From contig OY821784.1 in NCBI GenBank assembly GCA_963682175.1, forward strand, positions 22,735,621 through 22,799,620: 64,000 nucleotides of DNA, read 5' to 3'. A program made the translations under genes and the position numbers. Shown here piece after piece: positions 1 through 64,000 of this stretch. Below the pieces are notes generated by a model. The model ran no database searches. It saw only the letters and a list, made by a program, of their open reading frames with translations, and was not told the DNA's origin. Position 1 is the first letter of the stretch; each line of letters starts with the position of its first letter. This DNA is from Triglochin maritima (taxonomy: Eukaryota > Streptophyta > Magnoliopsida > Alismatales > Juncaginaceae).

Positions 1-1296
1 AAATAAGATAAAACCTTATCATTAAAACATACAAGACATAATTGAAATGAAGCTAATATATTCACATGCATGATGACTCAAATAACACTATGTCTCCACA
101 TGATTAAGATTTATCACAATCCAAGACATTAATTAGGATAAAGCCAACATGATCACATTCATGCACATGTCTTGTTCCCTTCTTCTACTCCATCCTCATC
201 TCATCATTCCCCATAAAATAGGCCCACTAATCTAAGCATGTGCTAAGCATCACTCAAGGGCATTAGCACATCAAAGATAAGAGTGAAATCCCATTAGATG
301 GTTAAGGAAATCATATGAGTTCAAAGGTAGGATTAACACACACCTAATAAATCACATAATTAGATCACATTCTTCTCCACCCCCAATGGGAATGGACTAC
401 TCTCTACTCATATCTAAACTGAAGAAAGCATAAAAACAACATAAACTCATAATGCAAATGTAGAAAAATAAGATTAAGCAAACAACAACATAAATGAAAT
501 TGCATCAAAGTAAAGACATTAATGTAAACAACAAGAACTAAACTAGATTAAGAAATAAAAATACAAAGTTTTCTCCTCACCAACCCCCTTATTTACACAA
601 CTAAAATATAAAACTAATACCTACTCTAATGGGGGAGGGAGGACGAAGAAGGAAGGAGGCATTACAAGTGTATTTATAGAAGTTTAGAGGGTTTGGATGG
701 ATCTGAGCATAATGAGACGGTTGTAAATAAGATCTGGAGGTCATGGAATGCTCTACCGACAACCCCACACGTGCAGATCTAGAGGTCCTAGAATGAGCTG
801 ACCCGATAACCTGACCCGCGACCAAAATTTAAGTGCCAAACTCTTATCCGGATCCGCGAGTGGCGGATTTTAATCCACCACTGGGGATCAAATTTCTCTG
901 ATCGACTCCAAATTTTAACCATGGCTTTAGTTTACATAATAAACATGTGGGGTGCGCCCGGAGTTGTTGGTTGGAGCCTGTTTGGTTTTAATTGTCGAAT
1001 TACTCAGGTTCAAGAGATTCTGGACTTTTGCAAACAACATATTTTGCTTTACACTTAACTCCCTCTGGGTTTTCACTTGAGTCCTTCATGAGTTACAATC
1101 CAGTCCTTGAGCATTACAATTGGGTCCACAACCTTCCAAATTAGGCCATTCTTCTTGCGTTAAGTCCTTTTCTCTTCCTTTCTCTTTGTTATTGCCTAAA
1201 CCATTAAACACATCAAACAAACACTCGAGTAGCACAAATATGTGGTAAAATATAGGATATATAGCATGAATATGATGCATGATATGCTACTAATCA
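1..1296 (-). repeat. Athila-like LTR, type B (3' LTR of element 1, partial)
   Basis: The minus-strand LTR start TGATTAGTAGC lies at 1296 and is preceded by a purine-rich tract. A TATA box (TATAAATA on the minus strand) lies at 671-678. A pair of palindromic motifs, ATCCGCgagTGGCGGAT at 852-868 and ATCCaccacTGGGGAT at 873-888, lies upstream of it. The same LTR type recurs at 10123-11226 and, inverted, at 34647-36274. The LTR continues beyond the left edge. Confidence 0.8.
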
Positions 1297-1310
1297 AATG
1301 CCCTCACTTA
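1297..1310 (-). other. Polypurine tract of element 1
   Basis: On the minus strand this reads TAAGTGAGGGCATT immediately before the LTR start. It matches the purine-rich, GTGGGGGTATT-like tract found at the same place in the other Athila-like copies here (34636-34646, 39195-39211, 62856-62872). It would prime plus-strand DNA synthesis. Confidence 0.75.
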
Positions 1311-2870
1311 ACGTTTGCTAGTCCCGAGCAAAACAAAGAAAGAAAAAAATAAAAGAAAGTGAAACATACGAAAAATGGGGAAATCCTAGCAATGTGGGGA
1401 AGGAATCACGGTTGCACATAGCACGTGCAACAAGCCGTTAAACCTACTTGTCGCCTATGAGGAGGAGTGGTGTCTCCTGAGGGTTTTCGGCGGATATATC
1501 CACAAAATCCGAATATTGATGAATTATTCAATCTAGCAACACTACTTGTTGGACCTATTTTTGTCGATCATTGGAAACAGTAATCCTATGGGCCGACTAT
1601 ATATGTATCCAGTCCAAACACCTAGCCTAATGAATCATTTGTGCAAATTAATTAAGGACTTCAGTGAAATACATAGACAACCTTAACATCCATAAGTGAT
1701 ACAAAGTGTAAAGTCCATTACGGTTCTTATTTTCATTACCATTTTTCTTCTTCTTTTTTTCATTTTATTTTTGTCTAGTTGGTGTTGGGATTCTACCAGG
1801 GTTAGGTTTCGTGCATCATTGCCTATGAGAACTTACATTATCATGTACACCTTTACCCAAATCTTCACATAGGAAATTTATCTAGTCGGTGCATCATTGT
1901 CTAGTCGGTGCATCCCAAGTCAGATGACTTGAAAGCACCATACACTAAGTCCCATCAGATCTAATTTCCTGAGTGATGGGAGCCGTACGAGAAGAGAGAA
2001 CACTTACTCACTTATTTTCTTATCTACACATGAACCAAAACCTCTACACTTAAGGTTTCACAATAGGAGTTTAAGGGATTTGACTACAACAAACTTCCTT
2101 ATACTAACTGACACAAATTATTATACTTACTAGGTTAAGGGTGGAGTTGTTTATTTGTTTGAGTACTGAAACCCTATGATTACTCTACCCCCTAGGGAAA
2201 ATTAGGGTGCATCCTAACGACTAGATAAGGCCCAAAGCCGGTATACTAGATATCCTAATGCATCATGTTCAAGTCAATTTTGGGAGCTTCCGTTTTACTT
2301 TGCCCATCAACGGTTTTGCACATGCTAAACACCTGAAAAACCCACAACACATTTTTGTTTTACAAAAACATGATGATTTTGAAAGGAATGAAAAATCTTA
2401 AAGCACTGGGCAAGCAAAAGAAGGCAAGTCACCCAAGGATCATGACAAGCAGATATATCGACATCGAATGTAACACACTAACATGACCCTAACAATGCAA
2501 ACCAAAGAAGACAGAAGAAAACCAAAGAAAAGGAGAACGACTCGACTATGTAGACACGTAAAACACCCACCACACTTCATGCATTGTCCTCAATGAATGT
2601 GAGCATAGTACTACATGAATTTTTGCATGAAAAATGAAAGATCTCACCAACGCGAAGCGCAAAGGCAAGTTCATGGTTATGTTGATGGACACAAACCCTA
2701 ATTCCCTCAAAACCTATGAAATAATAAAGAAGGGAGACAAAGATAAGAAACAAATGGGGCCCAAAACAAGCTGTGCTCACTCTTGGAGCTTAATTTTGAA
2801 ATATAAATATGTACAAATAAAACTTCCCATCTTCATTTGTCAGAGGGCATCAAATGAGAAACTCAAAAGT
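1311..2870 (-). other. 3' noncoding interior of Athila-like element, copy 1
   Basis: This stretch has no credible ORF. It recurs with the same order of landmarks at about 4482-5990, 11227-12390, 33628-34635 (inverted), 39212-40550 and 62873-63790. It is therefore the conserved noncoding segment between the last ORF and the 3' LTR of this family. It contains a long T-rich tract on the plus strand (about 1740-1775), present in most copies. Confidence 0.7.
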
Positions 2871-2873
2871 GGG

Positions 2874-4199
2874 TCAATGCACTTGGAATGGGAACATGAC
2901 ACCATGCAGGGCCAAAATACTAATGTGTGACCCTCCCTCACAAAGTGCACAAAATGCAAGGAGAGGTTCATGAAGTAGACGCAAAGGTGTCTCATTCAAA
3001 GGATCAAACTGAAAGAGCTCGAATCTTTCAAGAGTTTGGGAAAAAGTGCAACGGAAGAAGAGTTCCTCCCGTTGCGGTACTGAAGTTATGATCGTCAATC
3101 CAAACTCTCCCACCAATAAGCTGGTGGGTCGAAACGAGATCAAGAATCTCGTTATGCCTGTTCGACTCACCAGGTGAACAGAAAGTGGGTCTGTTACCCA
3201 ATATATCCTCTAAGGAACTCCCAATACCCTCATTGCCAATGTAGTTGTTTGATGTCCCACCATTTCCAAGACGATCAAGAATAATAGTGTGAGGCAAATT
3301 CTCATAGGGTCGTATGAAACTAAGGGTACTAGGGAGTTCTTGCTCAACCACAGGAGAGTCCTTAAGAGGCACAACAATCAGGTCATGTGGCTCAAGAGCC
3401 ATGGGAAAAAAGATCAGGTCATGTCCCGACTCATAATGAAACTGGTCCACGTTATTATCAAATGGATTCGAATCCTCCACTAAGTGATCATGAATTGAAC
3501 CCTAAATCCCTCAGGCTTACTATGAGTTTGACAAGGAAGCATTGTGCTTTGAATTTGTGGATGTGATGGTAATTCGATATCCAAAGATGAATCCTCATGT
3601 TGACATGAAAGTTTACCCTCCTCACGTTCACGTAATTGTTGCATCATCAGACTCACTTGCATTGCAATTTTTTGGATGGAATGTTTAGTCGTTTCCATGA
3701 ACGTAAGGAGAGTTTGTTTCAAGTAATCACGTTTGTGGTCAACTGTGAGGTCTAATTCCGAATTTTGGAGATTTTGGGTTTGGGTGTTTATGGCCTGAGA
3801 ATGAGTCCAATGATTGGTCATGGGTGGTGGCTGGTAGGGACATGGGTATTCAGTAGGAGAATAATCGGGTGCGTATGATGTATAAAAAATAGAATCAATA
3901 TTGTGTCCCCATGAATCTGTCCCTCTTGGGTTGTACGCGGATACGTAGAGGTCACATTGATCATTTTGGGAATATCTATGCTCATACTCAGGCTCTGGGA
4001 GAACATAAGGACTTTCCCTGATAACGTGGCCACTTAACCCACAACAGTCACACGGTACGACTACTGGAGCCACCGGTGCACTCATGTCGTCTACCGTACG
4101 CATGAAAGAGGCCAAAGTTTGTTGTAATGTCTCAGTTTGTTGATCAGCACATGATCCGACATAACTAGATGGTGGTCTAGCAGTCAGTGCCTCTCTCAT
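2874..4199 (-). pseudogene. Gag-NC-like plus unknown domain protein, copy 1 (broken)
   Basis: I do not recognise the C-terminal domain. The N-terminal part (4199 to about 3500) resembles the Gag nucleocapsid end of the Athila-like element at 55937-56281: a Thr/Ser-rich stretch, a helical region, then a zinc knuckle. The knuckle here reads CDCCGLSGHVIRES, so its fourth zinc ligand is Ser instead of Cys. After a frameshift near 3490 the downstream frame runs from VEDSNPF (3480) and contains the conserved blocks PLKDSPVV, ELPSTL, TFCSPGES and VWIDDHNF. A second frameshift near 3050 leads to a conserved tail, FDPLNETPLRL, ending before 2930. Three copies (also 6033-7436 and 23062-23690) keep these blocks in the same order, which argues for a real protein of roughly 390-420 residues. 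No protease, RT or integrase motif is present. Its function is unknown. Confidence 0.55.
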
Positions 4200-6032
4200 A
4201 TTACCTTAATTCGAAGATTGCTCAGCCACACAATCAAGATTGTCCCAACCGTACAAGGTGCTTGTCTGAGGCACACCAGGCTGCATGTGTCCGGAATACC
4301 AGGGAGAATTGTCCTGGTCCCAACAATGAAATGGATGATCGCCCATGTAACCACCTATCTCAACAAAAAACTTTCGAGTCGACCACTCTCACCACCACGA
4401 GACCAAGCTCGCAAAAAGTGCTCGACTCGACCCTAAAACGCTAATAGAGAGTGTAAAGGGGAGGAAACTAGAACGTAGAATGAATCACGGTTGCACTTAG
4501 CACGTTCATCAAGCATTAAATCTCCTTGTCGCCAAGGAGGAGGATTGTTGTCTACTGAAGGGTTTCAGCGGATATACCCACAAGATCCGAACATTGATGC
4601 ATTATTCAATCTAGAAACTCAACTCGACGGACTCATTTTTGTCGATCATTGGACAAGGTAATCCTACGGGCCGACTCTATATATGTATCCATTCCACACA
4701 CCTAGCCTAATGAATCATTCATGCAAGTTAATTAAGGACTTAAGTGAAAGACATTGACAACCTTAACATTCTCAAGTGATAGAAAGTGTAAAGTCCATTA
4801 AGGTTCTTATTTGCATTCCAATTTTTTTGTTCTTCTCTTTGTTCTTCTACTTTTCTTCTCTTTTTTCTTTTTTATATACTAGTTGGTGTGTAATTCTTCC
4901 AGGGTCAGGTTTCATGCATCATTGCCTATGAGGACTTACACTATCACGTACACATTTCCCCACATCTCCACATAGGGCAATCCCTACCACCCGTCTAACG
5001 GGAGTTCGGTCGGTGCATCCCAAGTCGGATGACTCGAAACCACTAGGCACAAAGTCCCTTCAGACCTAATTTCTGGAGTGGTAGGAGATGTACGAGAAAA
5101 GAGAACACTTACTCTCTAATTTCTTATCTACACATGAACCAAAACCCCTACACTTAATGTTTCACAACAGGAGTTAAAGGGTCATTGACTACAACAAACT
5201 TCCTTATATTAACTGCCACGAATTATTCAACTCACTAGGTTCAGGGTGGACTTCTTTATTTGTTTGAGTACTTAAACCCTATGATTACTCTCCCTTCGGG
5301 GGAAAATCGGGGTGCGTCCTAAAGACAAGATAAGTCCTAAAACCACAGTACTAGATATCCTAATGCATCAAGTTCAAGACAATTTTGGGAGCTTTCTTTT
5401 TACTTTGTCTCTCAACGGTTTTGCACATGCCAAACACACGCAAAACCCACAAAATATTTTCTTTCGCAAACACAACGATTTTGAAAGAATTGTGAAAATT
5501 TAAAGCACAAGGCAAGCAAAAGAAGACAAGTCACCCAAGGATCATGACAAGCAGATACATCGATATTAAATGCAACACACTAACATAATCCTAATAATGC
5601 ACACAAAAGAAAATGAAAGAGCGCAAAAGAAAATGAGAAAGACTCGACTATGTATACATGTAAAACACCCCACCACACCTACTTCATGCATTGTCCTCCA
5701 TGAATGACACTACATGGATATATTCATGAAAATGACAAGATCTCACCAACGTGAAGCGCAAAGGGAAGTTCGTGGTAATGTTGATGGACACAAACCCAAA
5801 TTCCCTCAAAATCTGAGAGATGCTAAAGAAGGGATACAAATACGTGAAAGAAATAGGGCCCAAATACACAAGGGTTGAGGCCCACAACAATCAATGCTCG
5901 CTCATGCAGTCTTTTATTGTACTTTTTTTAAATATAACTATGTACAAAAATAAGTTCCCATCTTCATTTGTCAAAGGACATCAAATGTGAACCTCAAAAG
6001 TGGGTCAATGCACTTGGAAAGGGAACATGATA

Positions 6033-7436
6033 TCACATGGGGCCAAAATACTCAGGTCCCCCCCCACAAAGAGCACAGGATGAAAGGAGAGATTCATGAA
6101 TTAGACGCAAAGGCATCTCATTCAAATGATCAAACTGAAAGAGCTTTAAGCTCTCAAGAGTATGGGAAATATGGGGCAACGGAAGAAGAGTTTCTCCCAT
6201 TACGGTACTGAAGTTATGATCGTCAATCCAAACTCTCCAACCAACAAGCTGATGGGTCAAAACGAGGTCAAGAACCTCGTTATGCATGTCTGACTCACCA
6301 GGCGAACAGAAAGTGGGTCTCTTACCCAAGGTATCCTCTACAGCACTCCCAATACCCTCATTGGCGATGTAATTGTCTGATGTCCCATCATTTCCAAGAT
6401 GATCAGGAACAATAGTGAAAGGCAAACTCTCATAAGGTCATTTGAAATTAAGGGTACCAGGGAGCTCATGCTCCACCAGAGGTGAGTCTATAAGAGGCAC
6501 AACATGAAGATCATGTGGCTCAAGGGCCACGAGACAAAAAGATAAGGCACAATCATGTGCCGACTCATAATGAAACTAGTCCATGCTCATCTCAATTTGG
6601 ATCGAATCCCCCACCATATGATCGTGAATTGAAACCCCAAGTCCCTCAGAATGACTAGAAGTTTGATTTGAAAGATTGTGCTTTGAATTTGTGGATGTGG
6701 TGGTGGTTTGATATCAGAAGATAAATCCTAATGTTGACAACAAATGTCACCCTCCTCACGTTCACGTAATTGCTGTGTCATTTAACTCGCTTGCAGTGTC
6801 ATATTTTGTATGGACTTTTGAGTGGTTTCCATGAATGTAAGGAAAGTTTGTTTCAAGGAATCATGTATGCGGTCAACAATGAGGTCCAAGTCAGAGTTTG
6901 AGAAATTTTGGGGTTGGGTGTTGATAGGCTGAGAATGAGTCCAATGATTCAGAGTGGGGTGTTGGTAGAATTCTGGGTATTCGGGAGGAGGATACTGGTG
7001 TAGAAATGATGTATAAGAATTTGAATAAGAATTGTCTCCTCATAGGGTTGTACGCGGATGCATAATGGTCATATTGAGCATTTTGGGAAAAGGTATGCTC
7101 ATACTCAGGATCTAGGAGAACATAAGGACATTCCCGGATGACATGATCACTCAACCCACAACAGTCATACGGTACGACTACTGTAACCACCGGTGCACTC
7201 ATATTGTCTATCGTACGCATGAAAGAGACCAAAGTTTGTTGTAATGTCTCAGTTTGTTGACCAGCATACGATCCGACATAACTAGATGGTGGTCTAGCAG
7301 TCGGTGCCGCTCTCATATTATCCCAGTCTGAAGATTGCTCAGCCACACAATTAAGATTGTCCCAACCATACAGGGTGTTAGTCTGAGCCACCCCAAGGTT
7401 GCATGGGTCCTGGGAGAATTGTCCTGGTCCCAACAA
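6033..7436 (-). pseudogene. Gag-NC-like plus unknown domain protein, copy 2 (broken)
   Basis: This is the tandem partner of the 2874-4199 copy. The upstream frame (7436-6891) includes the TARPPSSYVGS and ETLQQTL blocks and a zinc knuckle YDCCGLSDHVIREC. Here the first ligand is Tyr and the fourth Cys is intact, the reverse of the damage in copy 1. The downstream frame (about 6650-6033) carries the blocks PTFCSPGES, VWIDDHNF and FDHLNEMPLRL and ends in a stop at 6033. A stop (TAG) interrupts it near 6585, and the middle part near 6890 is frameshifted. It is a decayed gene, informative mainly because its conserved blocks confirm those of the other copies. Confidence 0.55.
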
Positions 7437-7572
7437 TGATATGGATGGTCACCCATGTAACCATCCTCGAGTCGACTACTCTCACCACTACGAGACTAAG
7501 TTCGCAAAAAGTGCTCGACTCGACCCTAAAATGCTAACAAGGAGTGTAAAGGGGAGGAAACAAGAATGTAGA

Positions 7573-8563
7573 AGTAAGTGAGAAGAAGATGACTCAGAGG
7601 AGAAGGTAAGAATCCCTAAAAACTAGCATTGGTAAAGGGTGAGGGTAGAAGCCTAGTCTAGCAAACACGGCTCAAGCGGCCTACGGTCACTATAGGTACT
7701 TACAGCTAGACGACACCTAACTTTGAGGTCACACGGTCTCAACACGCCTCACCTCCCTACCACGAAGACCACAAAGCCCAGTAAGTGAGCCAAGATCCGG
7801 AGATCTCGCCTCTCCTACTATCGACAAAGTGAGTGACACCGATCAGGCTATGACGGTTGTGATAGGATCACTCTCCTAATGCGCCCGAGTCCTATTGGCC
7901 AATGTCTACTTGATTTTAAATTAAGGCTTCACTTGAGTGTGTTTTTTGAGGCTAAGGAAGGGGTGATGAAATCCCCCACCATATATTTAAGACTATAGGT
8001 GGTGCCCCTTAAAAAATGTTTTGAAATCTTAGGCTAGCAAGCAACTCACAAAACAAGCACTCACTTGTTACAATGCACCTTACTAACTAATGCATGATCT
8101 AAACATGCATGAATGAGAGAATGGGTGCACGTACCCGACGTCAGCAATCAACAACAAGAATGTAAAGAAAATAAACATGAGCACGTGTAAAGTCTACAAA
8201 TGATGCATGACCTAGATGACAATCAATCTAGTCTTTTGCTTTGAGTTTTAAGGTCCAAGTTGATTAAAGAGACTTGATTATTAATCGGGGAGCAAACTAC
8301 AAGTCAAAACATTCCAAATTGAGCCCGTAGATGACGTAGTTAATGTAGAAACAACCAGAAAAAATAAGAGGGATTTTGGACCTCACCAGGCCGCCAATTG
8401 GCTGTCCAGGACCGCTGATTGACGGTCTGTTTGCTCCTGTTACCCTCCCGTCTTCTCCTGGTTACGTTTCCTGATCTTTAAAGCCTCCTGAAACAAACTG
8501 AAACAACAAACAAAAAATTAAAACCACTCGAATCGTCCAAACTAAAGTCTGGACAGAACACCT
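7573..8563 (-). other. 5' leader of element 1
   Basis: This is the noncoding stretch between the primer site and the Gag-like region. It is strongly similar to 57230-58177 in the autonomous-type element, including a recognisable block around 7670-7890. It carries the paired palindromes CCGCCAATTGGCTGTC (8391-8406) and CCGCTGATTGACGGTC (8412-8427), starts 21 bp apart. No ORF of note. Confidence 0.65.
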
Positions 8564-8580
8564 CCCCGACAATGGTGCCA
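8564..8580 (-). other. Primer binding site, Asp-tRNA type (element 1)
   Basis: On the minus strand the site reads TGGCACCATTGTCGGGG, a variant of the TGGCGCCGTTGCCGGGG site complementary to the 3' end of plant tRNA-Asp that is typical of Athila-like elements. It starts 6 nt from the LTR boundary at 8587. Several mismatches indicate age. Confidence 0.7.
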
Positions 8581-8586
8581 AATACT

Positions 8587-10122
8587 TGATTGAATAAGTT
8601 ATAATAACTGCAAGTGCACGGCCGCATTGATGTGGTGGCAAATACGGGTCGATCGACAGGGAGGTGTGTCGACTTTGGTTAGTTCGAAGGCGAGTGGGAA
8701 ACAAGATGGAAGAAAATGTGTGATTACACTACACCAAAGTAGGAATGAACAAATAATAAAAAATAAACCCCATAGGGGGTAGAGAAAGAATGTGAATGTA
8801 AAAATATGTGTAACTGTGTGTATTCAATTGTGGTCATCACAAGATGTAGTATATGAAAACCATAAAACTAGATCCAACTTTGCCTCCACATGAAATAAGA
8901 TAACACATTATCAATAAAACATAAAAGACAATAATTGGAATGAAGCTAAATGAACTCATGCATAAAGAACTAACCCCACTATGTCTCCACATGAAATAAG
9001 ATTTACACAATCATTAAAACATACAAGACATTAATTAAGGTGATGGCGACAAGAGTACATGCAACCACAAGTCATGTTTCCTTTATCAACTCCATCCTTA
9101 CCCCCCCCCCCTCCCCTCATCATTCCCCATAAAATAGGCCGACTAATCTAAGCATGAGCTAAGCTTCATTCTAGAGCATTAGCAAATCAAAGATAAGACC
9201 CATATCCCATTAGATGGTTAGGGAAATAATGTAAGGCTCAAAGAATTAAGATAACACACACACACATAATACATCACATAATCACATCACACTCTTCTCC
9301 ACCACCAAATGGGGATGGACTACTCAGTAATCCTTAATCTAACAATCATATAATGAAAGCAAGACATTCTAATTATACTATGATAAAGAAAACAAACAAA
9401 CTAAACATGCAAGTATTTAAAACAAAAGACAATATAAAACTAACAAAACTATGAAGAATTATTTTATTTACATGACTCACATTACAAGTAGTATTCTTCT
9501 CCCCTTCAGTTTTTGCTTCAAGGCATACTCCAAGTAGAGAGAATGCCACCAAGAAAAGGGTGAATACAAATGAGGAGGAAGAGTTCTATTTATAGCCATA
9601 GAAAAAGGTAATCCGGGACAATCCCCCGGTATGGGACTAACCGTATACCACAAATGGACTAAACACAACCTAATACATGACCCTCCAAAGTCCTAGTGGA
9701 TCCAGACCAAAACCGAATTCCCATCAGCGGTCTTGGACCGCCAATTGGCGGTCTATATTGTCTTGATCTAGTCTGGTTTTGGAGTGTGGTTGTCTAACTT
9801 CATGTCTTCATGTGTGATGCATCCAAATAGTTTGTAGGATCTCAGGACCAAATCGAATTGCCAAAGTACTCCTCATGATGGTGGGAAGTTTATTGATTTG
9901 CTCGTTGGTCCTTTGGGCTAACATTCAGGTCCTTCCCTCTTGCATCTTAGTCCCCAAGTCTTGCAACTTAGTCCTTTTCCTTGCTTTTGAGTCCTTTTTG
10001 TGCCTTTTCTCCTCAAATCTGCTTATTCTTGAAATTTAAACATTAAACTCGTTACGTAACATTGTTTAGGTGAAAGATAATGGATATAAGACATAAATGT
10101 ATGCATGATATGATGTCAATCA
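8587..10122 (-). repeat. Athila-like LTR, type A (5' LTR of element 1)
   Basis: The 1536-bp LTR runs TG...CA on either strand. A TATA box lies at 9588-9595 (TATAAATA on the minus strand). The palindrome CCGCCAATTGGCGG lies at 9738-9751, about 145 bp upstream, and the right half of a partner lies 21 bp away (9725-9732). Solo copies of the same LTR type occur at 25906-27292 and 32075-33622. Confidence 0.8.
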
Positions 10123-11226
10123 GTTCACATACATCATGACTCAAATCCAACTATGTCTCGACATGAAATAAGATTTATCACAGTCGAAGACATTAATTAA
10201 AATAAAGCCAACATTAGCATATGCATGCACATGTCTTGTTCCCTTTTTTCATGTGAGATTAGATGGTTAAGGAAATCATGTGAGATTCAAAGGTAGGATT
10301 AACACACACCTCATACATCACATAGTCACATCACCTTCTTCTCCACCCCGAATGGGGATGGACTACTCTCTACTCACATCTAAACTAAAGAAAGCATAAA
10401 AACAACATAAACTCATAATGCAAACGAAAAAAAAGAAGATTAAGCCAACGACAACATAAAAGAAATTATATCAAAGTACAAACATTAATGTAAAGAACAA
10501 GAACTAAACTAGACTAAGAAATAAAAATACAAATTTTGTTTCTCTCCAACCCCCTTATTTACACTACTGAAATAGGAAACTAACACCTACTCTAATGGGG
10601 GAGGGAGGAAGAAGAAGAAAAATAAAGGAGGCATTACAAGTGTATTTATAGAAGTTTAGAGGGTTTGGATGGATCTGGGCATAATCAGACATCTGTAAAT
10701 CAGATCTGAAGGTCCTTGAATGCTCTGACCCGACAACCCGACCCGCGGCCCAAATTTGAGTGCCAAACTCTTAACCGGATCCGCACGTGGCGGATTTTAA
10801 TCCGCCACTAGCGAATCAATTTTCTGTGATCGACTACAAATTTTAACCTCGACTTTATTTCACATAATAAACATGTGGGGTGCGCCCGAAGCTGTTGGTT
10901 CGAGCCCGTTTGATTTTAATTGTCGAATTACTCCTCAGGTTTAGAGGATTCTGGACTTTTGCAACCAACATATTTTTCTTTACACTTAACTCCCTTTGGA
11001 TTTTCACTTGAGTCATTGCTGAGTTACAATTCAGTCTTTGGGCATTACAAACAAGTCTAGGACATTCTGAATCAGTCCATTCTTCTGGTGTTTAGGTCTT
11101 TTTCTCTTCCTTTCTCTTTGTTATTGCCTAAACCCTGAAACACATCAAACAAACACTCGAGTAGCACAATATGGGTAAAATAAAGGATATAATGCATGAA
11201 TATGATGCGTGATACGATACTTATCA
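10123..11226 (-). repeat. Athila-like LTR type B fragment (3' LTR remnant of element 2)
   Basis: The fragment matches 58-1296 of the window and ends with the minus-strand LTR start near 11226. It abuts the type A LTR at 10122 directly. The polypurine tract and about 550 bp of adjoining interior are missing, because the next bases (11227 on) correspond to about 1848 of element 1. The paired palindromes are kept at 10779-10795 and 10800-10816, starts 21 bp apart. Confidence 0.75.
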
Positions 11227-12399
11227 TACACCTTCCCCGAATTCACCACATAGGGCAATCCCTACCACCCGTGTAATGGAAGTTTGGTTGGTGCATCCAA
11301 AGTCAGATGACTCAAAAGCACCAGACACAAAATTCCCTTGGACCTGATTTCCCAAGTGATAGGAGCCGTGCGAGAATAGAGAACACCATACTGCTTATTT
11401 CTTATCTACACATGAACCAAAACCCCTACACTTAATGTTTCACAACAGGAGTTAAAGGGTCATTGACTATAACAAACTTCCTTATATTAACTGCCACGAA
11501 TTATTCAACTCACTAGGTTCAGGATGGACTTCTTTATTTGCTTGAGTACTGAAGCCCTATGATTACTAACCGCGAGGGAAGACCAGGGGTGCATCCTTAC
11601 GACTAGATAAGACCTAAATCATGTATAGTAGATATCCTTATGCATCATGTTCAAGTCAATTTTGGGAGCTTCTCTTTTGATTGCCTTAAAATGGTTTTGG
11701 ATACGCTAAATACATACACAATCCCCAAAAAACAAATTTCTTTCGCAAATACATGAAGAGTTTGAAAGAAATGAAAAATTTAAAGCACTAGGCAAGTAAA
11801 AGAAGGCAAGTTAAGGATCATGGCAAGCAGATATATCGATATTAAATACAGCACACTAACCAGACCCTGACAATGCAAACAAAAGAAAACAAAACAAAAG
11901 GCGAAAGACTCGACTATGTACACACGTGAAACACCCCCCACACTTACTTCATGCATTGTCCTCAATATATGCAAGCATTATACTACATGAATTATGCATG
12001 TTTCATTGGTCCTTTGGGACACATACATTGTGTCCTCAATGTATGCAAGCATTATACACAATCTCCAAAAAACAATTTTCTTTCGCAAACACACGTAAAA
12101 GTTAAGATCTCACCAAACATTGAAACACAAGGAAAGTTTAATGGTCATGTTGATGGACACAAACCCAACTTTCCCTTAAGACCTGTGAAATACTAAAGAA
12201 TGGAGACAAATACGTTAAAGAAATGGGGCCCAAATACACAAGGGTTAGGGCCTACAACAATCAGCGCTCACTTGTGGAGTTTTTTCTTGTTGAAATATAA
12301 CTATTTACAAAAATAAGTTCTCATCATCATTTGCAGAAGGACATCAAATGGGAATCTCAAAAGTGGGTCAATGCACTTGGAATGGGAACATGACACATG
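11227..12399 (-). other. 3' noncoding interior of element 2, left of the Sirevirus insertion
   Basis: This is homologous to about 1848-2900 of element 1, including the family's conserved landmarks near 11400-11700 and the GTGGGTCAATGCACTTGG block at 12363-12380. The interior continues at 23048 on the far side of the inserted Sirevirus. No intact ORF is present. Confidence 0.75.
12395..12399. other. Target site duplication ACATG (left)
   Basis: The five bases ACATG directly precede the LTR at 12400 and are repeated at 23043-23047 directly after the other LTR. This proves a single insertion event. The uninterrupted homologue at 2900-2910 shows the target region without an insertion. Confidence 0.95.
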
Positions 12400-14144
12400 T
12401 GTAAGTTAATCGGTCACTAATCTAGAGGGGGGTGAATAGATTATCTCCTAATTTTCTTATACTATTGCACAATTAAAGCAATAAGGGAAAGAATGCAAAC
12501 CATAAGATGACTCTGGAGATTTGTAGAGGTTCGATCACACCACCGTGATCTAGTCCTCTCCTCAAGTTCCGATCGATCCTCCGATCCCTACTCGAGAATT
12601 CACTATTATCTTCGTTCCGGGTCGAAGATAAACCCTCTTACAATCGGAGCCATGCGAACACCCTCGCCTTGCTCGGATCTCCTCTCACAACCCGAGAGGG
12701 TGCTTCCTCGAAGCTTTACAACACAATGGAAATTGAATGTGGTTGTTGAACTCTAACTTGAATGCACTCAAGGATATGATTTAGGCTTGGAGTGAATTAA
12801 GTGGAAGTATGAGAGTTGGTGGAGCGTTGAAGGCTTGAAGATTGAGAGCACAAGAGTAGGATTGATATTTGGCAAGTAAGGTTATGAATGTGTCTCTTAA
12901 GTGAAGCTTATATAGCCTTCAAAACAAATAGTGCCGTTATGGTAAGTTGGTGAGGAGTGGACCAAGTGAAAACAAGATGTGACTTAAGCTCGGGCAGAAA
13001 TCGAGACATATTCGGTCGACCGTTGGAAACACGGTAGTCCGAAGAAGTGGTCAGAAACAAGAACTCGGTTAACCGAATATAGGTTGGATAACCGGTCACC
13101 AACTTCCAGTAACTTTTTCCTAATATCGGATAATTAATTTCGGTTGACCAAGATCACTTCGGTGCACCGTTCAAGAGTGGACAGTAAAGATTTGGTGCGA
13201 CTCGGTGAACATGTTCGGTAGACCGTGATATGTTCGGTTGACCGATACATGTGCGGATTTTCGGCTGACATAGTGTGTGAAATTGGTTTATCGATAACGG
13301 TCGAAATATTACGTGGAAAAATAGCCGTTACGATCTTATATCTAAGAACAACTCGGTAATCCGAAGATCCATCGGTAGACCGATATGGATGTTTCAAAGA
13401 TGTGGCTAAACGACAAAATATAAGTCTGGTGGAGTTAGTTGTGCCACGTGGGCCAATAAGATGAAGTCGGTTTAGGCCTAAAGACATATAGAAGTTCGGA
13501 TGACCGAGCTCTCTTCGGAAGACCGAATAGAGATGTCCAGAGAAGTATTCGAAGCTACTGGGAATAGGGACACGGTCGACCGGGTAAGGTTCGGTACACC
13601 GAAACAATGTTTCCAGGAGATCAAGTTTTCTACTGATTCTAAGAAGACGGTTGACCGAACAACTTTCGGTACACCGAAACGAGGATTCGAGGAGATCAAG
13701 TTTTACTGACTCTATAGGGAACGGTTGACCGAATTAGGTTCGGTACACCGTCACAAGGGTTCCAGGAGATCAAGGGTTTACTGACTCTATAAGGAATGGT
13801 TCACCGAGAGACACTAGGTTATCCGTTGGGAACCTTGTTCGGTAAACCGATGTGGATACGGTCGACCGCGGCAGATGGGTTTATCCTTTTGTGCATCAAG
13901 TGTAGATTTATCCTACAACTCAAATAAATGGAAAATTACATATGAAGTCCTTGAGCTTTGATTACAAGTCTTGAGCCTTGATCTTGAAGTTGATTAGTCC
14001 CTTGGTTTGATCACCTACATTGTTAGGAATACACAATATCTATGCAATTTGATAATATGATGTGTGTGATGTTGTAATTGAAGTTATGCATACTATTAGT
14101 TTGTTAATCATCAAAATTAAGATTAAAGGGCCAAAAAGCCAACA
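12400..14144 (-). repeat. 3' LTR of the Sirevirus-like element
   Basis: The 1745-bp LTR starts TGTAAG and ends GCCAACA on the plus strand. It has the same length as its partner at 21298-23042; a 1-bp deletion and a 1-bp insertion near 13900 cancel out. A TATA-like box lies at 12908-12915 and the palindrome array occupies 13013-13868. Confidence 0.95.
13013..13868. promoter_or_regulatory. Paired-palindrome array in U3 (3' LTR copy)
   Basis: The array holds copies of the 10-bp palindrome CGGTNNACCG arranged as pairs. It is collinear with the better-preserved array at 21911-22766, with coordinates shifted by 8898. Some pairs lost here are intact in the other LTR and the reverse (for example CGGTAGTCCG at 13032-13041). 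Confidence 0.8.
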
Positions 14145-14160
14145 ATCTCCCCCTTTTTGA
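14145..14160 (-). other. Polypurine tract of the Sirevirus-like element
   Basis: On the minus strand it reads TCAAAAAGGGGGAGAT directly before the 3' LTR. This is the highly characteristic Sirevirus purine tract and primes plus-strand synthesis. Confidence 0.9.
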
Positions 14161-14185
14161 TGATGACAAACTAATGTCAAATTGT

Positions 14186-14300
14186 GTAAGTGCTCCCCCT
14201 ATCAATATGCAAAATATATGTTAACTCCCCCTTACTCAATGCATGAGTTTCATATATTTGAATTAGGCAATTTGTATCCATTTTTTCTCCCCCTTTTGAC
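14186..14300 (-). repeat. Additional purine-tract copies upstream of the 3' LTR
   Basis: Three further GGGGGAG-type tracts occur on the minus strand at 14191-14200, 14225-14233 and 14286-14299; the last keeps the TCAAAAGGGGGAGA form. Iterated purine tracts in this position are a known Sirevirus trait. Confidence 0.7.
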
Positions 14301-14489
14301 ATCCATAAAAAAGAACATGGCAATGAAAGTTGGGGACAAAAAGACACACAATATGAAAAAAATGAAATTTCATTACTTAAGAGGGAAGATAAGGCATAAA
14401 GCCAATGCAAAAGCAAACACACATAAGCAAATAACAGAGCAAACAAACACAACAAACAACAAGAAGCAAGAACAAGCAACAAAGATAGG

Positions 14490-15842
14490 CTAGTTGTCCG
14501 GCTTGTTCATGTTTCGAAGAAGCTCCATCATCTCATTTTGCGAGTCGAAAAAGGCTTGACGTGAGTCTCCAACCTCACGAAATTTATTGTGGATGTCGTT
14601 CAGCGAGTTCGACGTCGATAATCGGAAGTTTTGGAAGTCGGAGGTGAGGTCTTGAATACCTTGATAGTTACGATTTACCAAACTCATAACTTCGTGAATC
14701 TCTTCGCAATTCCGGTCCAAGAACTTCTCATGACGATTGGCCCATGCCGGTTGGTTCTATTGAGCATCGGTGCCGGATGACCACTCGGGACGAACGTATC
14801 TTCGTGGACCACGAGACAAGCTAGGATCCCAATTAGGATTCACTTCGGCATCATATGGAGGAGGAGACCAACGTGGAGCATCGGTAGAGACATCATCATC
14901 CTCATTTTCAGAGGAGTCGTCTTCCACTTCTTCTTCGACATGTGCTTGCTTCCCCGAGCGCATCCTTTTGAGAGTGTATTTGTCGATGACCGTCTTGGAT
15001 GATTTGAAGAGATCGCGGTCGAATTGGATGTTGAAGTGATCGATGACCAGCGAAATCAACATGGGGAAAGGGAGAAAGTTACGCTTCTTCCGGGAAATGT
15101 ATATCATGTGATTGATGATAAACAAGGGTCAATTTGTGCGTGTTCCGGTAGAGAGGTTGAAAAGGCACTTCATCATTTGATGTCCAAGCTCGTCGAGGTG
15201 CCCTTTGCGCACAAAAAGGTTGGTGGAAATGAAGCGGCAAAGAATACGGCCAACAACCGGAAGATGAGGAATGGAAAGCTTGCCATCGTGAGGAACTTCC
15301 GGTTGAGTCACCTCCAGAAATTGACTCATAGAGCCACAAACATTCTCCCAAGAAAGATTGTAGATGTCCTCCCCGGCGCAAGGAAGTCCGGTGATCTCCG
15401 AGAGGAGAGAGGCGGTGAGAGTGAAAGAGATGGAATCGACTTGGGTCGTTAGCGCCGCTTGAGTACCATCAAGAGCGGTGGTCTCCCGGAGATTTGCATA
15501 AAATTGACGACAAGCTTCCGCGGAGAAAGGGACCGGAAGTTTGTCATGAAAGAAGATGCCAAGATTATCAACCATGAAATAGGTGGATAGACCAATCGAC
15601 TCGAAATCTTTTAGGATGATCTTCCGCTCCGGAATTGGATTTGCACCACTAATATTGTAGTAGTGCTCCTCCGCCTTTTGATTGTAGAAGATGCCTTTGT
15701 TGTAGGGCCGAAGATACTCGTCGACGGGTTCGCTCGCCGGATTAGTAGAAGAAGATGGTATGTCGGGGTTGAGCCTTGTCTTCTTTGCCGGTGGAGCGGG
15801 TTCCACCGCCTTCTTGGAAGTGCAAATTTTTCTTGGACCCAT
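14490..15842 (-). pseudogene. Third ORF (env-like position) of the Sirevirus-like element, two in-frame stops
   Basis: A single frame of 450 codons runs from ATG at 15842 (MGPRKICTSKK) to the stop at 14490, broken only by TGA at 15129-15131 and TAG at 14757-14759. The N-terminus is basic and Pro-rich, with a possible nuclear targeting stretch. The centre has a folded region with the block ACRQFYANLRE followed by SFTLTASLLSEITGLP. This resembles the family often annotated as putative plant transposon protein, and also the ORF at 40464-41327. Next comes an acidic run (EEEVEDDSSENEDDD), and the C-terminus is predicted to be helical. I see no signal peptide or transmembrane segment, so a true envelope role is unsupported. 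The upstream spacer (16026-16492) repeats the U3 palindrome architecture, suggesting an own promoter. Function unknown. Confidence 0.7.
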
Positions 15843-16025
15843 GACGAGGAATGGAGGAAGTGATGAAATGTTTTGAAGTTGGAAAGGGTTTGAAGTGAGA
15901 AAGGAGGAAGCAAAAGTGTGCTTAGGAAGATTTGGCTTTGGGGATGATAGAAATGAAAGAGGGTAGCCAAAAATACAGAAGATGGGAGAATAAAGGGGTC
16001 TGCAAACGTGAAAAAACGTGTCCAA
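15843..16025 (-). promoter_or_regulatory. Possible leader of the third ORF
   Basis: On the minus strand this stretch is pyrimidine-rich (CTCCTTTCTCACTTC-like) before the ATG at 15842, as in many plant 5' untranslated regions. AT-rich, weakly TATA-like runs lie at 15969-15977 and 15989-15996. It sits directly downstream of the palindrome array. Whether transcription starts here is inference. Confidence 0.35.
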
Positions 16026-16492
16026 CGGTCATCCATAATTGCCTCGGAAGACCGTTGGACCAGTTCCAACGGCTAGAAAATGTCGCCCCTCGGTCGACCG
16101 AACAGGAGTCGGTATACCGTCACAAAGATAACAGTAAGTATCAAAGCTCTACTGCAACAGGTGAACGGATTACCGACACATGTTCAGACGTCCGTTGTGG
16201 GAGAATCTTTCCACGACGGTCATCCGATTAAAAATCGGATACCCAAGAATTCAAAAACAAGATTCGTTTAAAAAGGGGTCAACGAAGAATTCAAAAATCA
16301 TCCAAGAGACGCGGTCGTCCGAACAGGGTTCGGATAACCGATAGATTCGGAACAGGGAAGAATTCTAATTAAAGCACAGCAAAACGGTCGGTCGACCGTG
16401 TAAGGCACGGTGTACCGAAACAGAGAATCCATACCAAGTCCGAATCCCTGTCCAGACACAATCCGGTTTACCGAACCATGTTCGGTCATCCG
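16026..16492. promoter_or_regulatory. Paired-palindrome array between pol and the third ORF
   Basis: Seven pairs of CGGTNNACCG-type palindromes, starts exactly 19 bp apart in each: 16026/16045, 16091/16110, 16166/16185, 16217/16236, 16312/16331, 16389/16408 and 16464/16483. The 9-bp gaps between partners are not conserved. The pairs recur every 51-95 bp, often 75. This is the same architecture as in the LTR U3, placed upstream of the third ORF. Confidence 0.85.
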
Positions 16493-16532
16493 TTTTGTGC
16501 GGACAGACAAACACAGCAAACAATGCAATGAA

Positions 16533-19500
16533 TTATAATATTTCTTTTGCACTACACATCCCTAGTTCTTGTCTAATTTTATCAAATTGATAAACATTCA
16601 ATGGTTTAGTGAATATATCCGCTAATTGATCATGTGTTGAAATAAATTGTAATTCAATATCACCTTTAAGAGAATGATCTCTAAGAAAGTGATGGCGAAC
16701 ATCTATATGCTTGGTTCTTGAATGAAGAATTGGATTTTTAGATAAGTTTATAGCACTTGTATTATCACAAAAAATGGGGATAGTTTGAAACTCAAGTCTC
16801 AAATCCTTGAGGGTTTGCCTCATCCAAAGGATTTGTGCACAACAACATCCGGCGGCCACATACTCGGCTTCGGTTGTTGAGAGTGCAACACTATTTTGTT
16901 TCTTACTAAACCAAGAAACTAAAGATTTTCCCAAGAATTGGCATGTCCCACTAGTACTTTTCCGATCGGATTTGCATCTGGCATAATCGGCATCACTATA
17001 GGCAATGAGATCAAAAGATCGAGTCTTGGGATAAAACAATCCGAAGTCACAAGTAGCTTTCAAATATCGAAAAATTCTTTTCAATGCATGCATGTGAGAT
17101 TCCTTAGGACAAGATTGAAAACGAGAACAAAGACAAACACTAAACATAATATCGGGTCTACTAGCGGTTAAATAAAGAAGTGAACCGATAATACCTCGAT
17201 ATTTTTTAATGTCAACTTCTTTGCCTTCTTCATCTTTATCCAATTTCAAGCTTGTGCTCATGGGAGTATTGTGAGGTTTGCTATCTTCATATCCAAATCG
17301 TTTGAGTAATTCTTTTGTGTATTTGGTTTGGTTGATGAAGTTTCCCTCCGAGGTTTGCTTGATTTGGAGTCCAAGAAAGAAGTTGAGTTCACCCATCAAG
17401 CTCATTTCAAATTCACCTTGCATAGACTTAGAAAACTCTTGGCATAGACAATCATTAGTAGAACCGAAGATAATGTCGTCAACGTATATTTGTACGATTA
17501 ATAAATCTTTATCTTTGGTCTTAGTAAATAATGTGGTGTCAACTTTTCCCATGATGATTCCGTTTTCAAGCAAAAAGGTCTTCAACCTTTCATACCAAGC
17601 TCTAGGAGCTTGCTTAAGCCCATAAAGAGCCTTCTTAAGCTTGAAAACATGATCCGGGTATGTTTCATTCACAAAACCGGGTGGTTGTTTAACATAAACT
17701 TCTTCCATAATAAAACCATTTAAAAATGCACTTTTAACATCCATTTGAAAGAGTTTAAAATCCATGTATGATGCATATGCTAATAACATTCTAATTGCTT
17801 CTAATCGAGCTACCGGAGCATAGGTTTCATCAAAGTCGATACCTTCCTCTTGGTTGTAACCTTGAGCGACCAATCGAGCTTTGTTTCTAACCACTTGCCC
17901 GGATTCGTCAAGTTTGTTTCGAAAAACCCACTTGGTGCCAATTACCGTTTGATCTTTGGGTCTCGGAACAAGCTCCCAAACATCATTACGAATGAATTGG
18001 TTTAACTCTTCATGCATAGCTAATAACCAAAATTCATCATCACATGCATCTTCTATTTTCTTAGGTTCAAGTTGAGATATAAATGCATATGAGTCACATA
18101 TAACAAGAGCATTAGACCTGGTAATAATTCCTTTTGATACATCACCAATTACGAGATCCTTAGGATGATCCTTCTTATATTGCCAATCTTTTGGAAACTC
18201 TTGTTTTTCTTGAGATGTTTCATTTGGTTGTTCTTGAGTTGTGATATCACGAATATGGTCAATAAGTTCATCATCAATGTTAGAATTATTCTTACATGGT
18301 TCTTCTTGAAAGTGAACATGCATGGATTCTTCTACACAACTAGTTCTCTTGTTATAAACTCGATATGCTTTACTTCTACTTGAATATCCTAAAAATATTG
18401 CTTCATCGGATTTGGCATCAAATTTGTCTAAATTATCTTTGGTATTGAGAACAAAACATGTAGAACCAAAAGCTTTGAAATATGAAATTTTTGGGGGTTT
18501 TCCAAACCAAAGTTCAAATGGAGTTTTGTTTAAATTTGGTCGAATCAAAACACGGTTAAGAATGTAACAAGCCGTGTTAACCGCTTCACACCAAAAATAC
18601 TTTGGTAGGCCATTTTCACAAAGCATTGTTCTTGACATTTCTTGAAGAGTCCTATTCTTCCTTTCAACTACCCCATTTTGTTGAGGAGTTCTTGGGAAAG
18701 AAAAGGTATGTTCTATACCATTAGAATCACAAAATTCCTCAAAACCTTCATTTTCAAATTCACCACCATGATCACTACGAATTTTCAAAATCAAAGACCA
18801 TTTTTCTCTTTGAATTCGTTTTGTAAATTTTTCAAATTGCTTGAAAGCTTCATTCTTATTTGCAAGAAACAACACCCAAGTAAATCGAGTAAAATCGTCA
18901 ATGATGACAAATGCATATCTCTTGCCACCTAGACTTAACGTTCTAGATGGACCAAAGAGATCCATATGCAAGACTTCCAAAGGTTTTGAAGTAGAAACCA
19001 TGTTAATAGACTTGAAAGAACTTTTAAATTATTTTCCAAATTCACAAGCATTGCAAAGTTTATTTTTCTTGAAATCCAATTTGGGCAATCCTCTTACCAA
19101 GTCAAATTTAGCAAGTTTATGAAGTTGGCTCATACTAATGTGGCCTAACCTCTTATGCCATAACCAAGATTCGTCATTTGAAGCAACTAAGCATGTTTCC
19201 TTAGAAAATGAGTCAATGCTATCGACATGCACAACATAAACATTTCCATATCTATATCCTTTAAAAGTGGTTTTCAAAGTAGCTTTAGAAATGATGTATA
19301 CGATGTGTTGATCAAAGACAACTAAGAATTCTTTATCGGTTAATTGACTAACACTAAGTAAATTATGTTTTAAACCATCAACAAGAAGCACATTTTGAAT
19401 TTGAGTAGTAGAGTCATTACCAACATTGCCGATGCCAATAATGTGACCTTTAGAATTATCCCCAAATGTGACGGTTCCACCTTTCTTTGATTTCAATGTT

Positions 19501-19574
19501 TTGAACATAGAGTGGTCTCCCGTCATGTGCCTCGAACATCCGCTATCTACGATCCACTTCCCCTTCTTTTTCAC
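16533..19574 (-). pseudogene. pol: Copia-type pol: protease, integrase, RT, RNase H (one stop)
   Basis: This codes for the enzymes of Ty1/copia replication in the cytoplasmic particle and nucleus. In order: aspartic protease with DSGCS (about codon 11 of this segment), GAG-pre-integrase zinc-binding region (HKRLGH and CNAC), integrase core with DLFGPS, SDHGGEF and NGVVERKNR supplying the D, D and E residues, RT with [12 protein letters not shown] and the catalytic YVDDIIFG, then RNase H with [15 protein letters not shown] and CDNTSA. A TAA at 19029-19031 splits the frame between the zinc-binding region and the integrase core; the frame itself is unbroken across it (16533-19574 is in one register). 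The C-terminus ends in KIRQELGM and a stop at 16533. The catalytic residues visible are intact. The upstream coding part is in a different frame, joined near 19570. Confidence 0.92.
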
Positions 19575-20335
19575 CTACATTCAAAGAAGAAGAAGATAAC
19601 TTTGGTACCCATATTTGTTTGGGTCCTTTGGGGTTAGCTTTAGGTACCCAAACTTGTTTGGTTCTAGGTACCCAAACATTTGAAAAGAAATTCTTTTTCA
19701 CTATACCATTTAAAGCATGCACAAAATAACTCTTAGAGTTTTTCTTTTGATTCATGTATCCTAAACCATGCTTTTCTAAAGATTGAATTTGACTACCAAG
19801 TAACATGTCTAGCATCTTCTTCCCTTTGGTGAATTTCTCAAGATCAATTCTTAATTGCTTATTGCATTCTCTAAGATCATGTATTTCTTTAGCATGAGAT
19901 TCAACATTGAGTTCTTTTAAGCTTTTATTTTCTAACACAAGCTTATAAACTTCATTTGATAATGATTCATTTATACAAGCTAGATCATGATTAGCTTTCC
20001 TAGATACTTTACTTTTATGCCTTAGTATGTCACATTTTTCAAGCAATTCATGAAAAGCATCTAGTAATTCATCATATGAGTTTGATTCATGAGTTGAGAT
20101 TACCTCATTTTCTCCATCTTTGGCGACATTGCAAGTGTTGGGTTCGTCTTGCTCGCTTGACGAAGATGCACCATCTAATTCTCCATCGATTTCTTCTTGA
20201 GTGTAGAGACATAGATGGGCTTCTTCATTTTCCGACTCACTTGAAGAGCCGGAGGATGACTCGGATGATCCATCCCAAGTTGCTTTGAGGGCCTTTTTCT
20301 TCTCCTTATACTTCTTTTGAATCTCCTTTCCTTTT
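19571..20335 (-). pseudogene. Gag C-terminal region of the Sirevirus-like element (shifted frame)
   Basis: Coding continues from gag in a different frame between roughly 20335 and 19571. It encodes a Ser/Glu-rich stretch, then a long Leu/Glu/Lys-rich segment likely to form coiled coil (for example LLEKCDILRHKS, LVLENKSLKELN), then three copies of an (I/V)WVP-containing motif (TKQVWVPK, PKQIWVPK and an upstream VWVPRTK). Sirevirus Gag proteins are known for extended coiled-coil C-termini. Indels near 20335 and near 19570 flank this segment. Their net effects cancel, since gag and pol outside it share a register. Confidence 0.75.
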
Positions 20336-21254
20336 CTTCATTCTCTCTTCTCTTTTTCTCTTTCCTTTCGTTGGATTGGATCAATGGACAATCTTTCTTT
20401 ATATGTCCAATTTTATCACATCCATAACAAATAGGACCTTTTGAGCTTTCTCCATCATCCCTTCTCTTTCTTTGAAATTTGTCTTTTATCCATCGCTTCT
20501 TGAATCTCTTAACCATCATTGCAAGCTCTTCATCACTCTCATCGTCATCCGATTTTTCGGATTCAAGGTTGGCCTTAAGAGCAATGACTTTTTCTTTCTT
20601 TTTCGAGCTCTCCATCTCTTTTCTCCCATTCATTTGAATCTCATAAGCCATAAGGCTTCCGATGAGATCCTCCATCGATAATGTGTTGAGATCTTGAGCT
20701 TCCTCAATGGCGGTTGTCTTTTTCTCCCAATCGTTTGAGAGAGATCGAAGAATCTTTCTCACCTTGTCACCTTCATTTACCTTCTTACCAAGATTTTTCA
20801 AATTGTTAGTAATCTCGGTGAAGCGAGTGTTCATCTCGCTTATACTTTCACCGGGTTGCATAGAGAATAATTCATATTTACGCACAAATATATCAACCCT
20901 AGTTTCTTTCATTCTAGATGATCCTTCATGATGAGATTCAAGTAATTTCCATATCTCATAAGCGGTATCACATCCGCTAATCCTACCATATTCTTGAGTA
21001 TCTACTCCACAAGCAAATATGTTCATGAGTTTTGCATTCATCTCGGCATTAGCAATTATATCATCGGTTAATGTTGCTAATTGTTCACTAGTGGGTGGAA
21101 CATATTTACTACCAAGGAATATCCACATTTTTAAGGAAATTGATTGGATGTAGATTCTCATTCTATTCTTCCAATGTGCATAATTATTTCCGGTAAGCAA
21201 CGGGGGTCTAGTGGTAGATATTCCTTCTCTAAGATGATTAGTGCTACTCTCCAT
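20336..21254 (-). pseudogene. gag: Gag of the Sirevirus-like element
   Basis: This is the structural protein of the particle. The likely start is the ATG at 21254 (MESSTNHLREGIS), only 30 bp from the primer site; a longer reading from 21296 would overlap the primer site. The N-terminal half matches the copia UBN2/DUF4219-type Gag with LLTGNNYAHWKNRM, and the block SISEMNTRFTEITNNLKNLG follows. A zinc knuckle CYGCDKIGHIKKDC lies near residue 285. The basic region after it shifts frame near 20335 and continues in the next entry. Confidence 0.88.
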
Positions 21255-21283
21255 GGCTAAATGGATTAGATGAGTAAACCTAT

Positions 21284-21295
21284 GCTCTGATACCA
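21284..21295 (-). other. Primer binding site, initiator Met tRNA (Sirevirus-like)
   Basis: On the minus strand it reads TGGTATCAGAGC, a perfect match to the plant initiator-Met primer site, two bases from the LTR end at 21298. Confidence 0.95.
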
Positions 21296-21297
21296 AA

Positions 21298-23042
21298 TGT
21301 AAGTTAATCGGTCACTAATCTAGAGGGGGGTGAATAGACTATCTCCTAATTTTCTTATACTATTGCACAATTAAAACAATAAGGGAAGGAATGCAAACCA
21401 CAAGATGACTCCGGAGATTTATAGAGGTTCGATCACACCACCGTTATCTAGTCCTCTCCTCAAGTTCCGATCGATCCTCCGATCCCTACTCGAGAATTCA
21501 CTATTATCTTCGTTCCGGGTCGAAGATAAACCCTCTTACAATCGGAGCCTTGCGAACACCCTCGCCTTGCTCGGATCTCCTCTCACAACCCGAGAGGGTG
21601 CTTCCTCGAAGCTTTACACCACAATGGAAATTGAATGTGGTTGTTGAACTCTAACTTGAATGCACTCAAGGATATGATTTAGGCTTGGAGTGAATTAAGT
21701 GGAAGTATGAGAGTTGGTGGACCTTTGAAGGCTTGAAGATTGAGAGCACAAGAGTAGGATTGATATTTGGCAAGTAAGGTTATGAATGTGTCTCTTAAGT
21801 GAAGCTTATATAACCTTCAAAACAAATAGAGCCATTATGGTAAGTTGGTGAGGAGTGGACCAAGTGAAAACAAGATGTGACTTAAGCTCGGGCAGAAATC
21901 GAGACATATTCGGTCGACCGTTGGAAACACAGTAGTCCGAAGAAGTGGTCAGAAACAAGAACTCGGTTAACCGAATATAGGTCGGATAACCGTTCACCAA
22001 CTTCTAGTAACTTTTTCCTAATATCGGATAATTAATTTCGGTTGACCGAGATCACTTCGGTGCACCGTTCAAGAGTGGACAGTAAAGATTTGGTGCGACT
22101 CGGTGAACATGTTCGGTAGACCGTGATATGTTCGGTTGACCGATACATGTGCGGATTTTCGGCTGACATAGTGTGTGAAATTGGTTTATCGATAACGGTC
22201 GAAATATTACGTGGAAAAATAGCCATTACGATCTTATATCTAAGAACAACTCGGTAATCCGAAGATCCATCGGTAGACCGATATGGATGTTTCAAAGATG
22301 TGGCTAAACGACAAAATATAAGTCTGGTGGAGTTAGTTGTGCCACGTGGGCCAATAAGATGAAGTCGGTTTAGGCCTAAAGACACATAGAAGTTGGGATG
22401 ACCGAGCTCTCTTCGGAAGACCGAATAGAGATGTCCAGAGAAGTATTCGAAGCTACTGGGAATAGGGACACGGTCGACCGGGTAAGGTTCGGTACACCGA
22501 AACAATGTTTCCAGGAGATCAAGTTTTCTATTGATTCTAAGAAGACGGTTGACCGAACAACTTTCGGTACACCGAAACGAGGATTCCAGGAGATCAAGTT
22601 TTACTGACTCTATAGGGAACGGTTGACCGAATAAGGTTCGGTACACCGTCACAAGGGTTCCAGGAGATCAAGGGTTTACTGACTCTATAAGGAACGGTTC
22701 ACCGAGAGACACTCGGTTATCCGTTGGGAACCTTGTTCGGTAAACCGATGTGGATACGGTCGACCGCGGCAGACGGGTTTATCCTTTTGGCATCAAGTGT
22801 ACATTTGATCGTACAACTCAAATAAATGGAAAATTACATATGAAGTCCTTGAGCTTTGATTACAAGTCTTGAGCCTTGATCTTGAAGTTGATTAGTCCCT
22901 TGGTTTGATCACCTACATTGTTAGGAATACACAATATCTATGCAATTTGATAATATGATGTGTGTGATGTTGTAATTGAAGTTATGCATACTATTAGTTT
23001 GTTAATCATCAAAATTAAGATTAAAGGGCCAAAAAGCCAACA
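21298..23042 (-). repeat. 5' LTR of the Sirevirus-like element
   Basis: 1745 bp, TG...CA ends. The TATA-like box TTATATAA lies at 21806-21813, so U3 is 21814-23042. The palindrome array fills much of U3. Its LTR partner is at 12400-14144. Confidence 0.95.
21911..22766. promoter_or_regulatory. Paired-palindrome array in U3 (5' LTR copy)
   Basis: Eleven pairs of CGGTNNACCG-type 10-bp palindromes with starts exactly 19 bp apart: 21911/21930, 21964/21983, 22039/22058, 22114/22133, 22252/22271, 22395/22414, 22471/22490, 22546/22565, 22620/22639, 22695/22714 and 22738/22757. Successive pairs are commonly 74-76 bp apart. Between 22471 and 22720 the units are recognisable 75-bp tandem repeats, but elsewhere only the palindromes and their spacing are kept. 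The array lies 100-950 bp upstream of the TATA-like box. Confidence 0.88.
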
Positions 23043-23047
23043 ACATG
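23043..23047. other. Target site duplication ACATG (right)
   Basis: Direct repeat of 12395-12399 flanking the Sirevirus-like element. Confidence 0.95.
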
Positions 23048-23061
23048 CGGGGACAAAATAC

Positions 23062-23690
23062 TCATGCGTGACCCCCCTTACGAAGTGCACAAGATGCAAG
23101 GAGATGTTCATGAATTAAACGCAAAGGTGTATCATTCAAATGATCAAACTGAAAGAGCTCGAATCTCTCAAGAGTTTGGCAATAATTGCGCAACAGACGA
23201 AGACTTCCCCCCATTGCGGTATTAAGATCAGGATCATGAATCCAAATTCTCCAACCAACAGGCTGGTGTGTCGGAACAAGGTCAAGAACCTCGTTATGCA
23301 TGTCCGACTCACCAGGCGAACAGGAAGTGAATCTCTTACCCAAGGTATCATCTAATGACCTCGAATACTCTCATTAGTAATGTAGTTGTTTGATGTTCCA
23401 TCATTTTCAAGTTGATCAGGAACAATAGTGAGTGGCAAGCTCTCATTAGGTCGTATGAAATTAAGGGTACTAGGGAGCTCTTGCGTCACCACAAGTGAGT
23501 CCTTAAGAGGCATAACATTAAGATGATATGCCTGAAGGGCCACGAGACAAAAAGATAAGGCACAATCCTGTGCCAACTTATAATAAAACTGGTCCATGCT
23601 ATTCTCAATTGGAATCGAATCCACCACCAAGTGATATTGAATAGAAACCCCAAGTCCCTCAGACAGACTAGGAGTTTGACTAATGCATGC
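23062..23690 (-). pseudogene. Unknown-domain ORF of element 2 (third copy, broken)
   Basis: Two frames carry the same blocks as the copies in element 1: 23630-23352 with LKDSLVV and ELPSTLNFIRPNES, and 23343-23062 with SCSPGESDMHNE and FDHLNDTPLRL. A stop and frameshift at about 23345 separate them. The Gag-like N-terminal half is deleted, because the family leader region follows shortly after 23690. Function unknown. Confidence 0.5.
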
Positions 23691-24204
23691 TCACCTCACT
23701 CTTGTTACAATAAACCTTACTAACTAATGCATGCTCTAACCATGCTTGAATGAGAGAACGGGTGCACGTACCTCATACCAGCAATCGACAACAAGAATTT
23801 TAAGAAAATGAAAGACAATGTGCATGCAAGGTGTACAAGTGTTGCATGACCTAGATGACAATTAGTCTAATATTTTGCTTTGAGTTTAATGGTCCAAGTT
23901 GTCTAAAAAAGCGAATTGATTGATTTGGGAGTAAACTACAATTCCAAACATGCCAAATTGAGCTCCTAGACCACTATATTGAAAGTACAAACATACAAGA
24001 GAAATTAGGAAGCAAATGAAACTTACTAGACCGCCAGTTGGCAGTCCCTAGCCGCTGATTTGTGGCCACTTTGATGTTTTTCTTCCTCCAATTTCTGTAG
24101 GTGCCTCCCCTTGATCCTTTGAATCCCTTAAACAAAATCTAAACTAAAAAATAGAAAATTAAATCCACTCGAATCGTCTAAACCAGATTCTGGACAGAGC
24201 ACCT
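23691..24204 (-). other. Shortened leader of element 2
   Basis: Homologous to 7980-8563 of element 1. It contains the paired palindromes CCGCCAGTTGGCAGTC (24031-24046) and CCGCTGATTTGTGGCC (24052-24067), starts 21 bp apart. The Gag-like segment between this and the unknown-domain ORF has been lost. Confidence 0.65.
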
Positions 24205-24221
24205 CCCCGGCAATGACGCCA
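24205..24221 (-). other. Primer binding site, Asp-tRNA type (element 2)
   Basis: Minus strand TGGCGTCATTGCCGGGG, one or two mismatches from the canonical Athila-type site, 6 nt from the LTR at 24228. Confidence 0.75.
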
Positions 24222-24227
24222 AAAACT

Positions 24228-25800
24228 TGATTGATATTAAGTTTAACAGCAAGTGCACGACCGTCGATAAAGGTGGGGTAAATACAAGTTGATCCACCGG
24301 GAGGTGTGTCAACTCTAGTTCTTTCGAAGTCATGTGGAGAATAAATGCGAAGAAGGAATGTGATTACACTAACTAAACTGGCAAGCAACAAACAAAGAAG
24401 ATGAAAGCATGAGAAGGAAAACTAAGCAACTAGCAAAACAAGATTAAATTCAGTATGGAAAACCCTCAAGGGGTGCAGTGTGTGCACATATGAGGTGAGA
24501 GAAGTGATGAATGACGCATGTAATCATGTGTGTGTCTTCATGCATAGGAAGTGTCTAAAGATTTGGCAAAACCTATCAATCCATTTACACAACGTATCAA
24601 CAATTACTACTTGATTATCATAAGACGAGGCTCAGCATTAGAAGTGTCTAAAGATATGGAAAAACTCATAAAACCAGGAACACATGTGAAGAACAAAGCT
24701 AAGCATGGGAAGTGTCTAAATGTTATTGTAAAACCCATCCAAACAAAGTTTTTTCAATCACTCAAGCGAGCAAACACTAATACAAACACACGACTAACAT
24801 GTAGCATATCCAACAGGAAATTTCAGCCAATAACATGAGGAAACCAAGCATGGAAAGTGTCTAAATGTTATGGAAAAACCCATAAAAAATCCCCCAACAT
24901 GTAGATGATTAAAACAAACCTGATGAACATACAAACATTCAAGTCTACACAATCAAAATTCGTCAAACATCAAAACCTCAAAACATAAATGTACATCTTC
25001 TCCACCCCCAAAAGGGGGATGAAACTACTCACTACTCATTAAACTTACAATTGTATTAAGCAAAAAAACATTCTACTAATTATACTAAGATAAAGAAAAC
25101 AAACAAGCTAAACATGCAAGCATTAAAACAAAGACAACATTAAAAAAACTATGAAGAATTATTTTTTTTACATGACTCACATTACAAGTAGCATTCTTAT
25201 ACAATTGAGTTTTATCCAAGGCTTACTCCATGTAGAGAGAATGGCCACCAAGAAAGGAGTAGTTTACAAAGGAGGAAGAAGAGTTCTATTTATATACATG
25301 AAAAAAGGTAACTGGGACAATCCCCCGATGTGGGACTAATGAAACTTCTACAAATCGATAAAAACAACATAATACATGACCACGAGAAGCTGGGTCGGAT
25401 CCTAACCCAACTATACCACCAATTGGCGGTCATGTTTGGTTGGATTCGACTAATTTTCGGTTGGCTCCTTTATTTCTTCAATTCTCCATGTGGGGTGCAC
25501 CCGGATTAGTTGTTTGAGATTGCACCCGAATCTAATTGCCAAAATACTCCTCATGATGGTGTGGAGTTTCTTGATTTGCTCCTTGGTCGTTTTAGCTTGC
25601 ATCCAGGTCCTTCCCTCTTGCATATCTGTCCATAAGTCTCACAATTCAGTATTTTTTCTTGAGTTGAGGTCCTTTTTGCGTCTCTTCTTCTCAAACCTGT
25701 TTATTCCTAAAACTTAAACATAAAACTTATTATGTAGCGTTGCATAATTTCAAAATAGAGGTTATAAGACATGAATATATGGATTATATGATGTCCATCA
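24228..25800 (-). repeat. Athila-like LTR, type A (5' LTR of element 2)
   Basis: 1573 bp from TGATTGATATT to ATGTCCATCA. It contains one CCACCAATTGGCGGTC palindrome at 25416-25431. Its partner at the other end of element 2 (10123-11226) is of type B. Confidence 0.75.
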
Positions 25801-28126
25801 ACAAATATCCATTAAATATTAACATCTAATTTAAAGTTAGTGATTGAAGCATGAAAGGTGTTTAAAGATTATGGCAAACATCCACCAAACATTCACATAA
25901 CCTATTGATTAACATCATATCATGCATATATTTGTGTCTTATATCCGTTATATTTCACCTAAACAATGCTACGTAACAAGTTTAATGTTTAAGTTTCAGG
26001 AATAAGCAAGTTTGAGGAGAAGAGGCACAAAAAGGACAGAAAAGTAAGGAAAAGGACTGAGTTGCAAGACTTGGGGACTGAGATGCAAGAGGGAATGACC
26101 CGAATGTAAGCTCAAAGGATCAATAACCAAATCAAGAAACTCCACACCACCATGAGGAGTATTTTGGCAATTCCATTCGGTCCTGAGCTCCAACAACCTA
26201 CTTGGATGCATCACACATCAAGACAGGAAGCCAGACAACCACACTCCAAGACTAGGCCAGATCCAGACAATATAGACCACCAATTGGCGAGCCAAGACTG
26301 CTGATTGGCGGTCGGTTTTGGTCCAGATCCGCTAAGACTTTGGCAGGTCATGTATTAGGTTGTATTTAGTCTATTTTTGGTTTACGTTTAGTCCCATACT
26401 GGGGAATTATCCCGGATTACCTTTTCCTATGGCTATAAGTAGAATCTTCCTCCTCCTTTGTATACATCTCCTCTCTTGGTGGTCATCCTCTCTACTAGGA
26501 GTAAAGCCTTGAAGCAAAACTCTGGTGGAGAGAGGCTACTTGTAATTGAGTGAGTAATAGAGGATGTTTTGTTACTTTCTTCATATTGCCTCTTTTCAAT
26601 TCTTGCATACTTAGTTAACTTGTTTGTTTTAATGTTCTTAGAATTAGTTAGAATGTTTTCTTTCCTTAGTAAGAATGTTAGTTTAATAATGTGTGAGTAG
26701 TTCCATCCCCCTATGGGGTGGAGTAGATGTCTATACATGTTATGTAGATGGAATGAATGCTAAACATTGTTGTATGTGAGAAATATTAGTATGCTTGTTT
26801 GAATTAATGAGAATACTTAACTTGATGGTTTCTGCCATAATGTTTAGGTACATTTCATGCTTGTTAAGGTTCTTAATAACAAACTTGTCATGCTCATATT
26901 AATCACCTAGGTTAGTGCTTTGGATGATAGGTCTTGCTATGAGGTACTTCTTATGCATAACAAATACTAACTACACTTGAGCTTATTGTATGCATTCATC
27001 ACACTTATTTCATGTGTAAACACACTCCACACCTTAGGGGGTTTTCCCATTGCTGAATTTCATCTTTCGTATTAGTAGTTGCTTAGTTTAGTTTCAGTTG
27101 GTTTTGTGCTTTCAATTCCTTCTTTGTTGCTTACTAGTTTAGTGTAGTTTAGTTTAATCAATCTTTTCTCCACCTTGTTTCCCACTCGCCTTCGAACTAA
27201 CCAAAGTCGACACACCTCCTTGTGGATCGACCCGTATTTGTCACTGCTTCAATGCGGTTGTGCACTTGCGGTTATTATAACTGAATCAATCACCAATTAT
27301 TAAGGTCAAACATGTATTCTAAACAAAATTTAAGGCAACACACTTAAATGTGAGCACGAAACGTGAAACCATTTAAGAAACGACATTCCGTCAAACACAT
27401 AATGAGCATTTACTTTAAAGAAGTAAAATCTACACATTAGAGTCTTTACCGCCATATTCAATATAAAAACAACACACAACCAACCTATCCTACCATCATC
27501 CCCACCTCCTAAGAAGTGGTTTAGCCACACATTAACATGAGCAGTAGTAGAGAAGGAAGGGAGTGATGATACTTATCAAATAAATGTTGCAACAATACAT
27601 AAGAGAAATCTAAAGAATGAACATTAAATCTACTCCTAACTTATTCTAACCTACTCTAATGGTAGAGATAAGAAAATAGAAAAGAAGGGAAAGGGAAGAG
27701 AGAGCCCTGGAATGGAGGTTACCCTCTCCATATATAGGATTAAGGTACTAGATTTTCTTGATGATTTAAATCCAACAGTCAAGATGGTTTTCCATGTTTT
27801 TCATCACTATTTTGTGAATCTGTCCTGACATGGTACATATATTGGAAATCTGGGTGTACATTTAGATTTCCCTTGTCGAGATGATCGATTTGAGTACCAA
27901 TTCGATGTAACTTGAACTTCTCTAGATGCGTGGAGAGACTTTTTAAGTCTGTGCATCATTTCCAGCGGGATTAGAGTCCAATTGGTTTTCTATTTGGTAT
28001 GTAATCCTTTATTCTAGTCCAATTATCTTTATTCCTAAAATACATGTAAACATACTTGAGTAGCACTAGTAGAGGGCAAATTAAACAAATATATCATCGA
28101 TATTACACATGATATGCTACTAATCA
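25801..28126 (-). repeat. Athila-like LTR fragment (type C), split by a solo LTR
   Basis: 27293-28126 ends in the minus-strand LTR start (GATATGCTACTAATCA at its right edge), and 25801-25905 resembles the interior of related LTRs near 24548-24600. The solo LTR at 25906-27292 interrupts it. The remaining LTR sequence is diverged from types A and B, so class membership is tentative. Confidence 0.5.
25906..27292 (+). mobile_element. Solo Athila-like LTR, type A, plus orientation
   Basis: 1387 bp from TGATTAACATCATAT to GAATCAATCA. The flanking pentamers CCTAT (25901-25905) and CCAAT (27293-27297) match at four of five positions, consistent with an aged target duplication. No primer site or polypurine tract is attached, so this is a solo LTR left by recombination. 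Paired palindromes lie at 26277/26298, starts 21 bp apart. Confidence 0.75.
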
Positions 28127-28317
28127 ATTGTCCATCTCGTCCTCGTGCTCCAATCGAGTATGAGGTTTCTTCTTTCGGGTTGCCAGGACCTAATCTGTTT
28201 GGTCCCCTACACATGGAGTTTATGCCATGACCTTCTCCTTGGACTCAAGAGACGGAGGGCTTCAGTCAGGATTTAGGTAGAGGTATACCACCACCAATAC
28301 CTAGACAGGAGTGACCG

Positions 28318-28918
28318 ATGACATTATGGGAGCAGACCAATCATGTGCGGTATGCACAACCTTCTCGCATAGTTCTCGTGCCTACCCACGAGAACAACTT
28401 TGAACTGAAACCTCAATATGTGAGTATGCTTCTTACCTTCACTGCCAAAATGGAGGATTTGTATATCTTTGTACGTGAATTTGATGAGATATGCTCCATG
28501 TTTAGGTTGCAACATATGGAGAAGGATTCAGTGAGGTTGAGGATGATATCTTTTGCATTCAAGGATACCATGAAGAAGTGGATGTACAACCTTCTGACGA
28601 ACTCGATTCGGTTTTGGGAGGAATTTGTGATTGTTTTTCTGAAGAGCTAATTCCTAAGAGGAAGACTCAACAATTATGGCACTAGATACTCCAGTCTTAT
28701 CAGACTGAGGCCGAATCATTTCATTCATTCTTTGAGAAATGTAGAGATCTCCTCTAGCATTGCCCTCATCATGTACTTGAGCTCAAACAGTTGTGCCAAA
28801 TTGTTTATGCGGACAAAAAATGCTACACCCGCACATTGTTGGAATTCATCTGTCAGGGTGACCTTCAAATGAAGCCAATTGATGAAGCGTTACAAACCAT
28901 TGAAAGTATTATTGAACA
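28318..28918 (+). pseudogene. gag: Athila-like gag fragment of element 4
   Basis: The first frame (28318-28650) has NNFELKPQYVSML and DSVRLRMISFAFKD, matching the retrotransposon Gag domain of the homologue at 56372-56865 (NHFEVKPQFISML, DSIHLRLILFALKD). After a frameshift and stop near 28650 the similarity continues (YQTEAESFHSFFE-like residues, then 28791-28918). A solo LTR then breaks it, and it resumes at 30444. No intact reading frame remains. Confidence 0.75.
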
Positions 28919-30443
28919 CGTAGGGATCGTCTATGACCCTAATTCTAATCACTTTGAAGTTAATCTCTACTTGCTTAAACAATCAAAGATGCAACGGAAA
29001 CAATTTAAACGTACAAGTAGAGAAATGCAAACCACACAATGAGCATCGGGAGATTTTTATAAAGTTCGGCCTCCTGCCTACTTCCTCTCTTGCAAGCTCC
29101 GCTCGACTCCGCGAGCTCCGCCTACATCTTCACTAACCAATCTCGTTCCGTGCCGAGATTAAGCCTTTACACCACAAACTCGCAAATAATCCTCGCCGAG
29201 CTCGATTTTTTCCTCTCACAACCCGAGAGGGAATGCTTCGGGCTTTCACCGAAACTCTACACCTTCTTGACTGAGAACTTGAGTTGAACAATCACTCTCT
29301 AACTTGAGCACACTTAGAGTATGAGTATAATTGATCTAAAGTGTGGAAAGTTTGGCTTGGAGAGTAGGATTTGGGGAATGAAGGGTTGGGAGCATTCTCT
29401 TAGATGTGTATGACAATTTGGAGTGTAAGAGTGGTTGAATTAAGCCTTGGTAACATCTATATATAAGTTCCTAAGGTGTTATATCCATTGTGATATAAGT
29501 GGATGATGTTTGAGTAAGAAGCACAAAACAGAAAAGCATAAGGCATTGTTCGGGCAAATTCAGTTGACCGAATCGAGCTTAATGGTCGACTGGAGGTCAT
29601 CCAGAAAAGAAGTCCAAATAGGTCTAGAAAAGTCCTGGAATGAAACGGTCGACCGAACAAAGGACGGTCGAACGAATAAGTCTATAACTTAAGTTTACTT
29701 AAGTGAACGGTCAAACTAAAATGTGGGACGGTCGACCCTTCAGGGAGTTTTGGCAAGAGTAAATATAAGCTCGGTCGACTGGGGTCTTGGGAACGGTTAT
29801 CCGGAAACTTCCAGGAACTTTGGGAAGATGGAGAAATAAATGATTGGTCGGCCAGGGTCTAGGGAATGGTCGACCAGTGGCCAATGTATTTTGGGGTTTT
29901 GGGAAATCCGACAGTTCTATAAGACCACAACTGTAACGATCAAATAACATGTGTAGACGTTCGACCAAAAAGGTCAAACCGGTTGACTGGTCGGGCAGGG
30001 TAAGTCACTATTGGCTAACTGAATAAACAGATCATTTGGTCGAACATAGATCGTTTGGTCGATCGATTTAGCACAGGCAGTTAGGTAAAGGTTTAGTGAT
30101 AATCCGGTCTACGTTTAGGAGACCGATTGAAGTTCAATTGATCTGAGATTTTGTGTGTGACTTCTATTAGGAACCTAGTGTGTATGTAAGAAGATATTTA
30201 TTCTAGTATTCTCAAGTATACACAAGTTCCTAAGACTCAATTACAAGTAAAATTACGCATCTTCAAAAGCTTTATTACATGCCTTGACTTGAATTCCTTT
30301 CTTCTTTGAGTCTTAATCACCTGTAGAAGTTAGCACAAAGCAATATATATGGTATGCATAATGTGTGCTACTCTACCTTTGATTGTTATTAAGATTATCT
30401 TGATTAAATCATCAAAACATAGATTAAGGCCTAAAAGCCAACA
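28919..30443 (-). mobile_element. Solo Sirevirus-like LTR in element 4 gag
   Basis: About 1525 bp, reversed relative to the copy at 42697-44196, ending GCCAACA at 30443. The other end is degenerate (CGTAGG for TGTAGG). Flanking pentamers GAACA and AGGCA do not match well, so the target duplication is eroded or the left boundary is a few bases off. The U3 contains CGGTCGACCG-type palindromes in pairs (for example 29646/29665, offset 19; 29561/29583, 29772/29794 and 29845/29867, offset 22). The gag homology on both sides shows it is an insertion. Confidence 0.75.
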
Positions 30444-30638
30444 AGGCAAACACTTGAGTGGGATACTATGAGAGAGACACTTGCCGCTAGATCTACTGAA
30501 CGAGCCAGATCATACCAAGTAGATTCAACTATTACATCTGATGCAAAAATGGTTGTTATCATGCCTAGGTTAGAAAGTCTACAGGTGGATAGTGCTCCTG
30601 TAGCTTAGGTCGCCAAACCCTCCAGTAGTAAGTGCGGT
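30444..30638 (+). pseudogene. Gag continuation of element 4 after the solo LTR
   Basis: The frame reading QTLEWDTMRETLAARS follows directly after the LTR end and appears to continue the gag-derived reading frame lost at 28918. It is short and has no zinc knuckle. A stop precedes the RT relic. Confidence 0.4.
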
Positions 30639-31313
30639 ATGACGAGACACATGGACATGCAGTGTGCATACACTTCCCACGAGGATGAGCATGCAAATTC
30701 TATGTATCAACAAACTCGTCTGGAACGGGGTTGGCGAGTTTACGTTGACTTTTGCAAGCTCAATGAAACTGCACAGAAAGATCATTTTCCTTTGTCATTC
30801 ATCGGCCAAAAGTTGGAAAGGTTTGCCAAACACGAGTATTATTGTTTTCTTAATGGATACTCTGGTTCCAACTAAATTCCCATTACCCCAGAACATGAAG
30901 CGAAGGCCACTTTCACTTGTCCATTTGGAACATTTGCTTAATGTTGCATGCCTTTTGGGTGTATGATTAGCATCTTCTCTGATATAGTAGAGTGTTTCCT
31001 TGAAATCTTCATGGACGACATCTTCATATTTGGCTCCTTTTCTGACGAATGCCTCCATCACTTGAGCATTGTCCTCAAGCGTTGTATAGAGAAGAACCTT
31101 ACTTAGAATTGGTTAAAATGTCATTTTATGGTTAAACAATGGACCATAGTTGGGGATGTGGTCTCAAATAAGGGTAAAAGGTCGACCTTGGAAAGTAGGG
31201 TTTATTGAAAATCTTCGATCACCACGTAATGTTAAGGATGTCCATGCCTTCCTAGGACATGAAAGATTTCTTAGATGGTTGATTAAGGATTTCCAATAAG
31301 AAAGCTCGACCTC
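30639..31313 (+). pseudogene. Reverse transcriptase relic of element 4
   Basis: Recognisable Ty3/gypsy RT blocks in order: RLERGWRVYVDFCKLNE, QKDHFPLSFI, YYCFLNGYSG, ATFTCPFGTFA, the catalytic FMDDIFIFG near 31010, then an AFLGHERF block near 31245. The homologue at 53409-54182 has QTGWRVFIDYRKLNAV and FMDDFSVHG. Stops and indels are frequent (for example TAA at about 30874), so the protein cannot be made. Confidence 0.8.
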
Positions 31314-31381
31314 TCCCTGAGTTATTAGGAAAAATAAATCAATTTTGAGTTCACACTAAATGCCTTTGGAAAATATTTTCA

Positions 31382-31903
31382 ATGTATGGGGGTATCAACC
31401 TCATGATTCCCTTCACAAACTCTTTTGGGAATATTTTTATTTTGGTGGATGTTGACTATGTGTCTAAGTCGGTTGAGGATATCCTTAGTAAGACCTATTA
31501 TAACAAAGTTGTCACTAAATTTTTAAGGGACATTTCACATGATTTGGTATACATTGTACCATAATCAGCGATTAGGGCACGTACTTCTGTAATCGCTCCT
31601 TCGAAGCGCTTATAAGGAAGTATTCGATCACCCACAAGCTTACGACCCCATATCATTTGCAAACTAGTGGACAAGTTGAAATTTCTAACCATCAATTAAA
31701 GCAAATCCTTCAGAAGAAGGTTAATTCTTCATGGAAGTATTGATGGTTTACTAAGTTGAATGATGCATTGTGGGCATTCAGCACTGTGTATAAGACCAGT
31801 TTGGGTATGTCCCCATATTGGGTAGTGTACCACAAGTCTTGCCAGTTACCCATTGAGTTCGAGCACCATACCTTTTGGGAGATCAAGAACATGTTAGGGT
31901 CAT
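31382..31903 (+). pseudogene. Integrase relic of element 4
   Basis: 31382-31561 encodes PFTNSFGNIFILVDVDYVSK, the start of a gypsy integrase core. 31590-31903 continues in other frames with PYHLQTSGQVEISN (region of the catalytic Glu) and LNDALWAFSTVYKTSLGMSP. RNase H and the integrase zinc-binding domain are deleted between 31320 and 31380. The integrase end is cut at about 31903, where 3' noncoding sequence begins. Confidence 0.75.
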
Positions 31904-32074
31904 GATAGTGTGGTGTAATTTACCTTGATATATCTTCTATAGAATGATCCTTGGGTGACTTGCCTTCTTTTCCTTGCCTTGTGCTTTAAATTTTCCATTT
32001 CTTTCAAATTCTTCATGTGTTTGCGAAAGAAAATGCCTTGTGTTTAGCATTTGCAAAACCGTTGAGAGGCAAAG
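31904..32074 (+). other. 3' noncoding interior of element 4, first part
   Basis: This matches the family 3' noncoding region in inverse orientation to element 1 (about 2280-2560). It is interrupted by the solo LTR at 32075 and continues at 33628. The last five bases, CAAAG, form its target duplication. Confidence 0.7.
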
Positions 32075-33622
32075 TGATTGACATCATTTCATGCTTACAT
32101 TTGTATCTTATATCCATTATCTTTCACCTAAACAATGCTACGTAATGAGCTTTATGTTTGAATTTCAGAAATAAAGAGGTTTGAAGAGAAGAGGCATGAA
32201 AGGACCTAAAAGAAGGAAAAAAGTACTGAGTTGAGAGACTCGAGGACTAAAATGCAAGATCGAAGGACCTGAATGCAAGATAGAAGGACCAATGAGCAAA
32301 CAAGAATACTCCACACCATCATGGGGAGTATTTTGGCAATTCTATTCGGGTCGGAGCTCCAGCAAGCAAGGTAGATGCATCAAAGACCAAAAAATCCATC
32401 CAGAAATGTCCTGAACAAAAACTAGGAGGATCCAAACCCTGTAGACCGCCAATTGGCCGTCCGGGTTGCTCCGGATCTGCTAATATTTCTGTGGGTTATG
32501 TATTAGAGTGTGTTTAGTCTATTTCTGGTATTTGTTTAGTCCCATACCGGAGGATTGTCCCGGATTACTTTTTCTATGACTATAAATAGAACTCTCCCTC
32601 CTCTCTTGTACCACATCTCTCCCTTGGTGGCCATCCTCTCTACTAGGAGTTCATGCCTTGAAGCAAAAACCCTGGTGGAAAGAGGCTACTTGTAATTGAG
32701 TGAGTAATAATAGATGTTTTTTCTTTTGTTATGTTGTTTCTTTCTTAGTTTAATTTCCTTTCATATGCTTGCATGCTTCTTTTGTTTTATGTCCTTTTAG
32801 TTTCTTTAATATTTCTTGCTTGCTTAGTGTAGTTTCATTTCAGTAGAATGTTTCATTTTAATGTAGGTTGTAGTGTAATGGTAAGTGAGCAGTTCCATCC
32901 CCATTTGAGGGGTGGAGAAATATGTGATATGATCATGTGGTGTATTAGGTGTGTGTTATCTTAATCCCTTGAGCCTTATATGATTTCCATAACCATCTAA
33001 TGGGATTTCACTCTTATCTTTGATATGCTAATGCTCTTGAATGAAGCTTAGCTTATGCTTAGATTAGTGGACCTATTTTATGGGGAATGATAAGGTGAGG
33101 ATATGGATGGAATTAATATTGGAAACACAATTTCTAGTGTATGTACTCTTGTTGCCTTTTACCTTGGTTAATGTCTTGTATGTTTTATTGATAATGTGTA
33201 ATCTTAATTCATGTGGAGGCATAGTAGGGTCTAGTCTTTATACATGAGTTCATTTAGCTTCATTCCAATTATTGTCTTGTATGTTTTAATGATATGATCT
33301 TATCTTATTTCATGTCGAGGCAAAGTTGGATTGAGTTTTATGATTTCATGCACTACATGTTGTCATAAGCATAATTGAACACACAGACACACATCTTTAT
33401 ATTCACATTATTTCTCTACCCCCTATGGGGTTTAGTTTTATTGCTTATCTTCCATTTCCTTTTTGCATTGTAGTGTAGTGTAGATAATAACTCCTTTCTC
33501 TCCTTTCTTTCCCACTCGCCTTCGCACAAGCTAAAGTCGACACACCGCCCTGTGGATCGACCCGTATTTTCCACCGCTTCAACGAGGCCGTGCACTTGCG
33601 GTTAATTAAAACATGTCAATCA
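32075..33622 (+). mobile_element. Solo Athila-like LTR, type A, with exact target duplication
   Basis: 1548 bp, TGATTGACATC to GTCAATCA, flanked by CAAAG on both sides (32070-32074 and 33623-33627). The TATA box TATAAATA lies at 32581-32588 and the palindrome CCGCCAATTGGCCG about 135 bp upstream at 32446. The host sequence on both sides is the 3' noncoding region of element 4. Confidence 0.92.
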
Positions 33623-33627
33623 CAAAG

Positions 33628-34635
33628 TAAAAGGGAAGCTCCCAGAATCGACTTCAACATGATGTATTAGGGTATCTAGCACACCAGATTTGGGTCTTAT
33701 CTAGTCGTTAGGATGCACCCCCATTTTCCCTCGGGGGAGAGTAATCATGAAGTTTCATTACTCAAACAAATAAATAAGTCCACCCTGAACTTAGTGAGAC
33801 GAATAATTCATGATTGTTACTATAAAGAGGTTTGTTGAAGTTGGGGACCCTAAACTCTTGTTCTGAAACCTTAAGTGTAGGAGTTTTGGTGCCCATATAG
33901 ATAAGAGATAATAATTAAGTATGCTGTTCTCTCTTCTCGCACGACTCCTATCACTCAGGAAATTAGGTCCGAGGGGACATAGTACTTGGTGTTGTCTAGT
34001 CATCTGACTTGGGATGCACTGAACAAACTCTCGTTACACAGGTAGTAGGGATCACCCTATGTGAATATATGGGGAAGGTGTACGTGATTGTGTAAGTCCT
34101 CAAAGGCAATGATGCACGAAACCTGACCCTGGGAGAATTAAACACCAACAAGTTTTAACTCCTTAATCTTGATTTTATTTTTGAAAAAAATAGAACAAAA
34201 AAATACAAATATGAACCTTAATGGACTTTACACGATGTATTACTTGAGGATGTTAAGGTTTCCGATGTCTTTGACTTAAATGCTTCATTAACTTCCACGA
34301 ATGGTCCCTAGGCTAGTTGTGTGGACATGATACATATATAGAGTCGGCCTGTAGGATAACTGTGTCCAATGATCGACAAAAGTAGATCCTTAGAGTAGTG
34401 TTGCTAGGTTGAATAAGACATCAATGTTTGGATTTTGTGGCTATATCCGTTGAAAACCACAAGGAGATACCACTCCTTCTCCTTGGACACAAGGGGGTTT
34501 AACAGCTTGTTACACGTGCTAAGTGGAACCACGATTCCTACGAAAGTGAGTTAGGATTTCTTAATATTCATATGTTTTTCCTTTCTTTCATATTTTCTCT
34601 TTCTTTGTTTTGCTCGGGACTAGCAAAAGGTAATT
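33628..34635 (+). other. 3' noncoding interior of element 4, second part
   Basis: This is homologous, inverted, to about 1311-2280 of element 1 with the same landmarks, ending just before the polypurine tract. No ORF. Confidence 0.7.
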
Positions 34636-34646
34636 GTGGGGGTATT
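34636..34646 (+). other. Polypurine tract of element 4
   Basis: GTGGGGGTATT directly before the LTR start, the clearest copy of this family's tract in the window. Confidence 0.8.
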
Positions 34647-36274
34647 TTATTAGTAGCATATCACACATTGCATTCATGTTATATATCCTTTATTTTACCC
34701 CAATGTTGTGCTACTCGAGTTTTTGTGTTATGTGTTTCAGAGTTTAGGAAATTAAGAAGAGAAAGGAAGATAAATGAAGAGAAAATGACCTAAACGTAAG
34801 AAGAATGGACTTATTTGGAAGGTTTGTGGAGCTGTTTGTAATGTCCAAGGACTGGACTATAAACCCGGAAGGACCTAAGTTAAAATCCGGAGGGACCAAA
34901 GTGTAAAGAAATATATTGTGTCACAACAATCCATAACTTGAGGAGTAAATCATTAATTAAAATCAAATGGGCTCGAGACAATGGACAAGGGCTCAGACCC
35001 ATATGAAACAAAGCAACATTAACTCGCTATAGAAATTTAAAGCTGATCGGAGCCACCATATCCGCCTGTGGTGGATGTTTTGTCTCGTGTTTAGCCTAAA
35101 TTTTGGCGGCGGGTCGGGTGTTTGGGTAAGAGCAATATGCAACATCTAGATCTAATTTACAACCGTCCGATTGCGCCCAATTCCATCCAAACCTTCTAAT
35201 CGTCTGTAATTACATTTGTAGTGCCTCCTTTCTTCTCCCTCCTCTCCTCAGGTTAGTTTTATTTCTTTTTTAGTAGAGTAGGTTTTATTTCTTGTTTCGT
35301 AGTGTAGTGTAGGAGAATAGAAGCACATTTTGTAATCTTTCTTTCTTAATCAAGTTTTTGTTTCTTGTTCTTTGTTCTTGCCTTTCATTTTAGGCAATTT
35401 TTATTCCATTGCTTTGGTTAGATCTAGTTTTCTTTAGTTGTTCATGTGTTGTTTTTATTTTGTTGTTTCTTTCGTTCATATGTTGATTAGTGAGTAATTA
35501 ATCATATTGGGGGTGGAGAATGATGTTAAGTGTTGATGTGTTGTATTAGTGTGTGTTTAATCCAAAACATGGAGCCTCACATGAATTCCATAGTCATCTT
35601 GTTGGGTTCGTCACTCTTGCCTTTGACGTGCTAATGGTCTTAATTTATGCTTAGCACATGCTTTGGCTAGTGGGGCCACTTTATAGGGAATGATGAGGTA
35701 AGGTTAATGTTGGACTGGTAAAGAGAGATTAAGATGACATGTGGGAGCATGTGCTCTTGTGGGCATCATCTTAATTAATGTCTTGTATGTTTTAATAATA
35801 ATGTTATATCTTAATTCATGTAGAGACATAATTGGGTTTACGTCATTATGGATTCCATGTTCTTTATGTCATTAAACATGTTATCATGTTGTCGTCTTTG
35901 TCCTAATCTTGAGTAGTGTTTTCTATGTTTTAATGATGGTGATAAATCTTAATCCATGTAGAGATACACTTAGTATTGTGGCATTATGAGATTTCCATGT
36001 ATGTGTGTCATGAGCACTAAATATTACACAGACACACACCAATACACATCTACATTTTCCCATCCATTCTCCACTTCCTAAGGTGCTCGTTTTTTATTAG
36101 TTGTTTTCATTTCCGTCGCATTTCTCGGGTAGTTATATACCTTAAATCTCCATTTCTCGTCCCCCACTCGAGTATGGTAGTCACAACAACGCTCACAAGT
36201 CCTTGAGGTTTGAACCGTATTTGCAAGGTTTTCACTGACATCGTGTACTTGCAGTTTTTTAAAACGATCAATCA
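34647..36274 (+). repeat. Athila-like LTR, type B (3' LTR of element 4)
   Basis: 1628 bp, starting TTATTAGTAGC (TG mutated to TT) and ending GATCAATCA. It is the only complete type B LTR here and shows that types A and B share general layout but differ at both ends. A degenerate CCGCCTGTGGTGG palindrome lies at 35062-35074. Confidence 0.75.
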
Positions 36275-37185
36275 GTGCCTGTTCTGTTTTCTTGCCTTGG
36301 GTCTTGTGTCATGCTCATTTCCTTCAAAACCCGTGTCCTCCCATTGTGCCTTGTGACGATGGGTGCGGTTAGCGTGCCTGCCCAAGGACTGTCGAGTAAG
36401 TGAGTGTAGATACTTGATACACACGTCGTTTTGTGTGTATGAGGTTTTTTTGCCATGTGCATTCTTGGAGTGACATGTAGGTAGTAAACCTGAGGGATTG
36501 TTGATCCCAATGCATTGCGTTGTTACGCGGTTTCATTTGGTGAAGTGAATACCGACCTAGATGGCGACAGAGTTAACTGCCCAACCTTGATGACAACGGA
36601 GATGACTACCCAGACTCCTTTCTGTCGGGAATGTTTCGGCTTGTGTGAGCAATCGGGGTTTCAACTTGTGTGAGCACCTGATGTTTCTGCTTGTGTGAGC
36701 ATGCCTCCGTAAGATCGCGTGTGTTGCGGTAGGTACCCTTAGGGGACCTGATGTTGTTGGTAGGACTGATGTCCTTCTATACCCCTGGATGGGAAATATT
36801 TACTCTTGTATTCTTGTATGCCATGATATACTAGTATGATAGGTTCGTTGTATTGTACTTTCATACTCATGTAGGTTGATTTGGTATATGGGGTTTCCTT
36901 ATGGAAACTCACGCATTTATCACTTTTGCATTTGAGGACATTAGTAGGTGCTGGTTGGATAACGATTGAAGGTGAGTGGACTCCGAGACTGGATCCTCTA
37001 GTCTATGTTTAGGTCGTTATGATTACTTGTATTTGTATTTCCTTGCATTTTGATGTAATCATACTTTTGAAAACTCCTGTGTAATAGTGCACCTATTGAA
37101 TGTGTCTTGAGTAATTTTCCCGTTCTTTTTTATCTTCATTCCTTGATAATCATTTAAATTTTTCACTATTTTCGGGGACGTTACA
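36275..37185 (+). repeat. Gypsy (chromovirus-like) LTR 3' part
   Basis: The segment ends CGGGGACGTTACA, the same LTR end as the sense strand of the Tekay-like element (CGGGACGTTACA). It contains three CTTGTGTGAGCA repeats about 26-28 bp apart (around 36640-36705). It is truncated at the left by the junction with 36274. Assignment rests on the terminal motif and general composition. Confidence 0.5.
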
Positions 37186-37428
37186 TTACATATATCTGGA
37201 AACTAAAATTATCCTTGTTTTGAAGATGTACTTTCTGATGTGGGGTATGATGTCTAAAATGATAAAGTGAAAAGGTTGCCATAGTACTTGGTAGCACATT
37301 TGGAGTAGTAGAGAATATAGTATGCAGATTGTTTGTAGATGTGGGTGGTCTATGCAAAAAAGGTTGAAATATTCTGCAGTTCAGATTGATTGCAAAGAGA
37401 AAAGAAAATGTACTAACAAAACTCAATT

Positions 37429-37463
<35 letters not shown>

Positions 37464-37773
37464 GTTCATCTCAATCAAAGTCTCCAAGCTTGTATTACTT
37501 ATAATTGTAAATGTACAAAGGGAACCACCAAGTATGTTCTATTCTTTTGTTATACAACTCAATTGGTGATCATCAACTGTTGGATTTAATCAAATATGTA
37601 ACTATTTTTCTTTTCTAAGAATACTTGTTTTTTCTTTCCATTCAGTTTTAAACATCATTTTTTTCAAACATGATATTGTGAATTCGGTGTCAAGACTAAA
37701 CAAATTATATGTGAAGTTGTGAAACAAATTTCATTAGGAGTAACGAAAAGAAGTTTGTTACCATTAGAGTTAG
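37186..37773. other. Unassigned AT-rich stretch with AG microsatellite
   Basis: I recognise no retroelement part, ORF or RNA gene in this 588-bp stretch. An (AG)n run occupies about 37430-37460. A minus-strand reading of 81 codons lies at 37181-37426, but it has no recognisable domain. This may be the only non-LTR-element sequence of the window. Confidence 0.4.
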
Positions 37774-39194
37774 TGATTGATTCAGTTATACTACTGCAAG
37801 TGCATAGACACGATGAAGTGGTGACAAGTACGGGTCGAGTCCACAAGAAGGTGTGTCAACTATGGTTCTTCAGAAATCAAGTGAAAAATAAAGGGGGGGA
37901 GAAGTTTTATTACACTAGACTAGTCTACACTAAACAAGCAATTAACAACCAAGAATGATAAAAGCGGAAGACTAACTAAAACTAACTAAGCAACTAGCAA
38001 AGCAAGATGAAATTCAGTCAGGAAAACCCCAAAAGTGGTGGATTCTTTGTACACATGTGATAAGGTGGTCAAGAATGCATTCAATAAGGCACAAGTCTAG
38101 GTTGTGTTTTCATGCATAGGAAGTACCTAATGGTTGTGGCAAAACCTATCATTCCAATTACTAACGTAGTTGATTAACATGAGCATAAAACAAGCTAGTT
38201 ATTAAAAACCTAAACAAGCATGAGAAGTACCTAATGGTTATGGCAAAACCCATCAAGTTATGTATTCCCGTTTAAACAAAGAAGCATACATTCACATTCA
38301 TCACATATTGCATAAGATAACCTTCATTAACATTCATTCTCATTCTTCATTACATGTATAAATGTCATCTCCACCCCCAAAGGGGGATGAAACTACCCAC
38401 GACACATTAAGCTAACAATTACACTAAGGAAGAGAAAAATTATAACTAATTATACTAAGATTAAGGAAACAAAACTAAGCTAAATACGCAAGCATTAAAA
38501 GAAACAACATTAAAACAAAACTAAGAAAATATTTTATTTACATGACTCACATTACAAGTAGCATTCTTCTCTACCTAAGTTTTGCTCCAAGGCTTTACTC
38601 CAAGTATAGAGAATGACCACCAAGCAAAGGACTAGCTTATAAAGGAGGAAAAAGATTTCTATTTATAGACCTAAAAAACAACTAAGGACAATCCCTCAGT
38701 GTGGGACTAATGGAACATACTAAAAATAGACATAAACAACCTAATACACAACCGATAGAAGACGGGTCGAAACAGGAGCAGAAGCCACCACCAACTGACG
38801 GTCTGGAGCCGCCAATTGATGGATTGGATTTCTCTGATCCGACTCATTTTCGGATGACCTCTTGATTGCTTCTTTTCTTCACGTAGAGTGCGCCCTAATC
38901 GGCAGTTCGAGTCTAGGCCCGAATCTACATGCCAAAATACTCCTCATGATAGTGTGGAGTTTCTTGATTTGCTGATTGGTCCTTTTGGCTTGCATCTAGG
39001 TCCTTACATCTTGCAGATAGGTCAATAAGTCTCACCAATCAGTCATTTTCCTCACGTTTTTGTCCATTTTGTGTCATCTTCTTCTTAAATCTGTTTATTC
39101 CTGAAACCTAAACATAACAATTGTTACATAGCATTGCTTAGGTTCAAAATAGAGGATATAAGACATGAATATATGCGTGATATGATATTAATCA
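37774..39194 (-). repeat. 3' LTR of element 3 (type A-like)
   Basis: 1421 bp, TGATTGATTCAG to GATATTAATCA. Paired palindromes CCACCAACTGACGGTC (38788-38803) and CCGCCAATTGATGGAT (38809-38824), starts 21 bp apart. Its beginning aligns with the 150-bp remnant of the 5' LTR at 58203-58352. Confidence 0.85.
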
Positions 39195-39211
39195 AATACC
39201 CGCACACTTAC
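39195..39211 (-). other. Polypurine tract of element 3
   Basis: The minus strand reads GTAAGTGTGCGGGTATT next to the LTR start. It is the same tract as in the sister elements, with one G to C change in the G run. Confidence 0.75.
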
Positions 39212-40463
39212 TTTTTGCTAGTCCTAAGCAAAACAACAAAAAGAAAAACAAAGAAGGGAAAAACAAATGGGAAACAAGATAACAACTAACTCACTTTCGT
39301 AGGAATCACTGTTGCACTTAGCACGTACAATAAGCCGTTAAACCTCCTTGTCACCAAGGAGGAGGAGTGTTGTGTCCCTAGGGTTTTCAGCGGATATACC
39401 CACAAAATCCGAACATTGATACATTATTCAACCTAACAACTCGATTCGTCGGACCTACTTTTGTCGATCATTGTACAGGGTAATCCTACGGGCCAACTAT
39501 ATATATGTATTCATTCCACACACCTAGCCTAATGAACCAATCGTGGTAGTTAGTTAAAGACTTAAGTGAAAGACATGGCAACCCTAACATACTCAAGTGA
39601 TACAAAGTGTAAAGTCCATTAAGGTTCTTATTTGTATTACCATCTCTTTTTTTCTCTTTTTTCATAATTTTTTTCTTTGTACTAGTTTGTGTTTAATTCT
39701 CCCAGGGTCAGGTTTCATACATCATTTCCTTTGAGGACTTACACTATCACGTACACATTCCCCCAAATCTCCACATAGGGCGATCCATACCACCCGTGTA
39801 ACGGGAGTTCGGTTGTACTACTACAGAAAATGGAATATACGTCCGATGTACGGGGCTATATACGTCAGATATAAGCACGTCTATTGGGCGACGAGTAAAG
39901 CCTATTTTGCAGTAGTGTTGGTGCATCCCAAGTCAAATGACTCAAAAGCACCAGGCACTAAGTCCCCTCGGACCTAATTTCCCGAGTGATAGGAGTCGTG
40001 CGAGAGGTGAGAACACCTACTCACTTATTTCTCATCTACATATGAACAAAAACCCTTACACTTAAGGTTTCAAAATAGGAGTTTAAGGGTCCCTAACTAC
40101 GACAAACTTCCTTATACTAACAATCATGAGTTATTCGACTCACTAGGTTCAGGGTGGACTTCTTTATTTGTTTGAGTGCTGAAACCCTATGATTACTCTC
40201 CCCTTGAGGGAAACCGGGGTGAATCCTAACGACTACGTAAGACCTAATTCATCATGTTGAAGTAAATTTTGGGAGCTTCTCTTTTTACTTGGCCTCTCAA
40301 TGGTTTTGCAAATGCTAAACACACGTAAAACCAATAAAATATTTTCTTTCCAAACGCGAAAATTTTGAAAGAAATTTGAAAATTTAAAGCATTAGGCAAG
40401 CAAAAGAAGACAAGTCACCTAAGGATCATGACAAGCAGATATATCAAAATTACATGCAGCACA
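39212..40463 (-). other. 3' noncoding interior of element 3
   Basis: Collinear with 1311-2560 of element 1 and 62873-63790, apart from the 102-bp MITE at 39816. No ORF. Similarity to element 1 stops near 40555, where the env-like ORF of this element replaces the unknown-domain ORF of element 1. Confidence 0.7.
39816..39917. mobile_element. CACTA-type miniature inverted-repeat element (MITE)
   Basis: The 102-bp insertion has imperfect terminal inverted repeats: TACTACTACAGAAAATGG on the left and CACTACTGCAAAATAGG as the reverse complement of the right end. It is flanked by the 3-bp direct repeat TTG (39813-39815, 39918-39920). CACTA superfamily transposons have CACTA ends and 3-bp target duplications. 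Homologous sites at 11286, 4999 and 63462 lack the insertion, giving empty-site proof. The length is far below coding capacity, so it would depend on a CACTA transposase elsewhere. Confidence 0.88.
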
Positions 40464-41327
40464 CTAACATGACCCTAACAATACACACAAAAGAAATCTA
40501 TGTACACATGTGAAAACACTCCCGAAACCTAATCCATGCATTATCCTCAATGTATGACAAAATGGCTCAAATAGATGAATAGGGTGCACCAGACTAATGA
40601 TGGAAATCAGAGGTGCTAGAAGATGCACCTCACTTAAGAGCCGACAACTTCCTATAGATTTCCAGTTTTGTTTAGCCAAAATGACGTTTTGCTGCTCAAC
40701 TGCCATCTCAGAAATATCGGTGTTGAAGAGCATTCCGGAGCTTACAAATGAGTTTAGTGAACTGGCTCTAACATCCTCTTCCATGTAATAAGGCACCCAT
40801 ACCTCCTGAAGGCAATGGCGATATGACGAGGTCATTTTCAAGACCTCGAGGTCGCTGCCTTCGTGCCGCAGCAAGCACTCAAACTGTGGGATGTCTAGCA
40901 TTCCAAAATGTTTGGTCACAAGAGTAGGTAAACAATGTATATCTTCAAGCTTCAATGCAGTGAGGTGATCCGTCCACAAGACTATACACGATCGACAAAC
41001 TTGGTGTAAAGAATGTTGAGTCCACTCTTCGCCCAACACATTCCTACACACCCACCTAGCAACAATATGCATATTAGAGTAGATGTGCGCATTGGGTATT
41101 GCCCCATGCGAAGAAATGGACTGCTAGCGCCCAAGAATAAATCGGTAAAAATTAATATCACGGGTGGGTGCGAGATCATCGACTAAGGGGATCCTAGTCA
41201 CATCGAAGATAAATTGGGGTGTCATGGTGTGTTTCACCCCTCTAAGGGTGACACTAAACTCGAGTTGACCGGTCTGGTGACACTCGAGTTTAGAGTACAA
41301 CTCTTGTACGAGAGGAGGTATGTACAT
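40464..41327 (-). pseudogene. Env-like third ORF of the Athila-like element (one in-frame stop)
   Basis: One frame runs from ATG at 41327 (MYIPPLVQELYSKL) to 40464, broken only by TAG at 41124-41126. The N-terminal block PPLVQELYSKL, then VTLRGVKHTMTPQFIFDVTRIP, parallels the block in the Sirevirus-like third ORF (ACRQFYANLRE, then SFTLTASLLSEITGLP) and the family commonly labelled putative plant transposon protein or ATHILA ORF. The rest (ARWVCRNVLGEEW, WVPYYMEED) is not recognised. It sits where Athila elements carry their env-like gene. I see no clear signal peptide or membrane anchor. The 3' end may extend differently, as the C-terminal 40 residues overlap family noncoding sequence. Function unknown. 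Confidence 0.55.
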
Positions 41328-41825
41328 TTAGAGTAATACCACCCTTTGGCGACGTTACGTCATGAATCAGGGAGGAAAAATTTAATTCTGTAATGAAATG
41401 AGGGTTGGACATACCTGCACCAACCTTGGTGAGCTTTAACGGAGGAGAGAGTGTCAACTAAGAAGAGTAGAATGTACGAAGAGTAGAGTTGAATGCTCGC
41501 TAATTGGAATTGAATATGGGAAAAAGCCAAATAGAGAAGGACGCAGGGCGACATGGGAGACACACTGGCGAAGACGGGATCAAAACCAGCTACCTGGACC
41601 GCTAATTTGCAGTGGCAGACTACTGATTGGCGGTTTGAATGGTTCTGCTGGTCTCCATATTTCTGCATTGTGGCCGCCGAAAGAGATGGAGTTTTTCTGG
41701 TGTGGAGTGAGATGGGCAGGGTTGCGAAAAGAGTATTTAAGTAAGGGATGTGTAAAATATCACAAAAGGACTCCCTTTTAGAGGGTTTTTTTTCTTTCTT
41801 TTTTCCTTTTTTTGTAACTAACAAA
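41328..41825 (-). other. Spacer between integrase and env-like ORF in element 3
   Basis: It holds paired palindromes CCGCTAATTTGCAGTG (41599-41614) and CTACTGATTGGCGGTT (41620-41635), starts 21 bp apart, as in the LTR and leader of this family. A TATA-like TTAAATA occurs on the minus strand near 41737-41743. A 154-codon minus-strand reading spans 41360-41824, but its composition (a Lys-rich start from an A/T tract) and lack of homologous blocks make it doubtful. Confidence 0.45.
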
Positions 41826-42638
41826 CTATGTACAAAATGAAAGGAATGATAACGTCAAGTGATCATATCCGTAGAAAGTTCGTATAAAGACAACTTCCAC
41901 CTCTACCTCTGTCATGGTCCCCTCCAAGTACGGTTTCAACTGAAGCCTATTAACTTTGAACACCTCGTCACTACTTGGGTTTTGAATTTCGATCGCCGCA
42001 TGAGGGAAAACAGTGAACACAATATAGGGTCCAGACCAACGACTCTGAAGTTCCCCTGGAAACAAGTGGAGGCGAGAGTTATACAATAATACCTTTTGTC
42101 CCACCATGAAAGTTTTGATCTGGACCGTGCGGTCGTGGAAAATTTTGGCGTGAGACTTGCAGATCTTGGCATTTTCGTATGCCTCGTTTGTCAGCTCCTC
42201 CAACTCACAGAGGTCCAAGTTACGGGTGGTGCCGGCAACATCAAGGCTCATGTTAAGATGTTTGATTGCCCATAATGCATGGTGCTTAAGCTCTACCAGA
42301 AGATGACAAGCCTTGCCATAAACAATCTGATAGGGGCACAAACCTAGGTCAGTTATATACATGGTGCCGAAGGCCCACAACGCGTCATTCAACTTAACCG
42401 ACCAATCCTTCCTCGAAGCATTAACCACCTTTTCGAGTATTTATTTCATTTGACGGTTGGAGATTTTGACATGGACACTGGTTTGAGGATGATAAGGTGT
42501 GGCCAACTTGTGCGTGATGAAATATTTCCTCATCACTGCTTCGAAGGATTGGTTCAAAAAATAAGTCCCTCGATCAATAATGATACAACGAGGTGTCCCA
42601 AACCTCGCAAAAATGTGTTCTTTTAAGAATGTGATCAT
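41826..42638 (-). pseudogene. Athila-like integrase, core C-terminal half and C-terminal domain
   Basis: The frame at 42638-42441 has FLKEHIFARFGTPRCIIIDRG (second catalytic Asp, here DRG) and PYHPQTSVHVKISN (the catalytic Glu position is Lys or Val, so damaged). The frame at 42428-41826 has RKDWSVKLNDALWAFGTMY, YQIVYGKACHLLVELKHHA, ELEELTNEAYENAK and SRLHLFPGELQSRWSGPY, all typical of Athila integrase C-termini. The two frames differ by an indel near 42435. The N-terminal half lies beyond the solo LTR at 44197-44647. Confidence 0.85.
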
Positions 42639-42696
42639 GACCTTGCGATCGTTAGTGTGAGTGGGGGATCAACTCAACCCACTTCGATGCATAATC

Positions 42697-44196
42697 TATT
42701 GGCTTTTTGGCCTTAATCTATGTTTTAATGATTTAATCAACCTAATCTTAATTGTGATCATTTAGAGTAGTAGCACACATGTTGTATTGCATATCTATTG
42801 CTTTGTGCTAACCTCTACAGGTGTCAAGACTCAAGGAAGAAAGGAAATCAAGTCAAGACATGTAATCAAGCTCATTTGAAGACATGTATTTGGTATTTCT
42901 TTGAGTCTTAGGAACTTTGTGTAATTGAGCATACTTGAGCTAAAAACTACTCAAACACACACTAGGTTCCCTACAGAACTCACACAAAATTTCATATAAT
43001 TTGGACTTCAATAGATCACTCAAACTCAGACTGGAAAACACCAAACACTTAACCTAAACAGTCTGCCCACATTTGGTTCACCAAAACAGACCATTCGGTC
43101 GACCAAGTGATCATATGTTCTGTTAGTGTTTTGCTGTTCAACTTCGGTTGACCGTCCATATCGAGTAACAAGAAATTTCCGACCGTTTGTTTTGTCGTAT
43201 ATACCCAACGATCGTATTCGAATTATCTCCATATACCCTAAATACATTTAGTGTATTAGTCGACCTAGGACCTTGTTCGGTTGACCGAACTTAAGAAGAC
43301 TCGACCAACCAAAATTGTTGGTTGGTTTTTGGTAGACCGAGGAACTTGTTTCAGTCGACCGAATATGATCGGTGTGAATCGGTCGACCGAACCTATCTCG
43401 GTGTTCGACCGATCACTTAAGTGTACCTGAGTCATAGCCTTTGGCGGTTGACCGTTCTTTTACCTGTCGATTGAACCTTAATCAAAATTGTCAAACGGTC
43501 GACCGTTCAGCCCAATCTGGTCGACCGAACTTACTCAGAATTGGGTCCTGTCAGTTTCTTTTCTGTGTATCTTACACAATCTTTACCCAATTCATCCCCA
43601 ATGGCTATAACTTTTTAGGAGCTTGTAAATAGAGTTGTAAAACACAGTTTAACACAACTCTCCCACTACTATTTGTCCCCTACATTAGAGAGAATGCTCC
43701 AAACACTCCAAGCGTCAAACCATCCACACTTTAGTCTTAAATCCTATTCTCACTCAAGTGTGCTCAAGATTAGAGAGTGTTGTTCCACTCATTGATTGTC
43801 AAAGAAGAAAGGGTCATGGTGAAAACCCAAGACAAGAGTATCGACTTCGGTGAGACCCGAAGTGACCCGCTCAGATTGTGAGAGGAGGAGTCAAGCTCGA
43901 CAAGGGTTGTTCGCGGGTTTGAAGATTGTAAAGGCGTTCTCTCCCGGCCCGGAATGGGGAGTGGTTAGTGAAGACGTGAGCGGAGTTCGGTGATCCGAGT
44001 GGAGCTTGCAAGAGAGGACTAGGACCCGGGTAGGGTGCCGAACCTCTATAAAAATCCCCTGACTCGTTGTGGTTTGCATTTGTCTTTCCTTTACTTGCTT
44101 GTTTAGTTTTAAATTCCGTTGCATATCTTTGATCGTTAAACAAGTATGTAATTAGGATTAAAAGTGATTAGAATTAGAGACCATCACGATCCTACA
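42697..44196 (+). mobile_element. Solo Sirevirus-like LTR in the integrase of element 3
   Basis: Exactly 1500 bp, TATTGGCTTTTTGGCC (first TG mutated to TA) to GATCCTACA, flanked by TAATC on both sides (42692-42696 and 44197-44201). It shares its start with the Sirevirus-like LTR but is a different family. U3 carries CGGTCGACCG-type palindromes in pairs (43330/43352, offset 22; 43497/43518, offset 21). Confidence 0.9.
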
Positions 44197-44647
44197 TAAT
44201 CAACTCCCACAAGAATATAGGTATGACCATGGGACACGGGAAAATGACTCATGAAGTCAATTCCCCAAACATCAAAGATGTCGACCACTATGATAGGATT
44301 TAGTGGCATCATATCACGTCTCCCAATACGGCCCTCACATTGAAACTAATCACATGCTTTGCAAAATGAAAAAACATCTTCGAACAATGTGGGTCAGTAA
44401 AAACCACATTGGAGAACTTTGGCAGAAATTTTCCTGGCACAGAAGTGCTCACCACACGCCTCCTCATGGAAAAACGACAAGACACTATGAATCCGTCGTT
44501 AGGAATGCACCTTCTTATGATTTGATCAGCATAGTACTTAAATAGGTAAGGGTCATCCCAGTAGAACTGCTTGACTAGGGACTTGAACTTGGCTATCTCA
44601 TTGCGTGTCCAATGCGCTGGCACCTCCCCAGTTACTAAATAGTTCAC
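44197..44647 (-). pseudogene. Athila-like integrase, zinc-binding region and core start
   Basis: NYLVTGEVPAHWTRNE, FYWDDPYLFKYYADQIIRRCIP and the later MMPLNPII and IDFM-like residues match the RNase H-integrase linker, zinc-binding domain and first core Asp region of Athila elements. The HHCC pattern is disrupted by frame changes. The core continues at 42638 beyond the solo LTR. Confidence 0.75.
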
Positions 44648-45125
44648 AATGTTCGCGAACCAGGGGGTGAGGCTATTGACATGAGATTCTCGTTAGGGAA
44701 GTACTCATTCACCGATGGGTCCGATGAAGGTTCAACATAAATGTGTGACAAATAGTTAGCGAGGACATTTTCACGACCTTTCTTATCCCGTATCTTAAGG
44801 TCGAACTCTTGCAACAAAAGAACCAATGAAGGAGACAAAGTTTCAAATCCTTCTTAGACAAAAGGTATCGAAGAGCGAAGTGATCAGTGTAGATGATGAC
44901 CTGCGACCCAATGAGGTACTGACAAATTTTTCCAACGCAAATATAATCGTGAGGAACTCTTTCTCAATTACAGAGTGGTTTAGTTAGGTGTCTTTGAGAG
45001 TACGACTAGCATAATAGATCACATGAGTCAATTTGTCGACTCTTTGAGCCAAAACTGCTCCTATCGCATAATAGGAAGCATCACACATTATATCGAAAGT
45101 AAGTGTCAACACTAGCACCTTAATT
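44644..45125 (-). pseudogene. Athila-like RNase H, C-terminal part
   Basis: FDIMCDASYYAIGAVLAQR (first catalytic Asp region), HVIYYASRTLKDT, then after frame changes [15 protein letters not shown] and VLANYLSHI. The 5' side of the domain lies at 53297 on, across the inserted Tekay-like element. Frame changes near 44980 and 44840 break it. Confidence 0.8.
45121..45125. other. Target site duplication TTAAT (left)
   Basis: Repeated at 53297-53301. It flanks the Tekay-like element and proves insertion into the RNase H region of element 3. Confidence 0.95.
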
Positions 45126-46908
45126 GTAACGTCCTGAAACAGCGGAAGAAAATTTTCAAAATAAACATACAACATACGACCGTCAACGGTCAACAAGGGC
45201 ACGTTACTGAAAGTCAACTGAATACAAATATATAAATATATCTCCACGTGGAAGTCATAATACAGAGTGTCAAAAGAGCGATTACAAGTCTACTACATAA
45301 CTACTGTAATCGCTACCTCTACAAAAAGATACGAAGACAGGATCCGATCGCGGAGGTACTCCCCTCGGTCACCACCAACCTACGACTGTCTGCTCCCTGA
45401 AAATGAAACATGAAATCTGCCTGAGTTCCCGCAAGGAACCCCGTATGCCAACATCTCCTATCATAAACAAAAATACAGACGAAAATGACAAATAATGCTC
45501 ATGCAATGCAAATCCGCCTCGGGCCCACTGACTGCCTCCGCTCTCCAACACAAGGAAAGTGCATCCCCTCCCTACACAAGGAAGAAGGCGTCTCTCGGCC
45601 GCACAGGCACAAGTGACCTCGCTCTCCGACACACGGAAAGTGCAACCCCTCCCTACACAAGGAAGAAGGCATCTACCACCCGCACAGGCATGGAAGGCAT
45701 ATCTCTGCCGCACAGGCTCAAGGGGTCCAACAGAAATACGCTCTCGTCGTAGGTGAAATCCGTAGCTCCGAGGTCCGGTGATCGACCGTGGGCTCGGCAG
45801 CCGGTAGTCGCCTAAACTCGACGTCTCGCGTGTGGATAAATCCACCAAGGAAAGATAATTCGACCCACCAGTCGAACAAGGTCAAATCTAGCGGTCGACC
45901 GTTTGGAAGGTCTACGCTATACATTTTATATACATATATATCCTATCGGTCAAACCAGGGTCCGTTCAACCGATAAGGAAAACTGCCTGAATCCTGTCTA
46001 CAGCATTCGGTCGACCGAAACCTCTCCTCCGGTCGACCGATCTACAGGCACTTCACTGCAGAAAACTGCACGCGGTCGGTCGACCAGATCACAACGAGCG
46101 GTCGACCGTTTAGATGGTCAACGCTCTTGACCGACTTTGCGCAGTTCGGTCGACCGAGACACACACTCGGTCGGCCGAAGGTCTGTCTACCCTATCTACT
46201 GGGATCGATCGACCGAAACAACCACCGGTCGACCGGACTAATATAACCCTTATAAATATTCCCGCTAAAATTTGGCATAAACGGTCGACCGTCACAGACG
46301 TCGTTCGACCATTTTCGGGTCGTAAGTAAATATTCATTAAAAATCGATCGACCGACCCAACCACCGGTCGACCGAACATACATTTCCCTCCTGGACAGGT
46401 ATCATACAGACCTCGTTCGGTCGACCGAACCACACAACCACTCGACCGAACAAAGAGTCTTCAACCTCCGTCCAGTGGGGTTTCGCCGGGGAAACGACAC
46501 CAACGCCGCCCCCTACACTCTCACACCTCTTGGGGAGTTCATATGAAGACTTGGCATACCTTTCACCGTGAAGAAGACGTGTGCGGCGAGCTCCTCCTCC
46601 TTCGTCGTCGCTTCTAGCTCCTTCTCCTTCTTTCCTCCGTTCCCGGCGCTCCTTCTTCACATGCGTCGACTTCACCACGTCGCCGGTGTCCTCCCTCGTC
46701 CTCTGGTCGTCGGGATGCAAGAAGATTGGGTGAGTGTTTGGTGGAAAACGAAATGGGCAACCAAAGGAGCAAAAGGGTGAGATTTTGGTTTTTAAAACAA
46801 AACCTAATACCTACCCCATACACCCCTCCATACCTCCCACCATACTCTCACACCCCAACCATACCACCCCATACCTTCTCTCTCTCTCTCTCACTTCACG
46901 TCTTTACA
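45126..46908 (-). repeat. 3' LTR of the Tekay-like element
   Basis: 1783 bp, TGTAACGTCC to GTCTTTACA on the plus strand. TATA box ATATAAAA (minus) at 45924-45931. Palindromes from 45892 to about 46447. Compared with the partner it has a shorter CT run at the end and an extra segment near 46428-46455. Confidence 0.93.
45541..45702. repeat. Two 81-bp tandem units within the Tekay-like LTR
   Basis: CTCTCCAACACA at 45541 restarts as CTCTCCGACACA at 45622, and GAAGAAGGC and CGCACAGGCA follow at the same spacing in each. The same pair is in the other LTR (51930-52091). It lies downstream of the TATA box, in the probable R-U5 part. Confidence 0.7.
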
Positions 46909-46921
46909 ATCCACCCTCCTT
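46909..46921 (-). other. Polypurine tract of the Tekay-like element
   Basis: The minus strand reads AAGGAGGGTGGAT directly before the 3' LTR, the usual chromovirus position. Confidence 0.85.
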
Positions 46922-46941
46922 AAAAGGATTTCGCCCCGAAA

Positions 46942-48336
46942 TCAGAAAGGTAACTCACCGAAAAGCTCCGGATACTGCTTCTGAACTTCCTCCTCTATCT
47001 CCCAGGTGGCCTCGCGCTCACTGTGATGCTGCCATCTGACCTTAACCATCGGAATGGTCCTCCTCCTGAGCTGATGGTCTATCCGATCGATGATCTCAAC
47101 TGGCCTCTCCTCAAGTGACAAGTCCTGTCGAATCTCAGGTACTGCGATCTCTATCACATGTGTCGGGTCTGCAACGTACTTCCTCAACATAGAAACGTGG
47201 AAGACGTTGTGAAGGCCAGAGAACTGTGGTGGCAAAGCAACTCTGTAGGCGACCTCCCCGACACGGTCCAAGATCTCAAAAGGTCCGACATACCTCGGAC
47301 TGAGCTTCCCCGTCTTCCCGAACCTCATCACTCCCCGAGCTGGTGAAATCTTCAGGAAGACGTGATCTCCAACCTCGAAGCTCAAAGTCCGTCTGCGTCG
47401 GTCAGCATAACTCTTCTGTCTGCTATGTGCTGTAGTCAACCTCCTCCTGATCAGGTCAACCTTCTCTGCGTACATCTACACAAGCTCTGGACCCACTAAC
47501 TGCCTCTCGCCTACGACACTCCAGCATACCTGTGATCTGCACGGCCTCCCGTACAATGCCTCATACGGTGCCATCCCAATACTAGCATGGTAGCTGTTGT
47601 TGTAGGCAAACTCGATCAGAGGTAGATGCTCATCCCAGTGTCCAGCCCAGTCCAGCGTGCAAGCCCTCAGCATATCCTCCAAGGTCTGGATAGTCCTCTC
47701 TGACTGACCGTCTGTCTGCGGGTGAAAAGCTGTACTGAACTTCAGACGTGTCTCCAGTGCCTGCTAAAGACTCCCCCAAAATCTGGATGTGAACCTCGGA
47801 TCTCTGTCAGAGATGATGCTCACTGGTACTCCGTGTAATCTGACGATCTGCTCTACATACAGCTTCGCCAGACTCTCCAAAGGCAAGGTGGTCCTGATGG
47901 CCAGAAAGTGCGCCGACTTGGTCAGTCTATCGACTATCACCGAAATCGCGTCATGGAACCGCCTCGTCTTCGGTAGCCCCGTAACGAAGTCCATCGTCAC
48001 GTGCTCCCACTTCCACTCTGGAAGCTCGATACTCTGCATAGGCCCAGCTGGCCTCTCGTGCTCGATCTTCACCTGCTGACATACCAAACACCGACTCACG
48101 AACTCTGCAATGTCCTTCTTCATGCCTCTCCACCAGAAGTTCCGCTGCAGGTCCTTATACATCTTCGTGCTCCCTGGATGGATGGTGTACTTCGCTCTGT
48201 GTGCCTCCTCCATGATGTCATCTCTCATCCCATCAACCCTCGGCACCCAGATCCGCCCTCTAAATCTCAGACCTCCATCGACCCCAACACTGAAATCTGA
48301 CCCCTCTCTGGCAGTCCACTCTAGCAAACTGGCCAA
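46942..48336 (-). pseudogene. Tekay-like integrase with chromodomain (two amber stops)
   Basis: Integrase inserts the cDNA; the chromodomain is thought to guide insertion to heterochromatin. Visible in order: zinc-binding HRAKYTIHP and CLVCQQ, core with MDFVTGLP (Asp), [12 protein letters not shown] (Asp) and TDGQSERTIQ (Glu), YGRPCRS, the GPF/Y motif RYVGPFEIL, FHVSMLRKY, then a chromodomain from about EERPVEIID to ATWEIEEEVQKQYPELF. TAG stops at 47764-47766 and 47476-47478 lie in the same register as the rest. Relatives have Gln at these places, consistent with CAG to TAG changes. All three catalytic residues are present. Confidence 0.9.
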
Positions 48337-48366
48337 CTCATCATCCTCATGCTGCGCCTGTACTAC

Positions 48367-49878
48367 CTATGAGACGGTCTGTGGCTCTACCCGCAACCCA
48401 GCTAACACTACTCCCTCAGAGTCCCCAGTGAACGGCCTCCACTCTGCCAATGACTCAAGCAGTCTCCACTCCTGAAGGCACAAGCCTGCAACTGATACCT
48501 CCACTCTCCTACTCAAGGCGTCTGCAACTGAATTCGCCTTCCCCGGGTGGTAGGAGATGGTGAAATCGTAGTCCTTAATGAATTCCAACCAACGGCGCTG
48601 TCTCATATTCAACTCCTTCTGGGAGAAAAGGTACTTCAGACTCTGGTGATCGGTGAATACCTCGAACTGCTCGCCATACAGGTAGTGTCTCCATGTCTTC
48701 AGTGCGTGCACAACGGCTGCCAACTCCAAGTCATGTGTCGGGTAATTCTTCTCATGAGTCTTCAGCTGCCTCGAAGCGTATGCAATCACCCTCCCGTGCT
48801 GCATCAACACGCAACCCAAACAAATGCCTGACGCATCACTGTAGACCACAAAACCTCCTGTGCCGCTCGGCAGAGTCAAAACTGGAGCTGTCGTCAGTCG
48901 TCTCTTCAGCTCCTGAAAGTTGTCCTCGCACTTCTGAGACCAAACAAAAGTGACTCCCTTCTGCATCAGGGCAGTCAATGGTGCAGCTAACCTCGAGAAG
49001 TCTTTGATGAAGCGACGGTAGTAACCCGCCAATCCAACAAAGCTCCTGATCTCCGTCACGCTCGTAGGGGCTCTCCACTCAGTCACTGCCTCTAACTTCG
49101 CCGGATCCACCGAAATACCCTCTGCAGAAACAATGTGACCCAGAAATGCGACTTTGTCCAACCAGAATTCGCACTTCGAAAACTTAGCATACAACCTCTG
49201 GTCTCTCAAAATGCTAAGTACAATCCGCAGGTGCTCTCTGTGCTGCTCCACATCGGGTGAGTAAATCAGGATATCATCCACAAAGACAACGACACAACTA
49301 TCCAAGTACTGCCTGAACGTCCGGTTCATCAGATCCATGAAAGCTGCCGGAGCGTTTGTCAACCCAAAAGGCATCACCAAAAACTCATAGTGCCCATATC
49401 TGATCCTGAATGCAGTCTTCTGGACATCCTCCTCTCGGATCCTCAGCTGATGGTATCCTGAACGTAGGTCTATCTTAGAGAAGACCTTCACTGACTGCAA
49501 CTGATCGAACAGGTCCTCAATCCTAGGTAGGGGATACCTATTCTTGATGGTGACCTTGTTCAGCATCCTATAGTCAATGCACATCCACAAAGACCCGTCT
49601 TTCTTCTTCACAAACAAAACTGGCGCGCCCCAGGGTGAGACACTCGGTCTGATGAAACCAGCCTCCATCAGCTCCTGTAGCTGCTTCTTCAACTCTGCCA
49701 ACTCTGCGGGCGCCATCCTGTACGGGGCTTTCGACTGTGGTGAGGTGTCTGCTGCTAGCTCAATGCAAAACTCCATCTCTCGCGGAGGCGGTAATCCGGG
49801 GATATCATCTGGAAACACCTCTGTGAACTCCCGCAGCACATCTATCTCGTCCAACCTCGGAGACAGCCTCTGGAACAA
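48367..49878 (-). pseudogene. Tekay-like reverse transcriptase and RNase H (ends at amber stop)
   Basis: An open frame of 503 codons. RT blocks: [53 protein letters not shown] and the catalytic [10 protein letters not shown]. Then [15 protein letters not shown], and RNase H with [33 protein letters not shown] and SVADALSRR. The frame stops at TAG 48367-48369 and resumes directly as integrase in the same register. The catalytic residues of RT (two Asp) and RNase H are visible. The N-terminal junction with the protease segment is frameshifted near 49875. Confidence 0.92.
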
Positions 49879-50650
49879 CCAGCGTCGCTAAGAATGCTCT
49901 GCAACCCTGCTGTATCAACCTCTGAGCCCTCAAAGCTGATACCACAATGCGCCCTCCTCTGTTCCTGACTCCTCTAATCACGATATCAGGCAACCCCTTC
50001 CTCGGAATCAAAATCTTCTTCTCACGGCAAAGGACACGCACGTCATGCTGGGACAACCAGTCCATCCCAAGAATAACGTCGAAGTCCTCCATCGGTAGCA
50101 AGACCAGATCTGCCGAAAAATCTTGGTCTCCCGAAACAATCGTGGCGCCGGGGACGAAGCTCCCCACAGTGCCCACAAGACCCAGGGGTGTGCTGACCTC
50201 CAAAGTGGCAGTCAACATCGCAAGGGTACAGCCCAACACTCCCGCAAATCGCTCTGAGATGAACGAGTGTGTCGCGCCACAATCAAAAAGCAATCTAGCC
50301 TCTAAACCTGCCACAAGAAGTGTACCTTCTACGACAGTGCTGGCGTCCCTCGCCTCCTCCGCCAGGATAGTGAAGACTCGTCCAGTGCGCTGACCCTGCT
50401 GAGGTGCTGCAGGTCTCCTAGCTACGCCTCCACTGGCAATCGGAGGTCCCGGAGGTCTGCTCGGTCCAGCGCCCTTGCTAGGGCAATTCCTGACGAAGTG
50501 GCCCGGCTGACCACAACCATGACAAGTACCCGGCCCAAAGCAGCGCCCAGTATGCACTCTGCCACAGCTCCTGCACGCCTCTGGCTGCGGCGCCCCTGCT
50601 CCCTCGATCCGGGGCCTCTTGCCCTGGTTCCCCAAACTCTGCCCTCCTGG
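49875..50650 (-). pseudogene. Tekay-like nucleocapsid zinc knuckle and protease (shifted frame)
   Basis: This segment lies in a different register from gag and RT. It carries a zinc knuckle CHGCGQPGHFVRNC preceded by CRSCGRVHTGRC, then protease with LFDCGATHSFIS near the middle, and GMDWLSQHDV. The usual active-site triad is D-S/T-G; here the middle residue is Cys, which would probably impair cleavage. Frameshifts lie near 50650 and 49875, and their net effect cancels. Confidence 0.88.
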
Positions 50651-51396
50651 CCTCCCTGAGGATCTCCCGACTGGCCTCCTCTCATCTTGGTAGTCTCCCG
50701 GTAGTCTCTCTCCATAATACTGGCACTCCTCATAGCATCCGCCAAGGTGCGCGCCATGCTCGACAGCACTCGGGTCCTCAGCTGCTTCCGGAGTCCCCTG
50801 ACAAACTTCATCGACCTCTGCGCTTGGGTGACGAAGATCTCTGGACAGTAACGCTCAAGGGCGTTAAACTTCCCAATGTACTCCTCCAGTGACATGCCCC
50901 TCTGCTCCAGGGCCAGGAACTCCTCCCTCTTCGTGTCTTGCACGTGCTCTGGAAAATACTGCTCGTTGAACTCCTCAACGAACTCCTCCCATGTCACGTC
51001 CTCCCGACCGGTAAACACAACTGCTGAAGTCGACCTCCACCAGTTCGCTGCAGCTCCTCTCAGCACAAAGGTGGCTAGGTCCACCTTCTTCTTCGGAGTA
51101 CAGTCGATAGCCCTGAAGATCGTCTGCAAAGTGAGGATCCACTCCTCGACTGCCTCTGCATCCATCTGCCCAGTAAAAGTCGGAGGGTGCTGCCTCATGA
51201 ACCGGTCGTGCATCACAACGGCCCCCGTCTGCGCACTCTGCGCTGCCTGATGCTCCAACATCCCGCTCAACCGCTCCACGGTATCGAACAGGACCCTGCG
51301 CTCTGCCTCCCGGGCCTCCTCCCTCGCTGACTCACTCGAATCGCGAGTCTCAACCATAGGCACGACCCGTCTCGGAGGCATCACTCTACAGGACAA
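50651..51396 (-). pseudogene. gag: Tekay-like gag (capsid part)
   Basis: The start is the ATG near 51396 or the internal MPPRRVVPMVETRD; both lie about 100-115 bp from the primer site. The Retrotrans_gag domain shows PPTFTGQMDAEAVEEWILTL, FVLRGAAANWWRS, TWEEFVEEFNEQYFPEHVQD, FLALEQRGMSLEEY and FNALERYCPEI. The frame runs on past the frameshift near 50650 as non-homologous sequence to 50422. Confidence 0.9.
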
Positions 51397-51497
51397 AAAA
51401 AGCTCAAATCAGAATGATCGTGAATGCATGCCATGGACCTCTAAACTCTAATCCTAACTCGATGGTGGTTTCTTTGGGAAAGTACGCCGAAATCAAA

Positions 51498-51509
51498 GCT
51501 CTGATACCA
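51498..51509 (-). other. Primer binding site, initiator Met tRNA (Tekay-like)
   Basis: The minus strand reads TGGTATCAGAGC, perfect, three bases from the LTR end at 51513. Confidence 0.95.
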
Positions 51510-51512
51510 AGT

Positions 51513-53242
51513 TGTAACGTCCCGAAACAGCGGAACAAATTTTTTCAAAATAAACATACAACATACGACCGTCAACGATCAACAAGGGCACGTTACTGAA
51601 AGTCAACTGAATACAAATATATAAATATATCTCCACGTGGAAGTCATAATACAGAGTGTCAAAAGAGCGATTACAAGTCTACTACATAACTACTGTAATC
51701 GCTACCTCTACAAAAAGATACGAAGACAGGATCCGATCGCGGAGGTACTCCCCTCGGTCACCACCAACCTACGACTGTCTGCTCCCTGAAAATGAAACAT
51801 AAAATCTGCCTGAGTTCCCGCAAGGAACCCCGTATGCCAACATCTCCTATCATAAACAGAAATACAGACGAAAATGCCAAATAATGCTCATGCAATGCAA
51901 ATCCGCCTCGGGCCCACTGACTGCCTCCGCTCTCCAACACAAGGAAAGTGCATCCCCTCCCTACACAAGGAAGAAGGCGTCTCTCGGCCGCACAGGCACA
52001 AGTGACCTCGCTCTCCGACACACGGAAAGTGCAACCCCTCCCTACACAAGGAAGAAGGCATCTACCACCCGTACAGGCATGGAAGGCATCCCTCTGCCGC
52101 ACAGGCTCAAGGGGTCCAACAGAAATACGCTCTCGTCGTAGGTGAAATCCGTAGCTCCGAGGTCCGGTGATCGACCGTGGGCTCGGCAGCCGGTAGTCGC
52201 CTAAACTCGACGTCTCGCGTGTGGATAAATCCACCAAGGAAAGATAATTCGACCCACCAGTCGAACAAGGTCAAATCTAGCGGTCGACCGTTTGGAAGGT
52301 CTACGCTATACATTTTATATACATATATATCCTATCGGTCAAACCAGGGTCCGTTCAACCGATAAGGAAAACTGCCTGAATCCTGTCTACAGCATTCGGT
52401 CGACCGAAACCTCTCCTCCGGTCGACCGATCTACAGGCACTTCACTGCAGAAAATTGCACGCGGTCGGTCGACCAGATCACAAAGAGCGGTCGACCGTTT
52501 AGATGGTCAACGCTCTTGACCGACTTTGCGCAGTTCGGTCGACCGAGACACACACTCGGTCGGACGAAGGTCTGTCTACCCTATCTACTGGGATCGATCG
52601 ACCGAAACAACCACCGGTCGACCGGACTAATATAACCCTTATAAATATTCCCGCTAAAATTTGGCATAAACGGTTGACCGTCACACAGACGTCGTTCGAC
52701 CGTTTTCGGGCAGTAAGTAAATATTCATTAAAACTCGGTCGACCGACCCAACCACCGGTCGACCGAACATACATTTCCCTCCTGGACAGGCATCATACAG
52801 ACCTCGTTCGGTCGACCGAACAGAGCGTCTTCAACCTCCGTCCAGTTGGGTTTCGCCGGGGAAACGGCACCAACGCCGCCCCCTACACTCCCACACCTCT
52901 TGGGGAGTTAATATGAAGACTTAGCATACCTTTCACCGTGAAGAAGATGTGTGCGGCGAGCTCCTCCTCCTTCGGCGTCGCTTCTAGCTCCTTCTCCTTC
53001 TTTCCTCCGTTCCCGGCGCTCCTTCTTCACATGCGTCGACTTCACCACGTCGCCGGTGTCCTCCCTCGTCCTCTGGTCGTCGGGATGCAAGAAGATTGGG
53101 TGAGTGTTTGGTGGAAAACGAAATGGGCAACCAAAGGAGCAAAAGGGTGAGATTTTGGTTTTTAAAACAAAACCTAATACCTACCCCATACACCCCTCCA
53201 TACCTCCCACCATACTCTCACACCCCAACCATACCACCCCAT

Positions 53243-53283
<41 letters not shown>

Positions 53284-53296
53284 TCACGTCTTTACA
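51513..53296 (-). repeat. 5' LTR of the Tekay-like element
   Basis: 1784 bp. TATA box ATATAAAA (minus) at 52313-52320. The palindrome array extends mainly upstream of it (52397-52818), with one copy at 52281-52290. A (CT)n run lies at about 53247-53280 and is longer than in the partner. Confidence 0.93.
52281..52818. promoter_or_regulatory. Paired CGGTCGACCG palindromes in the Tekay-like U3
   Basis: Pairs at 52397/52419 (offset 22), 52466/52488 (22), 52536/52557 (21), 52595/52615 (20), 52671/52693 (22) and 52736/52756 (20), and single copies at 52281 and 52809. Pairs recur every 59-76 bp. The palindrome consensus is the same as in the Sirevirus-like LTR, although the elements belong to different superfamilies. 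Confidence 0.82.
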
Positions 53297-53301
53297 TTAA
53301 T
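53297..53301. other. Target site duplication TTAAT (right)
   Basis: Matches 45121-45125. Confidence 0.95.
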
Positions 53302-54182
53302 AATAGGAGAGGAGGTCAAATCATGCTTTAGAAACTCAAACACAGTCATGGATTCGAGTGTAAACTCAAAAGATGCGCCTTTAGTAAGCAAGCTCGTCAA
53401 GGAACGAGCTATCTTGCTGAAATGTTTAATGAAATGTCAGTAAAACCAGCATGTCCGAGGAATGACCGAATTTCTTTTACCGAGGTAGGTGGCGGAAGCT
53501 TAGAAATAAGCTGAATCTTTGCCCTATCCATGTCGATTTCGTCATGAGATACCACGTGGCCCAACATGATGCCCTTCATAACCACGAAATTACATTTTTC
53601 CCAATTAAGGAGTAAGTTTGTTTCCACACATCTCTTGAAAACAAGGCTCAAGTGGTGCAAACACTCGTCAAAGGAGGCACCATGCACTGAGAAATCGTCC
53701 ATGAAGATCTCAAGGAAGTTCTCGACTACGTCGGAAAAGATACGTAACATGCAACGTTGGAATGTTGTCGTTGCACTGCATAGTCTAAAAGGCATACGTC
53801 TATACGCAAACGTCCCAAAAGGACATGTGAACGTGGTTTTCTCCTGATCTTCAGGAGCCACTGGGATTTGATTGTACCCTGAATAGCCATCGAGGAAGCA
53901 GTAGTAGGCATGCCCGGTAAGTCTCTCCAACATCTTATCGTTGAAAGGTAGAGGGAAGTGATCCTTATGCGTTACTGCATTCAACTTCCTATAGTCAATG
54001 AATACTCGCCACCCAGTTTGAAATTGCGTTGGAACAAGTTCATTGTTGTCATTTTGGACAACAGTGATACTAGACTTCTTGGGCACAACCTGGACAAGAC
54101 TTACCCAAGCATTGTCCAAAATGGGGAAAATGATGTTGTGGTCTAAACACTTGATGATCTCTTTCTTAACTACCTCTGCCAT
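53302..54182 (-). pseudogene. Athila-like reverse transcriptase of element 3
   Basis: The open frame 54182-53409 covers most of RT: KKEIIKCLDHNIIFPI, WVSLVQVVPKKSS, TGWRVFIDYRKLNAV, HKDHFPLPFNDKMLERL, YYCFLDGYSGYNQIPVAPED, FRLCSATTTFQRCM (usual PFGLCNAP region altered), the catalytic FMDDFSVHG and VKEIRSFLGHAGF. A 1-base deletion near 53440 changes frame. Homology then continues with IARSLTSLL and the RNase H start until the Tekay-like insertion. It is the best-preserved RT of the Athila-like copies here. Confidence 0.9.
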
Positions 54183-54944
54183 GGCTGGGTTTAAACGCCT
54201 TTATGGGTCACGACATGGTCGTAATCCTTCATATAGATGTGGTGATGCATGATGTCGGGACTTATTCCTTTGATGTCATTAAGGACCACCTAATAGCCGA
54301 TTTGTGCTCCTTTAGGACTCGAATCAAACATTCTTCGTGATCATCAGCCAACAACAATGAGATAATCACCAGAAATGACCCATCAGAACCAATAAAAACG
54401 TGTTTCAATTCCTCAGGGAGCTCTTTAAACTCAATCGTGGGTGGCTCCTCAAAGCGAGGCATGATATCTAGCTCGAGATGTAAGATAGGAGGAGCTTGAA
54501 TATACTAAATAGCATGCACATCATTGCTCAACTTGCCCCCTTCCTCTTAACAAATATTATCAAAGAGATCATTGGTCAACCAATTATGAATCGGGCTTTG
54601 TTCTTCTAATTCTTCTTCTAAGTCCTGAATAAGATTGACTTCCATGGTGTCATACAAAGGTCTCGGTTGCTTAGCCATTTTTAACACAAGAAATGTCGCG
54701 GTCAAGTTCTCGAACGTCAATTTCATGAGTCATGTGCAACAATTGACTAAAGCCTTGGACATCGCTAGTAATGGTCTACCCAGAATCAATGGAATCTGAG
54801 ATTGGGTATGCACAACCGGTTCGTTGTCAAGGACAACAAAGTCAAGAGGGAATATGAAGTCACTGACCTTGATCAGAACATCCTCAATGACCCATTTCGG
54901 GACATTAGCTCGCCGAAGTTTAATTATTGATACACTGAAATAGG
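54183..54944 (-). pseudogene. Protease-RT linker region of element 3
   Basis: 54462-54262 encodes PTIEFKELPEELKHVFIGSD and LLLADDHEECLIRVLKEHKSAIRW, the conserved region just before Athila RT. Between 54470 and 54944 homology to the protease C-terminus is likely but frames are broken, and I could not follow a continuous reading. Confidence 0.65.
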
Positions 54945-55430
54945 TTAGAGATTAACCGTTGACCCTAAATCCAACAAGACATTGTTGATGCGAGTGTCTC
55001 CAACGATGCATGAAATCGTGGGACTTCCTGGGTCCTTCAATTTCACATACATTGGGTTTGATAGCATCGAACTCACATTAGATGCCATGAATGCCTTGTT
55101 AGGGAAATTAGTTGTCCTCTTAGTAGTGCATAGATCCTTCAAAATTTTTGCATATGGGGGTACTTGTTGGATCATGTCTAACAAGGGGATGTTGACATTC
55201 ACCTTTTTGAAGATCTTCAGCATCTTATCAATACAATCATTATGCTTTTTTGTTAACCTACTTGGAAGGAGCTTTAGGTAAGTAGGTTTCCCTTGGTGCT
55301 TCAAAGGGGGAGGGCACATTTTGACAAACCGACTCGCCTTCCTTGGGAACTGACGGAGAAACTTCCTCAACATCGGGCTCCTTGTACCTACTTTCCCATA
55401 TGGGGGTGGCACAGAAGAATGTGGCATCAA
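54945..55430 (-). pseudogene. Athila-like protease region of element 3
   Basis: LLPSRLTKKHNDCIDKMLKIFKKVNVNIPLLD-type sequence, PPYAKILKDLCTTKR and DPGSPTISCIVGDTRINNVLLDLGSTVNL. Athila proteases usually carry DLGAS in place of DSGA; here it reads DLGST. A stop follows at 54945. The N-terminal linker (FPRKASRFVK) is Pro/Lys-rich. Confidence 0.78.
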
Positions 55431-56865
55431 GGAAACATGGTTGTTGACCTACATCCCATTTCTCAAGGTCACAATGGCCTTGACATGGTCAACACATTCT
55501 TCCACACAGCTAACTTGTGGTTCTCGGGGTATCGAACTTGCAATTTGCGTGTTCAGTTGCTGATGAGCACTGGGGTTAGCCACAGGTTGGCTCGGCAGAG
55601 TCCCTCGATCTCTCACATATACTGACCGAGCCAATTAACCCATTTGAAGATCCAGAGACTTGATGGTCTGCTAATTTGAAGTGAGAACTTGACTAGTTGA
55701 TGACATGAAGTTTTTATTTGAGTTTTCAAATCCACGAGTCAAGGTTTGAAGTGAATGAATCGGGTTTCAATATTGTTGGAGTTTCGGAAACCTGAAAGAT
55801 TAGGGGATTGAGTTTGGGGTGGCTGATAAGATTGTGAATGCATGGGATGTTGGTATGGTCAGTTAGGTTGTCGAGAGAAATTTTGAGGACTACCCTGGAC
55901 ATTGTTTTGGTGTCGGGAAAAGTTAGCGTGGTTCCTTCATCCAGGGTTATATGATGATGAATATGGGCCATTCCTGGTTATATGATAGATGCCATTGACT
56001 TGCTCCATCTCTGGAGGAATGGATACACACTCGTCCCCTAAATGACCTACCCTACCACAAATATAACAAGGAACCGGACTAGATGTAGACACATAAGACA
56101 CAACTCGTTGGTTTTTTAGCTTAATCGAATCCATACAGTGCATTAAGGTTGCCATGTATGCCTCGGTGGTTGTAGTGGTATCGATAGAAATTGCGGCTCC
56201 CGATCTAGGCGTGTTTGCAATTGCGATCCTCACTACTATGCTAGATGATGGTGATGGTTCCCTCACACATTCCCACTGCATGGTTTTCTCAGCGATGTCT
56301 TCTAGGAAAGCACATGCCTCCCTTTCATCCTTTCCTAAGAACTCTTCTTGACATATAGACTCAAGCAGTGTTCAAGACGGAATATGAAGACCCTCGTAGA
56401 CAATATGATAAAGGCACCACAACTCAATGTCATGGTGTGGGCATGAGGATAGTAGCTCCTTGAACCTCTCTAAATATGCATGGAATGATTCGGTCTCATG
56501 CTGATAAATCGAATTGATTTCGTTCCATAGTTTTTGAGTCTGATGAGTTGGAAAGTATTTCTTGAGGAATGGAGATTGGAATTCATCCCATGTTTTGAAG
56601 GCATTCACCTGGTTTTTGTACAACCACCTCTTTGCATCATCCTTCAATGCAAATAGAATAAGCCTCAGGTGGATGGAGTCTGTGCTGAGTTGTTGCAGCT
56701 TGAACATTGCACAGACCTCCTCAAATCCTCTGAGAAAGATATAAGGTCACTCGTCCCAATGATGTCAGGGAGCATGGAAATAAATTGAGGCTTAACCTCA
56801 AAGTGGTTCCCATTCACCTCCGGCAATAAGATGCATGAAGGTAGAGCAGCACGATTGGGTAGCAT
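55431..56865 (-). pseudogene. gag: Athila-like gag of element 3
   Basis: Frames at 56865-56665, 56707-56372, 56281-55937 and 55971-55449. The first two give NHFEVKPQFISMLPDI and DSIHLRLILFALKDDAKRWLYK, AFKTWDEFQSPFLKKYFP and ESFHAYLERFKELL, the retrotransposon Gag domain. The third has a zinc knuckle CYICGRVGHLGDEC with all four ligands, unlike the two damaged knuckles of element 1. Frameshifts and stops separate the pieces. Confidence 0.85.
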
Positions 56866-58177
56866 CGATCGTGGAGGGGTAAGGGAGCTAGGGGAGCCAA
56901 CTGACGACGCTGTATATCCACACCTGTCGGATAAGTAGCTGGTACAGGTCCAAAACCTAGGTCATCCTCGTGTGGAAAATGAGTGGCGACGTTCTCGGGA
57001 ATGCATTCAAAAGGTCGACAATCGAGGACAGATTGAGGTCGTATCTTGTTAAACGACCTTCAGTGTCTCGTGACCACAATGGCATGCATAAGGCTGCACA
57101 CCCACACATGTCACACGAAATACAAACCTTTTTTTACGCAATTAAAACAGAGGGTCGAGAGGAGAAGATGGGAAGAGTCAGATGATAAGGGAAGAATTCC
57201 TTATGCTACGTCGAATAGGTAATGGTAGAAGCTCACACGTAAAAAAGGCTCAAATAGCCTACGGTAACTATAGGTACTTACAACTAGAAGACGCCCAACT
57301 GCGAGGTCACGTAGCCTCAACATGGCTCACCACCCTACGACGAAGACCACAAAGCCCATCAAGTGAGGCAAGATCCAGAGATCTCGTCTCTCCTATTATC
57401 GACAGAGTGGGCGACGCCAATCAGGCTATGACGGTCGCGACCGGATCACTCTCCTAATGCGCCCGTGGTCCTTAAGAGTCAATGTCTACGTGATTTTAAA
57501 ATTAAGCTTTTTAAGATGTGATTTGTGGGGCTGAAGGAAAGGGTGATGAAATTCCCCACCTTATCTTGAAGACTATAGGTGGTGCCCCTTAAAGATGTTT
57601 TGAAACCTTAATCTATCAAGCAACTCACCAAACAAGAACTCACCTCACTCTTGTTCCAATGGAAGTCCTGCTAACTAATGCATGGTCAAACTAAGTAATG
57701 CATGAATGAGAATAGGAGATGCATACCTCGCGCCAACACTCATCAATTGAAAGTATAGCTAAATGAAAAGACAAACTATATGCCTAAGTCAAGTACATGA
57801 TGCATGACCTAACCAAGCAAGAATGCCTAATCTTTTGCTTTGGATTTTAATGACCAAGTTGATTAAACAGGGGAATGATAGGTTTATTGATTAATCTGGC
57901 AGCAATCTACGGGTAAAAAACATGCAATATTGGGCTCCCAGACAACTAAACTAGTACTACCAACCAAACAAAGAAGAAATGGAGAAAATGAAGCTTACCA
58001 GCCCACCAGTAAGCGGTCTCAGACCGTTATCTGGTGGTCTTTGTAGCTGCAAAAGGTCCCAAATTTTTCTTTCTTCTTCTTCTCAGTGATTCCTAAACGT
58101 CCTGAAATAAAACAACACTAAAAACAAAAGATCAAATCCCCTCGAATCGTCCAAACCAGAGTCTGGACAGAACACCT
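56866..58177 (-). other. Gag start region and 5' leader of element 3
   Basis: No continuous ORF. 57230-57480 matches 7640-7890 of element 1. Paired palindromes CCACCAGTAAGCGGTC (58003-58018) and CCGTTATCTGGTGGTC (58024-58039), starts 21 bp apart, sit about 140 bp from the primer site. Confidence 0.65.
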
Positions 58178-58194
58178 CCCCGGCAACCGCACCA
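58178..58194 (-). other. Primer binding site, Asp-tRNA type (element 3)
   Basis: The minus strand reads TGGTGCGGTTGCCGGGG, nearly the canonical Athila Asp-type site; 8 bp separate it from the LTR at 58203. Confidence 0.78.
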
Positions 58195-58202
58195 AAAAAA
58201 CT

Positions 58203-58352
58203 TGATTGATTTAGTTATAATACCGCAAGTACACAGATACGATGAAGCAGTGACAAGTACGAGTCAAGTCCACAGGGAGGTGTGTCAACTCTGGTTCTTC
58301 AGAAATCCAATGGAAAATAAAGGGGAGAAGAAGTTTGATTACACTAAACTAG
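58203..58352 (-). repeat. 5' LTR remnant of element 3
   Basis: Aligns with the first 150 bp of the LTR at 37774. It is cut at about 58352, after ACTAG, where unrelated sequence begins with TGTAAAGCC. Confidence 0.8.
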
Positions 58353-59620
58353 TGTAAAGCCACCGATCTTGTGGGTATGCACACTGGGAAAGGAACACTA
58401 GTGTCACGATCAAAGACCTCCGCGACGACCAAAGAAGTTACAATAGACAGACCAAAATAGACAACTCAACAACACATGGAGGAACATACATGGATAGACC
58501 AACAGAATATAACTAAAACAACTGATTATCCATATATGTAAAGGATTCAATTACAACACATCAAGTACAAACGGAAACACAACACAATAAAAGCGGCACT
58601 AAAGATAATAGAAAGACTCTGGTCAACGTGTCCCTCGTGTACAGAACCCTCTGAAACTCATCCAGTCCACCCCTGAAGGAACCTAAGTACCTGAGGCACA
58701 ACATCAACAAATATGCTTTAGTTTTCAATAAAGAAAACCCAGTATGCCCCCGGCCCAATCAAAGTTTTATAGAAGAATGCATGCAATCTAACTAAGACAA
58801 AAGCATCAGAGTCACAATAGAAAAGCACAATATGCAACAGAAGGCTACAACTCCAACCCGACCACATTCCTCTAAAAGGAACCAGAACACCAGACACGCT
58901 TGTTAGAAGTAGAAGCGGGTCACTCGACAGTGACCCTACCGCTTGGCACAAAGTGGTACGCCGGTTAGATGCCCCAAATCGCGGAAATAAACCTACATGG
59001 TGCCATCACGAACTTGGGAACATCTAACCTGAGACAGAATGGCAGCGTGCCTACCCAAGAATTATCTTACGCCTTGCCTCCACATAAAGGTCTTATGCGA
59101 ATGGCCTCTGAAGCTAGAGGACCCACTCATGGCCTGTCGGCCCAGAAAATAGAACGTGCCCAGAATTACTTATCAGATTAAATGTAATGCTAGGTACTTA
59201 AGCATCTAAAATCTAATGTAGCTACATAGTCCAGAACGAGCTCAAGGAAGGATAAATGAATACCCTCCTCACAGCCCCAAAAAAATCAGAACCAGAACAT
59301 CCCAATCAGGGATCAAAATGCACTCACAACAGTAAACAATCATAACCGGATTGGTAAATCAAGATAACAACTAATCGAGTCGTCTACGGGTCATGATAAT
59401 GATGTTATAAGGTCTGATGTCCTATGAAACATACATAACCACATCAGAACACTTCACATCACTAACACATAGACATGTAAGAAGAAATAGGATCATGCAT
59501 TACAGCAAGGTACATCATAATCGAACTCCACAATAATTGATAACATGCATCATCAATTTCAAAGCGTATATGCAATAGTAGTTTAAATCTCAGAACATGA
59601 TCAGAGTTGCTGTGGGTATG

Positions 59621-59678
<58 letters not shown>

Positions 59679-60590
59679 GAATAACATGATGGGGCATGCT
59701 GGAAATATCAGCAAACAATATAGATCTCTAAACTAGCATACATGTGTGCAATCGGGTTAACATGTTGCATTAGAATATGACACGAATAGCATATAACATG
59801 AAAGAGTCTGATTATGTTCATGTGTACATGCATGACTCCAGAATCAAGAAATACACACACACCATATTATAATTCAGCACGAATAGAGTAACATAACGTG
59901 CACAACAATTGGAGACATCATAAACTAACGTCATAAACAATCAGTAATGTGCACCATCACATGATAGGACTAGAACCTCAGAACATGATCAGACCTTATG
60001 TGGACATGATACGACATATATATCAGTGACACAACAAGGCCAAAGATACATATGATATCAGGAAGCTATATTTATATATACACATGCATAGACCGTATAC
60101 ATGCAGGCAATGGGGTTACACGTGGTAATAAAGCTTATAATGGGCAACATATAATATTGATGGATATAATAGCATTTCTAATTGAGAACATGACATTAAT
60201 ATCAGAGGATATACACGAAATCAGATCAAGCACATAGACTAAACGTTGTTGGGCAAAAATCAGGTTTGAGAAACTCATAGCAACATTAGTGCCGATACAT
60301 GCATCTATACCAATTGCATCAACATTTGAATTAAACTATATAACTTATGCTCAAATGCTGTAAAGAATATATCTTGGAGGGATTACAAATCAAAGCATAT
60401 ATATGGATTGGTCATGACTGAGATAAAATTAGACAAGATAAACTTCTTTTATCATTCTCATCGACAAATGCAATATTACTTGAACTTGAAATCATATCAC
60501 AAACATGCTAGATCTGAAATCAGTACCGTGTCATATGAATGATGCCTGATTGAAATCATAAAATAACAAATGAATATCAGTAGTACAACA
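58353..60590. other. Unclassified LTR-like stretch
   Basis: The 2238-bp stretch starts TGTAAAGCCACC exactly where element 3's 5' LTR is cut and ends GTAGTACAACA before an LTR start, so it has TG...CA ends. It has no ORF with a recognisable domain. Loosely repeated blocks (CTCAGAACATGATCAGA at 59590 and 59971) recur about 380 bp apart. It could be a solo LTR or fragment of another gypsy family. No target duplication is visible, because the right side is occupied by another insertion. Confidence 0.4.
59623..59675. repeat. (AT)n microsatellite
   Basis: About 26 uninterrupted AT units inside the unclassified stretch. Confidence 0.95.
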
Positions 60591-61320
60591 TGTTGACTTT
60601 TTGGCCTTAATCTATGTTTTGATGATTTAATCAACCCAATCTTTAATTGTAATCATGTAAGAGTAGCACACATATTGCATAGCATATATATTTTATTGTG
60701 CTAACCTCCACAGGTGATCAAGACTCAAGAAAGAAAGGAAATCAAGTCAAGACATGTATTAAAGCTATATTGGAGACATGTAATCTTGCTTTTCTTTGAG
60801 TCTTATGAACATTGTATTAATTCAGCATACTTGGGCTAAAATCAACTCACATACTAGGTTTCCTATAGAAGTCACACACAAAATTTCACATCATTTGGAC
60901 TTCAATAGGTCACCCAAACATAGACCGAAAAACACTAAACCAAAACCAGAACAGTCTGCCCACGTTCGGTCGACGGAGTGATAAATTATCCAGTTAGTGT
61001 TTTCTACCATCCGCTCAGTCGACCGTCCAGACCTTTTCGGTCAATCGAGTAACCACAAATTTCCGACCGTTTGTTTTGTCGTTTTATTCCAATGGTCGTA
61101 TTTTTATTATTTCCAATTACCCCAAAAATACATTTTGCCTATCGGTTGATCGTGAACCTTTTGGTCGACCGAACTTATAGTGTCTCCATTTTGTGCAACT
61201 GCCTGGACGTTTTCGGTCGACCGAAGACTTTGCATCGGTCCACCGAACATGATCACTTTTGCCAACCCAGTAGAGCCTCTTAGTTTACGATCGACCGAAC
61301 CTATCTCGGTGTTTGACCGT
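60591..61320 (+). repeat. Sirevirus-like LTR 5' part, cut by element 5
   Basis: It starts TGTTGACTTTTTGGCC and is collinear with 42697-43410 of the solo LTR, ending CTATCTCGGTGTTTGACCGT where element 5 begins. Palindrome pairs at 61143/61162 (offset 19) and 61214/61236 (offset 22). The missing part should lie beyond the right window edge. Confidence 0.75.
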
Positions 61321-62855
61321 TGATTGATCGTTTTATATTTAACCGCAAGTGCACGGCCGCGTTGAAGCGGTGTCAAATACGGGTCGTCCACTGGGAGGTG
61401 TGTCGACACTTGGTTTGTGCGAAGGCGAGAGGTAAAGAAAGGGAAGAAAGGTTGGTTACACTAAACTACACTAAGACGCAAATGGAAATGGAAAAGAAGC
61501 AATAAAACTAAACCCCAAAGGGGGTAGAGAAATAATGTGAACATAAAGAAGTGTATGTGTGTGTGTGTGTTCATTAAGCTTTTCACAACATGTAGTGCAT
61601 GAAATCATAAAAATACATCCAACTTAGCCTCCACATGAATTAAGATAAGACTACATCATTAAAACATACAAGACAATAGTTGGAATGAAGCTACATGAAC
61701 TCAAGTATAAAGACTAGACTACATCATTAAAACATACAAGACATTAGCTAAGGTAAAGGCAACAAGAGTTCATACACTACAACTTGTGTTTCCAATATTA
61801 ATTCCTATCCATATCCTAACCTTATCATTCCCCATAAAATAGATCCACTAATCAAAGCATAAGCTAAGCTTCATTCAAGAGCATTAGCATATCAAAGATA
61901 AGAGTGGAGACCCATTAGATGGTTATGGAAATCATTTAAAGCTCAAGGGATTAAGATAACACACACTTAATACACTACATGATTATATCACATATTTCTC
62001 CACCCCCCAAATAAGGATGGAACTACTCAGTACTCATTACACTAACTATATTAACAAAAGCAAGCATAATACTGAAATAAAACTACACTAATCAAGCAAG
62101 AAATATTAAAGAAGCATAAAACAAAACAAACAAGCAAGCATGCATATGAAAGGAAATTAAACTAAGAGAGGAACAACACAATTAAAGGAAAACATCTATT
62201 ATTAACTCACTCAATTACAAGTAGCTCTTCCTCCACCAGAGTTTTGCTTCAAGGCTTCACTCTTAGTAGGGAAGGTGGCCACCAAAGAGAGAGATGGATA
62301 CAATGGGAGGTGAAGAGTTCTATTTATAAGCATGGAAAAACATTATCCGGGACAATCCCCCGATGTGGGACTAAACCAATAACAAAAATAGCCTAAACAC
62401 ATGATAATACAAGTCCAGGAGAAAGCTTGGCGGATCTGGGGCCATATGGACCGCCAATTAGCGGTCCAAGACTGCCAATTGGCGGTCTATAAACTTCAGA
62501 TCTGCTTGGTTTTTGTTTTGGGCTTTGCTTGGAGTGTTTCTTGGTCTTGGATGCATCTAACTTGTTTAGTGGAGCTCCGACCCGAATCGAATTGACAAAA
62601 TACTCCCCATGATGGTGTGGAGTTTCCTGTTTTGCTCTTAGGTCCTTCTGTCTTACGATCAGGTCCTTCTGTCTTGCATCTTGGTCCCCAGGTCTCACAA
62701 TTAAGTCCTTTTTCCTGCTTTTGGGTCCTTTCATGGCTCTTCTCTTCAAACCTCTTTATTTCTGAAAACTAAACATAAAACTCGTCACGTAGCATTGCTT
62801 AGGTGTAAGATAATCGATATAAGATACAAATATAAGCATGAAATGATGTCAATCG
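61321..62855 (-). repeat. 3' LTR of element 5 (type A)
   Basis: 1535 bp, TGATTGATCG to GTCAATCG (the terminal CA has become CG). Paired palindromes CCGCCAATTAGCGGTC (62451-62466) and CTGCCAATTGGCGGTC (62472-62487), starts 21 bp apart. Confidence 0.85.
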
Positions 62856-63794
62856 AATACCCCCACACCTAAGTTTTTGCTAGTCCCGAGCAAAACAAAG
62901 AAAGAGAAAAGCAAACAAAAAACAAGAAATCCTAACTCACTTTCGTAGGAATCACGGTTGCACTTAGCACGTGCAACAAGCCGTTAAACCTCTTTGTTGC
63001 CAAGGAGGAGGAGTGTTGTCTCCTGAGGGTTTTCAGCGGATATACCCACAAAATCAGAACAAGATGCATTATTCAATCTAGACCTCGACTCATTGGAAAT
63101 ATTTTGTCGATCAATGGACGCGGTAATCCTACGGGCCGACTCTATATAGGTAATCAGTCCACACGTAGCCTAATAAACCATTCGTGCAAGTTAAATAAGG
63201 AATTAAGTGAAAGACATGGACAACCTCAAGATCCTCAAGTGATACAAAGTGTAAGGTCCATTAAGGTTCTTATTTGCATTACCATTTTTTTTCTTTTTGT
63301 TTCTTTTCACACATTTTGTTTCTTTTTTTTCTTTTTATTAGTTGGAGCTTCGTTCTCCCAGGGTCAGGTTTCGTGCATCATTCCCCATGAGGACTTACAC
63401 TATCACGTACACCTTTCCCCAAATCTCCACAGAGGGCAATCCCTACCACCCGTGTAACGGGAGTTCGGTCGGCGCATCCCAAGTCAGATGACTCGAAAGC
63501 ATCAGGCACAAAGGCCCCTCAGCCCTACTTTCCCGAGTGATAGGAGACGTGCGAGAAGAGAGAACACCACTTATTTCTTATCTACACATGAACTAAAACC
63601 CCTACACTAATGTCTCACAACAAGATTAAGAGGGTCCTTGACTACAACAAACTTCCCAAATGAACAAACACGAATTATTGACTCACTAGGTTCAGGGTGG
63701 ACTTCTTTGAATGTTTGAGCACTGAAACCATATGATTACTCACCCCCAAAGGAAAATTGGGGTGCATCCTAACGACTCGATAAATCCAAAAACT
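62856..63794 (-). other. Interior remnant of element 5
   Basis: The polypurine tract (minus strand, AGGTGTGGGGGTATT at 62856-62870) is well preserved. The rest matches the family 3' noncoding region. It jumps near 63785 from that region straight to the primer-site edge, so leader, gag and pol are all deleted. Confidence 0.75.
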
Positions 63795-64000
63795 TGATTG
63801 ATCTCGTTTTATATTTAACCGCAAGTGCACGGCCGCGTTGAAGCGGTGGCAAATACGGGTCGTCCACTGGGAGGTGTGTCGACACTTGGTTTGTGCGAAG
63901 GCGAGAGGTAAAGAAAGGGAAGAAAGGTTGGTTACACTAAACTACACTAAGGTGCAAATGGAAATGGAAGAAAAGCAAGAAAACTAAACCCCAAAGGGGG
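63795..64000 (-). repeat. 5' LTR of element 5, partial
   Basis: Starts TGATTGATCTCG. Closely matches 61321-61524, with a 2-bp indel and a few substitutions. Continues beyond the window. Confidence 0.85.

Follow-up and report, generated by a model that had tools for sequence, protein, structure and literature searches.

Why would palindromes in the LTRs of unrelated retrotransposons come in pairs, at nearly the same distance each time? The 64-kb window (the whole stretch of DNA analysed here) holds several such LTRs. The first-pass annotation described pairs in four unrelated LTR groups, mostly upstream of a TATA box, and read them as sites for cooperative binding by two dimers on the same side of the helix. 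The paired palindromes themselves are confirmed, and counts in the window, in a random sample and in the genome extend them beyond that description. The 19 bp offset given for the Sirevirus-like group holds without exception in both arrays where pairs were counted in a Ty1/copia element:

12400..14145, minus strand: 3' LTR of the Sirevirus-like element, whose 11 pairs (13013-13868) are all spaced at 19 bp
16026..16492, minus strand: second array of the same element, 5 pairs at 19 bp, directly upstream of an ENV-like ORF (15129-16025)
21298..23043, minus strand: 5' LTR of the Sirevirus-like element, with a palindrome array at 21911-22766

The two LTRs are 98.2% identical, an iMet-type PBS lies at 21295 on the minus strand, and ORFs between the LTRs match copia RT, INT and gag (RVT_2, rve, Retrotran_gag_2). 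The 3' LTR contains 14 perfect copies of CGGTNNACCG. Its array occupies LTR positions 282 to 1137 and is laid out like the repeated-motif (RM) boxes of Sireviruses, with at least eight CGG-CCG palindromes starting 200-400 bp into the LTR and a TATA sequence (CTATATAA) at 12915, 98 bp past the last palindrome. The array before the ENV-like ORF, a putative envelope gene, likewise corresponds to the RM boxes found upstream of ENV.

The same palindrome also occurs in a Ty3/gypsy chromovirus, the Tekay-like element of the first-pass annotation, at the offsets of 20-22 bp reported there, and in three further segments:

45124..46895, minus strand: 3' LTR of the chromovirus, 7 pairs at 20-22 bp between 46008 and 46448
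51512..53265, minus strand: 5' LTR of this chromovirus, carrying pairs at 52397-52765 plus one more palindrome at 52809-52818
43074..43527, plus strand (provisional for the element): four pairs, all at 22 bp, within a candidate second Sirevirus-like LTR family
29561..29989, minus strand: five pairs (22, 19, 21, 22 and 22 bp) in a related LTR copy that has the opposite orientation to the one at 43 kb
61016..61319, plus strand: four pairs (22, 19, 22 and 22 bp) in a putative third copy of this family

The segments at 29.6, 43 and 61 kb look like members of one second Sirevirus-like family, judging from sequence similarities that are weak and short. In the chromovirus, TATA-like sequences (TATATA/TATAAA) are found at positions 941-951 of the 5' LTR, and chromodomain, integrase, RT, protease and gag domains lie between the LTRs.

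An array upstream of an ENV-like ORF raises the question of whether the palindromes are bound by a protein of the element itself, such as an anti-silencing or replication protein or the ENV-like product, and not by a host factor. According to Bousios et al. (PMC2829016), linker boxes are confined to ENV-bearing Sireviruses, in line with this idea. However, neither Pfam nor the PDB nor a homologue search gave a match for the ENV-like ORF, and the chromovirus carries the same palindrome although its five scanned ORFs match only gag with zinc knuckle, protease, RT/RNase H, integrase and chromodomain. We regard an element-encoded binder as very improbable.

A different palindrome, CCGCCAATTGGCGG (CCGC-N6-GCGG), is paired in Athila-like elements. 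The offset of 21 bp claimed for them is exact in the window, where all 6 pairs with at most 4 mismatches have it, and equally in the genome, where a search returned 16,381 places (38 for the reversed control) and 50 of the 50 among the places listed are at exactly 21 bp. The Athila-type features of the window are:

8391..8425, minus strand: pair in the leader, 21 bp, its start 155 nt past that of the PBS (8580)
9738..9751, minus strand: perfect LTR palindrome, with one half-site left (by eye) at the 21-bp partner place
24031..24065, minus strand: pair in the leader, 21 bp, its start 156 nt past that of the PBS (24221)
26277..26311, plus strand: decayed LTR pair, 21 bp, at LTR positions 381/402
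38788..38822, minus strand: LTR pair, 21 bp, at LTR positions 381/402, with a TATA-like sequence at 535
41599..41633, strand unassigned: pair, 21 bp
58003..58037, minus strand: decayed pair in the leader (9 and 10 of 14 bases), 21 bp, its start 157 nt past that of the PBS (58194)
62451..62485, minus strand: LTR pair, 21 bp, at positions 377/398 of the LTR 61320-62854 (about 1.54 kb), with a TATA-like sequence at LTR position 533 on the minus strand

Asp-type PBS are present in the CCGCCAATTGGCGG elements at 8580, 24221 and 58194, each with 2-3 mismatches to a 17-mer of this type. Two further matches (52872 and 56984), with 4 mismatches each, were set aside as chance. The ORFs scanned gave no Athila-specific Pfam match; an RT piece lies at 53409-54182. 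Only a single palindrome is present at 9 of 20 Athila-type loci. Where pairs occur, outer half-sites are mostly CCGCCAA and inner ones often CCGCTRA, and the inner half-sites are the weaker: base 5 is T in 53 of 100 inner compared to 16 of 100 outer half-sites (33 of 60 and 12 of 60 when only unique sequences are counted).

With copia/Sirevirus, chromovirus and Athila-like LTRs accounted for, three of the four proposed LTR groups stand. The fourth does not:

852..888, strand unassigned: double palindrome of ATCCGC...GCGGAT type, offset 21, judged non-LTR against its homologue at 10779
10779..10816, strand unassigned: counterpart of the 852 feature by homology, lying some 660 bp beyond the LTR boundary at 10121

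These are the only two copies in the window, they are homologous to each other, and the 22 sites of this type in a 180-kb sample of the genome include no pairs; we rejected the type as an LTR group because it lies outside the LTR. The position upstream of an LTR TATA box also stands in part. It applies to most palindromes of the three LTR types in which a TATA-like sequence was found, but the 43- and 61-kb segments gave no TATA match.

To quantify pairing, we counted a partner as any palindrome with at most 2 mismatches (at least 6 of 8 fixed bases). The window contains 62 perfect CGGTNNACCG palindromes, and 56 have a partner at 19-22 bp compared to 0-9 in each of seven control 4-bp bins. In 18 random 10-kb stretches (180 kb) of the 1.06-Gb genome, the figures were 38 of 43 and 2-9 of 43. 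Partners on both sides were rare (0 of 62 window sites, 2 of 43 sample sites). The distance between half-sites is rigid: CGGT-N2-ACCG occurs 62 times in the window against 0-6 for each other spacing, and 43 times in the sample against 0-4 for each other spacing from 0 to 15. Dinucleotide shuffles of the Sirevirus and chromovirus LTRs gave a mean of 0.015 partnered sites, compared to 11 and 7 observed. When the sites found with a threshold of 7 of 8 bases or more were placed at random, adjacent spacings of 19-22 bp proved commoner than expected in both the Sirevirus LTR (9 of 19 intervals, P 5e-5) and the chromovirus LTR (5 of 13 intervals, P 0.0055).

The genome-wide offset count that the first-pass annotation had proposed was positive. 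By pattern matching, as opposed to a curated LTR set, there are 119,956 perfect CGGT pairs at 19-22 bp, compared to 4,093 at 11-18 bp and 19,167 at 23-30 bp, these side bins being 8 bp wide. The reversed control gave 2,683 at 19-22 bp and 9 and 10 in the side bins. It should also be noted that the reversed pattern happens to coincide with the core of the Athila palindrome, and that at some loci (for example C1:42527-42600) the palindromes form chains instead of pairs.

CG and CCG/CGG sites abound in the palindromes, and among 101 departures from the CGGT pattern the most frequent are G to A (28) and C to T (27), the changes expected when methylated cytosines decay. CpG-rich, phased pairs might accordingly position nucleosomes or serve as methylation-sensitive sites, with no sequence-specific activator. 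Against this stands the specificity of the motif: when 4-base arms around N2 were scanned for exact matches, none but AT-repeat arms and CGGT formed equal-arm pairs at 19-22 bp. Athila copies, moreover, hold their pairs at a constant place relative to TATA. We give a purely chromatin-based role almost no credence. Inner half-sites of the CGGT families also carried more mismatches than outer ones (66 compared to 35), largely from two related loci (L010 and L016); counted per pair, the difference is 30 compared to 17 (P 0.08, not significant). Since those loci dominate and the per-pair test is not significant, we do not claim weaker inner half-sites for CGGT.

The offset is kept while the sequence between partners is not, as had been claimed, and this is true across copia and gypsy elements. 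Nine 9-base Sirevirus linkers have a mean identity of 0.36 (36 comparisons). The Sirevirus LTR holds tandem units of about 75 bp that are 81-83% identical, 23 of 54 unit-to-unit distances fall at 70-79 bp, and the Athila LTR pairs are homologous by position. The fixed offset could thus be a by-product, inherited without selection from an ancestral unit duplicated during reverse transcription or unequal exchange. However, the Sirevirus linkers are nearly unalignable and yet the offset stays at 19, while unit-to-unit distances span 42 to 147 bp (those over 160 left out). With palindromes masked, the ENV-upstream array has no blastn match to the LTR array although both have the same offset, and the chromovirus LTR matches neither. 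Offsets of 11-17 bp (3 of 50) and above 25 bp (6 of 77) are also rare among the places listed. Array growth is therefore unlikely to be the source of the shared offset.

The claim that partners face the same side of the helix, two turns apart, can be kept only in an approximate, loose form. CGGT offsets are bimodal, with 27 at 19, 7 at 20, 15 at 21 and 51 at 22 bp among the first 100 listed pairs, and there is a lesser class at 23-25 bp; both observations weaken a strictly helical reading. Pair-to-pair distances vary, with a tendency to whole helical turns. Unit-to-unit distances outside the 70-79 bp class show a preferred period of about 10.5 bp (R 0.49, n = 31, period-scanned P 0.0045), and other places gave a similar value (R 0.46, n = 48, naive P 4e-5), the distances being non-independent and some element families common to both sets. 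In the second set, the 45 distances of at least 30 bp gave R 0.43 (33 unique values, P 0.0075), with period 9 outscoring 10.5 (0.47 compared to 0.43), and unique distances outside 70-79 bp were marginal (P 0.05, n = 26).

Partners could instead pair with each other in the transcript, across a loop of 9-12 nt, and act in small-RNA silencing, a role suggested for those of maize Sireviruses, or in dimerisation of the Athila leader RNA. Folding is indeed stabler than in shuffles (z of -10.1 for Athila, -6.0 for chromovirus, -3.9 and -4.3 for Sirevirus), the Athila leader pairs sit downstream of the PBS inside the leader, and CG centres on both sides in 71 of the first 100 listed pairs make an unbroken stem possible. 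Maize Sirevirus palindromes are small-RNA hotspots, as described in PMC5311732 and PMC10760457. However, the 29 listed pairs without CG on both sides include 0 with complementary centres (re-pairing mean 0.4), and the 41 such pairs among 66 from the window and sample include 1 (re-pairing mean 1.1). For the array of the Sirevirus 3' LTR together with that before the ENV-like ORF, the figure is 0 of 13. These comparisons have little power and amount to an absence of support. Sirevirus LTR sequence beyond the array likewise has a z of -3.6, and a hairpin does not require a narrow offset. Central-base compensation does not exceed chance, and we consider this explanation distinctly improbable.

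We consider it somewhat probable that the palindrome pairs serve LTR promoters as activating modules placed upstream, candidate sites for two dimers (tetramer-like) with one or more common host readers. Each palindrome, with its two CGG/CCG half-sites at a rigid distance, would be the site of one protein dimer, and two dimers would bind jointly as a dimer of dimers. As that binding would need a distance of 19-22 bp, any linker would serve. Several modules, roughly in helical phase among themselves, would precede the TATA box, so that the bound complexes could lie on one face and act jointly. The layout would have been reached or kept in both Ty1/copia and Ty3/gypsy because one host nuclear factor, or several related ones, read it; the plant LBD/LOB-type CGG-binding family is a low-confidence guess. 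The 19 bp offset shared by the mutually unmatched Sirevirus LTR and ENV-upstream arrays supports the two-dimer reading. On the other hand, a strict same-face rule predicts neither CGGT peaks at 19 and 22 in place of 21 nor the 23-25 bp class, and the Athila leader pairs and ENV-upstream array lie off the LTR promoter. The original interpretation is thus partly supported, by the kept offset, the free linker and the mostly pre-TATA position, and loses its fourth LTR type, with the two turns only approximate.

From sequence, the pairs resemble docking places of a common design, where gene-switch proteins would bind in twos. We only tentatively suggest that unrelated LTR superfamilies of one plant converged on a 19-22 bp two-dimer 'ruler', with phased modules that a single family of host factors reads. 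If so, very many LTRs would carry interchangeable modules in which sequence turns over while selection holds the geometry. A spacing rule common to copia and gypsy bears on what switches on the most abundant plant retrotransposons and makes the factor question testable, since two palindromes at 19-22 bp should be bound.

A search for relatives by protein found none. In viral contigs, 23 stretches have a double CGGTCGACCG at mixed offsets; these are presumed phage DNA and were left out. Among known systems, as-1/ocs-type elements of the CaMV 35S and T-DNA promoters also place two palindromes close to TATA, where a pair of dimers binds cooperatively, with TGACG half-sites about one helical turn apart. 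The twin layout near TATA is alike, but sequence and spacing differ, the palindromes here being CGGT-NN-ACCG and CCGCCAATTGGCGG with no TGACG half-site. E2F-type sites are amplified by plant transposons, and we know of no pairing rule for them; the Athila half-site ATTGGCGG presumably fits the E2F consensus, whereas the inner half-sites TTAGCGG and TCAGCGG seem to fall outside it.

The palindrome clusters in the regulatory region of maize Sirevirus LTRs (2016 work, as presented in the citing papers PMC5311732 and PMC10760457) show the same clustering, and are treated there with a focus on hairpins and small RNAs and, in the passages concerned, no spacing rule. The closest parallel is with Sirevirus RM boxes, CGG-CCG palindromes of the upper LTR, upstream of TATA, with further copies upstream of ENV (Bousios et al. 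2010, PMC2829016); in Vitis the box is precisely CGGTCGACCG. The Sirevirus-like arrays here are alike in palindrome type, upper-LTR location, pre-TATA position and copies before an ENV-like ORF. The main text of that paper names no binder and has no apparent statement on box-to-box spacing ('apart', 'interval' and 'pairs' are absent, and the listed uses of 'distance' concern other things), and it calls RM boxes Sirevirus-specific among the copia elements compared. Within the literature searched, then, Sirevirus CGG-CCG palindromes are already published, while the pairing rule and the spread to Ty3/gypsy appear to be new: unlike the RM boxes as described in that text, the palindromes here are paired at 19-22 bp and are shared with the LTRs of a chromodomain-bearing gypsy element.

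An exact scan of the 64-kb window identified 62 copies of CGGTNNACCG (CGGT-N2-ACCG; CGGT type) without a mismatch, and most such sites sort into pairs once up to two mismatches are allowed. At an offset (start-to-start distance) of 19–22 bp, 56 of the 62 perfect sites have a partner, compared to 0–9 of 62 in seven control bins, and no site is flanked by a partner to both left and right. A genome sample of 18 randomly drawn 10-kb stretches (the sample) had 38 of 43 perfect sites partnered at 19–22 bp, compared to 2–9 of 43 in the controls, with two sites flanked by partners to both left and right. The paired palindromes proposed in the first-pass annotation therefore exist, and they are arranged in the window as follows.

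12400–14145, LTR of the Sirevirus-like (Ty1/copia) element: 11 CGGT-type pairs, every offset 19 bp
16026–16492, ENV-upstream array, directly upstream of the minus-strand ORF 15129–16025: 5 further pairs, offset 19 bp
45124–46895, chromovirus (Ty3/gypsy) LTR: 7 CGGT-type pairs, offsets 20–22 bp
Copies at 29.6, 43 and 61 kb: 5, 4 and 4 CGGT-type pairs, mainly at 22 bp, few at 19 or 21
8391–8425, 24031–24065 and 58003–58037: Athila-type pairs in leaders

The ENV-like ORF of the Sirevirus had no match in Pfam, protein-database or PDB searches.

The excess at 19–22 bp was to be checked against shuffled LTRs and across the genome, and it stood in both comparisons. Dinucleotide-shuffled LTRs contained a mean of 0.015 partnered sites, compared to 11 and 7 observed in the Sirevirus-like and chromovirus LTRs. 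Across the 1.063-Gb genome that contains the window, pattern searches returned 119,956 perfect CGGT pairs at offsets of 19–22 bp, compared to 4,093 at 11–18 and 19,167 at 23–30, counts that are possibly lower bounds for large repeat families. Among the matches listed, which are the first on contig C1 rather than a random draw, offsets of 19, 20, 21 and 22 bp accounted for 27, 7, 15 and 51 of the first 100 pairs at 19–22, while the flanking bins consisted mostly of 18 bp (47 of 50) and 23–25 bp (71 of 77). The reversed control gave 2,683 pairs at 19–22 compared to 9 at 11–18 and 10 at 23–30; by chance, this reversed pattern is the core of the Athila palindrome. The observation is thus confirmed and reaches genome-wide.

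The Athila-type palindrome, CCGCCAATTGGCGG, is paired at a single offset. With up to four mismatches the window holds six pairs, all at 21 bp, and the three leader copies hold this distance even where decayed. In the sample, 25 sites (up to three mismatches) gave six pairs, again all at 21 bp. A relaxed pattern with any linker (the sequence between partners) of 0–30 bases had 16,381 genome-wide matches, compared to 38 for its reversed control, and the offset was 21 bp in 50 of 50 among the matches listed. At 20 Athila-type loci chosen from a separate genome listing, 11 sites had a partner at exactly 21 bp and nine were single, with no partner at any other offset from 12 to 80. The Athila label for the CCGCCAATTGGCGG elements is our assumption from the motif at the primer site; the ORFs scanned gave no match to an Athila protein domain. 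It should also be noted that GATC-centred, CGGATCCG-like sites lie 21–23 bp outside the outermost palindrome, to its right at 11 of 20 loci and to its left at 10 of the 19 whose left flank is available (L046–L065), as if they were extra members of the same phased set. At one place (G000, C1:10615103–10620897), Athila-type pairs repeat approximately 4.4 and 1.35 kb apart, which would fit a short and possibly non-autonomous element with one pair in each LTR and one in the leader.

In LTR positions, the Sirevirus array occupies 282–1137, with a TATA-like sequence after it at 1236. Chromovirus palindromes extend from 452 to 989 with a TATA-like sequence at 941–951, so the last palindrome lies beyond it. 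Athila-type LTRs carry a pair at about 380/400 and, in five of six copies, a TATA-like sequence at 511–535; in four of these it starts 119–121 bp past the end of the last palindrome, one copy having a sole palindrome and another being measured from the place of a decayed partner. For the 43- and 61-kb segments, the TATA search found no match. The Athila-like elements have another pair in the leader, 155–157 nt downstream of where the primer-binding site starts (three of three copies with a recognised site), and therefore the palindrome module is not limited to the promoter.

Half-site distance within the palindrome is rigid (43 CGGT-N2-ACCG in the sample versus 0–4 at other spacings) and partner distance is mainly 19–22 bp. 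The claim that the offset is kept while the linker is free also held: the 11 Sirevirus pairs all sit at 19 bp, and identity among nine linkers is 0.36. Successive pairs are 42 to 147 bp apart (distances above 160 omitted). Half-sites at a rigid distance, partners at a narrow offset, linkers free to vary and more latitude in the spacing of successive modules are together the signature of protein dimers that bind two by two, which is the probable reading here. Descent from a duplicated unit, with inherited spacing, accounts for part of the 70–79 bp spacing between pairs, but is unlikely overall, as it fails to explain a fixed offset across unalignable linkers and unrelated lineages.

Pair-to-pair distances, which are non-independent values, favour a period of about 10.5 bp (for 54 adjacent distances, R 0.58; for the 31 outside the 70–79 class, R 0.49 and period-scan P 0.0045). 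In a second set from other C1 places, partly overlapping the first in element families, 10.5 was again the best period tried when all 48 distances were used (R 0.46); naive P was 0.0075 for 33 unique distances and 0.05 for the 26 without the 70–79 class, and period 9 outscored 10.5 (0.47 vs 0.43) for the 45 distances of at least 30 bp. Helical phasing of successive pairs is likely, if unproven.

With palindromes masked, the Sirevirus LTR had no blastn match at E up to 1e-3 to either the chromovirus LTR or the ENV-upstream array. The 29/43/61-kb family shares short similarities with the Sirevirus LTR (29 and 50 bp) and probably represents another Sirevirus-like family. Four LTR groups, with palindromes paired at roughly two turns of the helix, had been claimed. 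The palindrome type at 852 and 10779 falls outside the LTR, whose boundary is at 10121, is represented by only two homologous copies, and gave no pairs among 22 sites in the sample; we therefore recognise three lineages, namely the copia Sirevirus, the gypsy chromovirus and the Athila-like elements, not four LTR types. The first-pass interpretation is partly supported.

Among 101 substitutions in the palindromes, 55 are C to T or G to A, the changes that methylation of silenced copies would be expected to leave. Paired-palindrome stretches fold better than shuffles and 71 of 100 listed pairs can form an unbroken stem, as they would if partners paired in the transcript. Covariation nevertheless lends this RNA hairpin nothing (centres other than CG/CG were complementary in 0 of 29 listed pairs and 1 of 41 from window and sample; chance expectation, 0.4 and 1.1), and we regard it as unlikely compared to binding by paired dimers.

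Small-RNA and hairpin aspects of Sirevirus palindromes are treated in passages of PMC5311732 and PMC10760457. The literature listings searched contained no account of the pairing rule, or of its presence in chromovirus and Athila-like elements. Bousios et al. 2010 (PMC2829016) describe CGG-CCG boxes (Vitis box, CGGTCGACCG); the main-text passages found do not state box-to-box spacing. Two CGGTCGACCG at exactly 19 bp also occur in 6 of 23 stretches of viral contigs (L023, L025, L029, L037, L040, L041); these may be phages related to one another whose pair resembles an operator. In the passages found, the Sirevirus boxes are placed before TATA and before ENV, as are the CGG-CCG palindromes of the Sirevirus-like element here. 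However, those boxes were described as Sirevirus-specific among the copia elements compared, whereas the palindromes here also occur in a chromovirus and are set in pairs.
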